Part shown: in pieces, positions 1-64,000 of the stretch | Layout: every line of letters begins with the position of its first letter | Numbering within the stretch: the first letter of the stretch is position 1 | Source: Hexactinellida sp. DTS-2022 | Taxonomy: Eukaryota > Porifera > Hexactinellida | NCBI GenBank assembly: GCA_028753945.1 | Contig: JAPNXP010000001.1 | Coordinates: 15,676,501 to 15,740,500, forward strand | Reading direction: 5' to 3' | Length of the DNA: 64,000 nucleotides | Made by a program: the position numbers and the translations under genes | The notes under the pieces: generated by a model | Database searches by the model: none | Told to the model about the DNA's origin: nothing | What the model saw: only the letters and a program-made list of their open reading frames with translations

Positions 1-1
1 A

Positions 2-2590
2 AAGGAGAAGTCATTGGAAGTAGTGGATTTTGTTAACATTATTTCGACGCTCGATCCGAAAACAACCACTGTGTTATGCTTGATTGGTAACCCAGGCTCT
101 GGAAAATCATTTTTGTGCCAATATCTAGCTCTGCTGTATGGCAATAACAAAATAACCAACTTTGAATACGTTCTATTAATACATTGTCGTAGCGAAGAAT
201 GGCATGTGATGGAAAAAACAAGAGAGGAGAAGGAAGAGAAAATTGATGAAATATTTTTACAAAACTGGTTGTTCCTTGCATTGTCAGTTGGTATCAGATG
301 GTCCAAATCTCTAGCAAAGAATATAGCGAAATCAAGAGGAGAGGGCCTGCTACTAATCATTGACGGGGCAGATGAATTCATTAAGGATGTTCCATTTAAG
401 ACTACACTGTTGTACTCGCTGCTGCAGAAACGCAGCCTGAGTAGATCCACCGTCCTACTGACTAGCAGGCCCGGTGCCTGGAGCAACATCAGGAACGAAC
501 ATGGTCAGGAGTTGAAAGTCGAGACCAACTACCAGGTGCTAGGATTCTCTCCAAAAGACAGAGACGCATACTTCAAGAAGAGAATATGTACAGCAGATAA
601 GCTAAGAGATACGAAACTGCTTTTTATCAGACACGATGAAATAAATCAACTGTCGCTGGTCCCCGTAAACGCCAGTCTATTCTCTTCTCTCTTTAACGAG
701 ACAGCTAACATCCTGTCTCAGACGCTGACAAACCTGTACACGGAACTGATACTGTACATAGTCAGGCGTCAGCTGTCTAGAATGGGGCTAAAGAGGCTAA
801 CGAGAGTCCATAAGATGTCCCAATTCCACCCATCCATCTGGAAATGCATCCGTGACATAGGCTACGAGGCATACGAGGGAATATTCCATAGAGAACTCAG
901 CACTAGAGAGGAGGACATACGCATTCGAATTGACGAGAATGAATACACCACGGAGCGACTAGCCATCATGCAGGTGCATGTCAGTATAACGAAACTAGGC
1001 CAGAGAGTGAATGTTTGGACCTTCGCTCATTTAACAATTCAGGAACACATGGCAGCTGTATACCTTAGTGACTTGAACTGGTTAAAGGAATGCGTGATTG
1101 TTAGATTTCTGGTTAGCTCTGATGAAGTGTTTGCCATGTATAGGATGGTCGTGCGATTCCTCTGCGGCCTCTTGGAAGATAGAGCTGCCTGTCTCATTCC
1201 TATCATCTGTCATCACCTCACGACAGATACAATGCCATTAATAGAACTACCTATGATTCATCAGCTCTACTATGTTACTAACCTCGTTAATATCTCCGAT
1301 TGGTTAGACTTCATTAAGTCCTATCTCCTAATATCCACATTAATAATAGAGACAAACTCTCTCCTATTCCCAAAGTATTTCCGTTGCCTAAGAGAACTGT
1401 TACCAGAGAAATTATACTTTTATTTCACGGATGCTGTGTCTCCTAACGAATGGCACTGCTTTCTGCTGTCATTGATTTACATCAAGAAACTACAAATTGT
1501 ATTTATATACACATCTCTAATCAATCCAATCCAATTCAGTTCATTACTCGAACAGCTCTCCTCCTGCTCTCTCAGTTACCTAGCACTAAGCTTCCCAAGA
1601 CAAGATTACACAACAATACAGTCCTATACTACTCTCCTATCAGCTGGTACATCCGTACACTATAAGGTTAGTATCGAACTCAGTCGGTGTGAACTAACAG
1701 AGATGTCTCCTTCCACTCCTCTCTTCTCAACACAGAACCAATTCAAAGGAAGCATTAAGTTACATCATTCCAGAGTATCGGATGAAATCCTCACTCAACT
1801 AATGAATCAGTTCTCTTATATTGAGACTTTTTCCTATGCACCGAAATCTGATTATTCTGGCTTATCTATTATCTACCCGCAATTAACTAATAACATTCAT
1901 ATTAAGGGATTGCGCATGGTGGAACTTAAATCATCTGTATCTGCAATACCTCCAGATATTCCATTTGGTCTCTCTTCTCTGCAGGAGTTATATTTGTCCA
2001 TGAATGATACATACTCAGTGCTGCCATACCTGCTTAACAACAGCAAACTAACAACTCTGTCTCTATACTCTCCTAGCATGCCTCCTAAGAGAGAATACTA
2101 CAGACACAATCTAACTGAGATTATTCGCAATAACAGCAATTCCTTGAGAGAGATACAGTTAGTATATTTAAACACAATTGGCTTCCACACCTGGACTAGT
2201 TTCCTCTCTCCCTTACAGTCCTGTCATAAACTGGTTCGTCTAGTGCTGCATAATTGTCCATTCCCTCCTAATGATATCAGTTACTGGTACACTGCCATAA
2301 TATATCTCCAGTCCCTAGTTGCCTTGAGTCTCGTTGTTATCCCAATGGGAGACACAGGATTCATGATTCTGTGTAAGAGCTTGAATCTCCATCCAGCTAT
2401 AAGGCATTTAACTATCGACAGATGCAAACTAACTAGTAACTCCTGTGAACCTATCTCAATGCTAATACACGCTCTCCCATACCTGAGACGGCTGAGAATA
2501 CACAAACCTGAGCTCTCAAATCCAGACCCTGTCCCGCTACAGTTAGTGGTACAGACAGCTGAGATGTTCTTTGTTGAGATTCAATACTAA
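2..2590 (+). CDS. NACHT-LRR receptor (NLR), copy 1, 5' end outside window
   Basis: A cytoplasmic NLR-type receptor, expected to sense ligands through C-terminal leucine-rich repeats and oligomerise through a NACHT ATPase. The frame is open from base 2, so the N-terminal domains lie upstream of the window. Visible in order are a Walker A motif GNPGSGKS near nt 90-115, Walker B LLLIIDGADEF near nt 350-380, the sensor-type stretch LLTSRPGA, the winged-helix signature FAHLTIQEHMAAVYL near nt 1020-1065, and an LRR-like C-terminal region from about nt 1500 ending in ...EMFFVEIQY. There is no intron in the visible part. It is a near-identical paralogue of the gene at 24278-27673 (about 14 residue differences in the first 435, about 55 in the last 420 by hand count). 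NLR identity is firm. The ligand is unknown, and whether the gene is complete cannot be judged. Confidence 0.9.
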   Translation, partial: KEKSLEVVDFVNIISTLDPKTTTVLCLIGNPGSGKSFLCQYLALLYGNNKITNFEYVLLIHCRSEEWHVMEKTREEKEEKIDEIFLQNWLFLALSVGIRWSKSLAKNIAKSRGEGLLLIIDGADEFIKDVPFKTTLLYSLLQKRSLSRSTVLLTSRPGAWSNIRNEHGQELKVETNYQVLGFSPKDRDAYFKKRICTADKLRDTKLLFIRHDEINQLSLVPVNASLFSSLFNETANILSQTLTNLYTELILYIVRRQLSRMGLKRLTRVHKMSQFHPSIWKCIRDIGYEAYEGIFHRELSTREEDIRIRIDENEYTTERLAIMQVHVSITKLGQRVNVWTFAHLTIQEHMAAVYLSDLNWLKECVIVRFLVSSDEVFAMYRMVVRFLCGLLEDRAACLIPIICHHLTTDTMPLIELPMIHQLYYVTNLVNISDWLDFIKSYLLISTLIIETNSLLFPKYFRCLRELLPEKLYFYFTDAVSPNEWHCFLLSLIYIKKLQIVFIYTSLINPIQFSSLLEQLSSCSLSYLALSFPRQDYTTIQSYTTLLSAGTSVHYKVSIELSRCELTEMSPSTPLFSTQNQFKGSIKLHHSRVSDEILTQLMNQFSYIETFSYAPKSDYSGLSIIYPQLTNNIHIKGLRMVELKSSVSAIPPDIPFGLSSLQELYLSMNDTYSVLPYLLNNSKLTTLSLYSPSMPPKREYYRHNLTEIIRNNSNSLREIQLVYLNTIGFHTWTSFLSPLQSCHKLVRLVLHNCPFPPNDISYWYTAIIYLQSLVALSLVVIPMGDTGFMILCKSLNLHPAIRHLTIDRCKLTSNSCEPISMLIHALPYLRRLRIHKPELSNPDPVPLQLVVQTAEMFFVEIQY

Positions 2591-2960
2591 AAATGAACAC
2601 ATTAATTCAAGAAAGTATTTATTCGTTAATTTTAACATTTTTATTTATTTTCCCACGTTAGTTCTAAATTTATACGATAGGTTGTATTGTTTCTACAAAC
2701 TAATAGATTCGAATATTGCTTTTGTTGTTAAATATGAATTAATAATGACTCTCATATCAGCCTCATTTAATACGTAATACTATACAGTGCAGTTCTCTAA
2801 AAGAGCCACTGGTTAATTGAATTATCTGTTCTCCTCTTCATTGATTGCTTGTATATTTTGTGACAACAATGACTTATTATAGATAACTACTGTGACGTAA
2901 TTTACATGGAGTACATGGATATTGTGAGAACAAATCTGAGGGGTGGGCAGAGACTATTTC
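2591..2960. repeat. 3' flank shared with the second NLR gene (duplicated segment)
   Basis: The bases after the stop codon closely match those after the second NLR gene (27674-28005), including the stretches GTTCTAAATTTATACGATAG and CAGTGCAGTTCTCTAAAAGA. The duplication therefore covered the gene plus its 3' untranslated and flanking DNA. The match breaks near 2960, where this copy has GAGAACAAATCTGAGGGGTG and the other copy has different sequence. Confidence 0.8.
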
Positions 2961-3726
2961 AGGTGGGCTGTATCTTCAAATTCCTAACTAAAATCTTATT
3001 TATCTCAAATAATCAAATCTCAAATATGTAAATACAATAATGTATAGTGAGGGAGGGAGTTAGATCTATCTGTAATTATACTAAAGGTATATAATTGGTG
3101 CCATATGCGAAACTGAACTTTCAGGGTGGGTGGGCACGGATCATGTGATATGGAAGTTACCAACTAAACACGATACAATAACTACATAACTAGCTAAAGA
3201 TAAGTAGCTTCTGGATGTCTAATATCTCAGTTTTAAGATCTCCATAACAGGAGTATTACCCATTGAATAGAAAATCTAGGAACCTGATTTCGTGAAGCTA
3301 TTTGTTCCTCTTATACGAAATTCTCATTTACCGTGTTTGTACTAACGAGCTTCTGCTGTAATTCTTAAAGGAAAAGGCAAATAAGACTACTGCATTTGTT
3401 GTTTAGGTATCTCGCCGAACTAAGATCCTGCCGTTGGGCAATAAAGGAAGGGGGCAGTGGGGGGGCAAATGTCCCCCCTCCCCTTGGATCCGCCACTGAT
3501 CTACGTATGTTCGCCTTATTGCTAATATGTTTAGCTTTAGAAAATTAGATCTGAGTAGCAACCTAAAGCAATAGCTACTTTCTATAAAAGACCACCGTTA
3601 TAACATGACACAATAATCATTCAAAAATTTCGGCAGGTTGTTACTGGACAAATGATTGCACCCCCTTAAATGCAACAGCACCTCCAGTTGCACCCCATCT
3701 TTTGATTAGCTAGCGCCGCCACTGAC

Positions 3727-4060
3727 TGGGTATAGGATGTAGATGTGCTAAGTCCATAATATCTCTAACTGCTGGTAGCACAGCTGTCTGAGTCTGCTAA
3801 TGGAAATTAAGATTATTCTCATGCACAGTATAATATCATAGAATATGAGAATACAGTATTTTTCTTTCAAGACAAATATAAATATATACAGTCGAATCCG
3901 ATTAATAGAGCCACCCGTTAACAGATTTATCCGCTTAATCGGCGATTTGACGATACCGAAAATCTCATATTAATAGGAAAGGAATAAAATCGCTGTGAAA
4001 TAAATAATGTATGAAATAATTTGATAAATAGTTGTAAAAAAATGTTACAAAACCGTCCAC
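3727..4060. repeat. Distal part of NLR segmental duplication, includes a degenerate MITE end
   Basis: This stretch matches 30700-30840 and then 31263-31430 in the flank of the second NLR gene, for example TAGGATGTAGATGTGCTAAG followed by CTGCTAATGGAAATTAAGAT. A MITE end beginning TACAGTCGAATCCGATTAAT is present in both copies and so predates the duplication. The second copy carries a Helitron-like element between these two blocks that is absent here. Confidence 0.75.
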
Positions 4061-4079
4061 ACCATTCTAGTACCTAGAT

Positions 4080-4887
4080 CAGGGGTCGGCAACCCCCGGC
4101 CCGCGGGCCAGATCTGGCCCGCGAGGCGAAATGTTCCGGCCCGCTGCTCTCTATAAATATGCTCATCATGACCTCCGATTTGTTCATTCAAATAAATCCA
4201 AATACAGTACACCCTAGTCCCTAGCTATCCGGAAGAGAGGTGTTCCGATTTAAAAAAATTCTGTTCCTATTTGTGAATTTGTATGGAATAGTCAACTAAT
4301 ATGATTATATAAGCTTCTATAAATGAGATCCTGAATTCTTGATAATCCAAACCATACAGTCCAGAGCTTTTAAATCCTAACTAAACAGTTAACATGGTAG
4401 GTTGGATGCCGGGTATAAGCACATCATCGGGAACTGCACTTAATGTGCTTATAACTGGCATGTTCTTATAACTGACATAAATTATATAGGGTAAATGTCA
4501 ACCGTTTTCCAAATAGTGTTCTTAGATCCGATATGTTCTTATAACCGGTGTGCTTATATTCGACATTTAATGTACTACCCAAATACTTCTCTAAGACATT
4601 TTTTCACAATTCCAATGTAATGTTCAAAAAAATTCCAAATTTTACGAATTCTAATTTTGGATCTGCTGTTCGGACTAGCGAGGTTCGGAAGAGGGAGGGT
4701 GAACAATATTTTTATAAATTATAGTGTGGTAACATTATTGTTATATGTCAATTCAAATTTTCTCATTATCAACAATTCTACAATGGAACAATTCGGAGTA
4801 AGACTAAAGGATGGTAAATCGCTTGGCCCGACTAATGCGGTAAATTAATCAATCTGGCCCGTAGGTTCAAAAGGTTGCCGACCCCTG
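4080..4887. mobile_element. Non-autonomous hAT element with nested insertions
   Basis: The ends are inverted repeats CAGGGGTCGGCAACC and GGTTGCCGACCCCTG, flanked on both sides by the exact 8-bp duplication ACCTAGAT (4072-4079 and 4888-4895). CAG...CTG ends and 8-bp target duplications are hAT hallmarks. There is no transposase frame. The interior holds a TACAGT-type MITE that is itself interrupted by another. Confidence 0.9.
4203..4706. mobile_element. TACAGT-type MITE (family D) nested in hAT, itself interrupted
   Basis: The left end TACAGTACACCCTAG and the right end near 4665-4706 (GGACTAGCGAGG, AGGGTGAACAA) are degenerate versions of the ends seen at 55825-56157 and 59567-59889. The middle, 4398-4572, is a different MITE (family E: GGATGCCGGGTATAAGCACA ... 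TGCTTATATTCGACAT). Boundaries are approximate because the ends have decayed. Confidence 0.6.
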
Positions 4888-5344
4888 ACCTAGATTATTG
4901 TATTAGTTTAGATTCCTTGTTTTTGGTAAACAGAGTCCATATATGAAGTCTAAAAAACTAGCCAATCAAAAAAGTACCATTCTGTCGTGTAACATTTTGT
5001 CTATGTAACATTTTGTCCAAGTAATATTCTGTCCGTAACGTTATGTCGTGTAACGTTATGTCGGTATTCCTCTGCACAAGAATGTTCATGTTGATGTCGA
5101 GTGTGTTTACTCGTTACAAGTACTTTTCCCCTGAATGATGAATGATACATGGTATTTGATTATTCCTTCATAGTAATGTTGTTGCTAATAAATTATGTAC
5201 GTACTTTTACATTCCATGGAGTGGGGAGTTTCAAGATGCGTACTGTGCTTTTAAAATATCTAGCAATGTCCCTGTACTATTACAAAGTAGACTCAAAATC
5301 TAGGTCCCGTGACCAACCTCTGGCAAGTTAAGTTTTAAGCCTGC

Positions 5345-5463
5345 GATTCCCAACCTTTTTAACCGTGGATCCCCTATAGTCATTATGTGGACCCCTTCCC
5401 ATTGACCGTAATACATCTTATGGACCCCCTACAGCAGTGGACCCAAAGTTGGAATCCACTGCT
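5345..5463. mobile_element. Short hAT-type MITE
   Basis: Imperfect inverted ends TGCGATTCCCAACCTTTTTA and AAAGTTGGAATCCACTGC bracket about 120 bp in which TGGACCCC recurs. The ends resemble those of the autonomous hAT at 38459-40798 (CAGTGGTTCCCAACC). No clean target duplication is visible. Confidence 0.55.
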
Positions 5464-5899
5464 TTAGGAAATATCTCGCAAGAAAAGCTTCCATACCGTT
5501 CTGGAAAATCTGGGCAAACTTTTTGTAGCTACAAACTCATTAAAATATATATGAATAATAAAATCATATAAGCATATTACGAAATATACTCCTTTAAGTT
5601 GCATAATCTGTGTTGTGTTTGTTTATCATCTTTTCAATCAAATCAGAACGAAATGAATAGTTTGGACTCTTCATCGCTTTTTTTATCTTCCTCATAAAGT
5701 AAAACCCGTTAAGCACAAATAGGGAACCAATGACACAGGTATGTTCAGGGGTTTATTCAGGAGCGGGCCATACGCCTAGAGGAGTATAAATTGGGATATG
5801 TTTGCGTTTAGAAGCGCTAAGACTGCCGAAAGCCCCATAGAGTAATACAAAACTAACCTTTTAGGCGTACACAATTCATATCTAGTGACCTTAGGACAG

Positions 5900-6922
5900 T
5901 TAGGAGTGTTCAATTCTACTCCTGATAATACCCTGTTCATAACCCAAGATTTGATCAACACTCAGTAGCACCCAATAATCCCGTCTTACGAAATACTCCA
6001 TTGACACAGGTATGTTGTATACACGGTTAAACCATTTCGGGTTGGTTAGAACGGTTAATACGATTGGATACAAGCCTTCAATAATGAATGCGATTAAATG
6101 AAAGAAAAAAGAAGTTAACACAACTGTGGCACCGATTTTGAATTCAAAGTGTATTTGTTTGTAATACATAACTACACTCGTATGATGGTTCTCGTGGAAG
6201 CGGGCGTCAAAATACCTTTGGTACAATAGCCGACAGAGTTTGTGAGACAACCTAATCAACCTAATATACTCATAGAAGAATAGGAATACTCCAACAACAC
6301 GCTGGAATATCAACAGCTGGACGACAGAGCTCAATAGCATAATGACTGATATTTTAACGCCGAGACGAGTAAATCCATAACAAACAGGGTGCTTGCACTT
6401 CGATGGATAGAAAGTGTAGCATTCAATGAAACACACTGTCATCATAGTGATAATGTCAAGCATGGAAATCACGACAGAGATGAAAAAACCTAACAGGAGT
6501 CTGTAATTGATTGAGATCAGATTTTGAAAATTATTTATGAACGGTTGTAAGAAATACATATGGATTTGATAATTGATTGTATTTCTTGAAATTGAGTATC
6601 CCCACACTGAGATTACGGTGACTGATACTACAATCTCAATGATGCACAACAGAATCAGCAAGAAATTTGTAGTCCGTTTTAATTTGTAGTTCCTTTCTAT
6701 ACAATTCCACGTGTTACTATCCATGACATACCTACTCTTAAACTGATACTTAAAGCTTTTCGACTTAGAATACACTTGTGATACTAAAATTACACACCAG
6801 ATTATGGATAGGATGGCCCATAGTGAGAGAGAGAGAAACCCCACGAAACCATAAATGTGTGAGAACTTGAGTGACATGGCATTCAGGATATCAAAGGTTT
6901 TTTCTTCCGTTGACTTGTTCAT
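5900..6922 (-). CDS. Multi-pass membrane protein, unrecognised
   Basis: A single open frame of 340 residues from an ATG at 6922. Five clear hydrophobic segments can be seen at roughly residues 22-48, 84-108, 140-165, 185-215 and 255-280, with basic loops between them (for example YSKSKSFKYQFKSR after the first). This fits a polytopic membrane protein, with more short hydrophobic stretches possible. There is no signal peptide typical of a type I protein and no motif I can assign to a known receptor or channel family. A seven-helix receptor is possible, but only five helices are convincing. The C-terminal tail contains a possible splice donor, so the true end could differ. No transposon motifs occur, and the codon use looks like a real gene, so I read it as a host gene of unknown function. 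Confidence 0.6.
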   Translation of the reverse strand: MNKSTEEKTFDILNAMSLKFSHIYGFVGFLSLSLWAILSIIWCVILVSQVYSKSKSFKYQFKSRYVMDSNTWNCIERNYKLKRTTNFLLILLCIIEIVVSVTVISVWGYSISRNTINYQIHMYFLQPFINNFQNLISINYRLLLGFFISVVISMLDIITMMTVCFIECYTFYPSKCKHPVCYGFTRLGVKISVIMLLSSVVQLLIFQRVVGVFLFFYEYIRLIRLSHKLCRLLYQRYFDARFHENHHTSVVMYYKQIHFEFKIGATVVLTSFFFHLIAFIIEGLYPIVLTVLTNPKWFNRVYNIPVSMEYFVRRDYWVLLSVDQILGYEQGIIRSRIEHS

Positions 6923-7291
6923 GATATTGCGCGAGACTTATTTCCATGTGTTCTATAAACTATTTATACTTGTTTGCAAGTGACTGATAACTATTAAAAT
7001 AGTATGCATAAGGATCTGACATAAATAATAGACACACATTCCATCAGTGTAGGGAAGATTGAATTTATGAAATTGAATCCTCTTCAAACATGCCTTATGG
7101 AATTGTTATGCGACTGAAAATGGATACTCAGTAAATTGTTGCTTAATCTCTTTAGCTTACTTGGAAAAGATATTGTATTTATTCAGCACATGCTGGGGAC
7201 TCATTATTTTACCATAGCACAATTGATAACTAATTAATTTTATTATACATATTTATAGCTACATGGAATTCTGCAGGAATTCTCCAGAACA

Positions 7292-7785
7292 TTTTTTTGT
7301 GGATATGGATATACATGGATATTGATAGATTTCCAAAACCTACATCAACAAAATATCCAGAAGACTGAATTTTGTACTATATAGACAAAGTTCGTCAATA
7401 TCGGTATAAGCCTTCATGTTTTTTCGCCATAGCCTTGTTTTTTTTTTAAGAGAAAATAGTATAGCAAGTAGGATAAATGAAAAAGTAATATATAAAATTA
7501 AGGCAAGTAAAATTATTCTGGAGTGACCAAAAAAATTAAGACTAGTAAATAAAATTTAATAGACGGAAAGAAATAAAGCGTGTAAAAAATGAAGTCAAGT
7601 AAAATTTAGGTGAGTAAACTAATTGGGGGTAGGACGGAAAAACTTAGGCGCATTAATTTTACACTCATTTTTAGAACCCTTGTTTGAAATATTTTCAAAA
7701 GTTCAATTATGAAATGGATTTCCACAATATCCATGGATATGACAAAAACTCGATATCCATGGATATCCATATCCACTGCAAGCCT
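7292..7785. repeat. Inverted-repeat element with GGATAT-rich ends
   Basis: The left end carries TGTGGATATGGATATACATG and the right end the complementary pattern ATATCCATGGATATCCATAT ending ATCCACTGCA. The stretch lacks an open frame and looks like a MITE or foldback element. The target duplication was not resolved. Confidence 0.55.
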
Positions 7786-7852
7786 GGTATTCTGTTGAGT
7801 TCATATCACAAACAGATATTTGTTTGACTTTTAACCAACCTTATAGCTGAGT

Positions 7853-7977
7853 CAGTGGCGGGCGAACGTGCGGTCGCCCCCCCCCAAAATCCCAAAATAT
7901 CCCAAGGTTTTATTGTATTTGCAATTAATACTAGGGTGTCGAACCCAGTTCTCCAGAAGCTCCCAGCGCCGCCACTG
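7853..7977. mobile_element. hAT-type MITE with exact 8-bp target duplication
   Basis: The ends CAGTGGCGGGCG and AGCGCCGCCACTG are flanked by AGCTGAGT on both sides (7845-7852 and 7978-7985). The family recurs at 16172-16316, and fragments lie near 3455-3498 and 3705. Confidence 0.9.
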
Positions 7978-8298
7978 AGCTGAGTTATACTTTCACAGTA
8001 TCTAAATTTAATATACTAAACATTCCTAACTACAATGGTTGGCTGGTTAAATAGTTGCTTCAACCGGCAAGGCTAAACTTCCTTTTGTCAATTAAACACT
8101 ATTAATACCTAACTTATTGATATGTAGATATCCTTTCTATGTATAATCAGATTATTTATTATCAAATTCCATTCGACAAATTCCGATAAATACTGTTAAC
8201 TACAGTTACTTCGGCTCACCTTGGTACGAGGATAGTTTGACCAGATTAAGCGGGGAACCCAATCAACCGAAATTGTGCTATTATGAGGGTAATCAAGG

Positions 8299-8478
8299 TA
8301 CAGTTGAAACCGGCTATTTTTAACACATTCTTTACACGAAAATTTGTTAAAAATATCCGATTGTTAAAAATACCCGATTTTATAACAACAACAATAATTA
8401 ATTATTTACAAGAAAATGTGTTAAAAATATCCGATTGTTAAAAATATCCGGTGTTAAAAATATCCGGTTTCAACTGTA
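8299..8478. mobile_element. TACAGT-type MITE, 180 bp
   Basis: Terminal inverted repeats TACAGTTGAAACCGGCTATT and its near complement ending CCGGTTTCAACTGTA. Inside, the motif TTAAAAATATCCG recurs several times. The TA at each end fits a TA target duplication. Confidence 0.85.
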
Positions 8479-9006
8479 TATCTAATTATGATACGCTATA
8501 ATAGAATCCGTAAAATTAAAACTCGATGTTGTGGGTTTGTTTGTGTGTTTGTTTGATTGTTTGTCCGAAATGTATTAAAGTGATGGGGAATAGAAACTGC
8601 GTTTATGTTTGAGATAGAGACTTACTTCCAGACGTTATAATAGGTAAACAAGTATGTTTATTACGAATTTCGCATTTACAAATCTATAATTAATATCAAT
8701 ATTTATTGTTGTTGTTTAGGAAAATAGGTGAACAAATTAATTAAATGCAAATATAAAATGAACCTAGAGGCTAGCTTCAACGGGTATTATAAGCAAACAA
8801 GTATGCTGATTTCGAAGTTCGAATTTTAAATTTATAATATGAATATTTATTGTTGTTGTTTATCAAAATAGGTTTGACCCGAATATTATCCAATTAATCA
8901 CAAATTTGGATTTAATTAAGCGAATTGGTGGATTGAGCCAATTCACCCAAATCTTGACAAAATAACAATATTTGACAAAGTAGTATCTATATATATAAAG
9001 TAGTAG

Positions 9007-9037
<31 letters not shown>

Positions 9038-10183
9038 CTCAGAACCATTAACTTAACAGAACCTACTAATCGTTATACTGATAAATTAATTTGGATAGAA
9101 CAGGTAATTGTATTAGGTTACACAGTACCATCTCCACTGCTCTATAACAGTACAACGAACCACGTGGTTATTCTTCTGAGAATACACAGCTTACAATGTA
9201 TGCAGATAGTATAGTCCTATCTTGTAAATGGCAGATATATTCAGTAACTGAATAATAGTACATAATACACTACTGTACGTAATTCAGTAAATCCGACAAA
9301 TCCGACAAACCTTCTGAATCTACGAATCAATTAGACATCAATTCTTACGAATCATTCTTCTGATTAAGCTTCTACAGCTGAGAAGTGAGATATCAGAACA
9401 AACAAACTGTAACAGGTGAGTTTCAAGCATCTCATTTATTTCATAAGACCAGGGGTTTTCTAGATACCAGCCAGGCATCGGTTGAAGTGCAAAGTGCTTG
9501 CAGTGTGATTCCATTTAGGTACCGGGTTGACACTTAATTTGGTGCCAGGTCTCTGACAAGATTTTTTGGCCAAAGAAATTCTGGATAAATCCTGATTTTG
9601 GTACCGTACATATTTTACCTACTTCGAATAATGCCTCATTATTGAATTATGTATTATGGCTGAGACCTTTAGGGTGCCATAAAAATTAACTTCAATAAAA
9701 AAAGTGCCGGCCAAAAAATTCCTAGATAATTCCCTGCATAAGGCACACACTAATCTCTTCTATTCAATGTTGCGACTGATAATATCAAACTATGTAAACG
9801 GTATCACAAAAAAGAGAAACCTCTAGATTCTCAAAAGAGCCTAAAGTAATTGTATGAATAATATTTTCATGCTGAATTTTACTATTTTTGCCTACTAGGT
9901 AAACCAAATTCAAATTTATTCGCCTGTACAAAACTTTGGATTGTATCATATAAAGATAACTGTGGTATTTGATATTTGCGAGCATAATCAATTTAGCGAT
10001 TCGCGGAGAAAACATGCTTAATGTTTGTATTTATTATGCTTACCTTTATTCAGAGAATTAAATATTTCTAGTTCAATCCAAAACAGAGAATAGTCATTCA
10101 ATCTCAAATATCGAACCTCAATTTGGACACAAACAAGACGAGTTAGTTGAATATTTTGTATTAAAACATTTGCTAACGTGCCG
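8479..10183. other. Intergenic repeat-rich stretch without gene
   Basis: No credible coding exon seen. It contains a (GTCT)n microsatellite at 9010-9037 just after a Helitron-like start (TCTATATATATAAAGTAG near 8986), a second such start near 8495, and a decayed repeat at 9450-9740 that resembles 30446-30650 (shared GTGCTTGCAGTG). Confidence 0.5.
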
Positions 10184-12443
10184 TTTGTATACCTGCCAAA
10201 TTAGTACTGTTGTATGAGATTCTTACTACTTTGTATACAAGGACCATGGATGTTACATTGCTATGAGATTCTTACTACCATGAGATTTCTACTACCATTG
10301 TTATTCTTTCTCACCTGTTTTCTCAATATCTATTCTCAATATAATTACGTGTTAACCACATGAATAACCAATTTAGAAAGGAATAACAAGAGTTTGATAT
10401 TGAGGTGGAATTTATTCCATTTCAATATCTCAATTTGCTAATATACGTACGTATAATTATTACTACAATATTTGTTCTTATTGTACAGTATCAATTTATA
10501 TTTTAAAATCGTTCGTTATGTGCATTTGTATCTGTTTGTTTATTTTCAACTGTGTACATAGATCGGCTAAGAAATGAGAACACCTTAAAAATTTAATAGA
10601 ATAATATTTTATATCCAAAAACCAAAATATTTTTAGGTAATTTTTTCCCAAAATTTTTAAAATGTGAATCTATAATTAAAATGTTAAAAAATGTTCGTAT
10701 AAAGTTGTCTTCAATAGCTATACATGAATTTACCAATTATACATGGCCTAGGACACAATACTTTGACATTATGCAATCATATATACTCACTTTATCGGAA
10801 TTAAAAGATTATCATAAGATCTTCAAGTTGACAATCGTGCAACTACCGCTCATGGACCTCAAGGGAATGACCACAACAAAATTATTAATTAATTGAGAAT
10901 TGATTATTGTCCAATTTCTTCGAGAATTAGAAATTTAGACAATTAATATCGCTAGCTATCTACGTACTAGGAAAAAGTTTATAGCTGAGGCTGGTATAGA
11001 GTTACATAAAATGTTACAACCTCCAGTATGTATTATCAGTAAACTGTAAATAAAAACGTGACACTGGTTATAGTTCGTTCTACCTGATATTGGAAGCAAA
11101 TTCTATTTTCTCTTGCCCCTTCGATATTTCCATTCGAAATATGAATAAAACACTGTAGCAAATGAAGAAAATACTTGCTGTATACAGTATACTACTTTCT
11201 CTAACCTATAGTGAGTCATTAGTGACAAATATCAAAATGCACCCACTTGATTATTAAATCCAGCAATTATCGGCAATGTTTATTCCACTCGCCCAGAGTC
11301 TATTGAACCACATGGGAACTGTTTTTTTCTAGCAATATCTGCTGTATTCGGAAAAATACACTACAGTAGATGCCGGTTATAAGAACATCGCCGGGAACTG
11401 CATATCAAAGCTGGATTCGGTAAACCGTTGCTAATATCGGTTAGTGGTTACAGATCTCGTTAGCCAGTTTTCCGGTCTGTTGAAAATCAGTAGTATTAGT
11501 TGGAAATTATTGAATAAATAATTAAAATTCTCTGAATTGTGTTAGAAAATGATATCATAAATTCATTTTCCATCACGGTATCACCGCATAATATATTTTA
11601 TTTTATTTTAAATGTATCAATTAATGTAGTAATTTTGCGTAATACTTTTTAAAGTCGAGTCTTATTCAGTAGTATAATCTGGATTTTCTAAAGGATTAGT
11701 TGTATTGAGTAGCATGGGCGGTTAACCGGTTAACCATGTCGATAAATCGAATCGCAACCGGAGCCTATGTAAGAACGGTTAATGTTCTTATAACCTGAGT
11801 TCTTATATCCAGCATCTACTATATATAAAGAAATACAGATTCATTGGAATACATGGAGCTGGATTTATTTGCCTTACTTGGAAGTCAAGTTAGTGGACAC
11901 TCACCATAGAGTCACCACAGAATATTTTCAGAATTCTCAAATGAATTCTGGTCAGATTTTGGCAACCGATGTACAATTAGTGGATGATTCGTGCTAATTA
12001 TCATTTAAATATAATGAACACGTGGAGAAAACACCAGCCAAGCAATATAGTTAGCAAATTTTGATCACCATTTTCAGCCTGTTGCTGAACTCATAAATGG
12101 TCGTTAGCCTTCATATTTTACGAATTAGAGTTTTAGCAATGTATGTATTTGCAATTTATAATTTAGTTAGTAACTAAATAATACTAATTCTATTAGCAAA
12201 TGGAATTTATTCCATTACAATATCACAATCAAACTCTTGTTATTCCTTTCTAAATTGGTTATTCATGTGGTTAACACGTAATTATATTGAGAATAGATAT
12301 TGAGAAAACAGGTGAGAAAGAATAACAATGGTAGTAGAAATCTCATGGTAGTAAGAATCTCATAGCAATGTAACATCCATGGTCCTTGTATACAAAGTAG
12401 TAAGAATCTCATACAACAGTACTAATTTGGCAGGTATACAAAT
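10184..12443. mobile_element. Large inverted-repeat element, arms about 255 bp
   Basis: The arm at 10184-10442 is repeated in inverted orientation at 12191-12443 with few mismatches; each outer end reads TTTGTATACCTGCCAAATTA on its own strand. The 1.75-kb interior has no recognisable transposase. A 71-codon frame at 10681-10896 has no motif and may be chance. A family E MITE (11362-11821) lies inside and is itself interrupted. This is a non-autonomous DNA element of unassigned superfamily, and no target duplication was resolved. Confidence 0.75.
11362..11821. mobile_element. Family E MITE interrupted by about 350 bp
   Basis: The left end TACAGTAGATGCCGGTTATA and the right end TTCTTATATCCAGCATCTAC match the compact 108-bp copy at 60247-60354. 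Extra DNA from roughly 11413 to 11770 (GGTAAACCGTTGCTAATATC to CCGGAGCCTATG) separates the halves and is probably another insertion. Confidence 0.7.
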
Positions 12444-14429
12444 TAGTACAAATAATCTCTGAACCAATAATTCTCTGAACACATTTTAGAGCCTCGAAGT
12501 GTAAAATTAACCGGCATAAGTCAATAATATTGACACAGAAAAAAAGCGGCACATTTTTCTAATTGAATGAAAGTACTAGTTATATAATATGGTACTATAA
12601 AACCATAAAGTCTATATTAAATACATTGGCAAGTTTTTTACATCTCTTAGTGTTAAATATTCAACTTCATAAAGTGGTATTGAATTTCACTAACGGCCCT
12701 AGACGTTCCTACAAAATGTAATTTACCAGTATACTATTTAAAAAATCTGTACATAGATACATTGAATGCACTTGTAGTATACTAATGCGTATATTTCTTA
12801 ATGGTTAGTTTAAACTTGAATACTAATATTGTCTCAATTTATAGAATACAATATTAACTCAACTAAACCAGCGAATCAAGTTCGACAACTATTCAGAGAC
12901 AAGTGAGTTTATTTTACTCACTAAATAACGATGTCGTAGTACCACGTGTACATAAAGCACAAATACTTATACTGTGCTTGATAAATTGAAAACATACTAT
13001 GTCAGGGCAGTAGCCACTGATCAGGTTGGTAAGGTTTCAACCTGACCACTTTGATTTTGGTGGCTACAGGCTACAGCCCTGTATGTTCTTCAAATATTAA
13101 ACTGACGGGGTCTACCATTACAATGGGTCGAAGTGACTTTGAATACTTACATAAGTTATGTTGCATTATGTAAACAATTATAGCATTAGTTTCCATAAAT
13201 TAGAATTTCATTTTTTAATTTACATTTAAAGAAACTGATATTTATTCAGAATATTGATATCGGAAATTTCACTAAAATGTGGCGAATTTTTGTCTAAATC
13301 GAAGGATCTTGGAATGACCGAAGATGATCAGAAGTTGGTCGATTTCTTCTGATAATGTAAAGAATATTACTACTTTATTTAAAACCTTTTCATTGCAACT
13401 TTTGAATTTGCAATTTATTGGGATTTGTAAATGATTAAAAAGCTGTTTGAAAAGTTTCAGACCACAAATATTATGTCAAGATTACAATTGTTAGGATTGT
13501 AAGATTGTTTCATTTCTATATATCCATAATGGCTGTCACAAACCCATGAAAATAGTATTTAGCATCTATCTACTTCTAAGTGGATTTTATCCTTCTACAG
13601 TTCAACAATAAAAATTTGGCTGCTGGACTATTATTTGTCTTTCAGTTCGTCGATAAATACAATAAAAATCATAGTACCTGTACTAAACACCAAATTTACC
13701 TTAGTGACTCTATGTTAAATCCAAATAAGATGTTGTTCAAAACTAAACTGGAATTACAAATATATTGGGGAATAGATGGGATAGCCGACCAGGAACGTCT
13801 TACTTCCAAGGGGAACAACCGAATTCCTGGACTCATGACAAGAATATCACAGCCTGGATATTTTTATTAAGTGGTCGAATGTCTTAAAAAAGTTGTTCAC
13901 TCGCAACGGTCGCTCGGTGTTCATATAAAAATGTCCACAATAGTGAACCATTGTATGTCGGGTTAGCTGGACTTTGCAAATATGATACTTTTCTTAGCCA
14001 GTCATATTTCCGCCCGGGGCTAAATCACTTTGTCTAGACTATTCAACCAGTAAATATTAATATAAGCTTTTTCTTCAGAGGCTTCGCCTGTCGCCCCATG
14101 CTAGTTAAATTTTTAGATAAAAATATTCATCTAAATTTTAATCAAATCTTCTTGTGTAGAAAGTACTAGAAACCAATACAAAATTGATGTATGCATATAA
14201 AAATACTTTAAGCCCGAGTTATGTGCGCCTAAATTATTTCAATAACAAAATAACAAAAATTCAATAGGTTATGAAGTGAAACCCTATCTTCTATCGACCC
14301 ACTAAGTAGATACCTAGTCTCAGTGCCATCTCACACACTCCCTTTCTCTATTTGGGCTCGTGCCACTAAATATTAATATTATCACGTGTGTAAAATCAGG
14401 ATAACGCGCCGGTCGTTCGCTTTCTTTAA
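12444..14429. other. Intergenic stretch, no gene recognised
   Basis: A short palindromic element at about 13003-13080 (AGGGCAGTAGCCACTGATCA ... GGCTACAGCCCTG) is visible. A 96-codon frame at 13580-13870 on the + strand has no motif and is not supported as a gene. Confidence 0.45.
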
Positions 14430-14559
14430 ATGGTTAACGCCTATCTGAAGTCACGGTCTTTCTCACAGCTGGCTCATTCTGCTAGCAGCGTATCTTGCTT
14501 AAGCTCGAGCACTAGTAGTTTCAACTCCTTCAGGCTCCCATTCCCATTCAAGGGCTTCT

Positions 14560-14781
14560 TCATTCCGACACTTGGCTTAGTGTTGGAATATGGTAGTCCC
14601 TGGTGGCAGTATACAATAGTTGCTTTTGTGCCATTGTACTTTTTATATGGGTTGAGATCGACTTATTCGTCTGGAGTATAATATCGAGGCTTAATTTGAC
14701 GTCCGGTCCATTAATTACGGTAAAAGGGCCATCGAATCGTGGGAGTAAATAGTCTTGAATAAAGTTCATTTCCAGTATCAC
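14560..14781 (-). pseudogene. Retroelement remnant, integrase C-terminal-like fragment
   Basis: The - strand frame contains LLPRFDGPFTVINGPDVKLS. It resembles the 'KFxGPFxV' region that follows the integrase core in Ty3/gypsy polyproteins. It is separated from the main remnant by MITEs, so it may be the 3' part of the same element or a second decayed copy. Confidence 0.45.
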
Positions 14782-15285
14782 GGGATTGCCTATCCAGATA
14801 GTTGTGTCGTGCCTGTTTCTTTGTGTATTTGCGCCGTCCTTTCTAATTTTCTTGTTGCTTCCTGAGACAATCCAAGTATTCCTTTGGGAGTTGACCTCAC
14901 CTTCTTGAGGTGGCTACACCAAGAACCCATCGAGAAACGCGATTGCAATCCGCGAGTCAGCACTCATCCCATTGCAGTAGATGGACTATTCTGCTAATAG
15001 ATAGGGATGATGGAATCCCTTTCGATCATTCTGTCCAGCTGCTAGCAACGAATTACTTGTTTTACTATTCCCATTCAACCATCCAGTCTGCAATAGGATT
15101 ATTCGTGTGATTGTCGTTTCTCCACTCATAGGAGGTTACAAATCCCTGAAATATCTTCCAACTATGCTATATCATAGGTCACTTAGTATCCACATGGTAT
15201 ACCATGCCAAATTGCCAATGTAGATCCATTCTTGTTTAAATGAACTCACTAGGCTTGTTGCTTCTGCTTTTTTAGTGGTTATAGT

Positions 15286-15465
15286 TACAGTGGAGTTGCT
15301 TTATTAGCAACTCCCCTATCAGTAATATTTATTGCTTCATTAGTAACCGCTTTTCAGATCCCAAGCGTGATAATACTGCTAATTTCATTCCCCTATTAGC
15401 AACATTTCTATTAGCAACCAGATATAGTGCCAAACACGGGTTGCTATTAAGCCAACTCCACTGTA
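15286..15465. mobile_element. TACAGT-type MITE, 180 bp
   Basis: Inverted ends TACAGTGGAGTTGCTTTATT and GCTATTAAGCCAACTCCACTGTA-type complement. Internal repeats of TTAGCAAC occur. A decayed relative lies at about 34735-34866. Confidence 0.8.
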
Positions 15466-16171
15466 TATGCCTGGACTACAAAATCGAACAGGAGGAGGAA
15501 ATATAGGTAACATAATTCAGTATCCAAGGAAGAGTATCTATGTCTCTGCCAATGGCGTATCCTGGAGTATCGTTGCTGATGGTCATTCCTGTGGATGTTC
15601 TTTGCAAACATTAGCTGGCTTTGTCCGACACCGCCCATCTGGATATTTGGTAGGAGATATGGGTAGAAAATTAAAATATTTACTGTAAAAAATAAATCTC
15701 ACTAAAGGCTATAAAACTGATGTTGTAAAAAAAATTAAATGTAATTTCGAGCCTCGTTATGATTAGGACAACAAAGAAGTGTCAATGAAAATATTTAATA
15801 GAAAATTTGTGATCATTAAGATAACCTATACGTACTACGATAAACTATCTATCTAATAGTAGCTAATTATGGTTGAAATAAGGTTCTATTCTATAGCACC
15901 ACTTCCTCTGCTATGAACTTGGTTTCTTATCGTGTCGTGCTCGTCACCAGTTCCTTGGTACTCGATCCCATGGCACCAAATCTTTATAGATTTTGGGAAT
16001 ACGTATACGTGTAGCATACCGTCGAGCCGCTCCTCATACAAACTATGCGGTAAATCCTCGCTTCCTTCTCTTTCTGTACATGGACAACCTGTAGGTTTGT
16101 CTTCTGTTGGATTGCCTATCTCAGGATTAGATTAATCCGCTTTCTGATCTGTAATTCGTTCAGGGCGGATC

Positions 16172-16316
16172 CAGAGGCGGCGCCAGGATTTTCAGGTAGG
16201 GGAGCTCTGGGGGGACCAGGGGGGGGGCCACACTGTACAACATTGTTATTCTAGGGGGGCCAGCCTCAAAATAGGGGGGGCATGGCGCCCATGCCCCCCC
16301 CCTGGCGCCGCCACTG
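16172..16316. mobile_element. hAT-type MITE inserted in retroelement remnant
   Basis: The ends CAGAGGCGGCGCCAGG and CCTGGCGCCGCCACTG are flanked by GGCGGATC and GGCGTATC (7 of 8 match). It belongs to the same family as 7853-7977. The interior holds long G and C runs. Confidence 0.8.
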
Positions 16317-16399
16317 GGCGTATCCAAACTTCAGGCACTCTTCCGTGATATTTACACCAATTTAAGTGTACCCACTTTTTCCTGCTCCCATGATCCCAT

Positions 16400-19300
16400 A
16401 GCGATCTGCACTATTACGCCCCGTCAAATTTGATATCTAGCGCGTCATTCCTAAGCTCCTTTTTCAGCATTATCAGGTCTCCAGTGTCTATGTTCAATAT
16501 TTTATTGTCTGTGTCGTACCAATTCTTAGCTACCAACCGGCTGTCAATTTGTTTATTTCGAGCAACTTCTTTCAAGGCTTCCTTCTTTTCAAGCAGTATT
16601 TCAAGGTACTCACCACCTGTTTGGCTTGTACGTGTCTCATTTCTACTAATGAGCATACCAATTGGCGCTCTTGGCTGTCGCCCGAACGTCAGTATGTGAG
16701 GATATACTTTACTAGAAGAATTATTTAAGTTGTTGCAATAGAATGCAACTTTCGGCAACAAGAACGACCACGACCCCTTTCTAGGTTTCGTTCGAGCAAC
16801 AGTCATTGCATCACTTGCTTACCAAAGCCAATATGACGTCTGTCATGCCGTCCGACTCCGGATGATAAGGAGTAGTGTGTCTCTTCTGGATGCCTAATCC
16901 TGACACTACTCCTGTACTGCTGATCCGTCGATATTCCTTCCTTGGTCAGTAAGTCAGTAACCATAATAGTTACACAATGGCCACGATATACCCACCCGTC
17001 AAGGAATGCATTGACCACTGGAACGGGCTGTCTGATCCTTCAAAGCCATCATTTCCACATGATGTGATAAAAGGTTCACGATAAGCCGAAAATATCTGTG
17101 ATCTCCGTCAGCCCTGTACGCGTATTCACAGTTGCAACTGTAAAAGTTGATTGTAAACGTTAGATGTTAATTTTAATTAATAATTATAAAATAGATACCC
17201 CAAAATTGTCTCCTTGTAAGGCTGTAAGGTGCTATATCGATACCAATAGCTTCTCCTGGTTGAGTGATCCCGTGCTCGAAGGGTTCCAAAGATTCCTTTG
17301 GTTTGCGGGACGGATTTGCCTTTTGGCAAAAGATACACAACAATGCGGTTTAATGTATCTAGATAGTCGACCCAGAAGTAACTTCTTCTAAGAGCTGGCG
17401 AGTTCTTGCATAACCGAAGTGCATTTCTACGTGTATTCTTTGAAGAATATCTCGTTGTAGAATTAGGTACTACCACTCAGCATTTGAAGTATAGGACCCA
17501 TATTGTAGCAGTAGATGGGGGAACTCTCTTGAACATGCCTCTCGAAACTACGTTTGCCTCTAGCAGCTGTGATACGGCGCTTTGTATAACTCTATCGTCT
17601 CTCTGTCCGACTATTATATCTCTGAAGCGGTCAGTAGGGCAGTTCACGTGGTAAACCTTTTCCTCGAAACGCTCCTCGTTGCTAATTCTTCTGTCTACCT
17701 TGAGATCCGGTTACTGGTTAAGTAATCGGGCAACGAATTATGTGCCCCAGGTTGATACAGAATGTGGTATGGTATCTCTTCTAACTCCATCAACCACCGG
17801 GAAAACGTGTGCCGAGGGTTCTTCTGTTTCAGGAGCCACTGGAGGGGGTTATGCTCTGTTATCAGATTTACTTCCCCATTTTCTAGTTTCGGCCACTAAA
17901 GTCCATGCTTCAAGCACAAGTTGCCCCGAAAAGTAAGCCTTCGTGCGGTCGTTAAAGGTGAAGAGAAGGAGCTTATGGGTCGCAACAAATCAGCACGATC
18001 GCCAATCTGTAACAGGACTTCCGCTACCCCCTCACAGCTAGCGTCGGCTTCTATATAGATCCCTTTGTCACATGCAGGAAAGGCGAGGCAAATAGGCTCG
18101 TCCTTTAACTTTTTCGTAAAATATCGTAGGCAGTTTGGCACCCTTCACTCCAGATCCAACGAGCTCATTTTTGAGTTAGGGCATACAACGGCTGAGCAAT
18201 TCGGGAAAGATTAGTAGGAATATATTCCCTATAATAATTCAGGCTTCCAATGAATCGTTGGAGTTCCTTTAATGAACGAGAAAGTGGAATTTGCATCAGC
18301 TTTTCTGTTACCCCTTTGTAGGCTTAATTTCTTCCGATTATACTTAATGTCCTAATAATTCGCCTCCCGAATATCCCAAATGGCATTTAACTTTCCTCAA
18401 TTTTCCTTTTCCTTCTCGAATCCTTGCCAACATGTTACGCAGATCCATCACATACTTCTCGAAACTCTCAGAGAATACTCAGCAGTCGTCCACATATGAC
18501 TCAGTCCTAGGCATCCTATTTAGAATATTATCCATTAGCCTTTGGAAGGTGGCCTGGGAGTTACAAAGCCCGAATGGCATGGCTACCTTGTCATAATGTC
18601 CACGTGGGATGTGTAACGTGGTCTTTTTGGTGTCTCCCTTTTTGAAGTGGATAGTTTGGATGTTGGGAAGGCTGTACAGGTCCTTCTTTGTAGCGCTATT
18701 TAACATACGGTAATCAATTGCAAATTGTCATCCTTCTTTTCCACAAGTACAACATTAGCAGCCCAAGGAGAGTGTGATGGCCGACACAGTCAGTTTGTAA
18801 GCATATCATCTAATTGGCGATCTACTTCCACTTACCACTTTGGCGGCATGCGGCTCGGTCTATCCTTTATAGTGGTGGGATCACCAGTCTCAATGCTTCG
18901 CAAGGGTCGTCCATCCTGGTTTCTTAGGATCTACTGCCAACAGATCACTATTTTATTGCAAGAGTTCGTCTAACTCAACTCGTTCCTGTGGAGACAATTG
19001 GGGTTTTAGGAGACTTTTTTAACGAACGTTTTACAACCACTTCTAGTTGCAACTGTGACATCGCTTATAGCAGTCTGTGCCCTAAATAAGGGAGTACCTC
19101 CCTTGATCGTAGATTCGATAGGTATCTATGTCTCTCCCGGGATACGTTGCCTTCTGAAATCGAAAGTAATTTAGTCAAACTGAGCCATGAATTCTCTACC
19201 AAAAGGACGGTGGGGTCTTGACTGTCCAAAACAAAAATGTTAGCAGCAACTCTTTTACAATAGCCCGTATTTTATGTCTACTGTTACTCTTCCTATTACC

Positions 19301-19440
19301 GGAACAGGATTCTGGTAGAGTCCAGATACGATGGTATTGGCTGGCATCACTTGGTCTTCAAGCCCCAACTTCATAAGTGTTTTTCCGATCCATGACAGAT
19401 GGTTTCGCTTCAGTGTCAAACACCACTGCTGCCATTTTCA
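16400..19440 (-). mobile_element. Decayed Ty3/gypsy-type retrotransposon (pol remnant)
   Basis: On the - strand, pol-like fragments appear in the canonical order protease, reverse transcriptase, RNase H, integrase. A degenerate aspartic-protease site reads FDTEAKPSVM near 19400-19440, with E in place of the usual G. Reverse transcriptase shows MPFGLCNSQATFQRLMDNIL and YVDD at 18479-18600. RNase H-like YIEADASCEGVAEVLLQIG lies near 18000-18060. The integrase core and C-terminal part (DGWV, HPEE, LTFGRQPRAPIG) lies at 16414-17018. The frame changes repeatedly, stops intervene, and MITEs have inserted, so it cannot be active. The order protease-RT-RNase H-integrase separates it from Ty1/copia. 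I could not find long terminal repeats, a primer-binding site or a clear gag, so the true ends are unknown. Confidence 0.85.
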
Positions 19441-20562
19441 GCCACCTTCATCCTGATTGTGACAGCGTCTTCCGCGTCGACAACTCTGTCACATAATAAG
19501 TGTATTATACAGCCATTTGTAAATACGCTCCTAATCCTGGTCCTATTCGATTTTCATACGCCTAAATCATTAATTAATGTTACGGTATAGCAGAGGATTC
19601 CAAATTTTAGCGCCCCTAAATTCAAATTATCCAAAAATCATGCTCCAAAAGGACCGTCTCGCGCTCCTGAATAATTCCTTGGTCATATTTCTTCGGCATA
19701 TATTGGTGATCTAGCAACAAACCCTTACTTTTGTACCCTCTCTGAGTCTCTGTGGATATCTCGGTCCTGTAATACGTGTACCCGCTGTCCTTGAACAATT
19801 GCTCCCACTGTGATCTTGCTCCATTAATTAATCATGTAATATAATTTATTAAGGTGCTGCCGAGTGATGACTACAAAGTATAATCTAATGATTATCTGTA
19901 AGATTGTGTATAAATTTCGCATACAACTCTATATGGGAATGTGTTGTTGTTAGTGTCTTCCCGCGTCATCTTAATACCTTTCTCCTGTTAAACATTATGT
20001 ATTTCAAGGATAAGCATTAAAGAAATCTTTTTAATCGACAACAATTATCAACCTGCAAATATAGCTAGAATCCATGTTTATAATTACTTTAGAACCTCCC
20101 CACTTTGTAGAAAGGAAACCTTTTAATGAAGTTGAGGCCAGGATTAAATTATTTCTGTTTCAAAAGATTGAATCGCTTCCATTTGTCACGTTGTTAGCAT
20201 ATTCCGTTTCAATTCCAGAAAATTCAACCCCTGAAACGATTTTTGGGAGCATCTTACCCGTCAAGACTGAGTTTATCTCAGAATAATCAAAGGGGACTTT
20301 TGAAGAGTTTTGAAGTGAGTTAAGTTAATTTCTCGAATATATTTTTCTACTGCCCGGGTAGTTGGTTCACCATTAGACAATATCTCTGTAATTTCTTAAA
20401 TAAAAATCTCTGGCAGAGGGGAATTCGTGAACTTTTGTAAATTACTGTGAGGTCGGTATGCTTCGTCCGATATGCAATTTGTCAGGAATTTCATCCAACC
20501 GTTAACAAGCCTGTGTTTATTTCCCAACTGTAATGCAGCTACATCCAGTAATGCCTAGTCGA
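19441..20562. other. Possible retroelement 5' remnant, no intact gene
   Basis: The - strand between about 20100 and 20550 reads as broken coding-like sequence (for example LGNKHRLVNGWMKFLTNC), resuming beyond the 3-kb hAT insertion at 23609-23780. It could be gag of the retroelement downstream or a dead host exon. No motif decides. Confidence 0.35.
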
Positions 20563-21258
20563 CAGGGGCGTCGATTTGAAAAGAAGATTGGGGGGGGCAA
20601 CATCATGTTGTCTCATATTAGGTTGAAAAGCGTAGTTTCGCCCTGAGCTAGAATCGGTCATTACGTTAGGGTTGGCAGATTACCAAATTCCCGAACCCGG
20701 ACAAAATTTAGACTTTACAAAATATTCAAGTTACTTTAACTAAAAAGTGGCGTATCTCTCTGAAACTGGGGGGCAAGCCTAAATTCTTCGGGCACGATTA
20801 TCTTTCGCGAGATAATAAGTAGTATTTTAAATGAAATATGTTTGTCAATAGACAAACTTACTATTAATGGAACATAACTAACATTAAATGTTTGCTTTAT
20901 GATAGAAAACACCTTTCTAATGGAAATACATAACCTATAGTGGGTGGGACAATTTGTATTTTTGCATTGGTTGAAGCAATGAAAGTTTCTTCACAGATTG
21001 TTTTATTGTACAGGCCCGGCGGAAGCAAAATTAAGGTGGTACGGAAAAATTATACAGAGGAAAAAACTGGTACGGCAATTTCCACGACTGCGAATAGGTA
21101 GCTATAACAATTCTGAAAAAGCTATGTTGACTAATTCATTGAATAATTCATTAATAATTCAATGATTAATGAATTATTCATCTTAGGAAAAAAGTATGGC
21201 AATTGCCGTACCTGTCATACCAGCTGCGCCGGTCCTATTGTAGCATACACTTTAACAA

Positions 21259-21774
21259 TACAGTGGAACCCCGCGTATCGGGGCACCTCCGTCCATGCGC
21301 TCAGCGCCCCGATACGAGGGAGTGCCCCGATATGCGGGGTTCTAAGAGAACTCCAATATGTTTGGTTAAAACAATTAAGTTAGCACCTACACAACAAATC
21401 ATACACATCTAGTCAAAACCTAGAGTTAAGGCTGATATTTAAGCAGTACTACACATTACAATTTCACATTATACTTTACCTACACTAGGAGTCACAAATC
21501 TATGATATTCACGGAATTCTTTTTTTTTAAAACTCCCTCGATTACCTCAGCACGAGTCTCTAGCGTGAGTGGGTGACGCTTATCGGCCATTACAAAGAAT
21601 ACTAAGCTGCTCAAAAGTAAAAAGCATGTTACTCAAGAGAAAATACTCTTCGGTGGAGTGCCCCGATAAGTGAATGGCGCCCCGATACGCGGGGTTATTT
21701 TTAATGGGGAAAAAGCAAATTCCCAACCTACTGCCCCGATACGCGCATGCCCCGATATGCGGGGTTCTACTGTA
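21259..21774. mobile_element. TACAGT-type MITE with CCCCGATACGCGGGG subterminal repeats
   Basis: It begins TACAGTGGAACCCCGCGTAT and ends ATGCGGGGTTCTACTGTA. The unit GCCCCGATACGCG occurs several times near both ends in both orientations. A broken copy lies at 23259-23311. Several short proline-rich frames here are by-products of the repeat. Confidence 0.85.
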
Positions 21775-21781
21775 CCAACTT

Positions 21782-22571
21782 CAGGGCCGGATTAACCCAT
21801 GGGCAACCGGGGCAACTGCCCCGGGGCCTCCACCACCAAAGGGCCTCCACCACCAAAGGGCCTCCACCACCAAAGGGCCTCCACCACCAAGGTTGTACTT
21901 CATTTTTCATGGACAATTGTAGTGGAAGGAGTTAGGGGCAGGGACGTCACCACGGGGGGACATAGGGGGGAAATGCCCCCCTGGTAGAAATCCTCGCCCC
22001 GGGGCAATGCTCTTCTGCTAAAATATATTGAACTATTTTATTCCTCTGATTCATTGATGCTATTGATTTCAATTTAATGAGTTCACACTTCCCAATCCAT
22101 TTGAGTCATATGCCTGTATGAGGCTCCAATTTTCCCCTGTACATTGGTCAAGATCCCTAGACACCTCAAATTTTTTCTCTCGCTCGCTTGTCTAAAATGT
22201 AAATCTACACTTTATTGAAACGAATTACACTGACCACAAAGCATTTTATTATGTGTGTCAAGATATACATAAGAACATGTTATTTATTCTTATTAAGTTT
22301 GACATAAATCAAAATAATCACTTAGAAACTCAGATACTATTGAAATATATAGTTTGTACAGAGAATCCGTGTACGCTTGAATAGGGTATTAATTTACACA
22401 AAACAAAATGCTACATTTTAGGGTTAGGCATTTTTTATGTAGTATTCGACAAACAATCAATAATTTATTCAAACTAGTAATCCATATACAAAAATCCTAG
22501 CAACTTCACTGGTTAGGGGCCTCCACAACACTGGTTGCCCCAGGGCCTCCACCTCTTTAAATCCGGCCCTG
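21782..22571. mobile_element. hAT-type element (GGCCGGATTAA ends), 790 bp
   Basis: The ends CAGGGCCGGATTAA and TTAAATCCGGCCCTG are flanked by the exact duplication ACCAACTT (21774-21781 and 22572-22579). It carries four copies of the 17-bp unit GGGCCTCCACCACCAAA at about 21824-21892. A 151-bp relative lies at 41758-41908. Confidence 0.9.
21824..21892. repeat. 17-bp minisatellite, four copies
   Basis: GGGCCTCCACCACCAAA is repeated four times without interruption inside the hAT element. In each frame it gives proline/threonine-rich peptides, which are artefacts. Confidence 0.9.
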
Positions 22572-24095
22572 ACCAACTTCGAAACAAATAATGGAATTAT
22601 ATAGGTATTTAATTAATATAACACGACTCGTTAATCTCTGAATACTAATTGGCTTGGGTATTGTCGCTTCATTGAATGATGGGTCTACTAAATGATCCTA
22701 AATTTTAAGCAATTGCAGGACTGCAAATGTTATAAATTGGGTATACAACCAGAAACCGCATTACCTTACGTAATTTAATCCCTTTTGTTGAAATAATTTC
22801 TATAAGATTTACTTACCTTCCTTATGTATAGTTAACAGTGGATTCAGTGTATTAATTATTTACAGAGTATGTTATGCAACTCTCTTTGAATTGTGAGTTA
22901 CATTTAATCCCATTTGGTATGCATATTTTAGTAATTGAACCCCAGTGCATGCACTTAGTAACCAAATTCATAGAATCTGCTCGCTTATTCGACAAAGTTA
23001 TAAATTTGAAGAAGAGTATTTAATTTCCGGGCAATCAAACTGTCCGTATCCGTATGAATCCCTGCAATACAAATTATACTTGGAAGAACTATCCAGATCA
23101 GTATGTGATCAATACAGAGCTAGTAAACCTACCCTGTTAGGAACATAACATTTGTTGTTTAGTACTTGGGTCATTCCATGCCAAATAGCCCAATTAAAAA
23201 AAATTCCCCATGTGATCATTTCAGTTTTTGCTGAAATTTCATCAAAACACTTTCTTATACGAGGGGTGCCCCGATACGCGCATGCTCCGATATGTGGGAT
23301 TCTACTGTACAACCGAGCGAGCGTTGCGAGCGGGAAAATTTTTTAGACGTTCAAGCCCTAGAGAACTTATAACAATTAACATCATTGAAACAAATCATAA
23401 GTTTCAAAGTTTAATTTGTGGGTCTTGTCTTAACATATCACGCATTATTAATAAATAATTTCACGACACCAATAAATTACTAATTTAGTGGAAATAAAAA
23501 TGTAAAGTGCGCCAAATAATGGGGGGGGGCGAAATGACAATCTCGCCCCCCCTGTATTGACATTGGGGGGGCATTCGCCCCCCTGCCCCCCCAGGATCGA
23601 CGCCCTTGCTAGTCGAATGTTTAAAATGTTCCTCAGAGCTTGGAGGATATACCAAAATATCGTAGACGTATCTTTCGGCACTCGGCCGCACTCTTCAAGG
23701 CGTTCCACATTCCGATAGTATCACTGTCATCCCTGTCATCTCGCGGGTAGGCGTAGTCCAATAGGCGCCTTCGATATCAACCTTATAAAAGAAACAACTT
23801 GCAGTTTATCGAAAATACTGATAAACTCGATAAAGTTATGGATGCAACAAACTGTATTAAATATTAACCTAGTATGGGAACGTGGGTATTATGCACTTGT
23901 ACCGTACTGTCCATAAGTTTCGTCTCTTTCACGGTTTGAACATCCATTACGCATGGATGGGTTAGTTACCATTCAGTTAATTATTCATACAAAAATAGTT
24001 AAAGGCTTAATTAAAAATTAACATACCTGTAAATACTACAATGAGATAATTAGTAAGATAAGTGTGATGCAAATAAATTGCACAGAGGAAAGTAC

Positions 24096-24236
24096 CAGGC
24101 CTGTAGCCAGAAATTAGTAGTGGGTGGGCTATGAGAATTGTAGGGGCGGCTGAGTCTCGTATGATATGAAAACCCTAGGTTTGTTAAACGGATTTAATTG
24201 AACAGTAAGACTCAGCCCCCCCTGGCTAGAGGCCTG
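24096..24236. mobile_element. hAT-like MITE just upstream of the second NLR gene
   Basis: The ends CAGGCCTGTAGCCAG and CTGGCTAGAGGCCTG are complementary over most of their length and bracket 141 bp. No clear target duplication is seen. The element ends 41 bp before the ATG of the NLR gene and so lies in its 5' leader or promoter. Confidence 0.7.
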
Positions 24237-24277
24237 GAGAAGACTAGTTTTAATATGCACATTTATTATAGATTACA

Positions 24278-27200
24278 ATGACAGAGAGTAATTTTGAAGA
24301 AATAAAGTTAATGAACGAATTCGCAAACTCGTTAACGCAAGAAAACATAAGAATGCTACATGAAAAGCTCGGCACACCTTCCGCAATCGTTGAGAAAACA
24401 GGAACTAGTCAGATAGATTTCTTATTTGCATTGAAATATGATTGTCCCAATTTTGATCCGGTGGGATTGTTCGATTCACTGGAAAGCATTGGGAGAAACG
24501 ATCTCATTGCAATTGCAAACAAACTACCATGGATCCGTAGCAAACTTGGAAATGTACAAGAACAAATTGGAGCTCCATCCGCTGAAACATTCGTTAGTTT
24601 GTTGAGAAGAGAAGTGAAGATGGGTCAATGGAAGTTAATCATAGGCAGTGGAATGTCAGTGAGAGTAACAAAAGATTTAAATTTTGATACAGCGTTCAAG
24701 AAGTCTATTGAGGGAGGGATTATAACTCCAAACTTAGAACAACTGTGTGACGCAATGATAGCTGTAGAAAGACACGATGTTGTAAAACAAGTGCAAAAGC
24801 ACGCACATGTGTTCCATGGCATGAACAAAACAACTTTTCAAACATTATTAATGGAGGAACTAGAAAGCGACGACAGCGGGGAACAAGAGAACTGGGTTGT
24901 TAAGCTAAGAGAATACACGAAACAACAAAATGAAAAGGTGTATCTTCGCTTTGATGATGACGAGGCAATTTCTCTCGATTCAGTATACACTCCTCTAACG
25001 GTTGTCAAGGAAATAGTAATGCAGTCGAGTGATGATACCAGTCTTAATGAAATAGATTTCCTAAGAACAATGAGCGAAAAGGAGAAGTCATTAAAAGTAG
25101 TGAATTTTGTTAACATTATTTCGACGCTCGACCCGAAAACACCCATTGTGTTATGCTTGATTGGTAACCCAGGCTCTGGAAAATCATTTTTATGCCAATA
25201 TCTAGCTCTGCTTTATGGCAATAACAAGATAACAAACTTTGAATACGTTCTATTAATACATTGTCGTAGCGAAGAATGGCATGTGATGGAAAAAACGAGA
25301 GAGGAGAAGGAAGAGAAAATCGATGAAATATTTTTACAAAACTGGTTATTCCTTGCATTGTCAGTTGGTATCAGATGGTCCAAGTCTCTGGCAAAGAATA
25401 TAGCGAAATCAAGAGGAGAGGGCCTGCTGCTAATCATTGACGGAGCAGATGAATTCATTAAGGATGTTCCGTTTAAGACCACACTGTTGTACTCGCTGCT
25501 GCAGAAACACAGCCTGAGTAGATCCACCGTCCTACTGACTAGCAGGCCCGGTGCCTGGAGCAACATCAGGAACGAACATGGTCAGGAGTTGAAAGTCGAG
25601 ACCAACTACCAGGTGCTAGGATTCTCTCCAACAGACAGAGACGCATACTTTAAGAAGAGAATCTGTACAGCAGATAGGCTACGAGATACGAAAATGCTTT
25701 TTATCAGACACGATGAGATAAATCAACTGTCGCTGGTCCCCGTAAACGCCAGTCTATTCTCTTCTCTCTTTAACGAGACAGCTAACATCCTGTCTCAGAC
25801 GCTGACAAACCTGTACACGGAACTGATACTGTACATAGTCAGGCGTCAGCTGGCTAGAATGGGGCTAAAGAGGCTAACGAGAGTCCATAAGATGTCCCAA
25901 TTCCACCCATCCATCTGGAAATGCATCCGTGACATAGGCTACGAGGCATACGAGGGAATATTCCATAGAGAACTCAGCACTAGAGAGGAGGACATGCGGA
26001 TTCGAATTGACGAGAATGAATACACCACTGAGCGACTAGCCATCATGCAGGTGCATGTCAGCATAACGAAACTAGGCCAGAGAGTGAATGTTTGGACCTT
26101 CGCACATTTAACAATTCAGGAACACATGGCAGCTGTATACCTTAGTGACTTGAACTGGTTAAAGGAATGTGTGATAGTTAGATTTCTCGTTAGTTCAGAG
26201 GAAGTGTTTTCCATGTATAGGATGGTCGTGCGATTCCTCTGCGGCCTCTTGGAAGATAGAGCTGCCTGTCTCATTCCTATAATCTGTCATCACCTCACAA
26301 CAGATACAATGCCATTAACAGAACTACCTATGATTCATCAGCTCTACTATCTTACTAACCTCGTTAATATCTCCGATTGGTTAGACTTCATTAAGTCCTA
26401 TCTCCTCATATCCACATTAATAATAGAGACAAACTCTATCCTATTTCCAAAGTTTTTCTATTGCCTAAGAGAACTGTTATCAGAGAAATTATACTTCTAT
26501 TTCAGGGATGCTGTGTCGCCTAACGAATGGCACTGCTTTCTGCTGTCACTGAATTACATCAAGAAACTAAAAATTGTATTTATATACACATCTCTAATCA
26601 ATCCATTCCAATTCAGTTCATTACTCACACAGCTCTCCTCCTGCTCCCTCAGTTACCTAGCACTACACTTCATAAGACAAGATTACGCAACAATACAGTC
26701 CTATACTACTCTCCTATCAGCTGGTACATCCGTACACTATAAGGTTAGTATCTCACTCACTCACTGTGAACTAACAGAGATGTATCCTTCCACTCCTCTC
26801 TTCTCAACACAGAACCAATTCATTGGAAGTATTATGTTACATCAAGCTAAATTATCGGATGAAATCCTCACTCAATTAATTAATCAGTTCTCTTATATTG
26901 AGAATTTTTCCTATGCACCGAAATCTGATAATTCTGGCTTATCTTTTATCTACCCGCTATTAAGTAATAACATTCATATTAAGGGATTGCGCATGGAAGA
27001 ATTTAAATCATCTGTATCTGCAATACCTCCAGATATTCCATTTGGTCTCACTTCTCTGCAGGAGTTATATTGGCACATGAATGATACATACTCAGTACTG
27101 CCATACCTGCTTAACAACAGCAAACTAACAGCTCTGTCTCTATACTCTCCTAGCATGCCTCCTAACAGAGAATACTACAGACAGAATCTAACTGGGATTA

Positions 27201-27673
27201 TTCGCAATAACAGCAATTCCTTGAGAGAGACACAGTTATTGCATTTAAACACAGTTGGCTTCCACACCTGGACTAGTATCCTCTCTCCCTTACAGTCCTG
27301 TCATAAACTGGTTCGTCTATCACTGAATAGTTGTCCATTCCCTCCTAATGACATCAGTTACTGGTACACTGCCATAAGATATCTCCAGTCCCTAGTTGCC
27401 TTGAGTCTCTCTGCTATCCCATTGGGAGACCCAGGATTCATGATTCTGTGTAAGAGCTTGAATCTCCATCCAACTATAAGGCATTTAGCTATCAGCAGAT
27501 GCAAACTAACGAGTAACTCCTGTGAACCTATCTCAATGCTAATACACGCTCTCCCATACCTGAGACGGCTGAGAATACGCAAACCTGAGCTCTCAAAACC
27601 AGATCCTACCCCGCTACAGTTAGTGGTACAGACAGCTGAGATGTTCTTTGTTGAGATTGTATACAGAAACTGA
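24278..27673 (+). CDS. DED-like/NACHT/LRR receptor (NLR), complete copy 2
   Basis: A single-exon gene of 1131 residues; the ATG follows TTTATTATAGATTACA, which could be a 5' UTR splice acceptor. The N-terminus has two helical death-fold-like stretches: about residues 10-88 (LFDSLESIGRNDLIAIANKL resembles helices 5-6 of a death effector domain) and about 105-182 (NLEQLCDAMIAVERHDVVKQ). NACHT follows with Walker A GNPGSGKS at 296-303, Walker B LLLIIDGADE at 383-392 and LLTSRPGA near 419-426. The winged-helix signature FAHLTIQEHMAA is at 608-619, and an LRR-like region runs from about 780 to 1110. By family knowledge such proteins are cytosolic sensors that recruit DED or death-domain partners on oligomerisation. 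The partner and ligand here are unknown. NLR assignment is secure; calling the N-terminal domains tandem DEDs rather than Death or CARD is tentative. Confidence 0.92.
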   Translation: MTESNFEEIKLMNEFANSLTQENIRMLHEKLGTPSAIVEKTGTSQIDFLFALKYDCPNFDPVGLFDSLESIGRNDLIAIANKLPWIRSKLGNVQEQIGAPSAETFVSLLRREVKMGQWKLIIGSGMSVRVTKDLNFDTAFKKSIEGGIITPNLEQLCDAMIAVERHDVVKQVQKHAHVFHGMNKTTFQTLLMEELESDDSGEQENWVVKLREYTKQQNEKVYLRFDDDEAISLDSVYTPLTVVKEIVMQSSDDTSLNEIDFLRTMSEKEKSLKVVNFVNIISTLDPKTPIVLCLIGNPGSGKSFLCQYLALLYGNNKITNFEYVLLIHCRSEEWHVMEKTREEKEEKIDEIFLQNWLFLALSVGIRWSKSLAKNIAKSRGEGLLLIIDGADEFIKDVPFKTTLLYSLLQKHSLSRSTVLLTSRPGAWSNIRNEHGQELKVETNYQVLGFSPTDRDAYFKKRICTADRLRDTKMLFIRHDEINQLSLVPVNASLFSSLFNETANILSQTLTNLYTELILYIVRRQLARMGLKRLTRVHKMSQFHPSIWKCIRDIGYEAYEGIFHRELSTREEDMRIRIDENEYTTERLAIMQVHVSITKLGQRVNVWTFAHLTIQEHMAAVYLSDLNWLKECVIVRFLVSSEEVFSMYRMVVRFLCGLLEDRAACLIPIICHHLTTDTMPLTELPMIHQLYYLTNLVNISDWLDFIKSYLLISTLIIETNSILFPKFFYCLRELLSEKLYFYFRDAVSPNEWHCFLLSLNYIKKLKIVFIYTSLINPFQFSSLLTQLSSCSLSYLALHFIRQDYATIQSYTTLLSAGTSVHYKVSISLTHCELTEMYPSTPLFSTQNQFIGSIMLHQAKLSDEILTQLINQFSYIENFSYAPKSDNSGLSFIYPLLSNNIHIKGLRMEEFKSSVSAIPPDIPFGLTSLQELYWHMNDTYSVLPYLLNNSKLTALSLYSPSMPPNREYYRQNLTGIIRNNSNSLRETQLLHLNTVGFHTWTSILSPLQSCHKLVRLSLNSCPFPPNDISYWYTAIRYLQSLVALSLSAIPLGDPGFMILCKSLNLHPTIRHLAISRCKLTSNSCEPISMLIHALPYLRRLRIRKPELSKPDPTPLQLVVQTAEMFFVEIVYRN

Positions 27674-28005
27674 ACACATTAATTCAAGAAAAACATTTTT
27701 ATTTAATTTTCCTACGTTAGTTCTAAATTTATACGATAGGTTGTATTGTTTCTACAAACAAATAGATTTGAATATTGCTTTTGTTGTTAAAAATGAATTA
27801 ATAATGACTCTCATATCAGCCTCATTTAATACGTAATACTATACAGTGCAGTTCTCTAAAAGAGCCACCGGTTAATTGAATTATCGGTTCTCCTCTTCAT
27901 TGACTGCTTGTATATTTTTTGTGGCAACAATGACTTATTAATAGTTATTATAGATAACTACTGTGACGTAATTTACATGTACATGGAGATATTGTAACTG
28001 CACAC
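27674..28005. repeat. 3' flank of NLR copy 2, duplicate of 2591-2960
   Basis: It matches the other copy with small indels (for example one copy of a short run after AATTCAAGAAA is missing). The match ends where different insertions begin in each copy. Confidence 0.8.
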
Positions 28006-28074
28006 CATTATGTATTTAATCTCACTTAGTAGATTTTACATCAATAAACCCCCGAAATTGAATAAATAATAGCA

Positions 28075-28850
28075 TCTATCTATCTATATATTAAAAGCGG
28101 AATTGTTGTGTGTGTGTGTGTGTGTGTGGGGGGGGGGATGTTTGTCCGTAATTGATTGAAAAGACCATGCTACCTAGAAAGCTGAGATTTGGTATATAGG
28201 AGTAGTTTGTCATAGCGACATGGGTCTGTTGGTTTCTAAGCGAAATATTGTGAGTATGACATCACACGGTAACCTTTTCCTTAATAACTTTTGCAAATTT
28301 GAGTCGGTTAGTATAAATTTTATATGAAAATATACAACACATAATGGAACACCTTTGTCAAAACTATCAATTTTTACAAACTTACATAGCGAAAGATATT
28401 AGTTAAAATGTGTCCTATTATTTGTAGCACTATGTGGGTGATCTGATTTGTTTGGTTAACAAGAATGCGCTTAGAGTAGTTAATTTCTTTGATGCATTGC
28501 ATATTTATTACACCTATATTGGCTTCCTATAATAAGACTATCAATTGAATTACGTAATTTCTAACCTAGGATTTCTACTAGAAATTAATTAAGTTTTAAG
28601 TAATCTAGGATTTTGGTTCTGCCTAACGATGAGATTTATTATGTTAATTATTGCTATCAATTAAATTAAATAATTCACTACCCCAGCTCCTGCAAAAAGA
28701 TCTGTTTATTGAGATGTACAACTTTATTACTATTTATAAATCAAATATTTTGCAACCCTGGATTTACCTCTCCATAATAATGGTTTAATGGTGAGAATAA
28801 GACCGCGAAGCGGTCTTATTCTCATCTTTAAACCATTATTATGGAGAGAT
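28075..28850. mobile_element. Probable Helitron-like element with large terminal hairpin
   Basis: It starts TCTATCTATCTATATATTAA after an A, the same type of 5' end as the element at 41001. A (TG)n/(G)n run follows. A near-perfect inverted repeat at 28768-28848 has about 38 paired bases around GACCGCGAAGCGGTC. The absence of a clear CTAG end keeps the 3' boundary uncertain. Confidence 0.45.
28768..28848. repeat. Long hairpin centred on CCGCGAAGCGG
   Basis: The arms CTCTCCATAATAATGGTTTA and its complement flank GAATAAGACCGCGAAGCGGT. The same CCGCGAAGCGG core occurs in the Helitron 3' hairpin at 41440-41473, and CCGC(G/A)TAGCGGCC occurs at about 31193 and 62851. Confidence 0.8.
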
Positions 28851-30699
28851 TACACCCAGAGTTAGTAAATTACTTTGCAATACAACTTACTGAAATAATT
28901 AATTGCGTATAATTTACCAACCACAGGTCTCAATTTATTTGAGCTAACAAGCTGAACCTTTTAATATAGCTGAACGAGCTATCCTTAAGGTACCCTCCAT
29001 TAAAATACAAGCTACTGCTAAATAGTGTACCGTTTGCATAATAGGATATAACTTATAAGTGTTTATGATTGATCTGCTACAAATGTTGACAAATCTAAGA
29101 AATAATAAAACACAGTGAATACCTCGTGGTTAGTCAATGAAAAGTAAGAAAGACAACAGATTAAGAATCTGGAAACCTAATTAACTATGGAGTTATACAT
29201 TATGTAGAGTACATTGAAATATACAGAATATGTCTTCCAATAATTAGCAATTTAAGTGAGATTAAGTGGGAAGTGTGCAGGGAGGGACAGAGGGCTTCAG
29301 TTTACAGTGGACAGACGGGAGAGTTATGCTCTCTGCTTATAGCGTCAATTGTTTGGAGACAGAAATCTTCTGTGGAAGAACCCTCCAGCGGAACTATATA
29401 ATAATATCCTTATTAGAGAGATAGACTAAGTATCAATATATTCACTCCTAATGGAGTGTGTTCACTTAACAACACTGTCTATCAGGCTCGACAAATTAGG
29501 TCCCCCCCCAAATGTTATCCTATTAGAAATTTCATCTTATTTTGAATTGTAGTCCTATTTTGTTGAATACTTGGCCGAGTATATTTAATGAAAAAAACCC
29601 ATCCAAATTTGCACCCCCCTGCCAAATTTTAGTGGCTAGATCCACCCGCTGTTTATTTGACTTCGTGTGGATTGCATTTTTCGATGCATTATTTGTCATT
29701 AATATTAGTGTTGTTTTACGGCATTAGAAATTTGTTAAGCCATGAGTGGTTTGTTAAACCGGCGATTGTTTATTCTTTAGCCTCCAGAAAAAGTGGGTGG
29801 TGGCTTAGTTAACTAACCACCATAAAAATTACATTTTGTCGAGCACTGCAGTGTCTATAATAGCAAGATCTTTTCGGAGCATTGTTTTAAAATACAAATT
29901 TAACTCTGTGGCCAATAGAACAAAATTGTACCTTTTTGAAACTAATAATAATAATAATAATATCAAAAATATACTTTTCTTATAAACAGATATACCACCG
30001 CTTATCTGATACAAACGGTTAATGTGTAAACTCACCCGACTCGCCAGTAGGCATGTCAGTGTCTTTGGTTGGCACAGTATCCAGGTACATTAATTCCTGA
30101 TTCCCGCTATACACACTATACATTCAAACAACGAGTAACTTCAACTAACAACACATACCGCTTCGAATTTTCGTGTACCAAATAAATATTTTTGATAAAT
30201 CCAGAAAATAATATTATGGTAGGATCTAATGGTTCTCAGCGACAGTATACTTCCCAAGTTGCCAAAATCATTGTAATTACACACCAGTTATCAACTAATG
30301 TGCATTAATTTTATAATAAAAGTCCCATTATTATTGACCCGGCGCTTATTCAAATCAATACGGTATGTACTAAGAATATAATTCCAATTTATGAAATCGC
30401 CGATGCGATGTGTGTGTGAAGTTTATATTATTGATACAGCAGCCAGGGGTTAATCTAGGTGCCTGGCTAGTACCTTTAGGTGCCAGCTAGACATCAGTTG
30501 AGGAGCCAAGGTGCTTGCAGTGATAATTATTCGATTTAGGTGCCGGGTTGGTACAACATAAATAGTGCCGCATCATTGAATTATACCGATTATGTATTAT
30601 GACTAACACATTTAGCGTGCTGACAAATCTTAGCTACATAATAAAGTGCCTACAGCACAGTATTGTTATACTCACATAGGGTGCTGTGAGTTGCACATA
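28851..30699. other. Intergenic stretch inserted between duplicated blocks
   Basis: This DNA lies between two blocks shared with the first NLR flank and is absent there. It contains an AT-rich tract, an (AATA)n run at about 29943-29960 and a decayed CAGGGG-type repeat at 30446-30650. No gene was recognised. Confidence 0.5.
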
Positions 30700-30840
30700 C
30701 TGGGTATAGGATGTAGATGTGCTAAGTCCATAATATCTCTAACTGCTGGCAGCACAGCTGTCTGAGTCTGCTAATGGAAATTAAGATTATTCTTGTGCAC
30801 AGTATAATATCATAGAATATGAGAATACAGTATTATAAAA
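30700..30840. repeat. Duplicated segment, partner of 3727-3870
   Basis: It shares TAGGATGTAGATGTGCTAAG and the following 120 bases with the first copy. After this block the Helitron-like element intervenes, and the match resumes at 31263. Confidence 0.8.
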
Positions 30841-31262
30841 TCTATAATATTAAATCTCGATTGTTGTGTGTGTGTTTGTGCGTTTGTTTGTCCGGATTGT
30901 ATTAAAGTGATGGGGGAATAGAAACCGTAATATAATTGAGATAGAAACTAACTTCCAAATGTTATGCTAATTTAGAATTTCGCATTTACAAATTTCTAAT
31001 GTACTAAGTATTTGTTGTTGTTGTTGTTTACATAATGAAATTCAAAATCAACCTAGAAGTTAGCTTTCAACGGGTATTATAGGTAAACAAATTATAAGCA
31101 TGGAAAATTGTTAAAGGAATGTGTATACGTATAACTATGACAAATATTACTAACTAATATCTATGTATTAATTGTTTAGTGAGCAGTAAGACCGCGTAGC
31201 GGCCATTAACTTTAAGTGCGTAGCACCGATCTGTTGCAAAGCGACCGAGACCGAAGGGGTGG
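30841..31262. mobile_element. Helitron-like insertion, absent from the paralogous site
   Basis: The 5' end TCTATAATATTAAATCTCGA and the 3' part GCAAAGCGACCGAGACCGAA interrupt sequence that is continuous, apart from a few bases, at about 3866-3890. Near-identical 3' parts occur at 62850-62929, and related 5' ends at about 8495. It does not end in canonical CTAG, so the superfamily call is tentative. Confidence 0.6.
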
Positions 31263-31767
31263 TTATAAATATATACAGTCGATTCCGCTTAATAGAGCCA
31301 CCGGTTAACCGAAATCTCATTATACTGTAATTGGAAAGGAATAAATTCGCTGTGAATCAAATAATGTATGGGATAATTTGATTACATTACTTGTAATAAA
31401 TGTTACAAACACAGTAAAATAGTTATATAGCAGTACAAGAACACGGATAATGTGAAATATTGGTTTCCCTAACCTATACGCACTAATGCATGTAAGTGAC
31501 TTCAGTTAAAACGTATTTGCAGATAATACGAACAAATTCGACAATCTCTTGGTGTTCGTATCAACAGTCTACTCTACGTACGTATATACAAAATAGCGAA
31601 TCCTCACTCACATCGGTATGTGCAATCTTACTACTAGCGAAGTTATAAGATAATTAATAACATTACTGAATAAAGTCAGTGGCATCAGATTGTATACCAT
31701 GCAGATGTAATTAATTTACTGTAAATATTAACTTGTCGCGTAATTTTTTAATTTTCCTGTACGTGTA

Positions 31768-32014
31768 TACCGTATTTCCTTGAATAGTAGCCCCCCCTTG
31801 AATAATCGCCCCCCCAAAATAGGTCCTAATTATTTTTTGACACCGCCTAGAATAACCGTTGATATCAAATAATCGCCTCTCTACAATTATTGACTCTCTC
31901 AAATGATTATATTCCACAAATATTCGCCATTCTCGAAAATCCTAACATTTTCTTGGGCCTAAATGGGGCTTGAAATCAATAATCGCCCCGGCTACTATTC
32001 AAGGCAATACGGTA
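31768..32014. mobile_element. TA-flanked MITE, 247 bp
   Basis: It has inverted ends TACCGTATTTCCTTGAATAG and the complement ending TTCAAGGCAATACGGTA, with AATAATCGCCCC repeated inside. A decayed, interrupted relative lies at about 61008-61200. Confidence 0.85.
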
Positions 32015-32274
32015 TATTATTTCACTTATTAAACTTCGTCTCATCTTGATTGTATACCATAAGCAAACAATGGCTGTAGTTACTTAGGTATATCCATAGT
32101 AACTACAACTCTATGGACAATACACAACAGTTCATTAATCCACGGTTTTACAATCTTAAAGGGTAACTAACAGAATACACAAATCTTACTCAGTCGACTC
32201 CTAATAATGGTCCATACACAAATTTATAATCAACAGCTAATTACCCCAAATAAAATATACTATAAACTCTCGAC

Positions 32275-32398
32275 CAGTGTTTTTTAAGGTTGTTGGTGTA
32301 ACTCAACACTGCAGCGGCCGCGGCCAACCCGAATCGTGGTGTAACTCCAAAAAATATTGGTGCAAATTTACACCAAAATCGGCCTTTAAAAAACCCTA
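32275..32398. mobile_element. hAT-type MITE inserted at the end of a coding exon
   Basis: The ends CAGTGTTTTTTAAGG and CCTTTAAAAAACCCT are flanked by CTCTCGAC on both sides (32267-32274 and 32399-32406). On the - strand it lies one codon from what was the stop codon of the gene at 32386-36311, and it now supplies a different stop. Confidence 0.8.
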
Positions 32399-35300
32399 CT
32401 CTCGACAGAGATAGTGTGCAGATTGTGTTGTTCGACCCATTCGCAGGAGTCGACAGAGGCAGCACTCACATATAGCACATGGTCTCCCTCTGCCAGATTG
32501 CTACTGACAGAATTCCTAACTGAGAATAGGTCCGTCTGGTTCCCACCCACAACGGAATGATCAGATCCTGTCACCACCGCTTCTCGTGACTCACAGCTGA
32601 ATGATTAGATTTGTAAAATCCCACATTTATTTGACTATGTAGTATAATTGAAATATACAAATTGGATTCACACACGATTCATTCATAATAGAACAGTTAA
32701 GAGATTGAGTCCCTTGGGAGGAGACTCACACTTTCTGGAGATCGTGAGGGGACTGTAGGGGCTCCAACTTGAGAGTAGCATCGAACTCTCCTCTTGCTGT
32801 CAGCACGATGGGCTTGCCTTCCATCCGTAGCCCTTTCAGCTCCTGGTTGAGAAGATCAATCGCCTCGCTCTCTAGCATCCTGTCTATCTTGTGGTGGTTG
32901 ATAGAGTTGATGCTGCCCAGGTCGCACTTCTTGCTGTACTTTAGTCCTGAGATTAGTGTTATTTCTCCCGTCAGGACATCGCTGTCTCGGGACCTGCTGA
33001 AGGACTCGAAGCTGGGCTCGTAGCCCGAGTCTCCTAGGATGTTGGAGGAGGAGGACTTGCTGCCAGAGCTCCCAACTACAGGCAATGGAATAGTAACAGA
33101 GTATTCTCTGCTGTTGTAGCTAATCTGTATTAATACAGTGTATGCATGGCCCAGCTGTGCTGGTTTTAGAGGCAAATTAAAAGTTTTACACTTAGTTTTC
33201 TGCAATGGTAGACTCGTTTACTGGACTCGACTATAAATTTCTAGCATTAGCTACATTCCAAGCGAATCTTAAAAAAAATACTGCAGTTGTGTATACAGGG
33301 TTTCATCCAGGCAAAATTTCCTGCGGCCTAGATTAAGTTTCAGCTCGCTCACACGCGCATATAATACTCAATTTGTATTACGTCTATAAGTTTATATGGG
33401 AGCATCTCTCGATTTTCGCGCGCCTAGACAAGTTTTCATTAAAAATTACGCGTTTGGAGGTGAAACCCTGTGTTATAACAGTTGCATTTAAATAGCACAT
33501 AAACCAGGAATCCTTCGAAGTTTCAAGATATGCTATCCATGGTAGTACCAACGCATTACCAATTAATCCCAAGGTATACTCCTATAACGCTTACGTTTGG
33601 GAGCTGATTGTCCCCGCTCATAAGACTTCCCACAGGGGTCTACGGGTGCTTCCTGCTTCCCACTCGAGGGCTTCTTAGCGACCGCCTCCTCGCTGCCTGC
33701 CTTAGCCAGCTGGTGTGTGTCGGCAGAGGGAGAGGCTGCAGACTTGGTGGGGGGAGAGGTGGGGACTGGAGTCATTAGCTTGGTGAGATAGTTCATAATA
33801 GCTTGAGTAGTCTCTGTGTACGGAATATATTAATATACTATGGATATAACCACTGAATTATGCAGGAGCGCGAGACACTCCTTTTGAAGTAGATTTATGG
33901 AAAAAAATTAATTTAGAAGCGGAAAATTTAATTTAGGAGCGGAAAATTTAATTTAGGAGCGGAAAAATTTGGAATCTTCTCCTATACCGTAACATTAATT
34001 TGTGATTTAGGCGGATTAAAATTGGATTAGACCGGCTTAGGAGGTATTTAGAAATGTGTGTATAATACACTACGGATATAACTCGTTATTGTAGATAGTT
34101 AGACATACCTATTGGTGTATTTCCGCCTCTATTAATCAGCCCAAGAGGATCCCCCTTGGGATAGAAAGTAGACTTCGTATCTCGCTTTGTGGAATCTCCT
34201 TCTCCCTCTTCAGTCTCATCATTCTGTACTCCACTTGTGCGCTCAAATCTAAGAATAGTTGTCATGAATTAAATGTATTATCTGGTAGTGTAAGTTACGA
34301 TATGGCTGCGATATGGCATACTTCCAATTACAAGATAAACTGTGAACTGGTTTCAATACAATTTTCCACTAATTGCATGATTATATGCTGTAATCAGAAC
34401 CAACACATTGATGTATTACGAATAAGGAACTGAATAAGATGATATCGTATTACTTCCATATACACCATTGGTGATGCCACCATAAACCCACTAGATTCCA
34501 AATGAAACTAATTTAGTATTGTAGATTCAATTAGATTTACAATATACTAGCTGTCTACTAATGCAATGCGGTTTACTACTTCATCGCATAATATTGTAAT
34601 CGGTAACCGAATGCAAGATACAACTTGCTTCTACCAATACAGTCGACTCCGTTTATGTAAGTCACTTTGACCCGAGGGTAGTTCATATAATTAAGCGGAA
34701 ACCCAAATTAATTAGCATACAATGGATGTTCGCCTAATAGCAATTATCAAGTTATTTCAGTCCTAAAGCGAGCATTTAATATTCTGTTCCCTAATAGCAA
34801 ATTCGCCTATTAGCAAGCAAATTCATGCAAAAAGCGACTTGCGATTACATGAAGAGCACTGTAGTGGTATTAATTAATCCTAAACTTACTGTTTCCTGAC
34901 TAGACTGAGACAGACGGATATCTTGTAGTGTCCGAACTTCTGTGCGTAGTCCTCCGGCAGCAGGCCGGTGGGGGAGGGGATCAGCAGCAGGTTGTGGTGA
35001 GTGCGCGGCTGCAGCAGCACGTACAGGAGCGGCTCCAGTCCGAGACCTGCTGCCAGCACCATCATCTTGTACATGGGGTTATAGCCTATAGATATATGTA
35101 GATGATAAATGCTATAGGATATAGGATATAATCAGGGTTTTATACAGGAGCGCGTCATACGCCTAGAGGCGTAGAATGTGAAAAATTTATACATGACATG
35201 GGAAAAAATCATTTTAACTGTAAAATATATCAGCTGTCCAATAAATCGGTTAATGTACAATATTTTCGGCACAAATATACACAGATTCGATAAATTTTCT

Positions 35301-36311
35301 TAAACTGAAGACATATTTTAAGGGAATTTTAACATTTTTTCACAACTAATTAAAGTGAATAATACAGTTGCAATTCTAACCATTGATATTCAATTGTAAT
35401 TGAATCTCTATTCAGTCAGAGAATACAATAGAACGTGACCTAACAATAGGCACTATATCAGTTAATTATTGTATTAAGAATTGTACCTGGATGGCTGTAG
35501 AATTGATTGGTAGTCTGCTGCTGCTGTGAGGTTTGGAACTGAGTATTGAAGTCTCCAGTGATACTCTTGTAGTTCTCGTTGTTAATAAGATTCTGTGTGA
35601 GTCCCTTCAGCACCTCTATCGTATACGGACTGTAGGATGAGTCTGTGTATGTAAACTCAGCGGAGGCTATCTTAGCGCGGGTCTCAGCTAGAATAACGTA
35701 TATGCGCAGTGTCTCGCTACGGGGGTGTGCGGGTATCTGCGTGAACAGAGCATAGCCCAGGTCCTGGTTGATAGCCACGAGATGAGGGGAAATGGCCGAG
35801 TCGAAGTATAGGAACTTCTCTCCGTGAGGAACTGGGTGGTCTTGTTGCGAGAACACGAGACAGAGGTCTCCTCCTCCCTAGCAGCCAAATAGGATCAAAG
35901 GAATTCTATTTACTTATAGGATATATAGTAGAACGTCCTTAGTACGGCCCGTCAAAATGCGTTTGCCTTATCAGGAATTAGTATTTTAACCAAAATCATT
36001 TGTGTTGAAAAGGCTTTGAAAGGGACTGAAATAATGTTCGTATTAACGAGGTTCTACTGTATTCAGAAGGGCTATTTTTTTATTGTAAACCTCTGAAATT
36101 GTGTACTAATATAAATAAATAATAATAAAAATAATAATAAAATTACCTGTATCGGGCTATGGACAGGAGTAACACGTACATCTATAGAGTGAGAATATTG
36201 TGTAAAATTAGCGATGGCATAAGAGATGGAGTTTTTCTTTTGATTGTGCAATTGTTCTGTATTAGTTCTTGAAATATTATTGTCAACATTAGTTAGTACT
36301 GGTTGTTCCAT
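32386..36311 (-). CDS. TIG/IPT plus ankyrin-like protein, DBB (BCAP/BANK)-like, seven exons
   Basis: Exons on the - strand: 36311-36147, 35877-35487, 35085-34890, 34248-34109, 33813-33595, 33199-32730 and 32596-32386. All introns are GT-AG, and phases agree except between exons five and six. The ATG is preceded by an in-frame TAA 21 bases upstream. A TIG/IPT-like beta domain runs from the end of exon 1 through exon 2 (VTPVHSPIQ then GGGDLCLVF, later SETLRIYVI and FTYTD). Exon 3 reads like a degenerate ankyrin unit (LAAGLGLEPLLYVLL, then GLLPEDYAQKFGH). This order, IPT then ankyrin, occurs in DBB adaptors (Dof, BCAP, BANK), which link receptors to PI3-kinase, and also in CAMTA and NF-kB proteins, whose DNA-binding parts are absent here. 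The rest is low-complexity and acidic or serine-rich. A basic KRKR follows exon 5 if it is read through. The family call is tentative. Confidence 0.6.
33295..33471. mobile_element. MITE in the intron between exons 5 and 6 of the TIG gene
   Basis: The ends ACAGGGTTTCATCCAGG and GGAGGTGAAACCCTGT are inverted repeats. A second, interrupted relative covers about 41660-42000. Confidence 0.75.
35925..36061. mobile_element. Family A MITE (TAGTACGAAC type), intronic
   Basis: It starts TATAGTAGAACGTCC and ends TTAACGAGGTTCTACTGTA, lying in intron 1 of the TIG/ankyrin-like gene. It belongs to the commonest MITE family in the window. Confidence 0.85.
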
Positions 36312-38458
36312 TTCGAATTTAGTGAAAAATTAAGCTGAAATAATTATAATATAATTACAGTAGAGCTACCTTTTATACTTATCGATTCAGGAATATAGCT
36401 AGCTGTATTATAGAACTACACTGTATTAATTAATAGAACTGTGTTGCAGTGTTCTGAATAAGAACCAAGATACAAATGCAATTAGTAGGTATGTAATAAA
36501 TATTTCAGCAATACTTCTTTGACTACATCCTTAAATTAAATTTGTTTTTAATTAGTTACAATTATGAATTATTCGCTTGTTAATTAGGCCGTTTAATCAC
36601 AAGCAATACGAAATACAATAGGTATACCAATGATCAAACAAATTATTTGGGTTACTGAATACACTATCATAAATGAGCACAGTCAATATCCGTTAATTCG
36701 ATTAACGAATGTTGACTGCGACTGTACTACATATTATGAGAAAATACTAAATAAATTTACAATATAAGTTATCACTTACAGATATTAGGAGCGCTCGGTT
36801 CTAAACTTGCATGCAATCTTGAGTATACGAGAATTATTTAAATCAACTTATTAATTATAATTGAATGCTAATCATCTTAAGAACTAACAATATTTATTTG
36901 TTGTATAGTACCACTGTTCTATTCATATTTAAAGAACTTCGTTAACTTAATACGTACTGCAAGGGGCCATAAAAATGTATACTCCTTTACCGGAAATTAG
37001 TATTAACCGTGTTCGAATTAACGAGCTTGTAGTGCAAGTCTTAATCAAGGCAAATGTGCAGGAAGCAGGATTGTGATGGGAATGGGAAATCAACCTCTGA
37101 AATAATTAAAATGCAAATCTTGTAAAGATTACTTAAGCACCATAATATTCTCATTACTAGTTTAGTTTATATTTAATATATAATTTTACTACTTTCCCAT
37201 ACTATGAAAAGAGTAGATCTTTTCATGATGAGACCTAAAATACTTGTAGAACGATGAAATCCGAGTATATCTGAACTAAGTCAATTTTTCGAAATTACTT
37301 TATTTCTCTTAAGAAATTAAAGATCGCAAAAACGATCGAGAACTTTTTTGGTGATCGACTAAAGCTCTAATGTAGACCCCCTAATTTACAATATTTGGCG
37401 AAATGAATATTTTCATGAAAATTTAATATTAATTCCCAGTACTTAACACTTCACACAATTATACACGTTGTATTTGTTGATTATTTATTAAAAATGGGGC
37501 AAAAGATACCATGCATGTATTCGGATATGAGTCTTGTTGATAAAGTTGAATTCATCATATCGATTATGTAATTTAATTAGGTTAATTCGCAATGGTACGA
37601 TTCATTAACTATTATTATATATGAATTCATAAAAAATTAACTGTGGTATGCAAGACAATATAAATATTATCAATAATTTGTACAAAAGGATTTCTGAACA
37701 AAAAGATCTCAAATTATCTACTACCATAGTAGAATAACGTAATAGGATTATAGAACTAGAACCACATATGTAATTCATTAATTTGCTCTCCTTTAGTTCC
37801 TATTACTAATAATACAGTTTAACAAACGGAAGCCACCTGGTTGCACAAGTTTCAATAATAAAGTACGCAGAAAAAAAATGGTAGAATACATCACTTCATA
37901 TGTAAGACCTGCTCTGTGGTAAAATTGCCGATTAGAAATGTAGATACTGAAAAGTTTCAAGGTTGTAGGTTAGCAGAATATTTCCAAATACAGGCAATAG
38001 GTCTTCTAATGCTCATACAAACATATTGTAACTATTCATAGTATCATACAGAGATGTACATTATGTAATTATAATCATTAACAAAGTTGGATAATTAATA
38101 AATTGCAAAATAATTATTTCAATTTATTTGTAGTTTTAATAATACTATTTAGTATTTATGTTGATTAAATAATATGCAGAAATTCTTATTAAATGAACAC
38201 TTTAGTTTAAGAAATCTTGTCAAGTTTAAAACCAAGTTTATGCTGTTTCCGCCAATCAGTGAAGTACTCAAGGATTCTTCCGTTTGGGAACAATAATATT
38301 AACGCATGGAAAGTACTTAATGCGGTTATATATAGCGTCATAGCAAGGACAAGTATTAGCTTGCGAATAGGCAAACTTTCTATTAGAAGGAACACAGTTA
38401 ATATTATTTTGCTCGATTTGAAATACAAGTAACTTGCTAATAGGACAATGCTATAAGC
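36312..38458. other. AT-rich intergenic region, no gene seen
   Basis: This is the gap upstream of the TIG/ankyrin-like gene and should contain its promoter. It has a possible 5' UTR acceptor (TTATTTCAG) 23 bases before the ATG and a decayed family A MITE near 36963-37030. No coding exon was found on either strand. Confidence 0.5.
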
Positions 38459-40798
38459 CAGTGGTTCCCAACCTCTGGGTCGCGACCCCAGTTGGGGTCG
38501 CTGAGCACTTTTTGTGGGGTCGCGGACTACCCTCAAAACCTTTTGGATAAGTCCATTTTTTCATGAAAAGTACCGTATGTAAATCTGTATATCTGTGACC
38601 TAGAATACCTGATTAATATACCATCGACGATTTCGTTTTTTGTGTAATCAATATATAATTAGGAATATAGCACAATACACTGCGTTTATCCTTCCTCGAG
38701 TTTTTATTTCTTAGTCTAGACTCTAGAGTATAGACTTTATATATTATTACTAATAGCCTATTTGACATAATTATTAGCTTCAGCAGTTCGTGCAATACAT
38801 AATTCTTCTCACGGATTTGTTAACAAGGGTCTCTCAGTCTATAATTATTTTTAACGTTTTGTGCAGGGAAATGGCGGGTGCATCACGCCAACGACCTTAC
38901 CAGGACAAATTTATCGAGCTAGGTTTCTATTATGTGACAGATCGTGGAGTCCAGAATCCTCAATGCGTTATTTGTTACGAAGTACTTTCGAATGAATCCA
39001 TGAAACAGAACAAGTTACAGCGACATCTGTCTTCAAAACATCCAGCGTACAAAGATAGAGATCGTTCCTTTTTCGAACGGAAGTTAACCGCTCTTAGAAA
39101 TACCCGCTTGGATAAACAAGGTAAATGTCATCAGACCAATCAACGTGCTCTAGAAGCTTCGTACCGTATTTCTTTGCGCATTGCAAAATCTAAAAGTCCA
39201 CATACTATCGGTGAAGAACTGATAATGCCATGTGCCAAGGAAATGGTCTCTCTCATGATCGGCGTAGACATGGTTAGTAAACTCGGAGTTATACCTCTCT
39301 CGAATAACACTGTTCATCGCAGAATTTGTGACATGAGTGAGGACATTACTGCACAGAATATTACAGCTATCAAGGAGTCACCATGGCATGCAATACAGCT
39401 GGATGAATCAACTGACATTGCATCATGCGTGCAACTGATTATTTGGGTCAGGTATATCAAAGATGGTGATTTTGTTGACGAACCTTTACTGTGCAAGTCA
39501 TTGGAAATGACAACTAAAGGAGAAGACATTTTCGCCAAAATGGAATCCTTTTACAATAAAGAAGGTCTGGACTTCAACAAATTAATTGGGTCGACAACAG
39601 ATGGAGCTCCCGCAATGCTTGGAAAGCATTCTGGATTTAAGGCGAAATTACAGCAAGTAGCTCCTTATGCATTTATGATACATTGCATGATCCATCGGGA
39701 AGCGCTGGCTGTTCGGACAATGCCAGAAAGCCTGATGAATGTCTTTTCGCAGGTGATCAAAATCGTAAATCACATCAAATCGAGTGCTCTAAACACGAGA
39801 TTATTATTATATATGACCATATAAACTTACTGTTCTACACACAAGTGCGATGGCTCTCACGAGGAAACGTTATTCTGCGTCTTTACGAGCTACGTGAAGA
39901 GTTAAAAGAGTTCTTACGTACACAAAAAAAGGACGAATGGGTGGCAATGCTGGAGTCGAGTAACTGGCTCGCTAGCTTGTGCTATTTGAGTGACATTTTT
40001 GAACGTATCAATGTGCTGAATCGTACGCTTCAAGGCAAAGAAGCGAACCTGATGCTCTTCCATGACAAAATAAAAGGGTTTCTTGCAACACTGGCTTTGT
40101 TAAAAGATAAAGTGAGTCACAGGCGCTTCGTATTATTTCCGCGCCTCTCTGTATACATGGAAGAAACCAAAGACATCGAAGTCGAACCTATTTCTCACGA
40201 AATTACTAAACATATTCAGTCACTGATGAGTCAGTTCGAAAGCTACTTCCCCGAGCTAGACGTACAGTCATTTACCATGGCTCGAGACCCTTTCAGTGCA
40301 CCATTAGAATCTATCAGCGACGATGATATCACCGAAGAGGAGCTCGTGAGACTGAAGCAGGATTCTGGAGCGAAAGCATTATACCACTCCGTGTCTTTGC
40401 ACAGTTTCTGGTGCAAAATGCTTCGATCCTACCCACGCCTGTCAAAGAAGGCAATATGGCTCCTAATGCCTTACCCTTCGACATACTTATGTGAGCAGTC
40501 GCAGTCGTTCTCTACAATGGTAGTAATGAAAACAAAGTACAGGAATCGGCTTGAAATAGAAAATGACATGATTGTTGCGTTATCATCTACCGAGCCACGC
40601 ATTGGAAAACTGGTTGCTGAAAAACAGGCTCAACCATCGCATTGATTATATGACATTAATTTTACTTAGGATGACATCATCAATAATTTGTAGCGATGAA
40701 TGATAATGTATCATAGTATGAATTTGTAGTTTGAGGGTCGCGTTATAATGATGGGTTCTGAAATAGGGTCGCAACCAGAAAAAGGTTGGGAACCACTG
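38459..40798 (+). mobile_element. Near-intact autonomous-type hAT transposon
   Basis: The inverted ends CAGTGGTTCCCAACCT and AGGTTGGGAACCACTG are nearly perfect. They are flanked by the exact 8-bp target duplication CTATAAGC at 38451-38458 and 40799-40806. GGGTCGC repeats lie just inside each end. The element is 2340 bp long and carries a single transposase gene with one frameshift. This looks like a recent insertion compared with the other repeats. Confidence 0.95.
38871..40645 (+). pseudogene. hAT transposase with N-terminal BED zinc finger (ZBED5/SCAND3-like), frameshifted
   Basis: It catalyses cut-and-paste movement of its own element. The ATG at 38871 begins MAGASRQRPYQ. A BED-type finger follows (CVICYEVL then LQRHLSSKH). 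The catalytic-domain hallmarks include AIQLDESTDIAS and GSTTDGAPAMLGKHSGFKA. The reading frame shifts at about 39800-39835, where the first part runs into a stop at 39824 while LLFYTQVRWLSRGNV continues in another frame. The C-terminal hAT dimerisation region is present (FWCKMLRSYPRLSKKA, PYPSTYLCEQ, MKTKYRNRLEIEN), with a small extra SQ-type repeat after LCEQ compared with relatives. A conserved stretch around the frameshift seems partly missing. The copy is probably inactive, although the ends could be moved in trans. Family assignment is firm; the ZBED5/SCAND3 resemblance is from memory of domain sequence. Confidence 0.92.
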
Positions 40799-41000
40799 CT
40801 ATAAGCGAACACCATTGTATATACGTAGTAACTTCTAGCATTCAAATGTTAAGTATAAATAATTATCCTTTAACTGGGATTAAACATAAATTATTCGGTG
40901 AAATACAGTGAAACACTTGATTAAATAATGCAATATTACAGCATAATATAAATTTATAAACTAAAATTTTCCCAACTGTTCGGATAATAGAGTCTACTAA

Positions 41001-41516
41001 TCTATCTATATTATTAAAACACAAGCCTGGGTGGGTATATATGTGTATATATATATTAGTTTGTATGTTACGAGTTGATTGAAGAAACTGGACGGTTTCC
41101 AAATGTGATTTTTGGGATATAGGGGTAACTTTTGGCACCCGCCAACAAGTTGAGGTTTCCACTCAAAATTTCTCACACCTCGACAAGTTATGACGCCATT
41201 GTCACATTTCGAGAATCCTGAAAATTCACTTAATCTCACAGAATTCGCGCCTTCTAAGAGATAAACTTATGAAAATTTAATAGAACATGTACATTAATGA
41301 TGCGGACACATTGGTCACACCAGATCACCAATATGTTTACTCATTATCGCATGATGACGTAATCACTAAAATTTCACATTGTTAAAATTTACTATTTAGG
41401 CCTATATACGCTTTATAATCAATCTTAGAGGTGTATAAACCACACATCAACCGCGAAGCGGTTGGTGTGTGGTTGTGTTCTGCCGCGAAGCGACCTAGCA
41501 AAGCGAAGCGCGCTAG
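41001..41516 (+). mobile_element. Non-autonomous Helitron
   Basis: It starts TCTATCTATATTATTAAAAC, ends GCGCGCTAG and sits between A and T without target duplication. A strong hairpin (ACCACACATCAACCGCGAAG and complement) lies at 41440-41473, upstream of the 3' end. TC start, CTAG end, 3' hairpin and A/T insertion are the diagnostic Helitron features. There is no Rep/helicase frame. Confidence 0.8.
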
Positions 41517-41757
41517 TTCTAAATACAAGCTATGGAATAAATTCTCAGTAGAGAATGAGAAAATTACTGGAATTTCAATTAATATCATTTCACTATGTTT
41601 GATAAAATATTCAAAAGATCGGGAAGTACTAGTATATTCTAATTAGATTACTCCTAATAGCTGGGACGTAGCCAAAGTGATGCGTAATGTTATAACGCGC
41701 CACTCAATAGAATCGCGAGATACTCTCATAGACATTATACAGATTGAGTAGTTTAGG

Positions 41758-41908
41758 CAGGGCCGGACTTAAGGCAGGGCAAACAGGGCATTTGCCGCGG
41801 GGCCCCCACACATAAGGGCCCCCACAATAGTAATACTACTACCAATATATTCAAATTAGTGTACAATAACGCAATTTCAAGGCCCCCACAGATATAAATC
41901 CGGCCCTG
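41758..41908. mobile_element. hAT-type MITE, 151 bp, nested
   Basis: The ends CAGGGCCGGACTTAA and TAAATCCGGCCCTG are flanked by AGTTTAGG on both sides (41750-41757 and 41909-41916). It has the same ends as 21782-22571. It lies within a decayed element whose far end resembles 33295-33471. Confidence 0.9.
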
Positions 41909-41916
41909 AGTTTAGG

Positions 41917-43055
41917 CGCGTGTGAACGAGCTCAAACTAAATCTAGGCGTGCAGAAAATTTAGCCTAGATGAAAGCCTTACGCCATTTCAGGTCGTGTTC
42001 ATTACTTCCTAATAGACCTTGAAGTAGTGAGCATTATTCAATACATTTCTCAAATTAAATCACCGGAGAATTCTATTTCACCTCAGGAGAAAAATTGTGA
42101 ATTGACAAAAACACTGAATGTGTTGTATCTATTTTACTGGTACAATGACTAGCTCTTATAACAAGGCTACATTACATCTACTCCTGATAATGTTATTACA
42201 TATTATTCATATTATTAACAAAAAAAGGTTCTTGTCTTATTCCAAACTGATAATGTACACGCTAGGATAATGGTGACTCAACCAGTACTATGTAGTTAAC
42301 TTGATATGCAATAGAAAGTGTATGTAGCTGTGTGTTATATCCATATAAGCAGAGATATGGAAGTATGGTCTACAGTTCAATTATCTGCAATAAACTAGTT
42401 TTTGCCATAAGCTTTACTCTATGGAGATTCATTTATTGTACAGCTGATTACTCAATAACAAATAGCTTCCGTATACATTGTAGGAATTGGATCTTACACA
42501 CTATTAAGGAGATGATATGGATAGGGACTCCTTAGAACCAATATTAGTCCAGTAGAAAGTGCGTGGACTTAAGTACAGGTAATTACATGCGTGGCTTCCG
42601 TAACAATTTATTATTTCTATTTAGCTAGCGTCTAGTGGATACAGATAGTTCTATATTGTGCGGGGTAAATGCTGATAAATAGCTCACAATCATATTGACA
42701 AGTGGTTTATTGGAATGTACACAAATAAATATAGGAATTAGTTGGTATAAACCGAATGGTTGGATATAGTATACTCTCGGTAATATAAACACCAGGGGAC
42801 CATCGATTTTTGTTCGTTTAGCCTGAAATTTGTTTTAACATGAGTCACTTGCATCTAGTTGTATAGGCTAGGGTGTTAAATCTTGTACTCATTAAACATA
42901 TTTCCCCTTATCAGTATTCGTATTAACAAGAGTTTACTGAATTATACCCTTTATACCTTTATCCCCGAATTAAGTAATTATAATATTCAAGATACTCCGG
43001 AGAAATAAAATCCAATTAAGTTGTATATAAAATAAATGCACACTCAGTAGCTCAC
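41917..43055. other. Intergenic region downstream of the IRF-like gene
   Basis: No secure coding exon found. There is a degenerate family A MITE at about 42785-42944. A 47-bp open stretch bounded by AG and GT near 42075-42125 on the - strand could in principle be a later IRF-like exon but lacks a pyrimidine tract. Confidence 0.4.
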
Positions 43056-46000
43056 CATAGAAGTCTGTCATAAGAATATGAGAGTGTTCTGGAATCTAGA
43101 GGAATATAGAAAATATAAATACAGTATAATCTGCTTAATAGAGCCACCGATTAATAGATTTCCGCTTAATGTTGTCAACATTTCACAGGATTTATTGGAC
43201 GGAATTACAGTTTGACTCAAAATATTTTCGGTTATTAGATTTCTCCGCTTAATTGTGTTAAACTATCCTGGAACAAAACTGACCTATTATTAAGCGGAGT
43301 CAACTGTACAACATTAATCAAATCGATTATAATAACTACCTGAGTGTGGACATGTTCTGGTTCCTTCTGGTCAAGCAGTGGACTCTCCAGATGTCCGTTA
43401 GGGCCTGAAATGTAATAACAATAATATTATTAGGGCAGAAAGGAATATTCGAATGTTAGTTCGTTTTTATTACTAAGCAATAAATGAAATTGACTAAAAA
43501 TACAGTGGAAATAGTATTTGTTAATATTAAAATAGTTTAATAATACAGTCAACTCATAGCTCCCGTTATATCGAAGTCCAATGTAACTACTGTATACTCT
43601 TTCGATATAACCGTATATTAATTATAAGCGGATGAAAATAAATGCTTCAGTACTCTGGAGGAAATATTGCATTTAGCTATAAGCGGGTATTTCGTTATAC
43701 CCGGCTTCGATATAACAGGAGTTGACTGTAGTTATAAAGTGTATTAGACACAGTTAGCTAATAATCAGCTAGTTTAGGTAGGTATTTATGTTCACGATAT
43801 CTCCAATCAATAAAAAAATCATGTTGTTGTCCAAAAAAACGAATATTTGAATATTATTTCAACCTAAATACTATGCTACATTATACGGGCTGGTAACTGA
43901 GAAATCTAAAAATGTCGGATTGCCAAATTGTCGCTTATTCAGGTTCTGCGAACGCGTTTTAACGTTCCCTTGGTGTTCGTTGAACTGTCATACAACAGTA
44001 CTAACGAGGTTCTACTGTAATAGGTAATATAATGCTTGCTATAAGGCAAATATAAAAACTCACTCCTCTGCGTGAAGGAAGACCCTGTGTATAAATTGCT
44101 ACCGGGATTCTCTTCAAACGCCTGCACGTGAGGAGAGGGCACCATAGTCATGTGGTCAGACCCCGGGGAGGGCTTACAGGGTATGTTGTCCACATACTCC
44201 TCAATGTCACACTGTGCGTGGGTGGGGTAGGGCTGGTTGTTTGTCTCTGTGTCCACCTGGGAGTAGTAAGAAGTGGACTCAGGACTGAAGGTAGTGCCGG
44301 GCACCACGTGATCCTATGGAGTCAGTAAGATAAGCTGTGGGCATAGCAGGGATTATAATAGAAAGTATTGAATTATACAGGGCGTGACCTACGTTATAAT
44401 AAGGCCTGTTCATTAGTGTTAAATTTTGGACCATGGATGTCGTTTAAGTCCATTGATTCTTTTTACAATAAATGTTATAGTTAGAGATATCTAACCAAGT
44501 AGTAATCCAGAAGAAGTAAATATTATTGGGTTTAATACCAAGCACATTTGAAGTAAATTAATGTTGCAAAAGTACAAAATACGTATTAAAGAAAACATGA
44601 AAGTGAATACAAATTTTTAGCAAATAAACATTTGAAGAACAATTACAACTAATTGGGTTTAACTTTCTTTATTTTTAGAGTATTTTCGACACGAACCGAC
44701 TGCAAAGGTAGCAAGGCATTCATATTTTTCGTTTGGATTACTCTTGGTTATATATCTCTAACTATAATATTTATTGTAAAAAGAATCAATGGACTTAACC
44801 GACATCTATGGTCCAAAATTTAACACTAATGAACAGGCCTTATCATAACGTAGGTCACGTACAGGGTTAAGGACATCAATTGTTATCAATTTTAATGCGA
44901 ATTTTTTTATTTTGTGTGTTATAGTTAATTCTAAATATTTTTAGTACATATACTAATTTATTAAATTTTGTACAGTGCACATGTCAGTTCATCGTCGCTA
45001 AATAGGCTAACAAATAACTTATATAGAGCTCAGCTCTAATAGAGTTCAGTTTTTCAGTATGTGTATTCAGGCACTGAGAAAGGTCAGTTTTTCCCAGAGT
45101 TTGAAAATTGACCTTTAGAAAGTAAGCCTGGGCTTTTAGTATGGGAAAAAATCTGAACTCTACTAGAGATCAGCTCTATATAAGGATTCTCATAGGCTAA
45201 ATGGCTATAAATTGTTGTAGGATATTTGTCATAATAAGGAAATTTATATTATTTAACATTTAGCCAAAATTACATGACCATATTAATTGTGACGTATTAC
45301 CAAGTTTCAGTGTACGTCAAAAAATGGTTTTAACAATTAGTAATTTAATTAAAATCAAATAAATACGCATTTCAAATAGATTTTCAAATACAGCGATATT
45401 TGTGGCTAATAACTATTCCTTAATAGCTAAGGAATTTTCATTCCTCTAAAAGAAAGTTAGCATATTGTGTGCAAAATTAAATTTGCTACAACCTAGTTTT
45501 TCAAGCATAGAAAAATAAAATGGTTTTAGAATTGATTGAGGAACTGGTAAGAGCTACAGACTTGAAATTTGGCAGGGGGATGGGGAATACTGTATCTAGA
45601 AACAAGTTCTAATATCTAAGAAAAATTTTACATATTTTATCTCAAACAAAACTTTTAACCAATTACATTCGAGTTATTTGTGTTCAGTCTGTCTAGCCAT
45701 GCATTCTAATTTCTAATATTCCATTGTGTCTATTTGATAACAATTACTACCAATTAATACTACAAGTTCTCCACAGCACAAAGTCAGGGGTCAACAGAGT
45801 TGTACAGTTCCTTAATAATTTTTTATCTAGAGTCGGTATATTAATACACATGGACAAGCTTTAATATCCAGAAAATTATCTGTTCAAATTAACAGAAATA
45901 TTCAACAATACTGGCGATGAATGGAGTAACATTTTCCATTTAATTTACTGTCCTTATAAAAACCTATAGCTATGGTCTACGGATGTAAATAGACTTCTAG

Positions 46001-49000
46001 GGCCACTCCTCAAGAACGACGGTCAGTGCAAGTTGCAAAAACGCGCGTAGCGCTGACGAGCAGCTTGTATTAATAAAACATAGTAATTATACGTATATCA
46101 GTTAGAATTATTGGTCTAACAAATTTAATTATTTTCAAAAAAAAATTATTGGATAATCGCGATGTTCTATGAATAATAATAATTAATTGTATATTTCCAT
46201 AGATTTAACTAAGAAATGTATTATAGCTCGATAAGTATATACAAACTACAATTACCGGATCCCGTACAGTGAAAACAGTGTTGCTGGGTATCATGTTAGA
46301 TCCGCCGCTCAATATCTCTAGAGAATAGTATAATCCAATAAATACATTCATATTGCAAACACAGTGGAAGCACCCTATAACGGCCACACAAGGGACTGGC
46401 CAAAAATGGCCGTTATACACAGGGAGTGGAGAGAATATTCAGGGTCGTGATATGATGATACAACCGATTAGGAAGGATCGAAGTTTCACCTAGTGTGCAT
46501 ACTAGTTCTGTCCCACAGTAATGACTGAAAACTCGGAATTTGTGCTGAATAAACACATACGGGTGTAGTTCTAAACAAGTAGAGCGTTACAGACTAAGTT
46601 AGGACCACAATGGACAAAATAGGGTATAAAAAATTCAATAATATGGAATACTGAGGGGACTGTTTTAGTTGGCCGCTATGTGCAGTACAACTATGTAGAC
46701 ATAGCGTAGACATGTTGGATTATAGAATACAAATGAAAATGCCCCCTTGACAGGGTTATAACGTGAGTAAGTAATAAATTAACTTAATTAACTGTAGAAC
46801 ATTATCATTGAACATAACATGAGTCTATTGAAATTATGTAAAGTAATAACTCACGTTGGGATATAGGGTGAATGGTATACTCAGGCTGCTAGAAAGAATA
46901 CAAACAGTATAAACAGATACACAATAAATTATGTCGTAATCAAGACAAAACGAGCAATGAAGTTACGCTATAATAGCACACAATATGCGAGCTATAAGGG
47001 TGTGTTTAATTGCTCTGTTAGTTAATAACTTAATATAAATTCAGCTCAATGAGATAATTATCTATCCTATCATCTATTAGATATTCAGTACAAGCAAGGG
47101 CCGGCGGAAGCAGTTATGAAGTGACCGGCCTAACTAGTGACGTAAGAGTGGCAAGGCTATTGGCCTGACCCCTTGATAAAAGTGATCAGGCCATGGCTTG
47201 ACCGGCCCTGATTACACTCAAACCTCCGAGAACAAGAACTCTCTGATACGGGCACCTCAAAGTTATAATTGTCCGATAGATCCTCTGTAATTAAGACGAT
47301 TATTTTTTGTAAATACATAGTATTACATATTATACGTGATAAGCAAGCGTATTATGCAACTTAGTTCCTTATTATTAAATCAATACTATTCCTATCAGAG
47401 ATGCAGCGGTCCGGAAATTTCATGGACCGGACCGGACCGTCATGATTTTTTTTGGACAGTCCGGACCGGTCCAGACCGTATGATCAAAATATTGGATCGG
47501 TCTGGACCGGTCCAGACCGATGAACCGGTCCAGACCGATGAACCGGTCCAGACCGATGTACTGGTCCAGACCGTTATATCCCTTATTTGGACCGTTACAG
47601 ACCGCAAAGTAGGGTGGATAATTATATCCACTTGTGTTTATAAGATACTTATTACTTATGTGCTTGTAAACAATGGGTAATAACGGATTTGAGCCCGATC
47701 GCTTGTCCAATCTAGGATGAGTCCAGACCGATGAACGGTCCAGACCGATGAACGGTCCAGACCGATGAACGGTCCAGACCGATGAACGGTCCAGACCGAT
47801 GAACGGTCCAGACCGATGAACGGTCCAGACCGATGAACGGTCCAGACCGATGAACGGTCCAGACCGATGAACGGTCCAGACCGATGAACGGTCCAGACCG
47901 ATGAACGGTCCAGACCGATGAACGGTCCAGACCGATGAACGGTCCAGACCGATGAACGGTCCAGACCGATGAACGGTCCAGACCGTTGAACCGGTCCAGA
48001 CCGATGGACCGGTCCAGACCGTTATATCGTTAATTTGGACCGGTCCAGACCGCACTTGAAAACAAGCAGACCGGACCGACCTGAGACCGGTCGGTCCGGT
48101 CCGGTCCGGTCCCGGTCTGGACCGCAGTCCGGTCCAGACCGCTGCATCTCTGATTCCTATTCAATAGCTACAATCACAATATACACTAGAACCTCGTTAA
48201 CACCAACGGACGGTAAAAATTTAACCCATTGAATAGTCATTGTAAGAACATGATTTTGTGGAATTGTTTGTTCGTCTTAACCGGAAATTCGTATTAACCG
48301 TGTTCATACTAACGAGGTTCTACTGTAGTACTCACAGTAACGTAGGCAGTGGATTGGTTTATAATCTGGTTGGGATGCACATGCTGGGAGACAGCTCTCG
48401 GGATGATACGGATCTGCTGCTGGGGCTGGTTGTACGAGAGGGAGTGATGGAACGCAGTGGGGTGAGATTGCTGCTGGAACGCAGGTTCTATATAATGTAT
48501 AGGTACGTATTATTAGGTGTACAGTAGAGCACAGGTGGGCAAAGTGCGGCCCGCTGGACAAATTTCTGCGGCCCGCGAGAGTTGTTTCAAATTATGCTGA
48601 ATGCGGCCCGCTGAACTTTACATAGCACTTTTAGAATCATTCCCTCATAGCTGATGCGTTCACTACGCACGCATCACAATGAGAGATAACAATTTCGGTA
48701 CACTGTTAATACTTAGTTCAGACATGCTAAATTTATAATCTATTGTCACCTACTACAAAGAATAGTTCGTGATGAATAATTTATAATCTATTGTCACCTA
48801 CGATTAATTGGTTGTAATGAATTGTTCGTGATGAATAGTAGCAGAATATACCCTCAAAATTTTTGCGGCCCACTAAATTAGCCAAAAATTTCACAATGGC
48901 CCGAAACAGAACCTTTTTGCCCACCCCTGCAGTCGAGTCTCCCAAAACGGACACTCCGAGAAGCGGACAACCCCTATACAACGGACAAAGCTCGTGGAAC

Positions 49001-52000
49001 GGAATGAATTTCTTTACATATAATAGACTAATAGTTAAGGACCAGACTCCGAGAAGCGGACATCTCTCAACGGACAGAAGCCATGTCCCCAATGTGTCAG
49101 TTTTCGGAGACTCCACTGTACTACGTATAGAGTAAATTACATTGGAAGCGTTACGTATTTTTGAACTACTCCGAATTTCCATACAATATACAGTCAGGTC
49201 TGCTTATTGTGAACAATTTTTAGTTTACTTAATTAATATGAAAAACTTTTTAATATGAACAAGTCCGATGATATTAAATAAACAACTTATACGTATATAC
49301 GTGTATATGGTTCGTATCAAGTTGAGTTCGCTCATTATGAAGCCTCTCTATATAATGTTCATAATAAAAGAACTTGACTTGTACTATGTATATTTATTCA
49401 CATATTAATTTGAAACAGATCAACAGGGCCATTATAAATAGCATATAATGCACAGGTAGTAAAAAGATAATAAGAAATAATTCGAGGCCCCATATCATTG
49501 CTAATAATAAAATAAATATACATGTACGTCGAAAATTGTTGTATTATCCTGAAATTCGTATTAACCGGAATCACTTGCATTTATTGTATAGGCTAAGGGA
49601 ATAAAATTTTGTACTCCTTAACCGATATTTCGCCTAATCCGTGTACGTAATAACGAGAGTCGAGCTTATTCAAATAAGCAACCATGTTTGGTAGAGTGTA
49701 AAAAAAAATAGAATTAATTACCTCGTTTTGCAATGTGAGAGAAGTTCAAATCGAATACCTGATTCTATGAAAATAAGAATAAAACATAAGTACATAGATT
49801 ACAGAGAATAAAAGAACATCTGAACTGAATTGCAAGTTACAAGATCTGGTAATTTATATAACTCACATTATTTGGGCCTAGAGCTGAAGAGAGAAAACAA
49901 AATAAAATTTTGCAACAAATATTAAATGAGAAAACATCAATATTATTTAACGGCCAACACCTTTTCTAATATAATTCACACTGGCAAGGGACTAGCAAAG
50001 TCATTTAATTAAAATCAAAAATTCACCTTTGCGAAGCGGGTTTTATACAGATATGTTAGTAAGCCCTTATTTTGAATAATATTTCAATCTAACTATAAGT
50101 AAGCCATTATTTTGAATATTATTTCAATCTAACTATGTTTTGAAACCTTCAAATACAGCTTAATATTATAATTGCACTTAAATCGGAAATATAACTATAC
50201 AAAAGGATTTGATACTGTAAAATCTGAAAATTTAAGAAATTATTGTTCACTCTACTAAATTAAGATAAATAACGAATACAGTGCAACTTTGAATATCAGA
50301 ATTCGTAGGACCAGTCAAACAAGTTCTGAGGAATTAAGGATTAACTAATTTATGGAACAACATTAGGACTAGTCAAGTGTGTTCAGATAAACGAAGTTTG
50401 GATAAAAGTGTTAGAACTGAATAGTAAACCCCCATTGTAAGAAAGTCAAGGGATCCTTGGTTTACTACGATAAAGCGGAGTAAATCAAGTACATACTCTA
50501 TCCGTCTCTGGGGAATATAAGTATATATAACTTTGTTCTTAGTTATAATATAATGGGAGTTAACTGTATCAGATAATTACTAACAATTTAATTAAAAGAA
50601 TAAACAATTGTATGGATTAGACTACAACTTACGAAACATTGCAGGAGTGAACTGAGTCTACAAGGAATGCAATTTTAAATATAAAGTATGAAGTTGGACT
50701 GTATTTTAAAGTTTCAATAAATTTTTCAGAATTGAATTTCTACTGTTCTATAAATATGTAGTGAGTGTAGGTAAGAAAGAATACAGTAATTAACGTAAAA
50801 ATATCATCAATAGACACTTCCAACAGTTAAATAATTAGTCTTAATTCATGAATAGTTGATAATGCACGAATTAGTCAACCTAGCTCTGTTATATGTTGCA
50901 TCCCAACTATTTAACAAAGAGATAGGTTTCTGTTCAAAAACTTAAATTTAAAGCATATGTACAGGACGAGCAAGTCGCATTTGCAGAAAATAGTATTGTT
51001 TATAGGCAAAACAGATTAGAGAACATGTTTGACATTAAATGTTCGCGTGGAGACTGAAACTAACTAGCTAATAGAGCAACATGTCTATTAAAAAGAATTG
51101 TTACTAGGCTAACAACACGTATAATCGCACATATTTCGATCGGTTAACAAATGAAAGTTTCTGTATATTCTAGAAATTTATATTACACAGTATACTTCGT
51201 TTAGTACGATCACCAGGGGACCGTCAAAATGTGTTGGTCTGATCTGAGATTCGTATTAACCAATATTATTTGTATTGGAAATGGTTTGAAGGACTGAAAT
51301 AGTGTTCGGTTTACTGTATTATTATTATTTTCTTAGAATGTATTTAGTATATAATTATTTCATGAATTATTAATTTAATGGTTATTCAATTTTTCATGAA
51401 TTATAAATCTCCCAAGAATTGATTATTCGTCACCTAAGATTTATTCATGAATTATTCATGAATTATTTATGAATTAGTCAACTTAGTACAGTAGTCTTGT
51501 ATACAGCTAATAGAAATTTATCATAACTTATTACAATAGGCGTGAACTACGATATAACTTATTACAATAGGCGTGAACTACGATATAACTACGATATATC
51601 GTAGTTCACGCAATAGGACTGAAATTTGTACTCACTACCTAATTTACTTTACAATGAATTACGTATACGTATCAAACAAAGTAATTAATTATACTATATC
51701 TACATTACAGAGATATATTAATGTATACGTAGTACGTACTAATTTAAAGTATAATATATTTTTAGACATAAGATTATGCCACTATTACTAGATACACTAG
51801 CTAGCATTAGTAAATAAATGAATATGTTTACCTGAGTATGGTAGTTCTCAAGAAGAGCTGGGTTATTCCCTTGATACACCAAGAACTGTTCCTGTTGTAA
51901 ACAATATATTATTAATTAATAATGATTAGAAATAGCTGCCAAATGTATGAAACTGTGAATATTCTATAGATGCTATTTTTTACTTAAAGTTTAGTTTTAG

Positions 52001-55000
52001 GAATGGTTGGAATATACTGTATGGATTACATTCCAATTTGCAAAGTAACCAACATTATAAGTAATAAATATTTGAATAGTATATTGGAATATTAGAAATA
52101 ATTCCCTCATTAATAAAATATAAATTAGAATTTACCGCCCATTCAATAATCAATAATTCTTCATAAATTAATTAAGATGTTAGAAATGAATTCTTATCTT
52201 GAAAAATCGTACAAGTGCTAGGTACTAATTTCCACTTACTTTTGAAGGTACACAACTAATTTTCAAAGATTCCTAGTTTCAATGCTGAATGCAGTGATGA
52301 CTCAAATACTGCACTAAATATATAGATCCCACATAGTGTGATGTATTGATACCAATTACAATATTCCACATAACAAAGCTATAAATTGAACTTATGGCAG
52401 AACTGGAATTAGAATTGGAAGGGTGCTATTGTAATATTATATTAGGCAGATATATTCTATATATTGATTCACTAGGAAATTCTATATAATTACTTACTAA
52501 TGGAATTGCTGGTGTGCGCGGATTCTTTACAAATTTGTAGACCTCTAAAGAAACAAACTGATAATATTGTTCCTATCAAATCCTAACAAAAACAACAACA
52601 ACAACTGACCGTCACACAATTCCTTCGGCGCTTCAAAGACTCTGGTCTTGTATAGAGTTCCTTCCTTGACGCTCATATGTTTCACTTCTTGAAGGTTTGG
52701 AAATGCTTTGGATAGTCCCTACACAACACAACAGTAAGTATACGTACACATTATATTAGCAACTAATGTAGAGTGAATATATATATAGTATTTACCATGC
52801 CATGTATAATGTCTCATATAATTATGTTAGAAAGTTCCCCTTCCTAAGTATGTTAGCTCTAAACTATTTTAGTTTATTTCGCCAGATTCGTTATGAGGTT
52901 TTTCTATTATTTATTATTTGGAAATAAATTACAGACCTTAGGCCTTACAGAAACTAGATTATAACCAACAAATGATGATATGAATTATTATACAATGTGT
53001 TTATAATTTATAAATTGCTTTTATGCCTGGCAGTAATTTATTGAGTTATTTTTGCAATTATGATTCAATGAATATCTTCTGGGCTTATTGGCTGATGATT
53101 TCCCATCTCAAGTTAAATCAGATTATTCCCAGCTGCCTAATCTACTAGGCTTATAGCTCCCAAGGAGAGATGGCTTTCTGAAGTAGCGTATTACGGAAAA
53201 TATGATATAATGTGTACCTGGGTTATATCGCCATATTTGTCCTCAATTATTCAAATTTTAACCACTGGGTAATTGTTGATACCAACTTTACATACGTATA
53301 GTGAACTCCCGTTATAACGAAGTCGGAAATAACGAAATACCCGCTTATAATAAATTGGAGATTTCCCCCAGAGCACTAAATGCATTAATTATTATTCACT
53401 TAAAATGAATATCCGGATATAACGAAGAAATTTACAGGTCCCAAGCACTTCGTAATAACGAGAGTTGACTGTAGTTAGATTTTCAATTATAAAAACCTGG
53501 CTTGCCGACCCAAGAGGTGAATTGGAGGTGTTAGAAACTCACCTTTAATTTTTCAAAGTTATATAGGAAATATTCGTCAAAAATATGGACATTTTTCAAT
53601 AGGAAAACCAAGCAACGCAAAGGTGAACTGGAAAAACGATCTTGCTAGTGTCTGAAAATTACATTAGAAAAGGTGTGGGCCGATATATAATTACGTAATT
53701 CCAGTATTGTTGGCAAAAATTTCACATAATTCAAGGAGCGGATCTGGAGAAACGAATATTGTTAATTTGTTGGAAACTAATACAAATAGATATAAGATAT
53801 AACTACAGTAGAACTTCTGTTGTTCGTACTAACGAAGTACTTCGTTAGTATAGTACGAACAACAAAGGACTGCCAAAATGAGTTCGCCTTATCCGGAATT
53901 TGTATTAATTAACCGTTGTCATTTACGTTGAATACTTTGAAGGGGACTGAAACAGTGTCGTCTGAAATAGTGTTCGTATTAACCGTGTTCGTACCAACGA
54001 TGTTCTACTGTATTATTCAATTACAAACAGGTTCTATTCATATTGCAATGACGTGTTTTATATATACATTCTGACTGTTGGTTTGTCATAATCTCAGTTC
54101 AGAGGGAATTTTTATTGTTCCGGCCGATTCGAGATCTCTATTTTGTGTAAAAATATTATATCTAATTACCGGCAGTTCACATTAACTGGTATATTTTGAT
54201 GTATAACGGTTGTATATATACTTTAATGTAACAAGGAAACATAAAGAGCTAAAGCAAAAGTGAAAACGCTAATCCGAACGGAAACCCTAATATTTTTTTA
54301 TAAAAAGTGGAAAAGGCTATGTCATGCCATATATTGTCTAGAGATTAACTTGCGGCGCCAAAGAATATCGGAGGTATTTACATTACAGGGCAGATTAGAG
54401 TCACAGCTCCCCAAATGATTCCGGGGGACCAACCCGGACCATATACGGCGCCATAGAATGTCCGGGGGGCCTTATATGGCGTGACAGCTACAGTAAAACC
54501 TCATTAGTAGGCGTAGGCTCCGGTAGGGTTGGTGAGGCCATGGCCCTACCAATAATTTGTCAAGAGCCATCATCTTCTATTAAGTATGATGCAAGTTAGC
54601 ATAAATAACCCTACCAATCCTGAGTCCCGAGTCTACGCTCCTGCGAGACATTAGTACGAACACGGTTAATACGAAATTCGGGTTAATACGACCACTATTT
54701 CAGTCCACTTCAAAGCCTTCTCAATACAAATTATATTGGTTAATACGAATGCGGGACGAGCACATTTTGACGGTCCCCTGGTGTTCGTACTAACGAAGTT
54801 CTACTCTATATTACTTTACTACTATGAAGTGTAATTATTAAGTCTAATACAAATATCATACTAGATGTTTTGTTCGGATTAAAAAGGTTTGGATAACTTT
54901 GGTTCGGATTATCGAGATTCTCATTTGTATACATAGATGCCTATAGAAAATGTACTACTTTACTCTACTAATCCGAACGAATTCACTAATTGGAATAGAA

Positions 55001-58000
55001 ATTTGAATCAGAACATCGCTGTTCGGTTTATCGAGGGTCTACTGTAGTGAAATCAGGCTGCCAAAGGTCAGGTTATGACCTTTGACCTGGTCTTCTGTCT
55101 ATCAAAGAGTAACTCGGTTGAATTTAAATTAATGATTTAATGCAACTTGTAAGGTATGTAAAGAACTAAATTACCATTGCGAGCGTAATTTTCAATTTTC
55201 ATTTGCGAATATAATAATATAGGTATTGTTTTGACAAAATTGGTCCCCCCTACAAAACTGGTCCGTGGGGACCATTTTTGTAAAATATCCATGGTATTGA
55301 ACTAAAATGATCCAACCTGCAAAATTGTACTCCCCCCACTACTGAATACTTAATTAATTTCTGTATTATTCATAGCTAATTTATATTTATGGGTATTTGT
55401 GGGCAGGCTCGGACAGTTAAGATATCGAACAAATTCACACCAAACTGATGTATAACTTAATTGTAACCTATTTAAATTCCCAACAATTCACATAATTGGC
55501 CAGTGCTCAGCCAATCTTATTCATATCATAGCTTCATGAAATCACATTAACAAAGGCAACATTAAATGATTATGTGATGATTATTAAACAAAATATAATT
55601 TACTTACTAATTCAATGTTTTTGAAATTTCTAACTACAGTTTGTCAGTTTTGGCCTTTCCATACCATTTCCATACCGCCCATTAGATGTTTGTTAAGGAT
55701 AGAGTTCCTTTGAGGACTTCTACTGCGAATAAAAGTTCACTCCTAATTTCATTACTTTCTCTCTCTATATTTATTTCATGAATTAATTAACCTTGTAATG
55801 TTAGTTCAAATCTTTACTAACTACTACAGCACACCCTCGCTAATCCGAACAGAGGTGTTCCGATTCAAAAATCTTCTGTTCCGATTAGTGAATTCGTTCG
55901 GATTAGTGAAGTAATGCATTTTCTATGGGCATCTATAAGCGAGAATCTCGATAATCCGAACCAAACTTGTACAAACCTTGTTAATCAGCACTAAACATCT
56001 AGTTTACTCCTTAAAATACTTGCCTGAGACTTATTTTTTATACTTCCATTGCAATTTACTATTTTTCCACATTTATTAGAAGAATATTTTGGTTTCTCCT
56101 GTTCGGATTATCGAGGGTTCGGATTAGCGGGGTTCGGATTAGCGAGGGTGAACTGTATTAGGTAATTTGAAATACGTATAAATAACAAAAGAAAAGTAGA
56201 AAACTATTTTCCTATGAATTAAGTATTCAGTAGTGGGGGGGGTACAATTTTGCAGGGGGATCATTTTAGATCAATACCATGGTTATTTCACAAAAATGGT
56301 CCCCCCGGACCAATTCCGTAGGGGGACCAGTTTTGTCAAAATATTACAATTTTATGAACAAATACATAGAAAATACCAAATAAAAGTAGGAAACAGCCAT
56401 AGTATTTACTATTAAGTAATCACCAATACATAACAATTACTATTAAGTAATTAGTAGTAGGGGGGACCACTTTTGCAGGGGGGACCAGTTTTGTTCAGTA
56501 CCATGGATATTTGACAAAACTGGTCTCCCCGGACCAGTTTTGTAGGGGGGGACCATTTTTTGTCAAAACAGTATTACTGTTATTCTTAACGTGTAGACTT
56601 GAAATTACCTTGAAATGACCTGACAGTGTAGGACCTTGCCTAATTTGCCTAATTTTCGGGAATTTCGTTACGTAACGTTTGAACGTCCCTTGATTCCTAT
56701 ATTTCATCATATGTGTAGATGCGCGTATATTAGAGTTGTTTGTATCATAAGCGGAATTGAAATACTTATTTTAACAATAGTATTTTTCAATTTGACCATG
56801 GATAAGATTTAATTCTATACAAAAACCATTGGAGTAGCTCAGTAGCATGGTAAGGTCAGGTATGGCAATAAGTAGCACTTTTGATTAATGTAGGGAAGTG
56901 CTACGACTGATAGAGATACAAATTATTATTTCTTTTTAATTAATTATATATTATGTTATTTATATATGATTATTTAACTATGTGTAGACAGGTCAGGATT
57001 CTATATTATACATTCAGAACCAATATCATGTTGGTTATAGTATTTACTATATTCAGTAGAACCCTCGTTAGTACGAACACTATTTCAGTCCCCTTAAAGG
57101 TCTTTACAATACAAATGATATTGGTTAATACGAATTCAGGATAAGGCTAGCCGTGACCTTCGTTATATAAGGCCTTACTACTCCGAACCATGGATTACTT
57201 AAAGGCCATTGATAAATAGGTGACATCTTTATCTCAATAGCTAGTAATGACAGACCTGAGAAATACATTATAATTATATAGGAAGTTAGGAACATGATAT
57301 ATCAAGGCATACATAACACCATTTAGAATTGTGATATATCACCATTTGATTACGTAATCGATATTTTCGTGGGAATTATCGTGTTTTTATAGCCTGCTTT
57401 TAACATAGTTTAACGCGTTATAAATGTTCAAAATTGGAACATGAGGACTTAATTCTTTATATGGTAATAATCTCATTATCTCAAAGATTATTGAAGTTAG
57501 GCCTAGAAAATGTATTATCAATGAATAGGAAGTTACCAATTGCGGATAGATCAATACTAGCATAGTTTACATAAAATAGATAGTTTTTGAGTTATGGCTC
57601 TTTTTAAGAAATATGCATTCCCTGGCAACCGAGGAATGTTCAACATTCCATTTATAATTTCGATATATTTCATTCAACGAGTTATCTCATGTTCCAATTT
57701 TGAACATTTATAACGCGTTAACCTATGTTAAAAGCAGGCTATAAAAACACGATAATTCCCACGAAAATAGCGATTACGTAATCAAATGGTGATATATCAC
57801 AATTCTAAAGTTGTTATGTATGCCTTGATATCATGTTCCTAACTTCCTATATAATTATAATGCATTTCTCACTTACAGGTCTGTCATTACTAGTTATTGA
57901 GATAAAGATAAGACACCTATTTATCAATGGCCTTTAAGTAATCCATGGTCCAGCAAAATCTACTCAGTAGTAAGGCCTTATATAACGAAGGTCACGGGCT

Positions 58001-61000
58001 AGCGTATTTTGACGGTGCCTGGTGTTCGTACTAACGAGGTTCTACTGTACATTTCCCTGAAAGAATAGTTCCCATAATCCCTGGTCCTGTCTGCATATAA
58101 CAAGCATACCTTTTTGAATATGCTGGTAGCATCCATCTCCTCGGAAGTGCGCTCCTTCTCCAGGTACCAAATCTTAGCGAGAGTCTGCCAGTCTCTGATC
58201 TCAAACTTCCCTCTCTTGGAATCAAGCCATCTAATAACAAACCACAGTGTTAAATCTATACGTATAATTACTCTATTAATGAGTGGGAGGAAATTGAAGT
58301 ATAGTCGACTCCGCTTAATAGAGTCAGCTCGGCACCAGGTTACTTTGACCCGATTAAGCGGAAAATCTATTAACCGATCTACTTTAGAACAAGATTGGTT
58401 TGATTTATTGCGAAATAGTTTTATTTGACTAATAATTTTGTCAAATCGATAAAGTTCTGAGATTTGGCTATTGTAAATATAATTTGAGTTGATTACCATT
58501 CGCTTAGAGACGCATACAAATAATTTGGCTATTTCACGATAGCGCGCGAAATTGAAATATAGTCAGGTCTGCTTATTATGAACAAATCTTCGTCTGCTTA
58601 TTATGAAGCATTTTGTATTATGCACAAGCCCTATTGTTCCAATTTAACATCTTACATTGGGTTTGTATTAAGTTGAGTTCGCATATTATGAAGTTTCACT
58701 TTTATGCCTTGAATGTTCATAAGAAAAAAGAACCTGACTATCCGAAATTAAACACTCCCTACCTATGTCACGCTTTTTTCATTTTGTAATACAAAAGGAT
58801 GGTATGTCACTGGGTTTAAAAAAATCTTTGAATAGTGTTTCGTATTTAATTAACCGGCCCGTACTAATTTCCTCAAGTTTTACAGTTCTTATAAAGTAAA
58901 TTTCGGATATAACTCCGTACAAATCAATAGCTGTAAGCTACTGAGAATCATCTTACAATTACAATTACTCAGTGTAAGACTGTAAGTACAGTCGACTCTC
59001 GTTAAAACGAAGTTCTTGGGACCTTTAAATCCCTTCGTTATACCCGGATATTCGTTATAAGCAGAAACAATTAATGCATTTAGTGCTCTGGGGAAAATCT
59101 CCATTTCGTTAAAATCGGTTATTTCGTTATATCTGTCTTCGTTATGACGGGAGTTCACTGTACTCTGCGATTATGTGCCAAACCAAAAGTGTGAGAAAGT
59201 AAATAAAAAATCCTCTCTTAGGCTATCTAGAAATTTATCCATCCCAGATTATTATTCCAGGAAATAAGGTACCAAGCCGTTTCAAACGATATTACTTCCA
59301 AAGGGGTTGTGGTTAACCAATGTGTGACAAACCATTCTTTTCTATACAAAATAACCAAACAGTTTAACTAGGGTGAGGGTGAATGTTTACGGATTTTGCG
59401 TTATGCAACAGTAAACTTGCGTAACAATTAACAGTTCGTGTTATACAATAACACTTCTCTTTTGGAACTATTATTGTCTCAATAGGACTGAATTTATGTT
59501 ATTATTCGAATTAATTATTTCACCATGTATTGGGCAACTAACCACTCTGTGAACTCTATATTAGTATACAGTACATCCTCGCTAATCCGAACAGGAGATC
59601 CCAAAATACTTTTATTTAAAAAAGTGGGAAAAAATCATAAATATCTGTATATTACATTTGAATTATACAAAATAGGTCTCAGACAAGTATTTCAGGTAGT
59701 ATACTACTGTATATGTTTTGTTCGGATTATAAAGATTTTGACATGTTTCGTTCGGATTATCGGGGTCTCATTTTATAGATGCCTATAGAAATGTATTATG
59801 TACTTCACTAATCCGAACGATTTCATTAATCGGAACAGAAATTTTTGGAATCGGAACACCTCTGTTCGGATTAGCGAGGATGTACTGTATTACTCAAATG
59901 GGAAATACGCACTAGGGATAATTTATTTTTAATATTTCATTCTTTTTAAAATAAATGATGTGACTCATTCTATTTATAGTACATTATTCACTCCCAAAAT
60001 CCATATTAGACACCTAGAATTTATATATATTTGTTATTAGCCTGTTTACCTAACTTTTTAGAGACATATATATTTTTATAAATAATATTGTAAATGGAAA
60101 ATGTGCCAACTGCCCTTCATGTTCCGTTGATTCTATAATCATATGAGTAGAACCTCCTTCGCAATCCGCCTATAAACCGGAATTCGCTTTAATCCGACAC
60201 ATTTTCCCTGTCCAACCGGTGACGGATTAGGCAGGTTCTACTGTATTACAGTGGATGCCGGTTATAAGACATCGTCGGGAACTGCATATAATGTTTTTAT
60301 AACCGACATGTTCTTATAACCGGTGTTCTAATATCTGCATCCGGCATCTACTGCATTATACCATTTGCAGGGATACGACTTATACTAATTCCCAAGTCAT
60401 TACATTATATTTATTATTTGTATTAATATTAAAACTACAGCTTCCATTGGAATGGAAGTAATTAATTTAGTTAAGTTATTAAAAACTCTTAGTTTCCAAT
60501 TGAAATTGAAAGTGAAAGTGAAATTAAATGGAGTTTTAATTGAATTTCAATTGAAAGTGAAAATAACAAGTGTTTTTTTTCTATTATACCTTGGACCCCA
60601 GGGCATCGTTGTCTTTAAGTTAACTAAATTATTCATTTTAGTTACTGGGAATATTTGATATCAACTAAATGGCGAGATAGGAATCTATATTACTGTTTCT
60701 CTAACCTTGCATAATCCCTTAGCTGGAGGTGTCTGATTATGAACTGCGCTAGTTTGCCTCTCTTCCTTGAGAACGCCCAGTTACACCAAGCCATCTTCCA
60801 TTCCTCTTCGCTGCCTGGTCTCTCTTCCTCCCTACACACAGTACTATTCAATTCGAGGGAATTATCTCTAATTACCTGCTATTCCGATATGTGCTTTGGT
60901 ACTGAATATTGACAGGAAACACATTGTGTAATTGCATTGGGAAATAAGGAAACTGAGTATTTACTGGGTCGAAATACCCTCGAAATATTCAGTAAATTTG

Positions 61001-61798
61001 TGTCGTGTTTACTCGAATAGTAACCCCCCTTGATTATGCGGCCGTTCAAACGTTACGGAGGGTGGTACCCAATATGTGACATACCATCCTTTTTACAAAA
61101 AACGTGACGTAGGGAGGGTGTCACACTGTGTCCATTTCCCTGGAATTTTGCGTTACGTTTGAATGGACCATAATCGCCTGGGCTACTATTTGCGTAAGTT
61201 TTGAGGTTATTTTGTAAAATTTTATACATAGTTTCTATAAGAATTCGACATTGTAGTGTAATAGTGCGGGAAATGAATGCTATATAAATAGGCCAAACGG
61301 AATCAGTGGTACTGTAGGAAAATAACCATCCAAGCGAGAGCGAGCGACTATATTCAAGTCAGGGGCGTAGCACGGCTCTGGAATATCTTCGACAAAACAG
61401 TTGAAAGTGGTCTGGCCAAAACTGGACCCTCTTATATAATATAGTTACAGTAAATTAAAACTGGCCGGTCATGGCCGGACCGCGTGTTACGCCTATGCAA
61501 GTGGTACTGGATTTATTCTCTGTCATACTGACCCTGTAGTACCAGTTCCAACCGAACTAGTATAACGTGTCATGAGGTCCCCTGTCACACACACACACAC
61601 ACACACACACACGCGTGATTTCTGTACTTACAGTTTGATAGTCCCCGGGGTGGACTTGATGGACTGTGGTGTGCAGTTCATGGAGTGCATGGACTGAGGG
61701 GAAGACATGGACATAAGGGATTGGGAGGGGGTCTGAGGGCTATTCATTGGTATCGAGCTGTTGAGAGTAGCCGGCGTAACGATATGTCCATGGAACAT
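43056..61798 (-). CDS. IRF-like transcription factor, thirteen exons, 3' end unresolved
   Basis: Exons on the - strand: 61798-61632, 60831-60706, 58230-58110, 52718-52610, 52544-52498, 51891-51832, 49764-49722, 48487-48336, 46888-46855, 46317-46256, 44313-44064, 43404-43340 and 43095-43056. All have GT-AG borders and compatible phases. The ATG has an in-frame TAG just upstream. After a Ser/Pro/Met-rich leader, exons 2-5 read like an IRF DNA-binding domain: GKLAQFIIRHLQLRDYAR, then WLDSKRGKFEIRDW, KIWYLEK and DATSIFKK, then LSKAFPNLQEV and YKFV. These line up with IRF segments of the type 'WxxxQI...GLxWxD..F.IPW', 'W..xKDaxlFraW' and 'ALNKxxxFxEV...YKVYRI'. The segment holding 'WA...TWKxxxRC' (recognition helix) is not visible, and the first Trp is Phe. 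Later exons are Gln-, Ser- and Pro-rich, without a visible IRF-association domain. If exon 13 is not spliced, the frame stops about 30 codons on. IRFs act in the nucleus on interferon-type promoters; here that is inference. Confidence 0.6.
43120..43308. mobile_element. Family B MITE, intronic, 189 bp
   Basis: It starts TACAGTATAATCTGCTTAAT and ends TTAAGCGGAGTCAACTGTA. It lies between the last two IRF-like exons found. Related ends occur at 3887, 31273, 34640 and 58302. Confidence 0.85.
43544..43730. mobile_element. Family C MITE, intronic, 187 bp
   Basis: It runs from TACAGTCAACTCATAGCTCC to CGATATAACAGGAGTTGACTGTA-type end, with CGTTATA motifs throughout. Sister copies lie at 53297-53473 and 58987-59162. 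Confidence 0.85.
44383..44859. mobile_element. Foldback element with 7-bp target duplication (copy 1)
   Basis: The ends begin CGTGACCTACGTTATAATAA, and each arm of about 130 bases is nearly a perfect complement of the other. TACAGGG flanks both sides (44376-44382 and 44860-44866). It lies in the intron upstream of IRF-like exon 11. A second member is at 57152-57996. Confidence 0.9.
44867..46255. other. Long intron of the IRF-like gene, nothing recognised
   Basis: AT-rich sequence between exons 10 and 11. An imperfect inverted repeat around 45020-45185 (GAGCTCAGCTCTAATAGAGT and its complement) is the only structure seen. Confidence 0.4.
47396..48152. mobile_element. hAT-type element built around a GGTCCAGACC minisatellite
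   Basis: The ends CAGAGATGCAGCGGTC and GACCGCTGCATCTCTG are perfect inverted repeats flanked by ATTCCTAT on both sides (47388-47395 and 48153-48160). Nearly the whole interior is made of GGACCGGTCCAGACC variants. It lies in the intron between IRF-like exons 8 and 9. Confidence 0.93.
47720..47988. repeat. 17-bp minisatellite, about 16 copies
   Basis: The unit GGTCCAGACCGATGAAC is repeated head to tail almost without change. It is part of the hAT element around it. The 17-bp period rotates through all frames, which makes long but meaningless open frames. Confidence 0.95.
48182..48327. mobile_element. Family A MITE abutting a splice donor
   Basis: The ends TACACTAGAACCTCGTTAAC and ACTAACGAGGTTCTACTGTA bracket 146 bp. 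On the - strand it begins only eight bases after the GT of the donor of IRF-like exon 8 (donor GTGAGTAC). Confidence 0.85.
48532..48929. mobile_element. hAT-type element with GCGGCCCGC ends
   Basis: The ends CAGGTGGGCAAAGTGCGGCC and TTTTTGCCCACCCCTG are inverted repeats with GCGGCCCG repeats inside. No transposase frame is present. The target duplication is not clean; the element may have entered an older MITE. Confidence 0.7.
48930..49130. mobile_element. MITE with CAGTCGAGTCTCC ends
   Basis: The left end CAGTCGAGTCTCCCAAAACG and the right end TTTTCGGAGACTCCACTGTA are inverted. It directly adjoins the preceding hAT-type element. The interior repeats CTCCGAGAAGCGGACA. Confidence 0.75.
49188..49378. 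mobile_element. MITE with CAGGTCTGCTTATT ends
   Basis: It starts TACAGTCAGGTCTGCTTATT and ends AATAAAAGAACTTGACT. A sister copy lies at 58561-58741 (TATAGTCAGGTCTGCTTATT ... GAACCTGACTA). Confidence 0.7.
50060..50137. repeat. 39-bp tandem duplication
   Basis: Two copies of a unit that includes TATTTCAATCTAACTAT follow each other with four differences. It lies in an intron of the IRF-like gene. Confidence 0.75.
51521..51617. repeat. 31-bp tandem pair followed by an inverted partial copy
   Basis: ACAATAGGCGTGAACTACGA occurs twice in direct orientation, and its complement ATCGTAGTTCACGCAATAGG follows at once, which can form a hairpin. It lies in an intron of the IRF-like gene. Confidence 0.8.
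53297..53473. mobile_element. Family C MITE, 177 bp
   Basis: It runs from TATAGTGAACTCCCGTTATA to GTAATAACGAGAGTTGACTGTA-type end. The interior shares AGAGCACTAAATGCATTAAT with the copy at 58987-59162. Confidence 0.85.
53804..54012. mobile_element. Family A MITE with internal hairpin duplication
   Basis: The ends TACAGTAGAACTTCTGTTGT and GTACCAACGATGTTCTACTGTA-type flank a body of family A. Near the left end CGTACTAACGAAGT is followed at once by its complement, which adds about 40 bases compared with 150-bp members. Confidence 0.8.
54489..54810. mobile_element. Family A MITE containing another insertion
   Basis: The left end TACAGTAAAACCTCATTAGT and the right end TACTAACGAAGTTCTACTCT enclose the family body. 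About 150 bp near 54505-54650 (GGCGTAGGCTCCGGTAGGGT ... GAGTCTACGCTCCTGC) is an inserted inverted-repeat element. Confidence 0.75.
55226..56347. mobile_element. 1.1-kb inverted-repeat element with GGGGACCA arms
   Basis: The 135-bp arm beginning near TTTTGACAAAATTGGTCC is repeated in inverted orientation at 56215-56347. A partial third copy of the arm lies at 56459-56575. A family D MITE (55825-56157) is nested inside. No frame is present. Confidence 0.75.
55825..56157. mobile_element. Family D MITE, 333 bp
   Basis: It starts TACAGCACACCCTCGCTAAT and ends GATTAGCGAGGGTGAACTGTA-type. Several ATCCGAAC motifs occur inside. It inserted into the 1.1-kb inverted-repeat element. Confidence 0.85.
57052..58049. 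mobile_element. Family A MITE split by a foldback element
   Basis: The ends (CAGTAGAACCCTCGTTAGTA and ACTAACGAGGTTCTACTGTA) add up to about 146 bp once the 845-bp foldback element at 57152-57996 and one 7-bp target copy are removed, which is the normal size of the family. It ends 61 bases from the donor of IRF-like exon 3. Confidence 0.9.
57152..57996. mobile_element. Foldback element with 7-bp target duplication (copy 2)
   Basis: The ends CGTGACCTTCGTTATATAAG are inverted and the arms are complementary for about 300 bases each. The target duplication GGCTAGC is present at 57145-57151 and 57997-58003. The loop has no transposase frame. It is the same family as 44383-44859. Confidence 0.92.
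58561..58741. mobile_element. MITE with CAGGTCTGCTTATT ends, second copy
   Basis: It starts TATAGTCAGGTCTGCTTATT and ends GAACCTGACTA. Internal CTGCTTATTATGAA motifs recur. Confidence 0.75.
58987..59162. mobile_element. Family C MITE, 176 bp
   Basis: The ends TACAGTCGACTCTCGTTAAA and TATGACGGGAGTTCACTGTA are inverted. The interior is shared with 53297-53473. It lies in the intron between IRF-like exons 2 and 3. Confidence 0.88.
59567..59889. mobile_element. Family D MITE, 323 bp
   Basis: The ends TACAGTACATCCTCGCTAAT and ATTAGCGAGGATGTACTGTA are near-perfect inverted repeats. The ATCCGAAC motif is repeated inside. Confidence 0.9.
60144..60245. mobile_element. 102-bp MITE adjoining a family E MITE
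   Basis: The ends GAGTAGAACCTCCTTCGC and GGCAGGTTCTACTGTA are inverted. The next element starts one base further on. Confidence 0.75.
60247..60354. mobile_element. Family E MITE, compact 108-bp copy
   Basis: The ends TACAGTGGATGCCGGTTATA and CATCCGGCATCTACTGCA are inverted. It contains TTATAACCG motifs and shows the size of an uninterrupted family member. Confidence 0.85.
61587..61611. repeat. (CA)n microsatellite
   Basis: A pure CA run just downstream (on the - strand) of the donor of the first IRF-like exon. Confidence 0.95.
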
Positions 61799-62097
61799 CT
61801 CGGTTTGCTATTTCTTGTGAAGGAACACTGAACTCTTTGTTAGGTAAAGTAATGCGAGTAGGTACTTTAGATTCACTCAAAACAAAATTATCGTGTTTCG
61901 CTTATATTCGTTATAAATCTCATAAAAACTGCTGTGAAATTATAATTTACGGAATTTGAGGCCTACAAAATGTTACAAAACCCCCCGCCCAATTATATTA
62001 GGTAAAGTATATACAAGTCATATCCGTGTTTATTAATTAATTATAAAATAACTCTAAAACTAGCCTGAACTAAAGAGGAAATACGGTGAGTGTAAAT

Positions 62098-62218
62098 CAG
62101 CGTTTCTCAACTTTTTTCAGTCGGCTCCCCCTTAGCGAATCGCGCCAGTTCCTATCGCCCCCTCTCCGATTGTATCCTATTGCCCTGACCGTTTTATCGC
62201 CCACGTTGAGAAACACTG
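62098..62218. mobile_element. hAT-type MITE, 121 bp
   Basis: The ends CAGCGTTTCTCAACTTTTTT and CACGTTGAGAAACACTG are inverted and flanked by GTGTAAAT and GTGTCAAT (7 of 8 match). It lies 300 bp upstream of the ATG of the IRF-like gene. Confidence 0.85.
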
Positions 62219-62649
62219 GTGTCAATTATATCAGATTGAAACAATAATATTGACTAATTTAGTCTTGACATTGTGTATCATAATAGTGGTCGCCGAAAAG
62301 TGAACCAGAACAATTACACTATTTAATTACTATTTCACTTATGCATATGATATGAATATTTTGCATTTGTATTTCACAATATTACTGTACTTCTAGGCTA
62401 CCAGGGACTGCTGTACTTCACCTAAATGATCGACTCTCGACTCTCGACTAATCATGTATTCTGTTTAATTAATCGGGAAATCGGATAAACGGGCAAAATG
62501 TCTACTCCAGAGCCGTTCCGATTAAACGGCTTCCACTGTAACTTCGTTACAAGCTGAATTTCATTATTACGGGAGTTCACTGTGTTACGAAATGTTCGAA
62601 ACTGCTTGACATAGAGAGGGGCTGTCTAATTTTCGGGAATTTTGCGTTA

Positions 62650-62929
62650 CGTAGCGTTTGAACAGATTCATTTCAAAATTAACCTAGAACTTTGCTTTCG
62701 AAGGGCATTATGGTTAAACAAGTGAATACGGATTTCGCATTTATAATTTTATAACATGAAGAACAAGTTAAAACTATGGAAATCTTATAAAGGGATCTAT
62801 ATAACGTCCCTTTCTACCATTTCCATGGTAGAAAGGGTGAGGAGTAGGCCGCATAGCGGCCGATAACTTGAGGTGCGTAGCACCGATCCGTCGCAAAGTG
62901 ACCGAGACCGAAGGGCTCGTACAGTTGAA
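62650..62929. mobile_element. Helitron-like 3' part, relative of 30841-31262
   Basis: It shares GGTGCGTAGCACCGATCCGT and GACCGAGACCGAAGGG with the element in the NLR flank. A hairpin CCTTTCTACCATTTCCATGG lies upstream. The next MITE follows at once. Confidence 0.6.
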
Positions 62930-63079
62930 CTTCTATAGTATGAATATCAGGGGACCGTCAGAATGCGTTCGCCTTATCGAAATTCTTATTAACCAATATC
63001 ATTTATATTGGAAATACTTTGAAGGGGACTGAAATAGTGTTCGTATTAACCGTGTACGTACTGACGAGGTTCTACTGTA
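62930..63079. mobile_element. Family A MITE, 150 bp
   Basis: The ends TACAGTTGAACTTCTATAGT and ACTGACGAGGTTCTACTGTA are inverted. The interior GGACCGTCAGAATGCGTTCG is the family signature. Confidence 0.88.
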
Positions 63080-64000
63080 CTATTAATGTGTGATGTAACT
63101 AGCTTGATTTACATACAAAGATGAAAGTAAAGAGACGTAAACATTAAAATTTATAGAGATAATTCCTGTTATTCCAATTAATATTTGTCCCCTGTAGAGT
63201 CGCAATAATTTCATATCATTATTCTATATCTAATTACTCAGTTTTATCATTGCATTATGTAAATTGAGAATAATATTTGACATTACTTAAACGTCTTACC
63301 ACATCTTGTTGAAACAATCTATTGATTATTGTGTTTGTGGGAGAATTTTTGTACTTTTTTGTAGTATGCAGGGACCTGATCAGTTAATCAAATATTGTAA
63401 ATAGAATCGAAAGTTTTGTTAGCTCGAACACGGTTAATATGTACATTATTTCGGTCTACTTAAATCCTTTTAATACTTATTGACACGTATGCACATGTCT
63501 ATAGGAATTTGAAATATAGCCACTGTTCTCTTGGTAATCATACTAACAAGAGTAGAATCTATAAACATTAATTCACACATCTCTATATTCAAATTTAAAT
63601 TTAAAATTTTATTATTTTACCTTTCTTATATTTCTTAGGCATATTGAATCTCAGTGGAATTCCTATAATTTTTCAGAGAATTTTCATTTCATAAAACAAT
63701 GAAGATCCATAATTATTGAAGCCAATGTATAAGGACGTAAATGTAAATTTGCACAATAGCTAACGAAGGTAACTAACTAATAGCGAACAAAATAACTTGT
63801 TGTAGACAGAGAAACTGCAAACTAATTTAGAAGTGAAGCCAGATGGAAGAGGATTTGTTGATTGAATTTGGATAAGAGCCTGAATTAATTATTAAGTTTT
63901 CAAGCAACATAAGGTTACGAAATATATGTAATATTACAACGTGTATTTATATAATCATGTTATGTAGTTACAAGAGATGAACAAATCTATATGTAAACAG
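63080..64000. other. Right-edge intergenic DNA
   Basis: AT-rich sequence with a decayed family A MITE at about 63420-63555. No gene seen. Confidence 0.5.

Follow-up and report, generated by a model that had tools for sequence, protein, structure and literature searches.

Do the LRRs of an animal NLR carry the mark of selection on a ligand-binding face? The question is raised by two genes in a 64,000-nucleotide stretch of DNA from the sponge Hexactinellida sp. DTS-2022 (GenBank assembly GCA_028753945.1, contig JAPNXP010000001.1, forward-strand positions 15,676,501 to 15,740,500), which we call the window. Direct ligand reading by animal NLR LRRs is often doubted. A sequence-only reading of the window had proposed that the two genes, close to identical in the NACHT region, differ in their LRRs through diversifying selection on such a face. 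We followed this proposal from the gene pair to the family to which the pair belongs.

Two NACHT-LRR genes and their divergence

The features of the pair are as follows.

2..2590, + strand: gene 1 (locus L009), NACHT-LRR receptor, 3' 862 codons; open frame, cut by the window start
56..610, + strand: NACHT domain of gene 1, family residues 286-470 (Pfam NACHT, E 3.9e-20)
611..1300, + strand: helical region of gene 1 between NACHT and LRR, residues 471-700 (weak NLRC4_HD2 match, below cut-off)
1301..2587, + strand: LRR domain of gene 1, residues 701-1129, diversifying by dN/dS, site models and register
24278..27673, + strand: gene 2 (locus L010), full NLR in one open frame, 1131 aa
24278..24838, + strand: head of gene 2, probable tandem DED and old module, residues 1-187 (from matches of family heads)
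24965..25117, + strand: FISNA-like segment of gene 2, approximate, residues about 230-280, N-terminal to NACHT (from sub-cut-off matches in family heads)
25133..25687, + strand: NACHT domain of gene 2, residues 286-470 (Pfam NACHT, E 1.1e-19)
25688..26377, + strand: helical region of gene 2 between NACHT and LRR, residues 471-700
26378..27670, + strand: LRR domain of gene 2, 16 ribonuclease-inhibitor-type repeats

Gene 1 is complete in its fetched locus, where the frame begins roughly 800 bases ahead of the window start. The NACHT domain exceeds the curated cut-off of 26.7 bits in both genes (72.8 bits in gene 1 and 71.4 in gene 2). Both also end in an LRR solenoid whose sequence matches NLRP chains and ribonuclease inhibitor, the ribonuclease inhibitor match (E 2.3e-24) giving the type of repeat; the Pfam LRR models stay below cut-off (LRR_8, 14 bits vs 27, in gene 1 only). 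FISNA matches are below cut-off in 8 of 10 heads scanned, and the gene 2 head itself is unmatched. The family matches of P0001 and P0002 (E up to 1) include no B30.2/SPRY domain.

The differences between the two genes had been put at about 14 in 435 NACHT-region residues and about 55 in the last 420; we count 14 over residues 268-702 and 57 over 712-1131, and the motifs quoted for the pair are present in both translations. At the codon level the NACHT domains differ by a dS of.143 and a dN of.012 (omega.08; helical region.16), and the LRR domains by a dS of.060 and a dN of.073, so that silent divergence is lower in the LRR and dN about six times higher. This contrast exceeds chance. The changes had been described as leucines kept and neighbours changed: 3/57 differences fall on the motif leucines (L1, L4, L6) and 20/57 on repeat positions x5, x7 and x8. 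As a qualification, 37/57 lie outside x5/x7/x8, in portions of the LRR whose omega is about.5-.9 depending on the clade. Omega for the pair is 1.21 over the LRR and 2.15 at x5/x7/x8, where 3.4% of codon bootstraps are at or below zero. As evidence of selection, the gene pair alone is only suggestive.

A family of single-frame receptors

Both genes are members of a NACHT-LRR family of at least 94 copies, in which each gene is one long reading frame: the 112-Mb genome holds 94 NACHT matches, 75 of them in frames at least 1000 aa long, and the family is spread across 12 of 18 contigs. We fetched the loci of 40 of the 94 matches. Those with broken frames (L021, L030, L036, L039 and L042) were dropped, and five intact ones were omitted from the selection tests, L023 as near-identical to L022 and L026, L016, L035 and L037 as diverged. 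The tests thus cover 30 genes in five clades, A to E, of 6, 11, 6, 4 and 3 members. Codon models were fitted with purpose-written code rather than PAML or HyPhy, and any codon column gapped in any member was removed from the site models. Gapped columns over residues 286-1129 number 0 or 1 in A, B and E, 14 in D and 25 in C.

A Pfam DED match is found in 8 of 12 family heads (best E 1.7e-8), the gene 2 head being unmatched, and a search with a profile of all 12 puts cFLIP and PEA-15 first, weakly (E.02-.13). Across the genome, 16 of 29 DED matches lie in NLR-like frames of over 1000 aa, all 16 below cut-off; the genome also includes a frame of 200 aa whose DED passes the cut-off and one of 444 aa that carries four stretches of DED. 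There are also 64 Peptidase_C14 matches, exons counted singly. By these profile matches the family head is probably a tandem DED module.

The same genome has 32 Peptidase_C1 matches, of which six stretches were fetched. An active-site motif is present in five, with cysteine in each, and no serine-type silicatein was found among these five. One fetched stretch reads CGSCYAFSATGALEGQ, which we take to be reminiscent of silicatein.

Between head classes the heads differ by a dS from.4 to saturation, as against.07-.25 for the LRR, the helical region and NACHT. The 5' flanks behave in the same way, being unalignable in 63/64 pairs between head classes and alignable in 22/27 pairs within a class. 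In four clades the NACHT-LRR body is much younger than the head and the 5' flank. Bodies thus appear to have been homogenised within each clade, with diversification renewed on their binding face.

Positive selection in the LRR

A neutral model fails for the LRR of every clade. The M1a/M2a likelihood ratio statistic is 71.6 in A, 266.3 in B, 136.1 in C, 112.3 in D and 20.4 in E, with an extra site class at omega 5 to 15. For NACHT the statistic is 0 to 1.3, and neutrality is rejected in 0/5 clades. Neutral simulations of clade A exceeded 5.99 once in 40 and reached at most 9.2. When the LRR was cut into four blocks, each with its own tree, the summed statistics for clades A to D were 84, 249, 158 and 117. 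A codon bootstrap that uses no tree, pooled over x5/x7/x8 of the five clades, gives an omega of 2.08 and a dN-dS of.18 (.12 to.24); the check set beforehand, whether dN/dS stays at or below 1 at these sites, thus comes out above 1. A raised mutation rate fails as an explanation because LRR dS resembles NACHT dS: among clade-A pairs it is lower in 8/15 and higher in 7/15, and the pooled values are similar.

Posteriors from M2a are unsafe where the likelihood ratio is not significant and were therefore restricted to the LRR fits, in which omega of the selected class is 5 or more. Across the 40 neutral simulations a total of 1024 sites passed a posterior of.9, and the helical region of clade E has 12 such sites despite a statistic of.6; in our reading, false high posteriors arise when the extra class is placed near omega 1.

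The helical region gave a statistic of 28.8 in clade B, due to one site (693), and 13.6 in clade C, where eight sites exceed.5, four of them at 691-697 on the LRR border and four at 473, 477, 574 and 661. The hot sites of these two clades suggest that the LRR surface starts at 691-697.

Hot sites follow the repeat register

Sites with a posterior over.5 were called hot and placed on the register LxxLxLxxN, with repeat positions across clades counted as cells. In gene 2 the L6 residues of repeats 1-8 are 716, 742, 769, 796, 827, 854, 879 and 906, and those of repeats 9-16 are 932, 955, 987, 1016, 1044, 1072, 1100 and 1127. Two strands serve as examples.

27404..27415, + strand: hot strand of repeat 13 of gene 2, residues 1043-1046 (SLSA of ALSLSAIPLGD); 1046 is hot in 5/5 clades
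27494..27499, + strand: hot strand of repeat 14 of gene 2, residues 1073-1074; 1073 is hot in 5/5 clades

Hot cells number 29/80 at x5, 47/78 at x7 and 32/82 at x8, together 108/240 vs 100/1881 elsewhere (odds ratio 14.6, or 16.2 once four uncertain repeats are removed). Sliding the register lowers the hot rate from.45 to.02-.33. The register was fixed before the site positions of clades B-E were seen, and these clades alone give 86/192 vs 81/1501 (odds ratio 14.2). Moreover, 28 positions are hot in at least three clades; shuffles gave 3.1 when free and 20.7 within register class, and 0/2000 reached 28.

By their place in the repeat, x5, x7 and x8 are predicted to be the exposed strand positions of a ribonuclease-inhibitor-type LRR. 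Exposure was taken from the repeat register, homology to ribonuclease inhibitor and a partial model rather than from a full-structure computation; the model is usable for about the first six repeats only and agrees with LRR folds generally. A second check, that variable sites might be buried, turned out in favour of exposure, the buried positions L4 and L6 being hot in 1/80 and 2/80 cells vs 47/78 for x7. Rapid variation is thus found on what the register assigns as the LRR binding surface, and the proposal of diversifying selection on a ligand-binding face is supported.

Discussion

Our preferred reading, to which we give a probability of roughly 0.77, is that of an expanded NLR family in which selection re-tunes the ligand-binding LRR face, bodies are homogenised, old heads are kept, and signalling passes through DEDs and caspases. 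The receptor would run in one frame from a probable tandem DED through a FISNA-like linker, NACHT and helical domains to 16 LRRs. Its concave LRR face (x5, x7 and x8 of each LxxLxLxxN) may directly contact variable, possibly microbial or other non-self ligands and would be under recurrent diversifying selection, with purifying selection acting on the head, the NACHT switch and the leucines of the scaffold. Within a clade, NACHT-LRR bodies may be homogenised through gene conversion or ectopic exchange, and retention of distinct old promoter-plus-head modules would then leave a rapidly re-tuned sensor on conserved signalling heads. Ligand binding would lead to oligomerisation through NACHT, with DED adaptors and caspases then drawn in by the DED heads.

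A rival to body conversion is that recombination near residues 176-226 exchanged the promoter-plus-DED heads. The 3' flanks are indeed common to head classes (51/55 pairs in B, C and D, and 51/64 with A), and in the head tree the heads of B and E do not follow their clades: B heads fall into more than one group, interspersed with those of A and of L035, and E heads split, the L040 head joining C. However, the heads of A, C and D each form a group (support.999,.945 and.529), which leaves these heads without a visible donor in a different clade, and 9/9 clade-A pairs that combine two head classes differ in both flanks. We consider head swapping possible but doubtful.

Rather than pathogen defence, diversification of the face could also serve self or allorecognition among individuals, or the discrimination of symbionts from food bacteria. 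Fungal HET genes are driven by this very signature (PMC1805685); large numbers on 12/18 contigs and DED-type heads, on the other hand, suit broad surveillance equally. We regard a role of this kind as less likely than not.

Relaxed constraint, in which a duplicated LRR drifts freely while NACHT stays conserved, would agree with a pairwise LRR omega near 1 (.58-1.21 in the 15 clade-A pairs) and with the.47-.89, by clade, of the LRR once its leucines and x5/x7/x8 are set aside. It is already disfavoured, and in our view very improbable: models capping omega at 1 are rejected in every clade, omega exceeds 1 at x5/x7/x8, motif leucines remain constrained (.2-.75), and identical positions are hot in separate clades. 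Least probable of all is that pasted paralogue patches or recombination inflate the apparent amino-acid change. In favour of this are a PHI signal of exchange for the LRR of clades A and B, the unequal ages of heads and bodies, and an LRR dS that is the higher in 7/15 clade-A pairs. Against it, patches would carry silent changes and LRR dS is lower in the other eight and similar when pooled, conversion is unable to pick codon positions x5/x7/x8, C and D show strong selection with no PHI signal within the LRR (p.46), and the result holds with separate block trees.

Plant NLRs carry NB-ARC, whereas the present family has NACHT. The plant hvNLRs are alike in that predicted specificity residues cluster on LRR surfaces (PMC8226289), but they vary among alleles within species and our family among paralogues of one genome. 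Arabidopsis RPP8 likewise combines intergenic gene conversion with selection in an NLR family (PMC6771003), in a plant, at three loci and from polymorphism data. The fungal HET-D/HET-E family pairs concerted evolution with positive selection on few interaction-surface residues per repeat (PMC1805685); there WD repeats are exchanged unit by unit, whereas here the repeats are LRRs with 0-25 gapped columns. Other sponges have 135 NLRs in Amphimedon queenslandica (PMC9505182) and 126 NACHT+LRR genes in Dysidea avara, again a large, partly clustered expansion with near-identical neighbours and many members lacking a recognised N-terminal domain ('NLRX'; PMC12909245). The terms 'positive selection', 'diversifying', 'intron' and 'exon' are all absent from the main text of that report, and the present family differs in its tandem-DED-like heads and unequal body and head ages. 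Zebrafish NLR-B30.2 genes are also a large animal family with gene conversion differing among domains, but positive selection there falls on B30.2, which was concluded to be the recognition module rather than the LRR (PMC4852459); here it falls on the LRR, and no B30.2 is listed.

Close to an even bet, and offered tentatively, is the wider view that an early-branching animal keeps a germline repertoire of tandem-DED NLRs whose clade bodies are repeatedly reset by gene conversion, in which selection returns to the same ribonuclease-inhibitor-like concave residues, and whose promoter-plus-DED heads are old and maintained separately, an animal counterpart of the hvNLRs with the LRR rather than an added domain as direct reader. 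As selection marks the same exposed strand positions in five replicate clades of one genome, binding tests can be aimed at individual residues and receptors. The combination of an old signalling head with a body that is young, homogenised and diversified on its face would explain in concrete terms how an animal that lacks adaptive immunity renews a large recognition repertoire.

The gene pair and its family

The window, C1:15676501-15740500 of a 112.4-Mb genome in 18 contigs (C1 is contig JAPNXP010000001.1), holds two paralogous NACHT-LRR (NLR) genes:

Gene 1 (L009), window 2-2590, forward strand: single long frame ending in a stop, its 5' side cut by the window start
Gene 2 (L010), window 24278-27673, forward strand: single long frame ending in a stop

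Both carry a NACHT domain well over the Pfam cut-off and a C-terminal region related to the LRRs of ribonuclease inhibitor and NLRP proteins. A NACHT search of the genome gave at least 94 scored matches among 149 candidates, a lower bound; by manual count, open frames of at least 1000 aa surround 75 of the 94, and one of the 75 has a stop inside the match. Forty of the 94 loci were fetched, 35 of them with frames longer than 1000 aa, and identity clustering resolved clades A, B, C, D and E plus single genes, the pair belonging to the six genes of clade A (81-93% identical). Sponge NLR expansions are already described in excerpts of earlier work (PMC12909245; PMC9505182), and the term "positive selection" is absent from the main text, as excerpted, of the Dysidea paper among them (PMC12909245). 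A clade-B trio (L022, L023, L025) is 98-100% identical, reflecting either very recent copies or conversion, and one further gene, L037, is nested in clade D by its NACHT and helical region (branches.01) and has a strongly diverged LRR (branch.56), possibly a replacement of the LRR.

Elsewhere in the window, two overlapping frames at 38790-40645 resemble DUF4371 and the hAT dimerisation domain weakly, below the cut-offs, and are probably a decayed hAT-like transposase. A minisatellite at 47721-48021 (17-base unit, 17.6 copies, 97% matches) gives rise to long frames that are spurious. A 340-aa open frame at 5900-6922 on the reverse strand resembles a multi-pass membrane protein by eye and has no Pfam match at 0.01.

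Positive selection at exposed LRR positions

A near-identical NACHT beside a divergent LRR had been read from the sequence (about 14 and 55 differences), and we measured 14 differences in residues 268-702 and 57 in 712-1131. Between the two genes dS and dN are.143 and.012 in the NACHT and.060 and.073 in the LRR, and across the 15 clade-A pairs omega is.05-.22 in the NACHT and.58-1.21 in the LRR. Since LRR dS falls below NACHT dS in 8 of these pairs and above it in 7, the contrast stems from replacement changes and not from the silent rate.

The sequence-only reading had attributed this to diversifying selection on the LRR, and neutrality was indeed rejected there in all five clades using purpose-written codon site models (GY94 type, F3x4; M0, M1a, M2a, M7, M8a and M8, plus a grid method).

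LRR selection tests by clade (M1a vs M2a LRT; one-ratio omega of the whole LRR)
A: 71.6 (p 3e-16); 1.08
B: 266.3;.97
C: 136.1; 1.33
D: 112.3; 1.63
E: 20.4 (p 4e-5); 1.23

The NACHT gave no positive-selection signal in any of the five clades (LRT 0 to 1.3), nor did heads (1-95) and linkers (96-285) in clades A-D or the helical region in A, D and E; the helical region reached 28.8 in B, from the single site 693, and 13.6 in C. In a neutral control for clade A, one of 40 simulations exceeded 5.99, with a maximum of 9.2. PHI detected exchange in both parts tested (180-700 and 701-1129) in A and B, and only in 180-700 in C and D. With the LRR cut into four blocks with separate trees, summed LRTs were 84 (A), 249 (B), 158 (C) and 117 (D); three single blocks, 811-915 in A and 701-810 in both C and D, were not significant on their own.

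To place the selected sites, a 16-repeat register was set from the LxxLxLxxN motif and a ribonuclease-inhibitor alignment, with AlphaFold strands used for repeats 1-6; L6 lies within a predicted strand in all six, with modest confidence for repeat 1. Clade A hot sites (posterior above.5) had already been seen at that stage, and the site positions of B-E had not. Pooled over clades, hot sites fall on x5 (29/80), x7 (47/78), x8 (32/82) and x3 (12/80), and rarely on the leucines L1 (2/80), L4 (1/80) and L6 (2/80). Thus 108 of 240 x5/x7/x8 positions are hot against 100 of 1881 elsewhere (odds ratio 14.6), a ratio that is 16.2 without the four least certain repeats, 15.8 by the grid method at.9, and 14.2 in clades B-E alone (86/192 vs 81/1501). 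When the register is shifted by 1 to 13 positions, the hot rate drops from.45 to.02-.33. Twenty-eight positions are hot in at least three clades, with 1046, 1073 and 1128 hot in all five; shuffles within register classes average 20.7, and none of 2000 reaches 28.

A dN/dS at or below 1 at the variable sites was looked for as well. Tree-free codon bootstraps place omega at x5/x7/x8 between 1.7 and 3.4 by clade and at 2.08 pooled (dN-dS.18, interval.12 to.24), compared with.43 for the leucines,.68 for the remaining LRR and.21 for the NACHT and helical region. For clade B alone the x5/x7/x8 interval just reaches zero, and for the window pair alone 3.4% of bootstraps are at or below zero. Positive selection acts at exposed LRR strand positions in five clades. 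Ribonuclease inhibitor grips its ligand through these strand positions, and x5/x7/x8 correspond when the family LRR is aligned with it.

Old heads and young bodies

Genes of one clade that belong to different head classes have a dS of about.4 up to saturation over residues 1-200, and of.07 to.25 in the NACHT, helical region and LRR; for genes sharing a head class, dS is.05 to.56 along the whole length. In clades A, B, C and D the change occurs near residues 176-226. Of 27 pairs that share a head class, 22 have alignable 5' flanks and 24 alignable 3' flanks; of 64 pairs from different head classes, the counts are 1 and 51, and the 13 pairs without alignable 3' flanks include all 9 from clade A. 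In four clades (L009-L048) the NACHT-LRR bodies are much younger than the probable tandem-DED heads and 5' flanks to which they are joined. In a head tree the A, C and D heads each form one group (support.999,.945 and.529); the B heads do not, A heads and the L035 head lying among them, and the E heads are split. The simplest reading is that these are old duplicates whose bodies have been homogenised within each clade. That promoter-plus-head modules were swapped instead is the rival account, less probable but with appreciable weight.

Heads and caspases

RxDL marks DEDs. Aligned across 12 family members, head residues 1-187 fall into two halves, and each half contains a near-constant R.D[LV] motif. 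A first DED scan matched 7 of 10 heads, all below the cut-off, the gene 2 head being without a match; in the set of 12 heads, the Pfam DED model hits 8 (best E 1.7e-8). In a search with a profile of the heads, the second half finds cFLIP and the first half PEA-15 (E.02-.13); an ankyrin death domain and an unrelated regulator come next. Judged from sequence likeness, the head is probably a tandem DED. The genome has 29 DED matches, two over the cut-off, and 16 of the 29 lie in frames of more than 1000 aa resembling these NLRs; a 200-aa frame elsewhere carries a DED above the cut-off. One stretch, L055, holds two neighbouring frames with DED matches:

C15:936000-940000: four DED stretches, and a bacterial death-like match overlapping them, in a frame of 444 aa; next to it a frame of 369 aa with a single DED match below the cut-off

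Counted exon by exon, there are 64 Peptidase_C14 matches in the genome. At C1:15939172-15942628 (15.94 Mb), near the NLR cluster, a caspase-type Peptidase_C14 match and a DED match below the cut-off share one strand at a distance of about 2 kb, possibly a DED-caspase gene.

Implications

In extracts of the corresponding papers, plant hvNLRs (PMC8226289) and fungal HET genes (PMC1805685) follow the same principle as here, as do zebrafish NLRs, but on another domain than the LRR (PMC4852459). The architecture of the family and its contrast in constraint are established by our data. The concave LRR face may read variable ligands, upon which the NACHT would oligomerise and signalling would run from the DED heads to adaptors with DEDs and to caspases.
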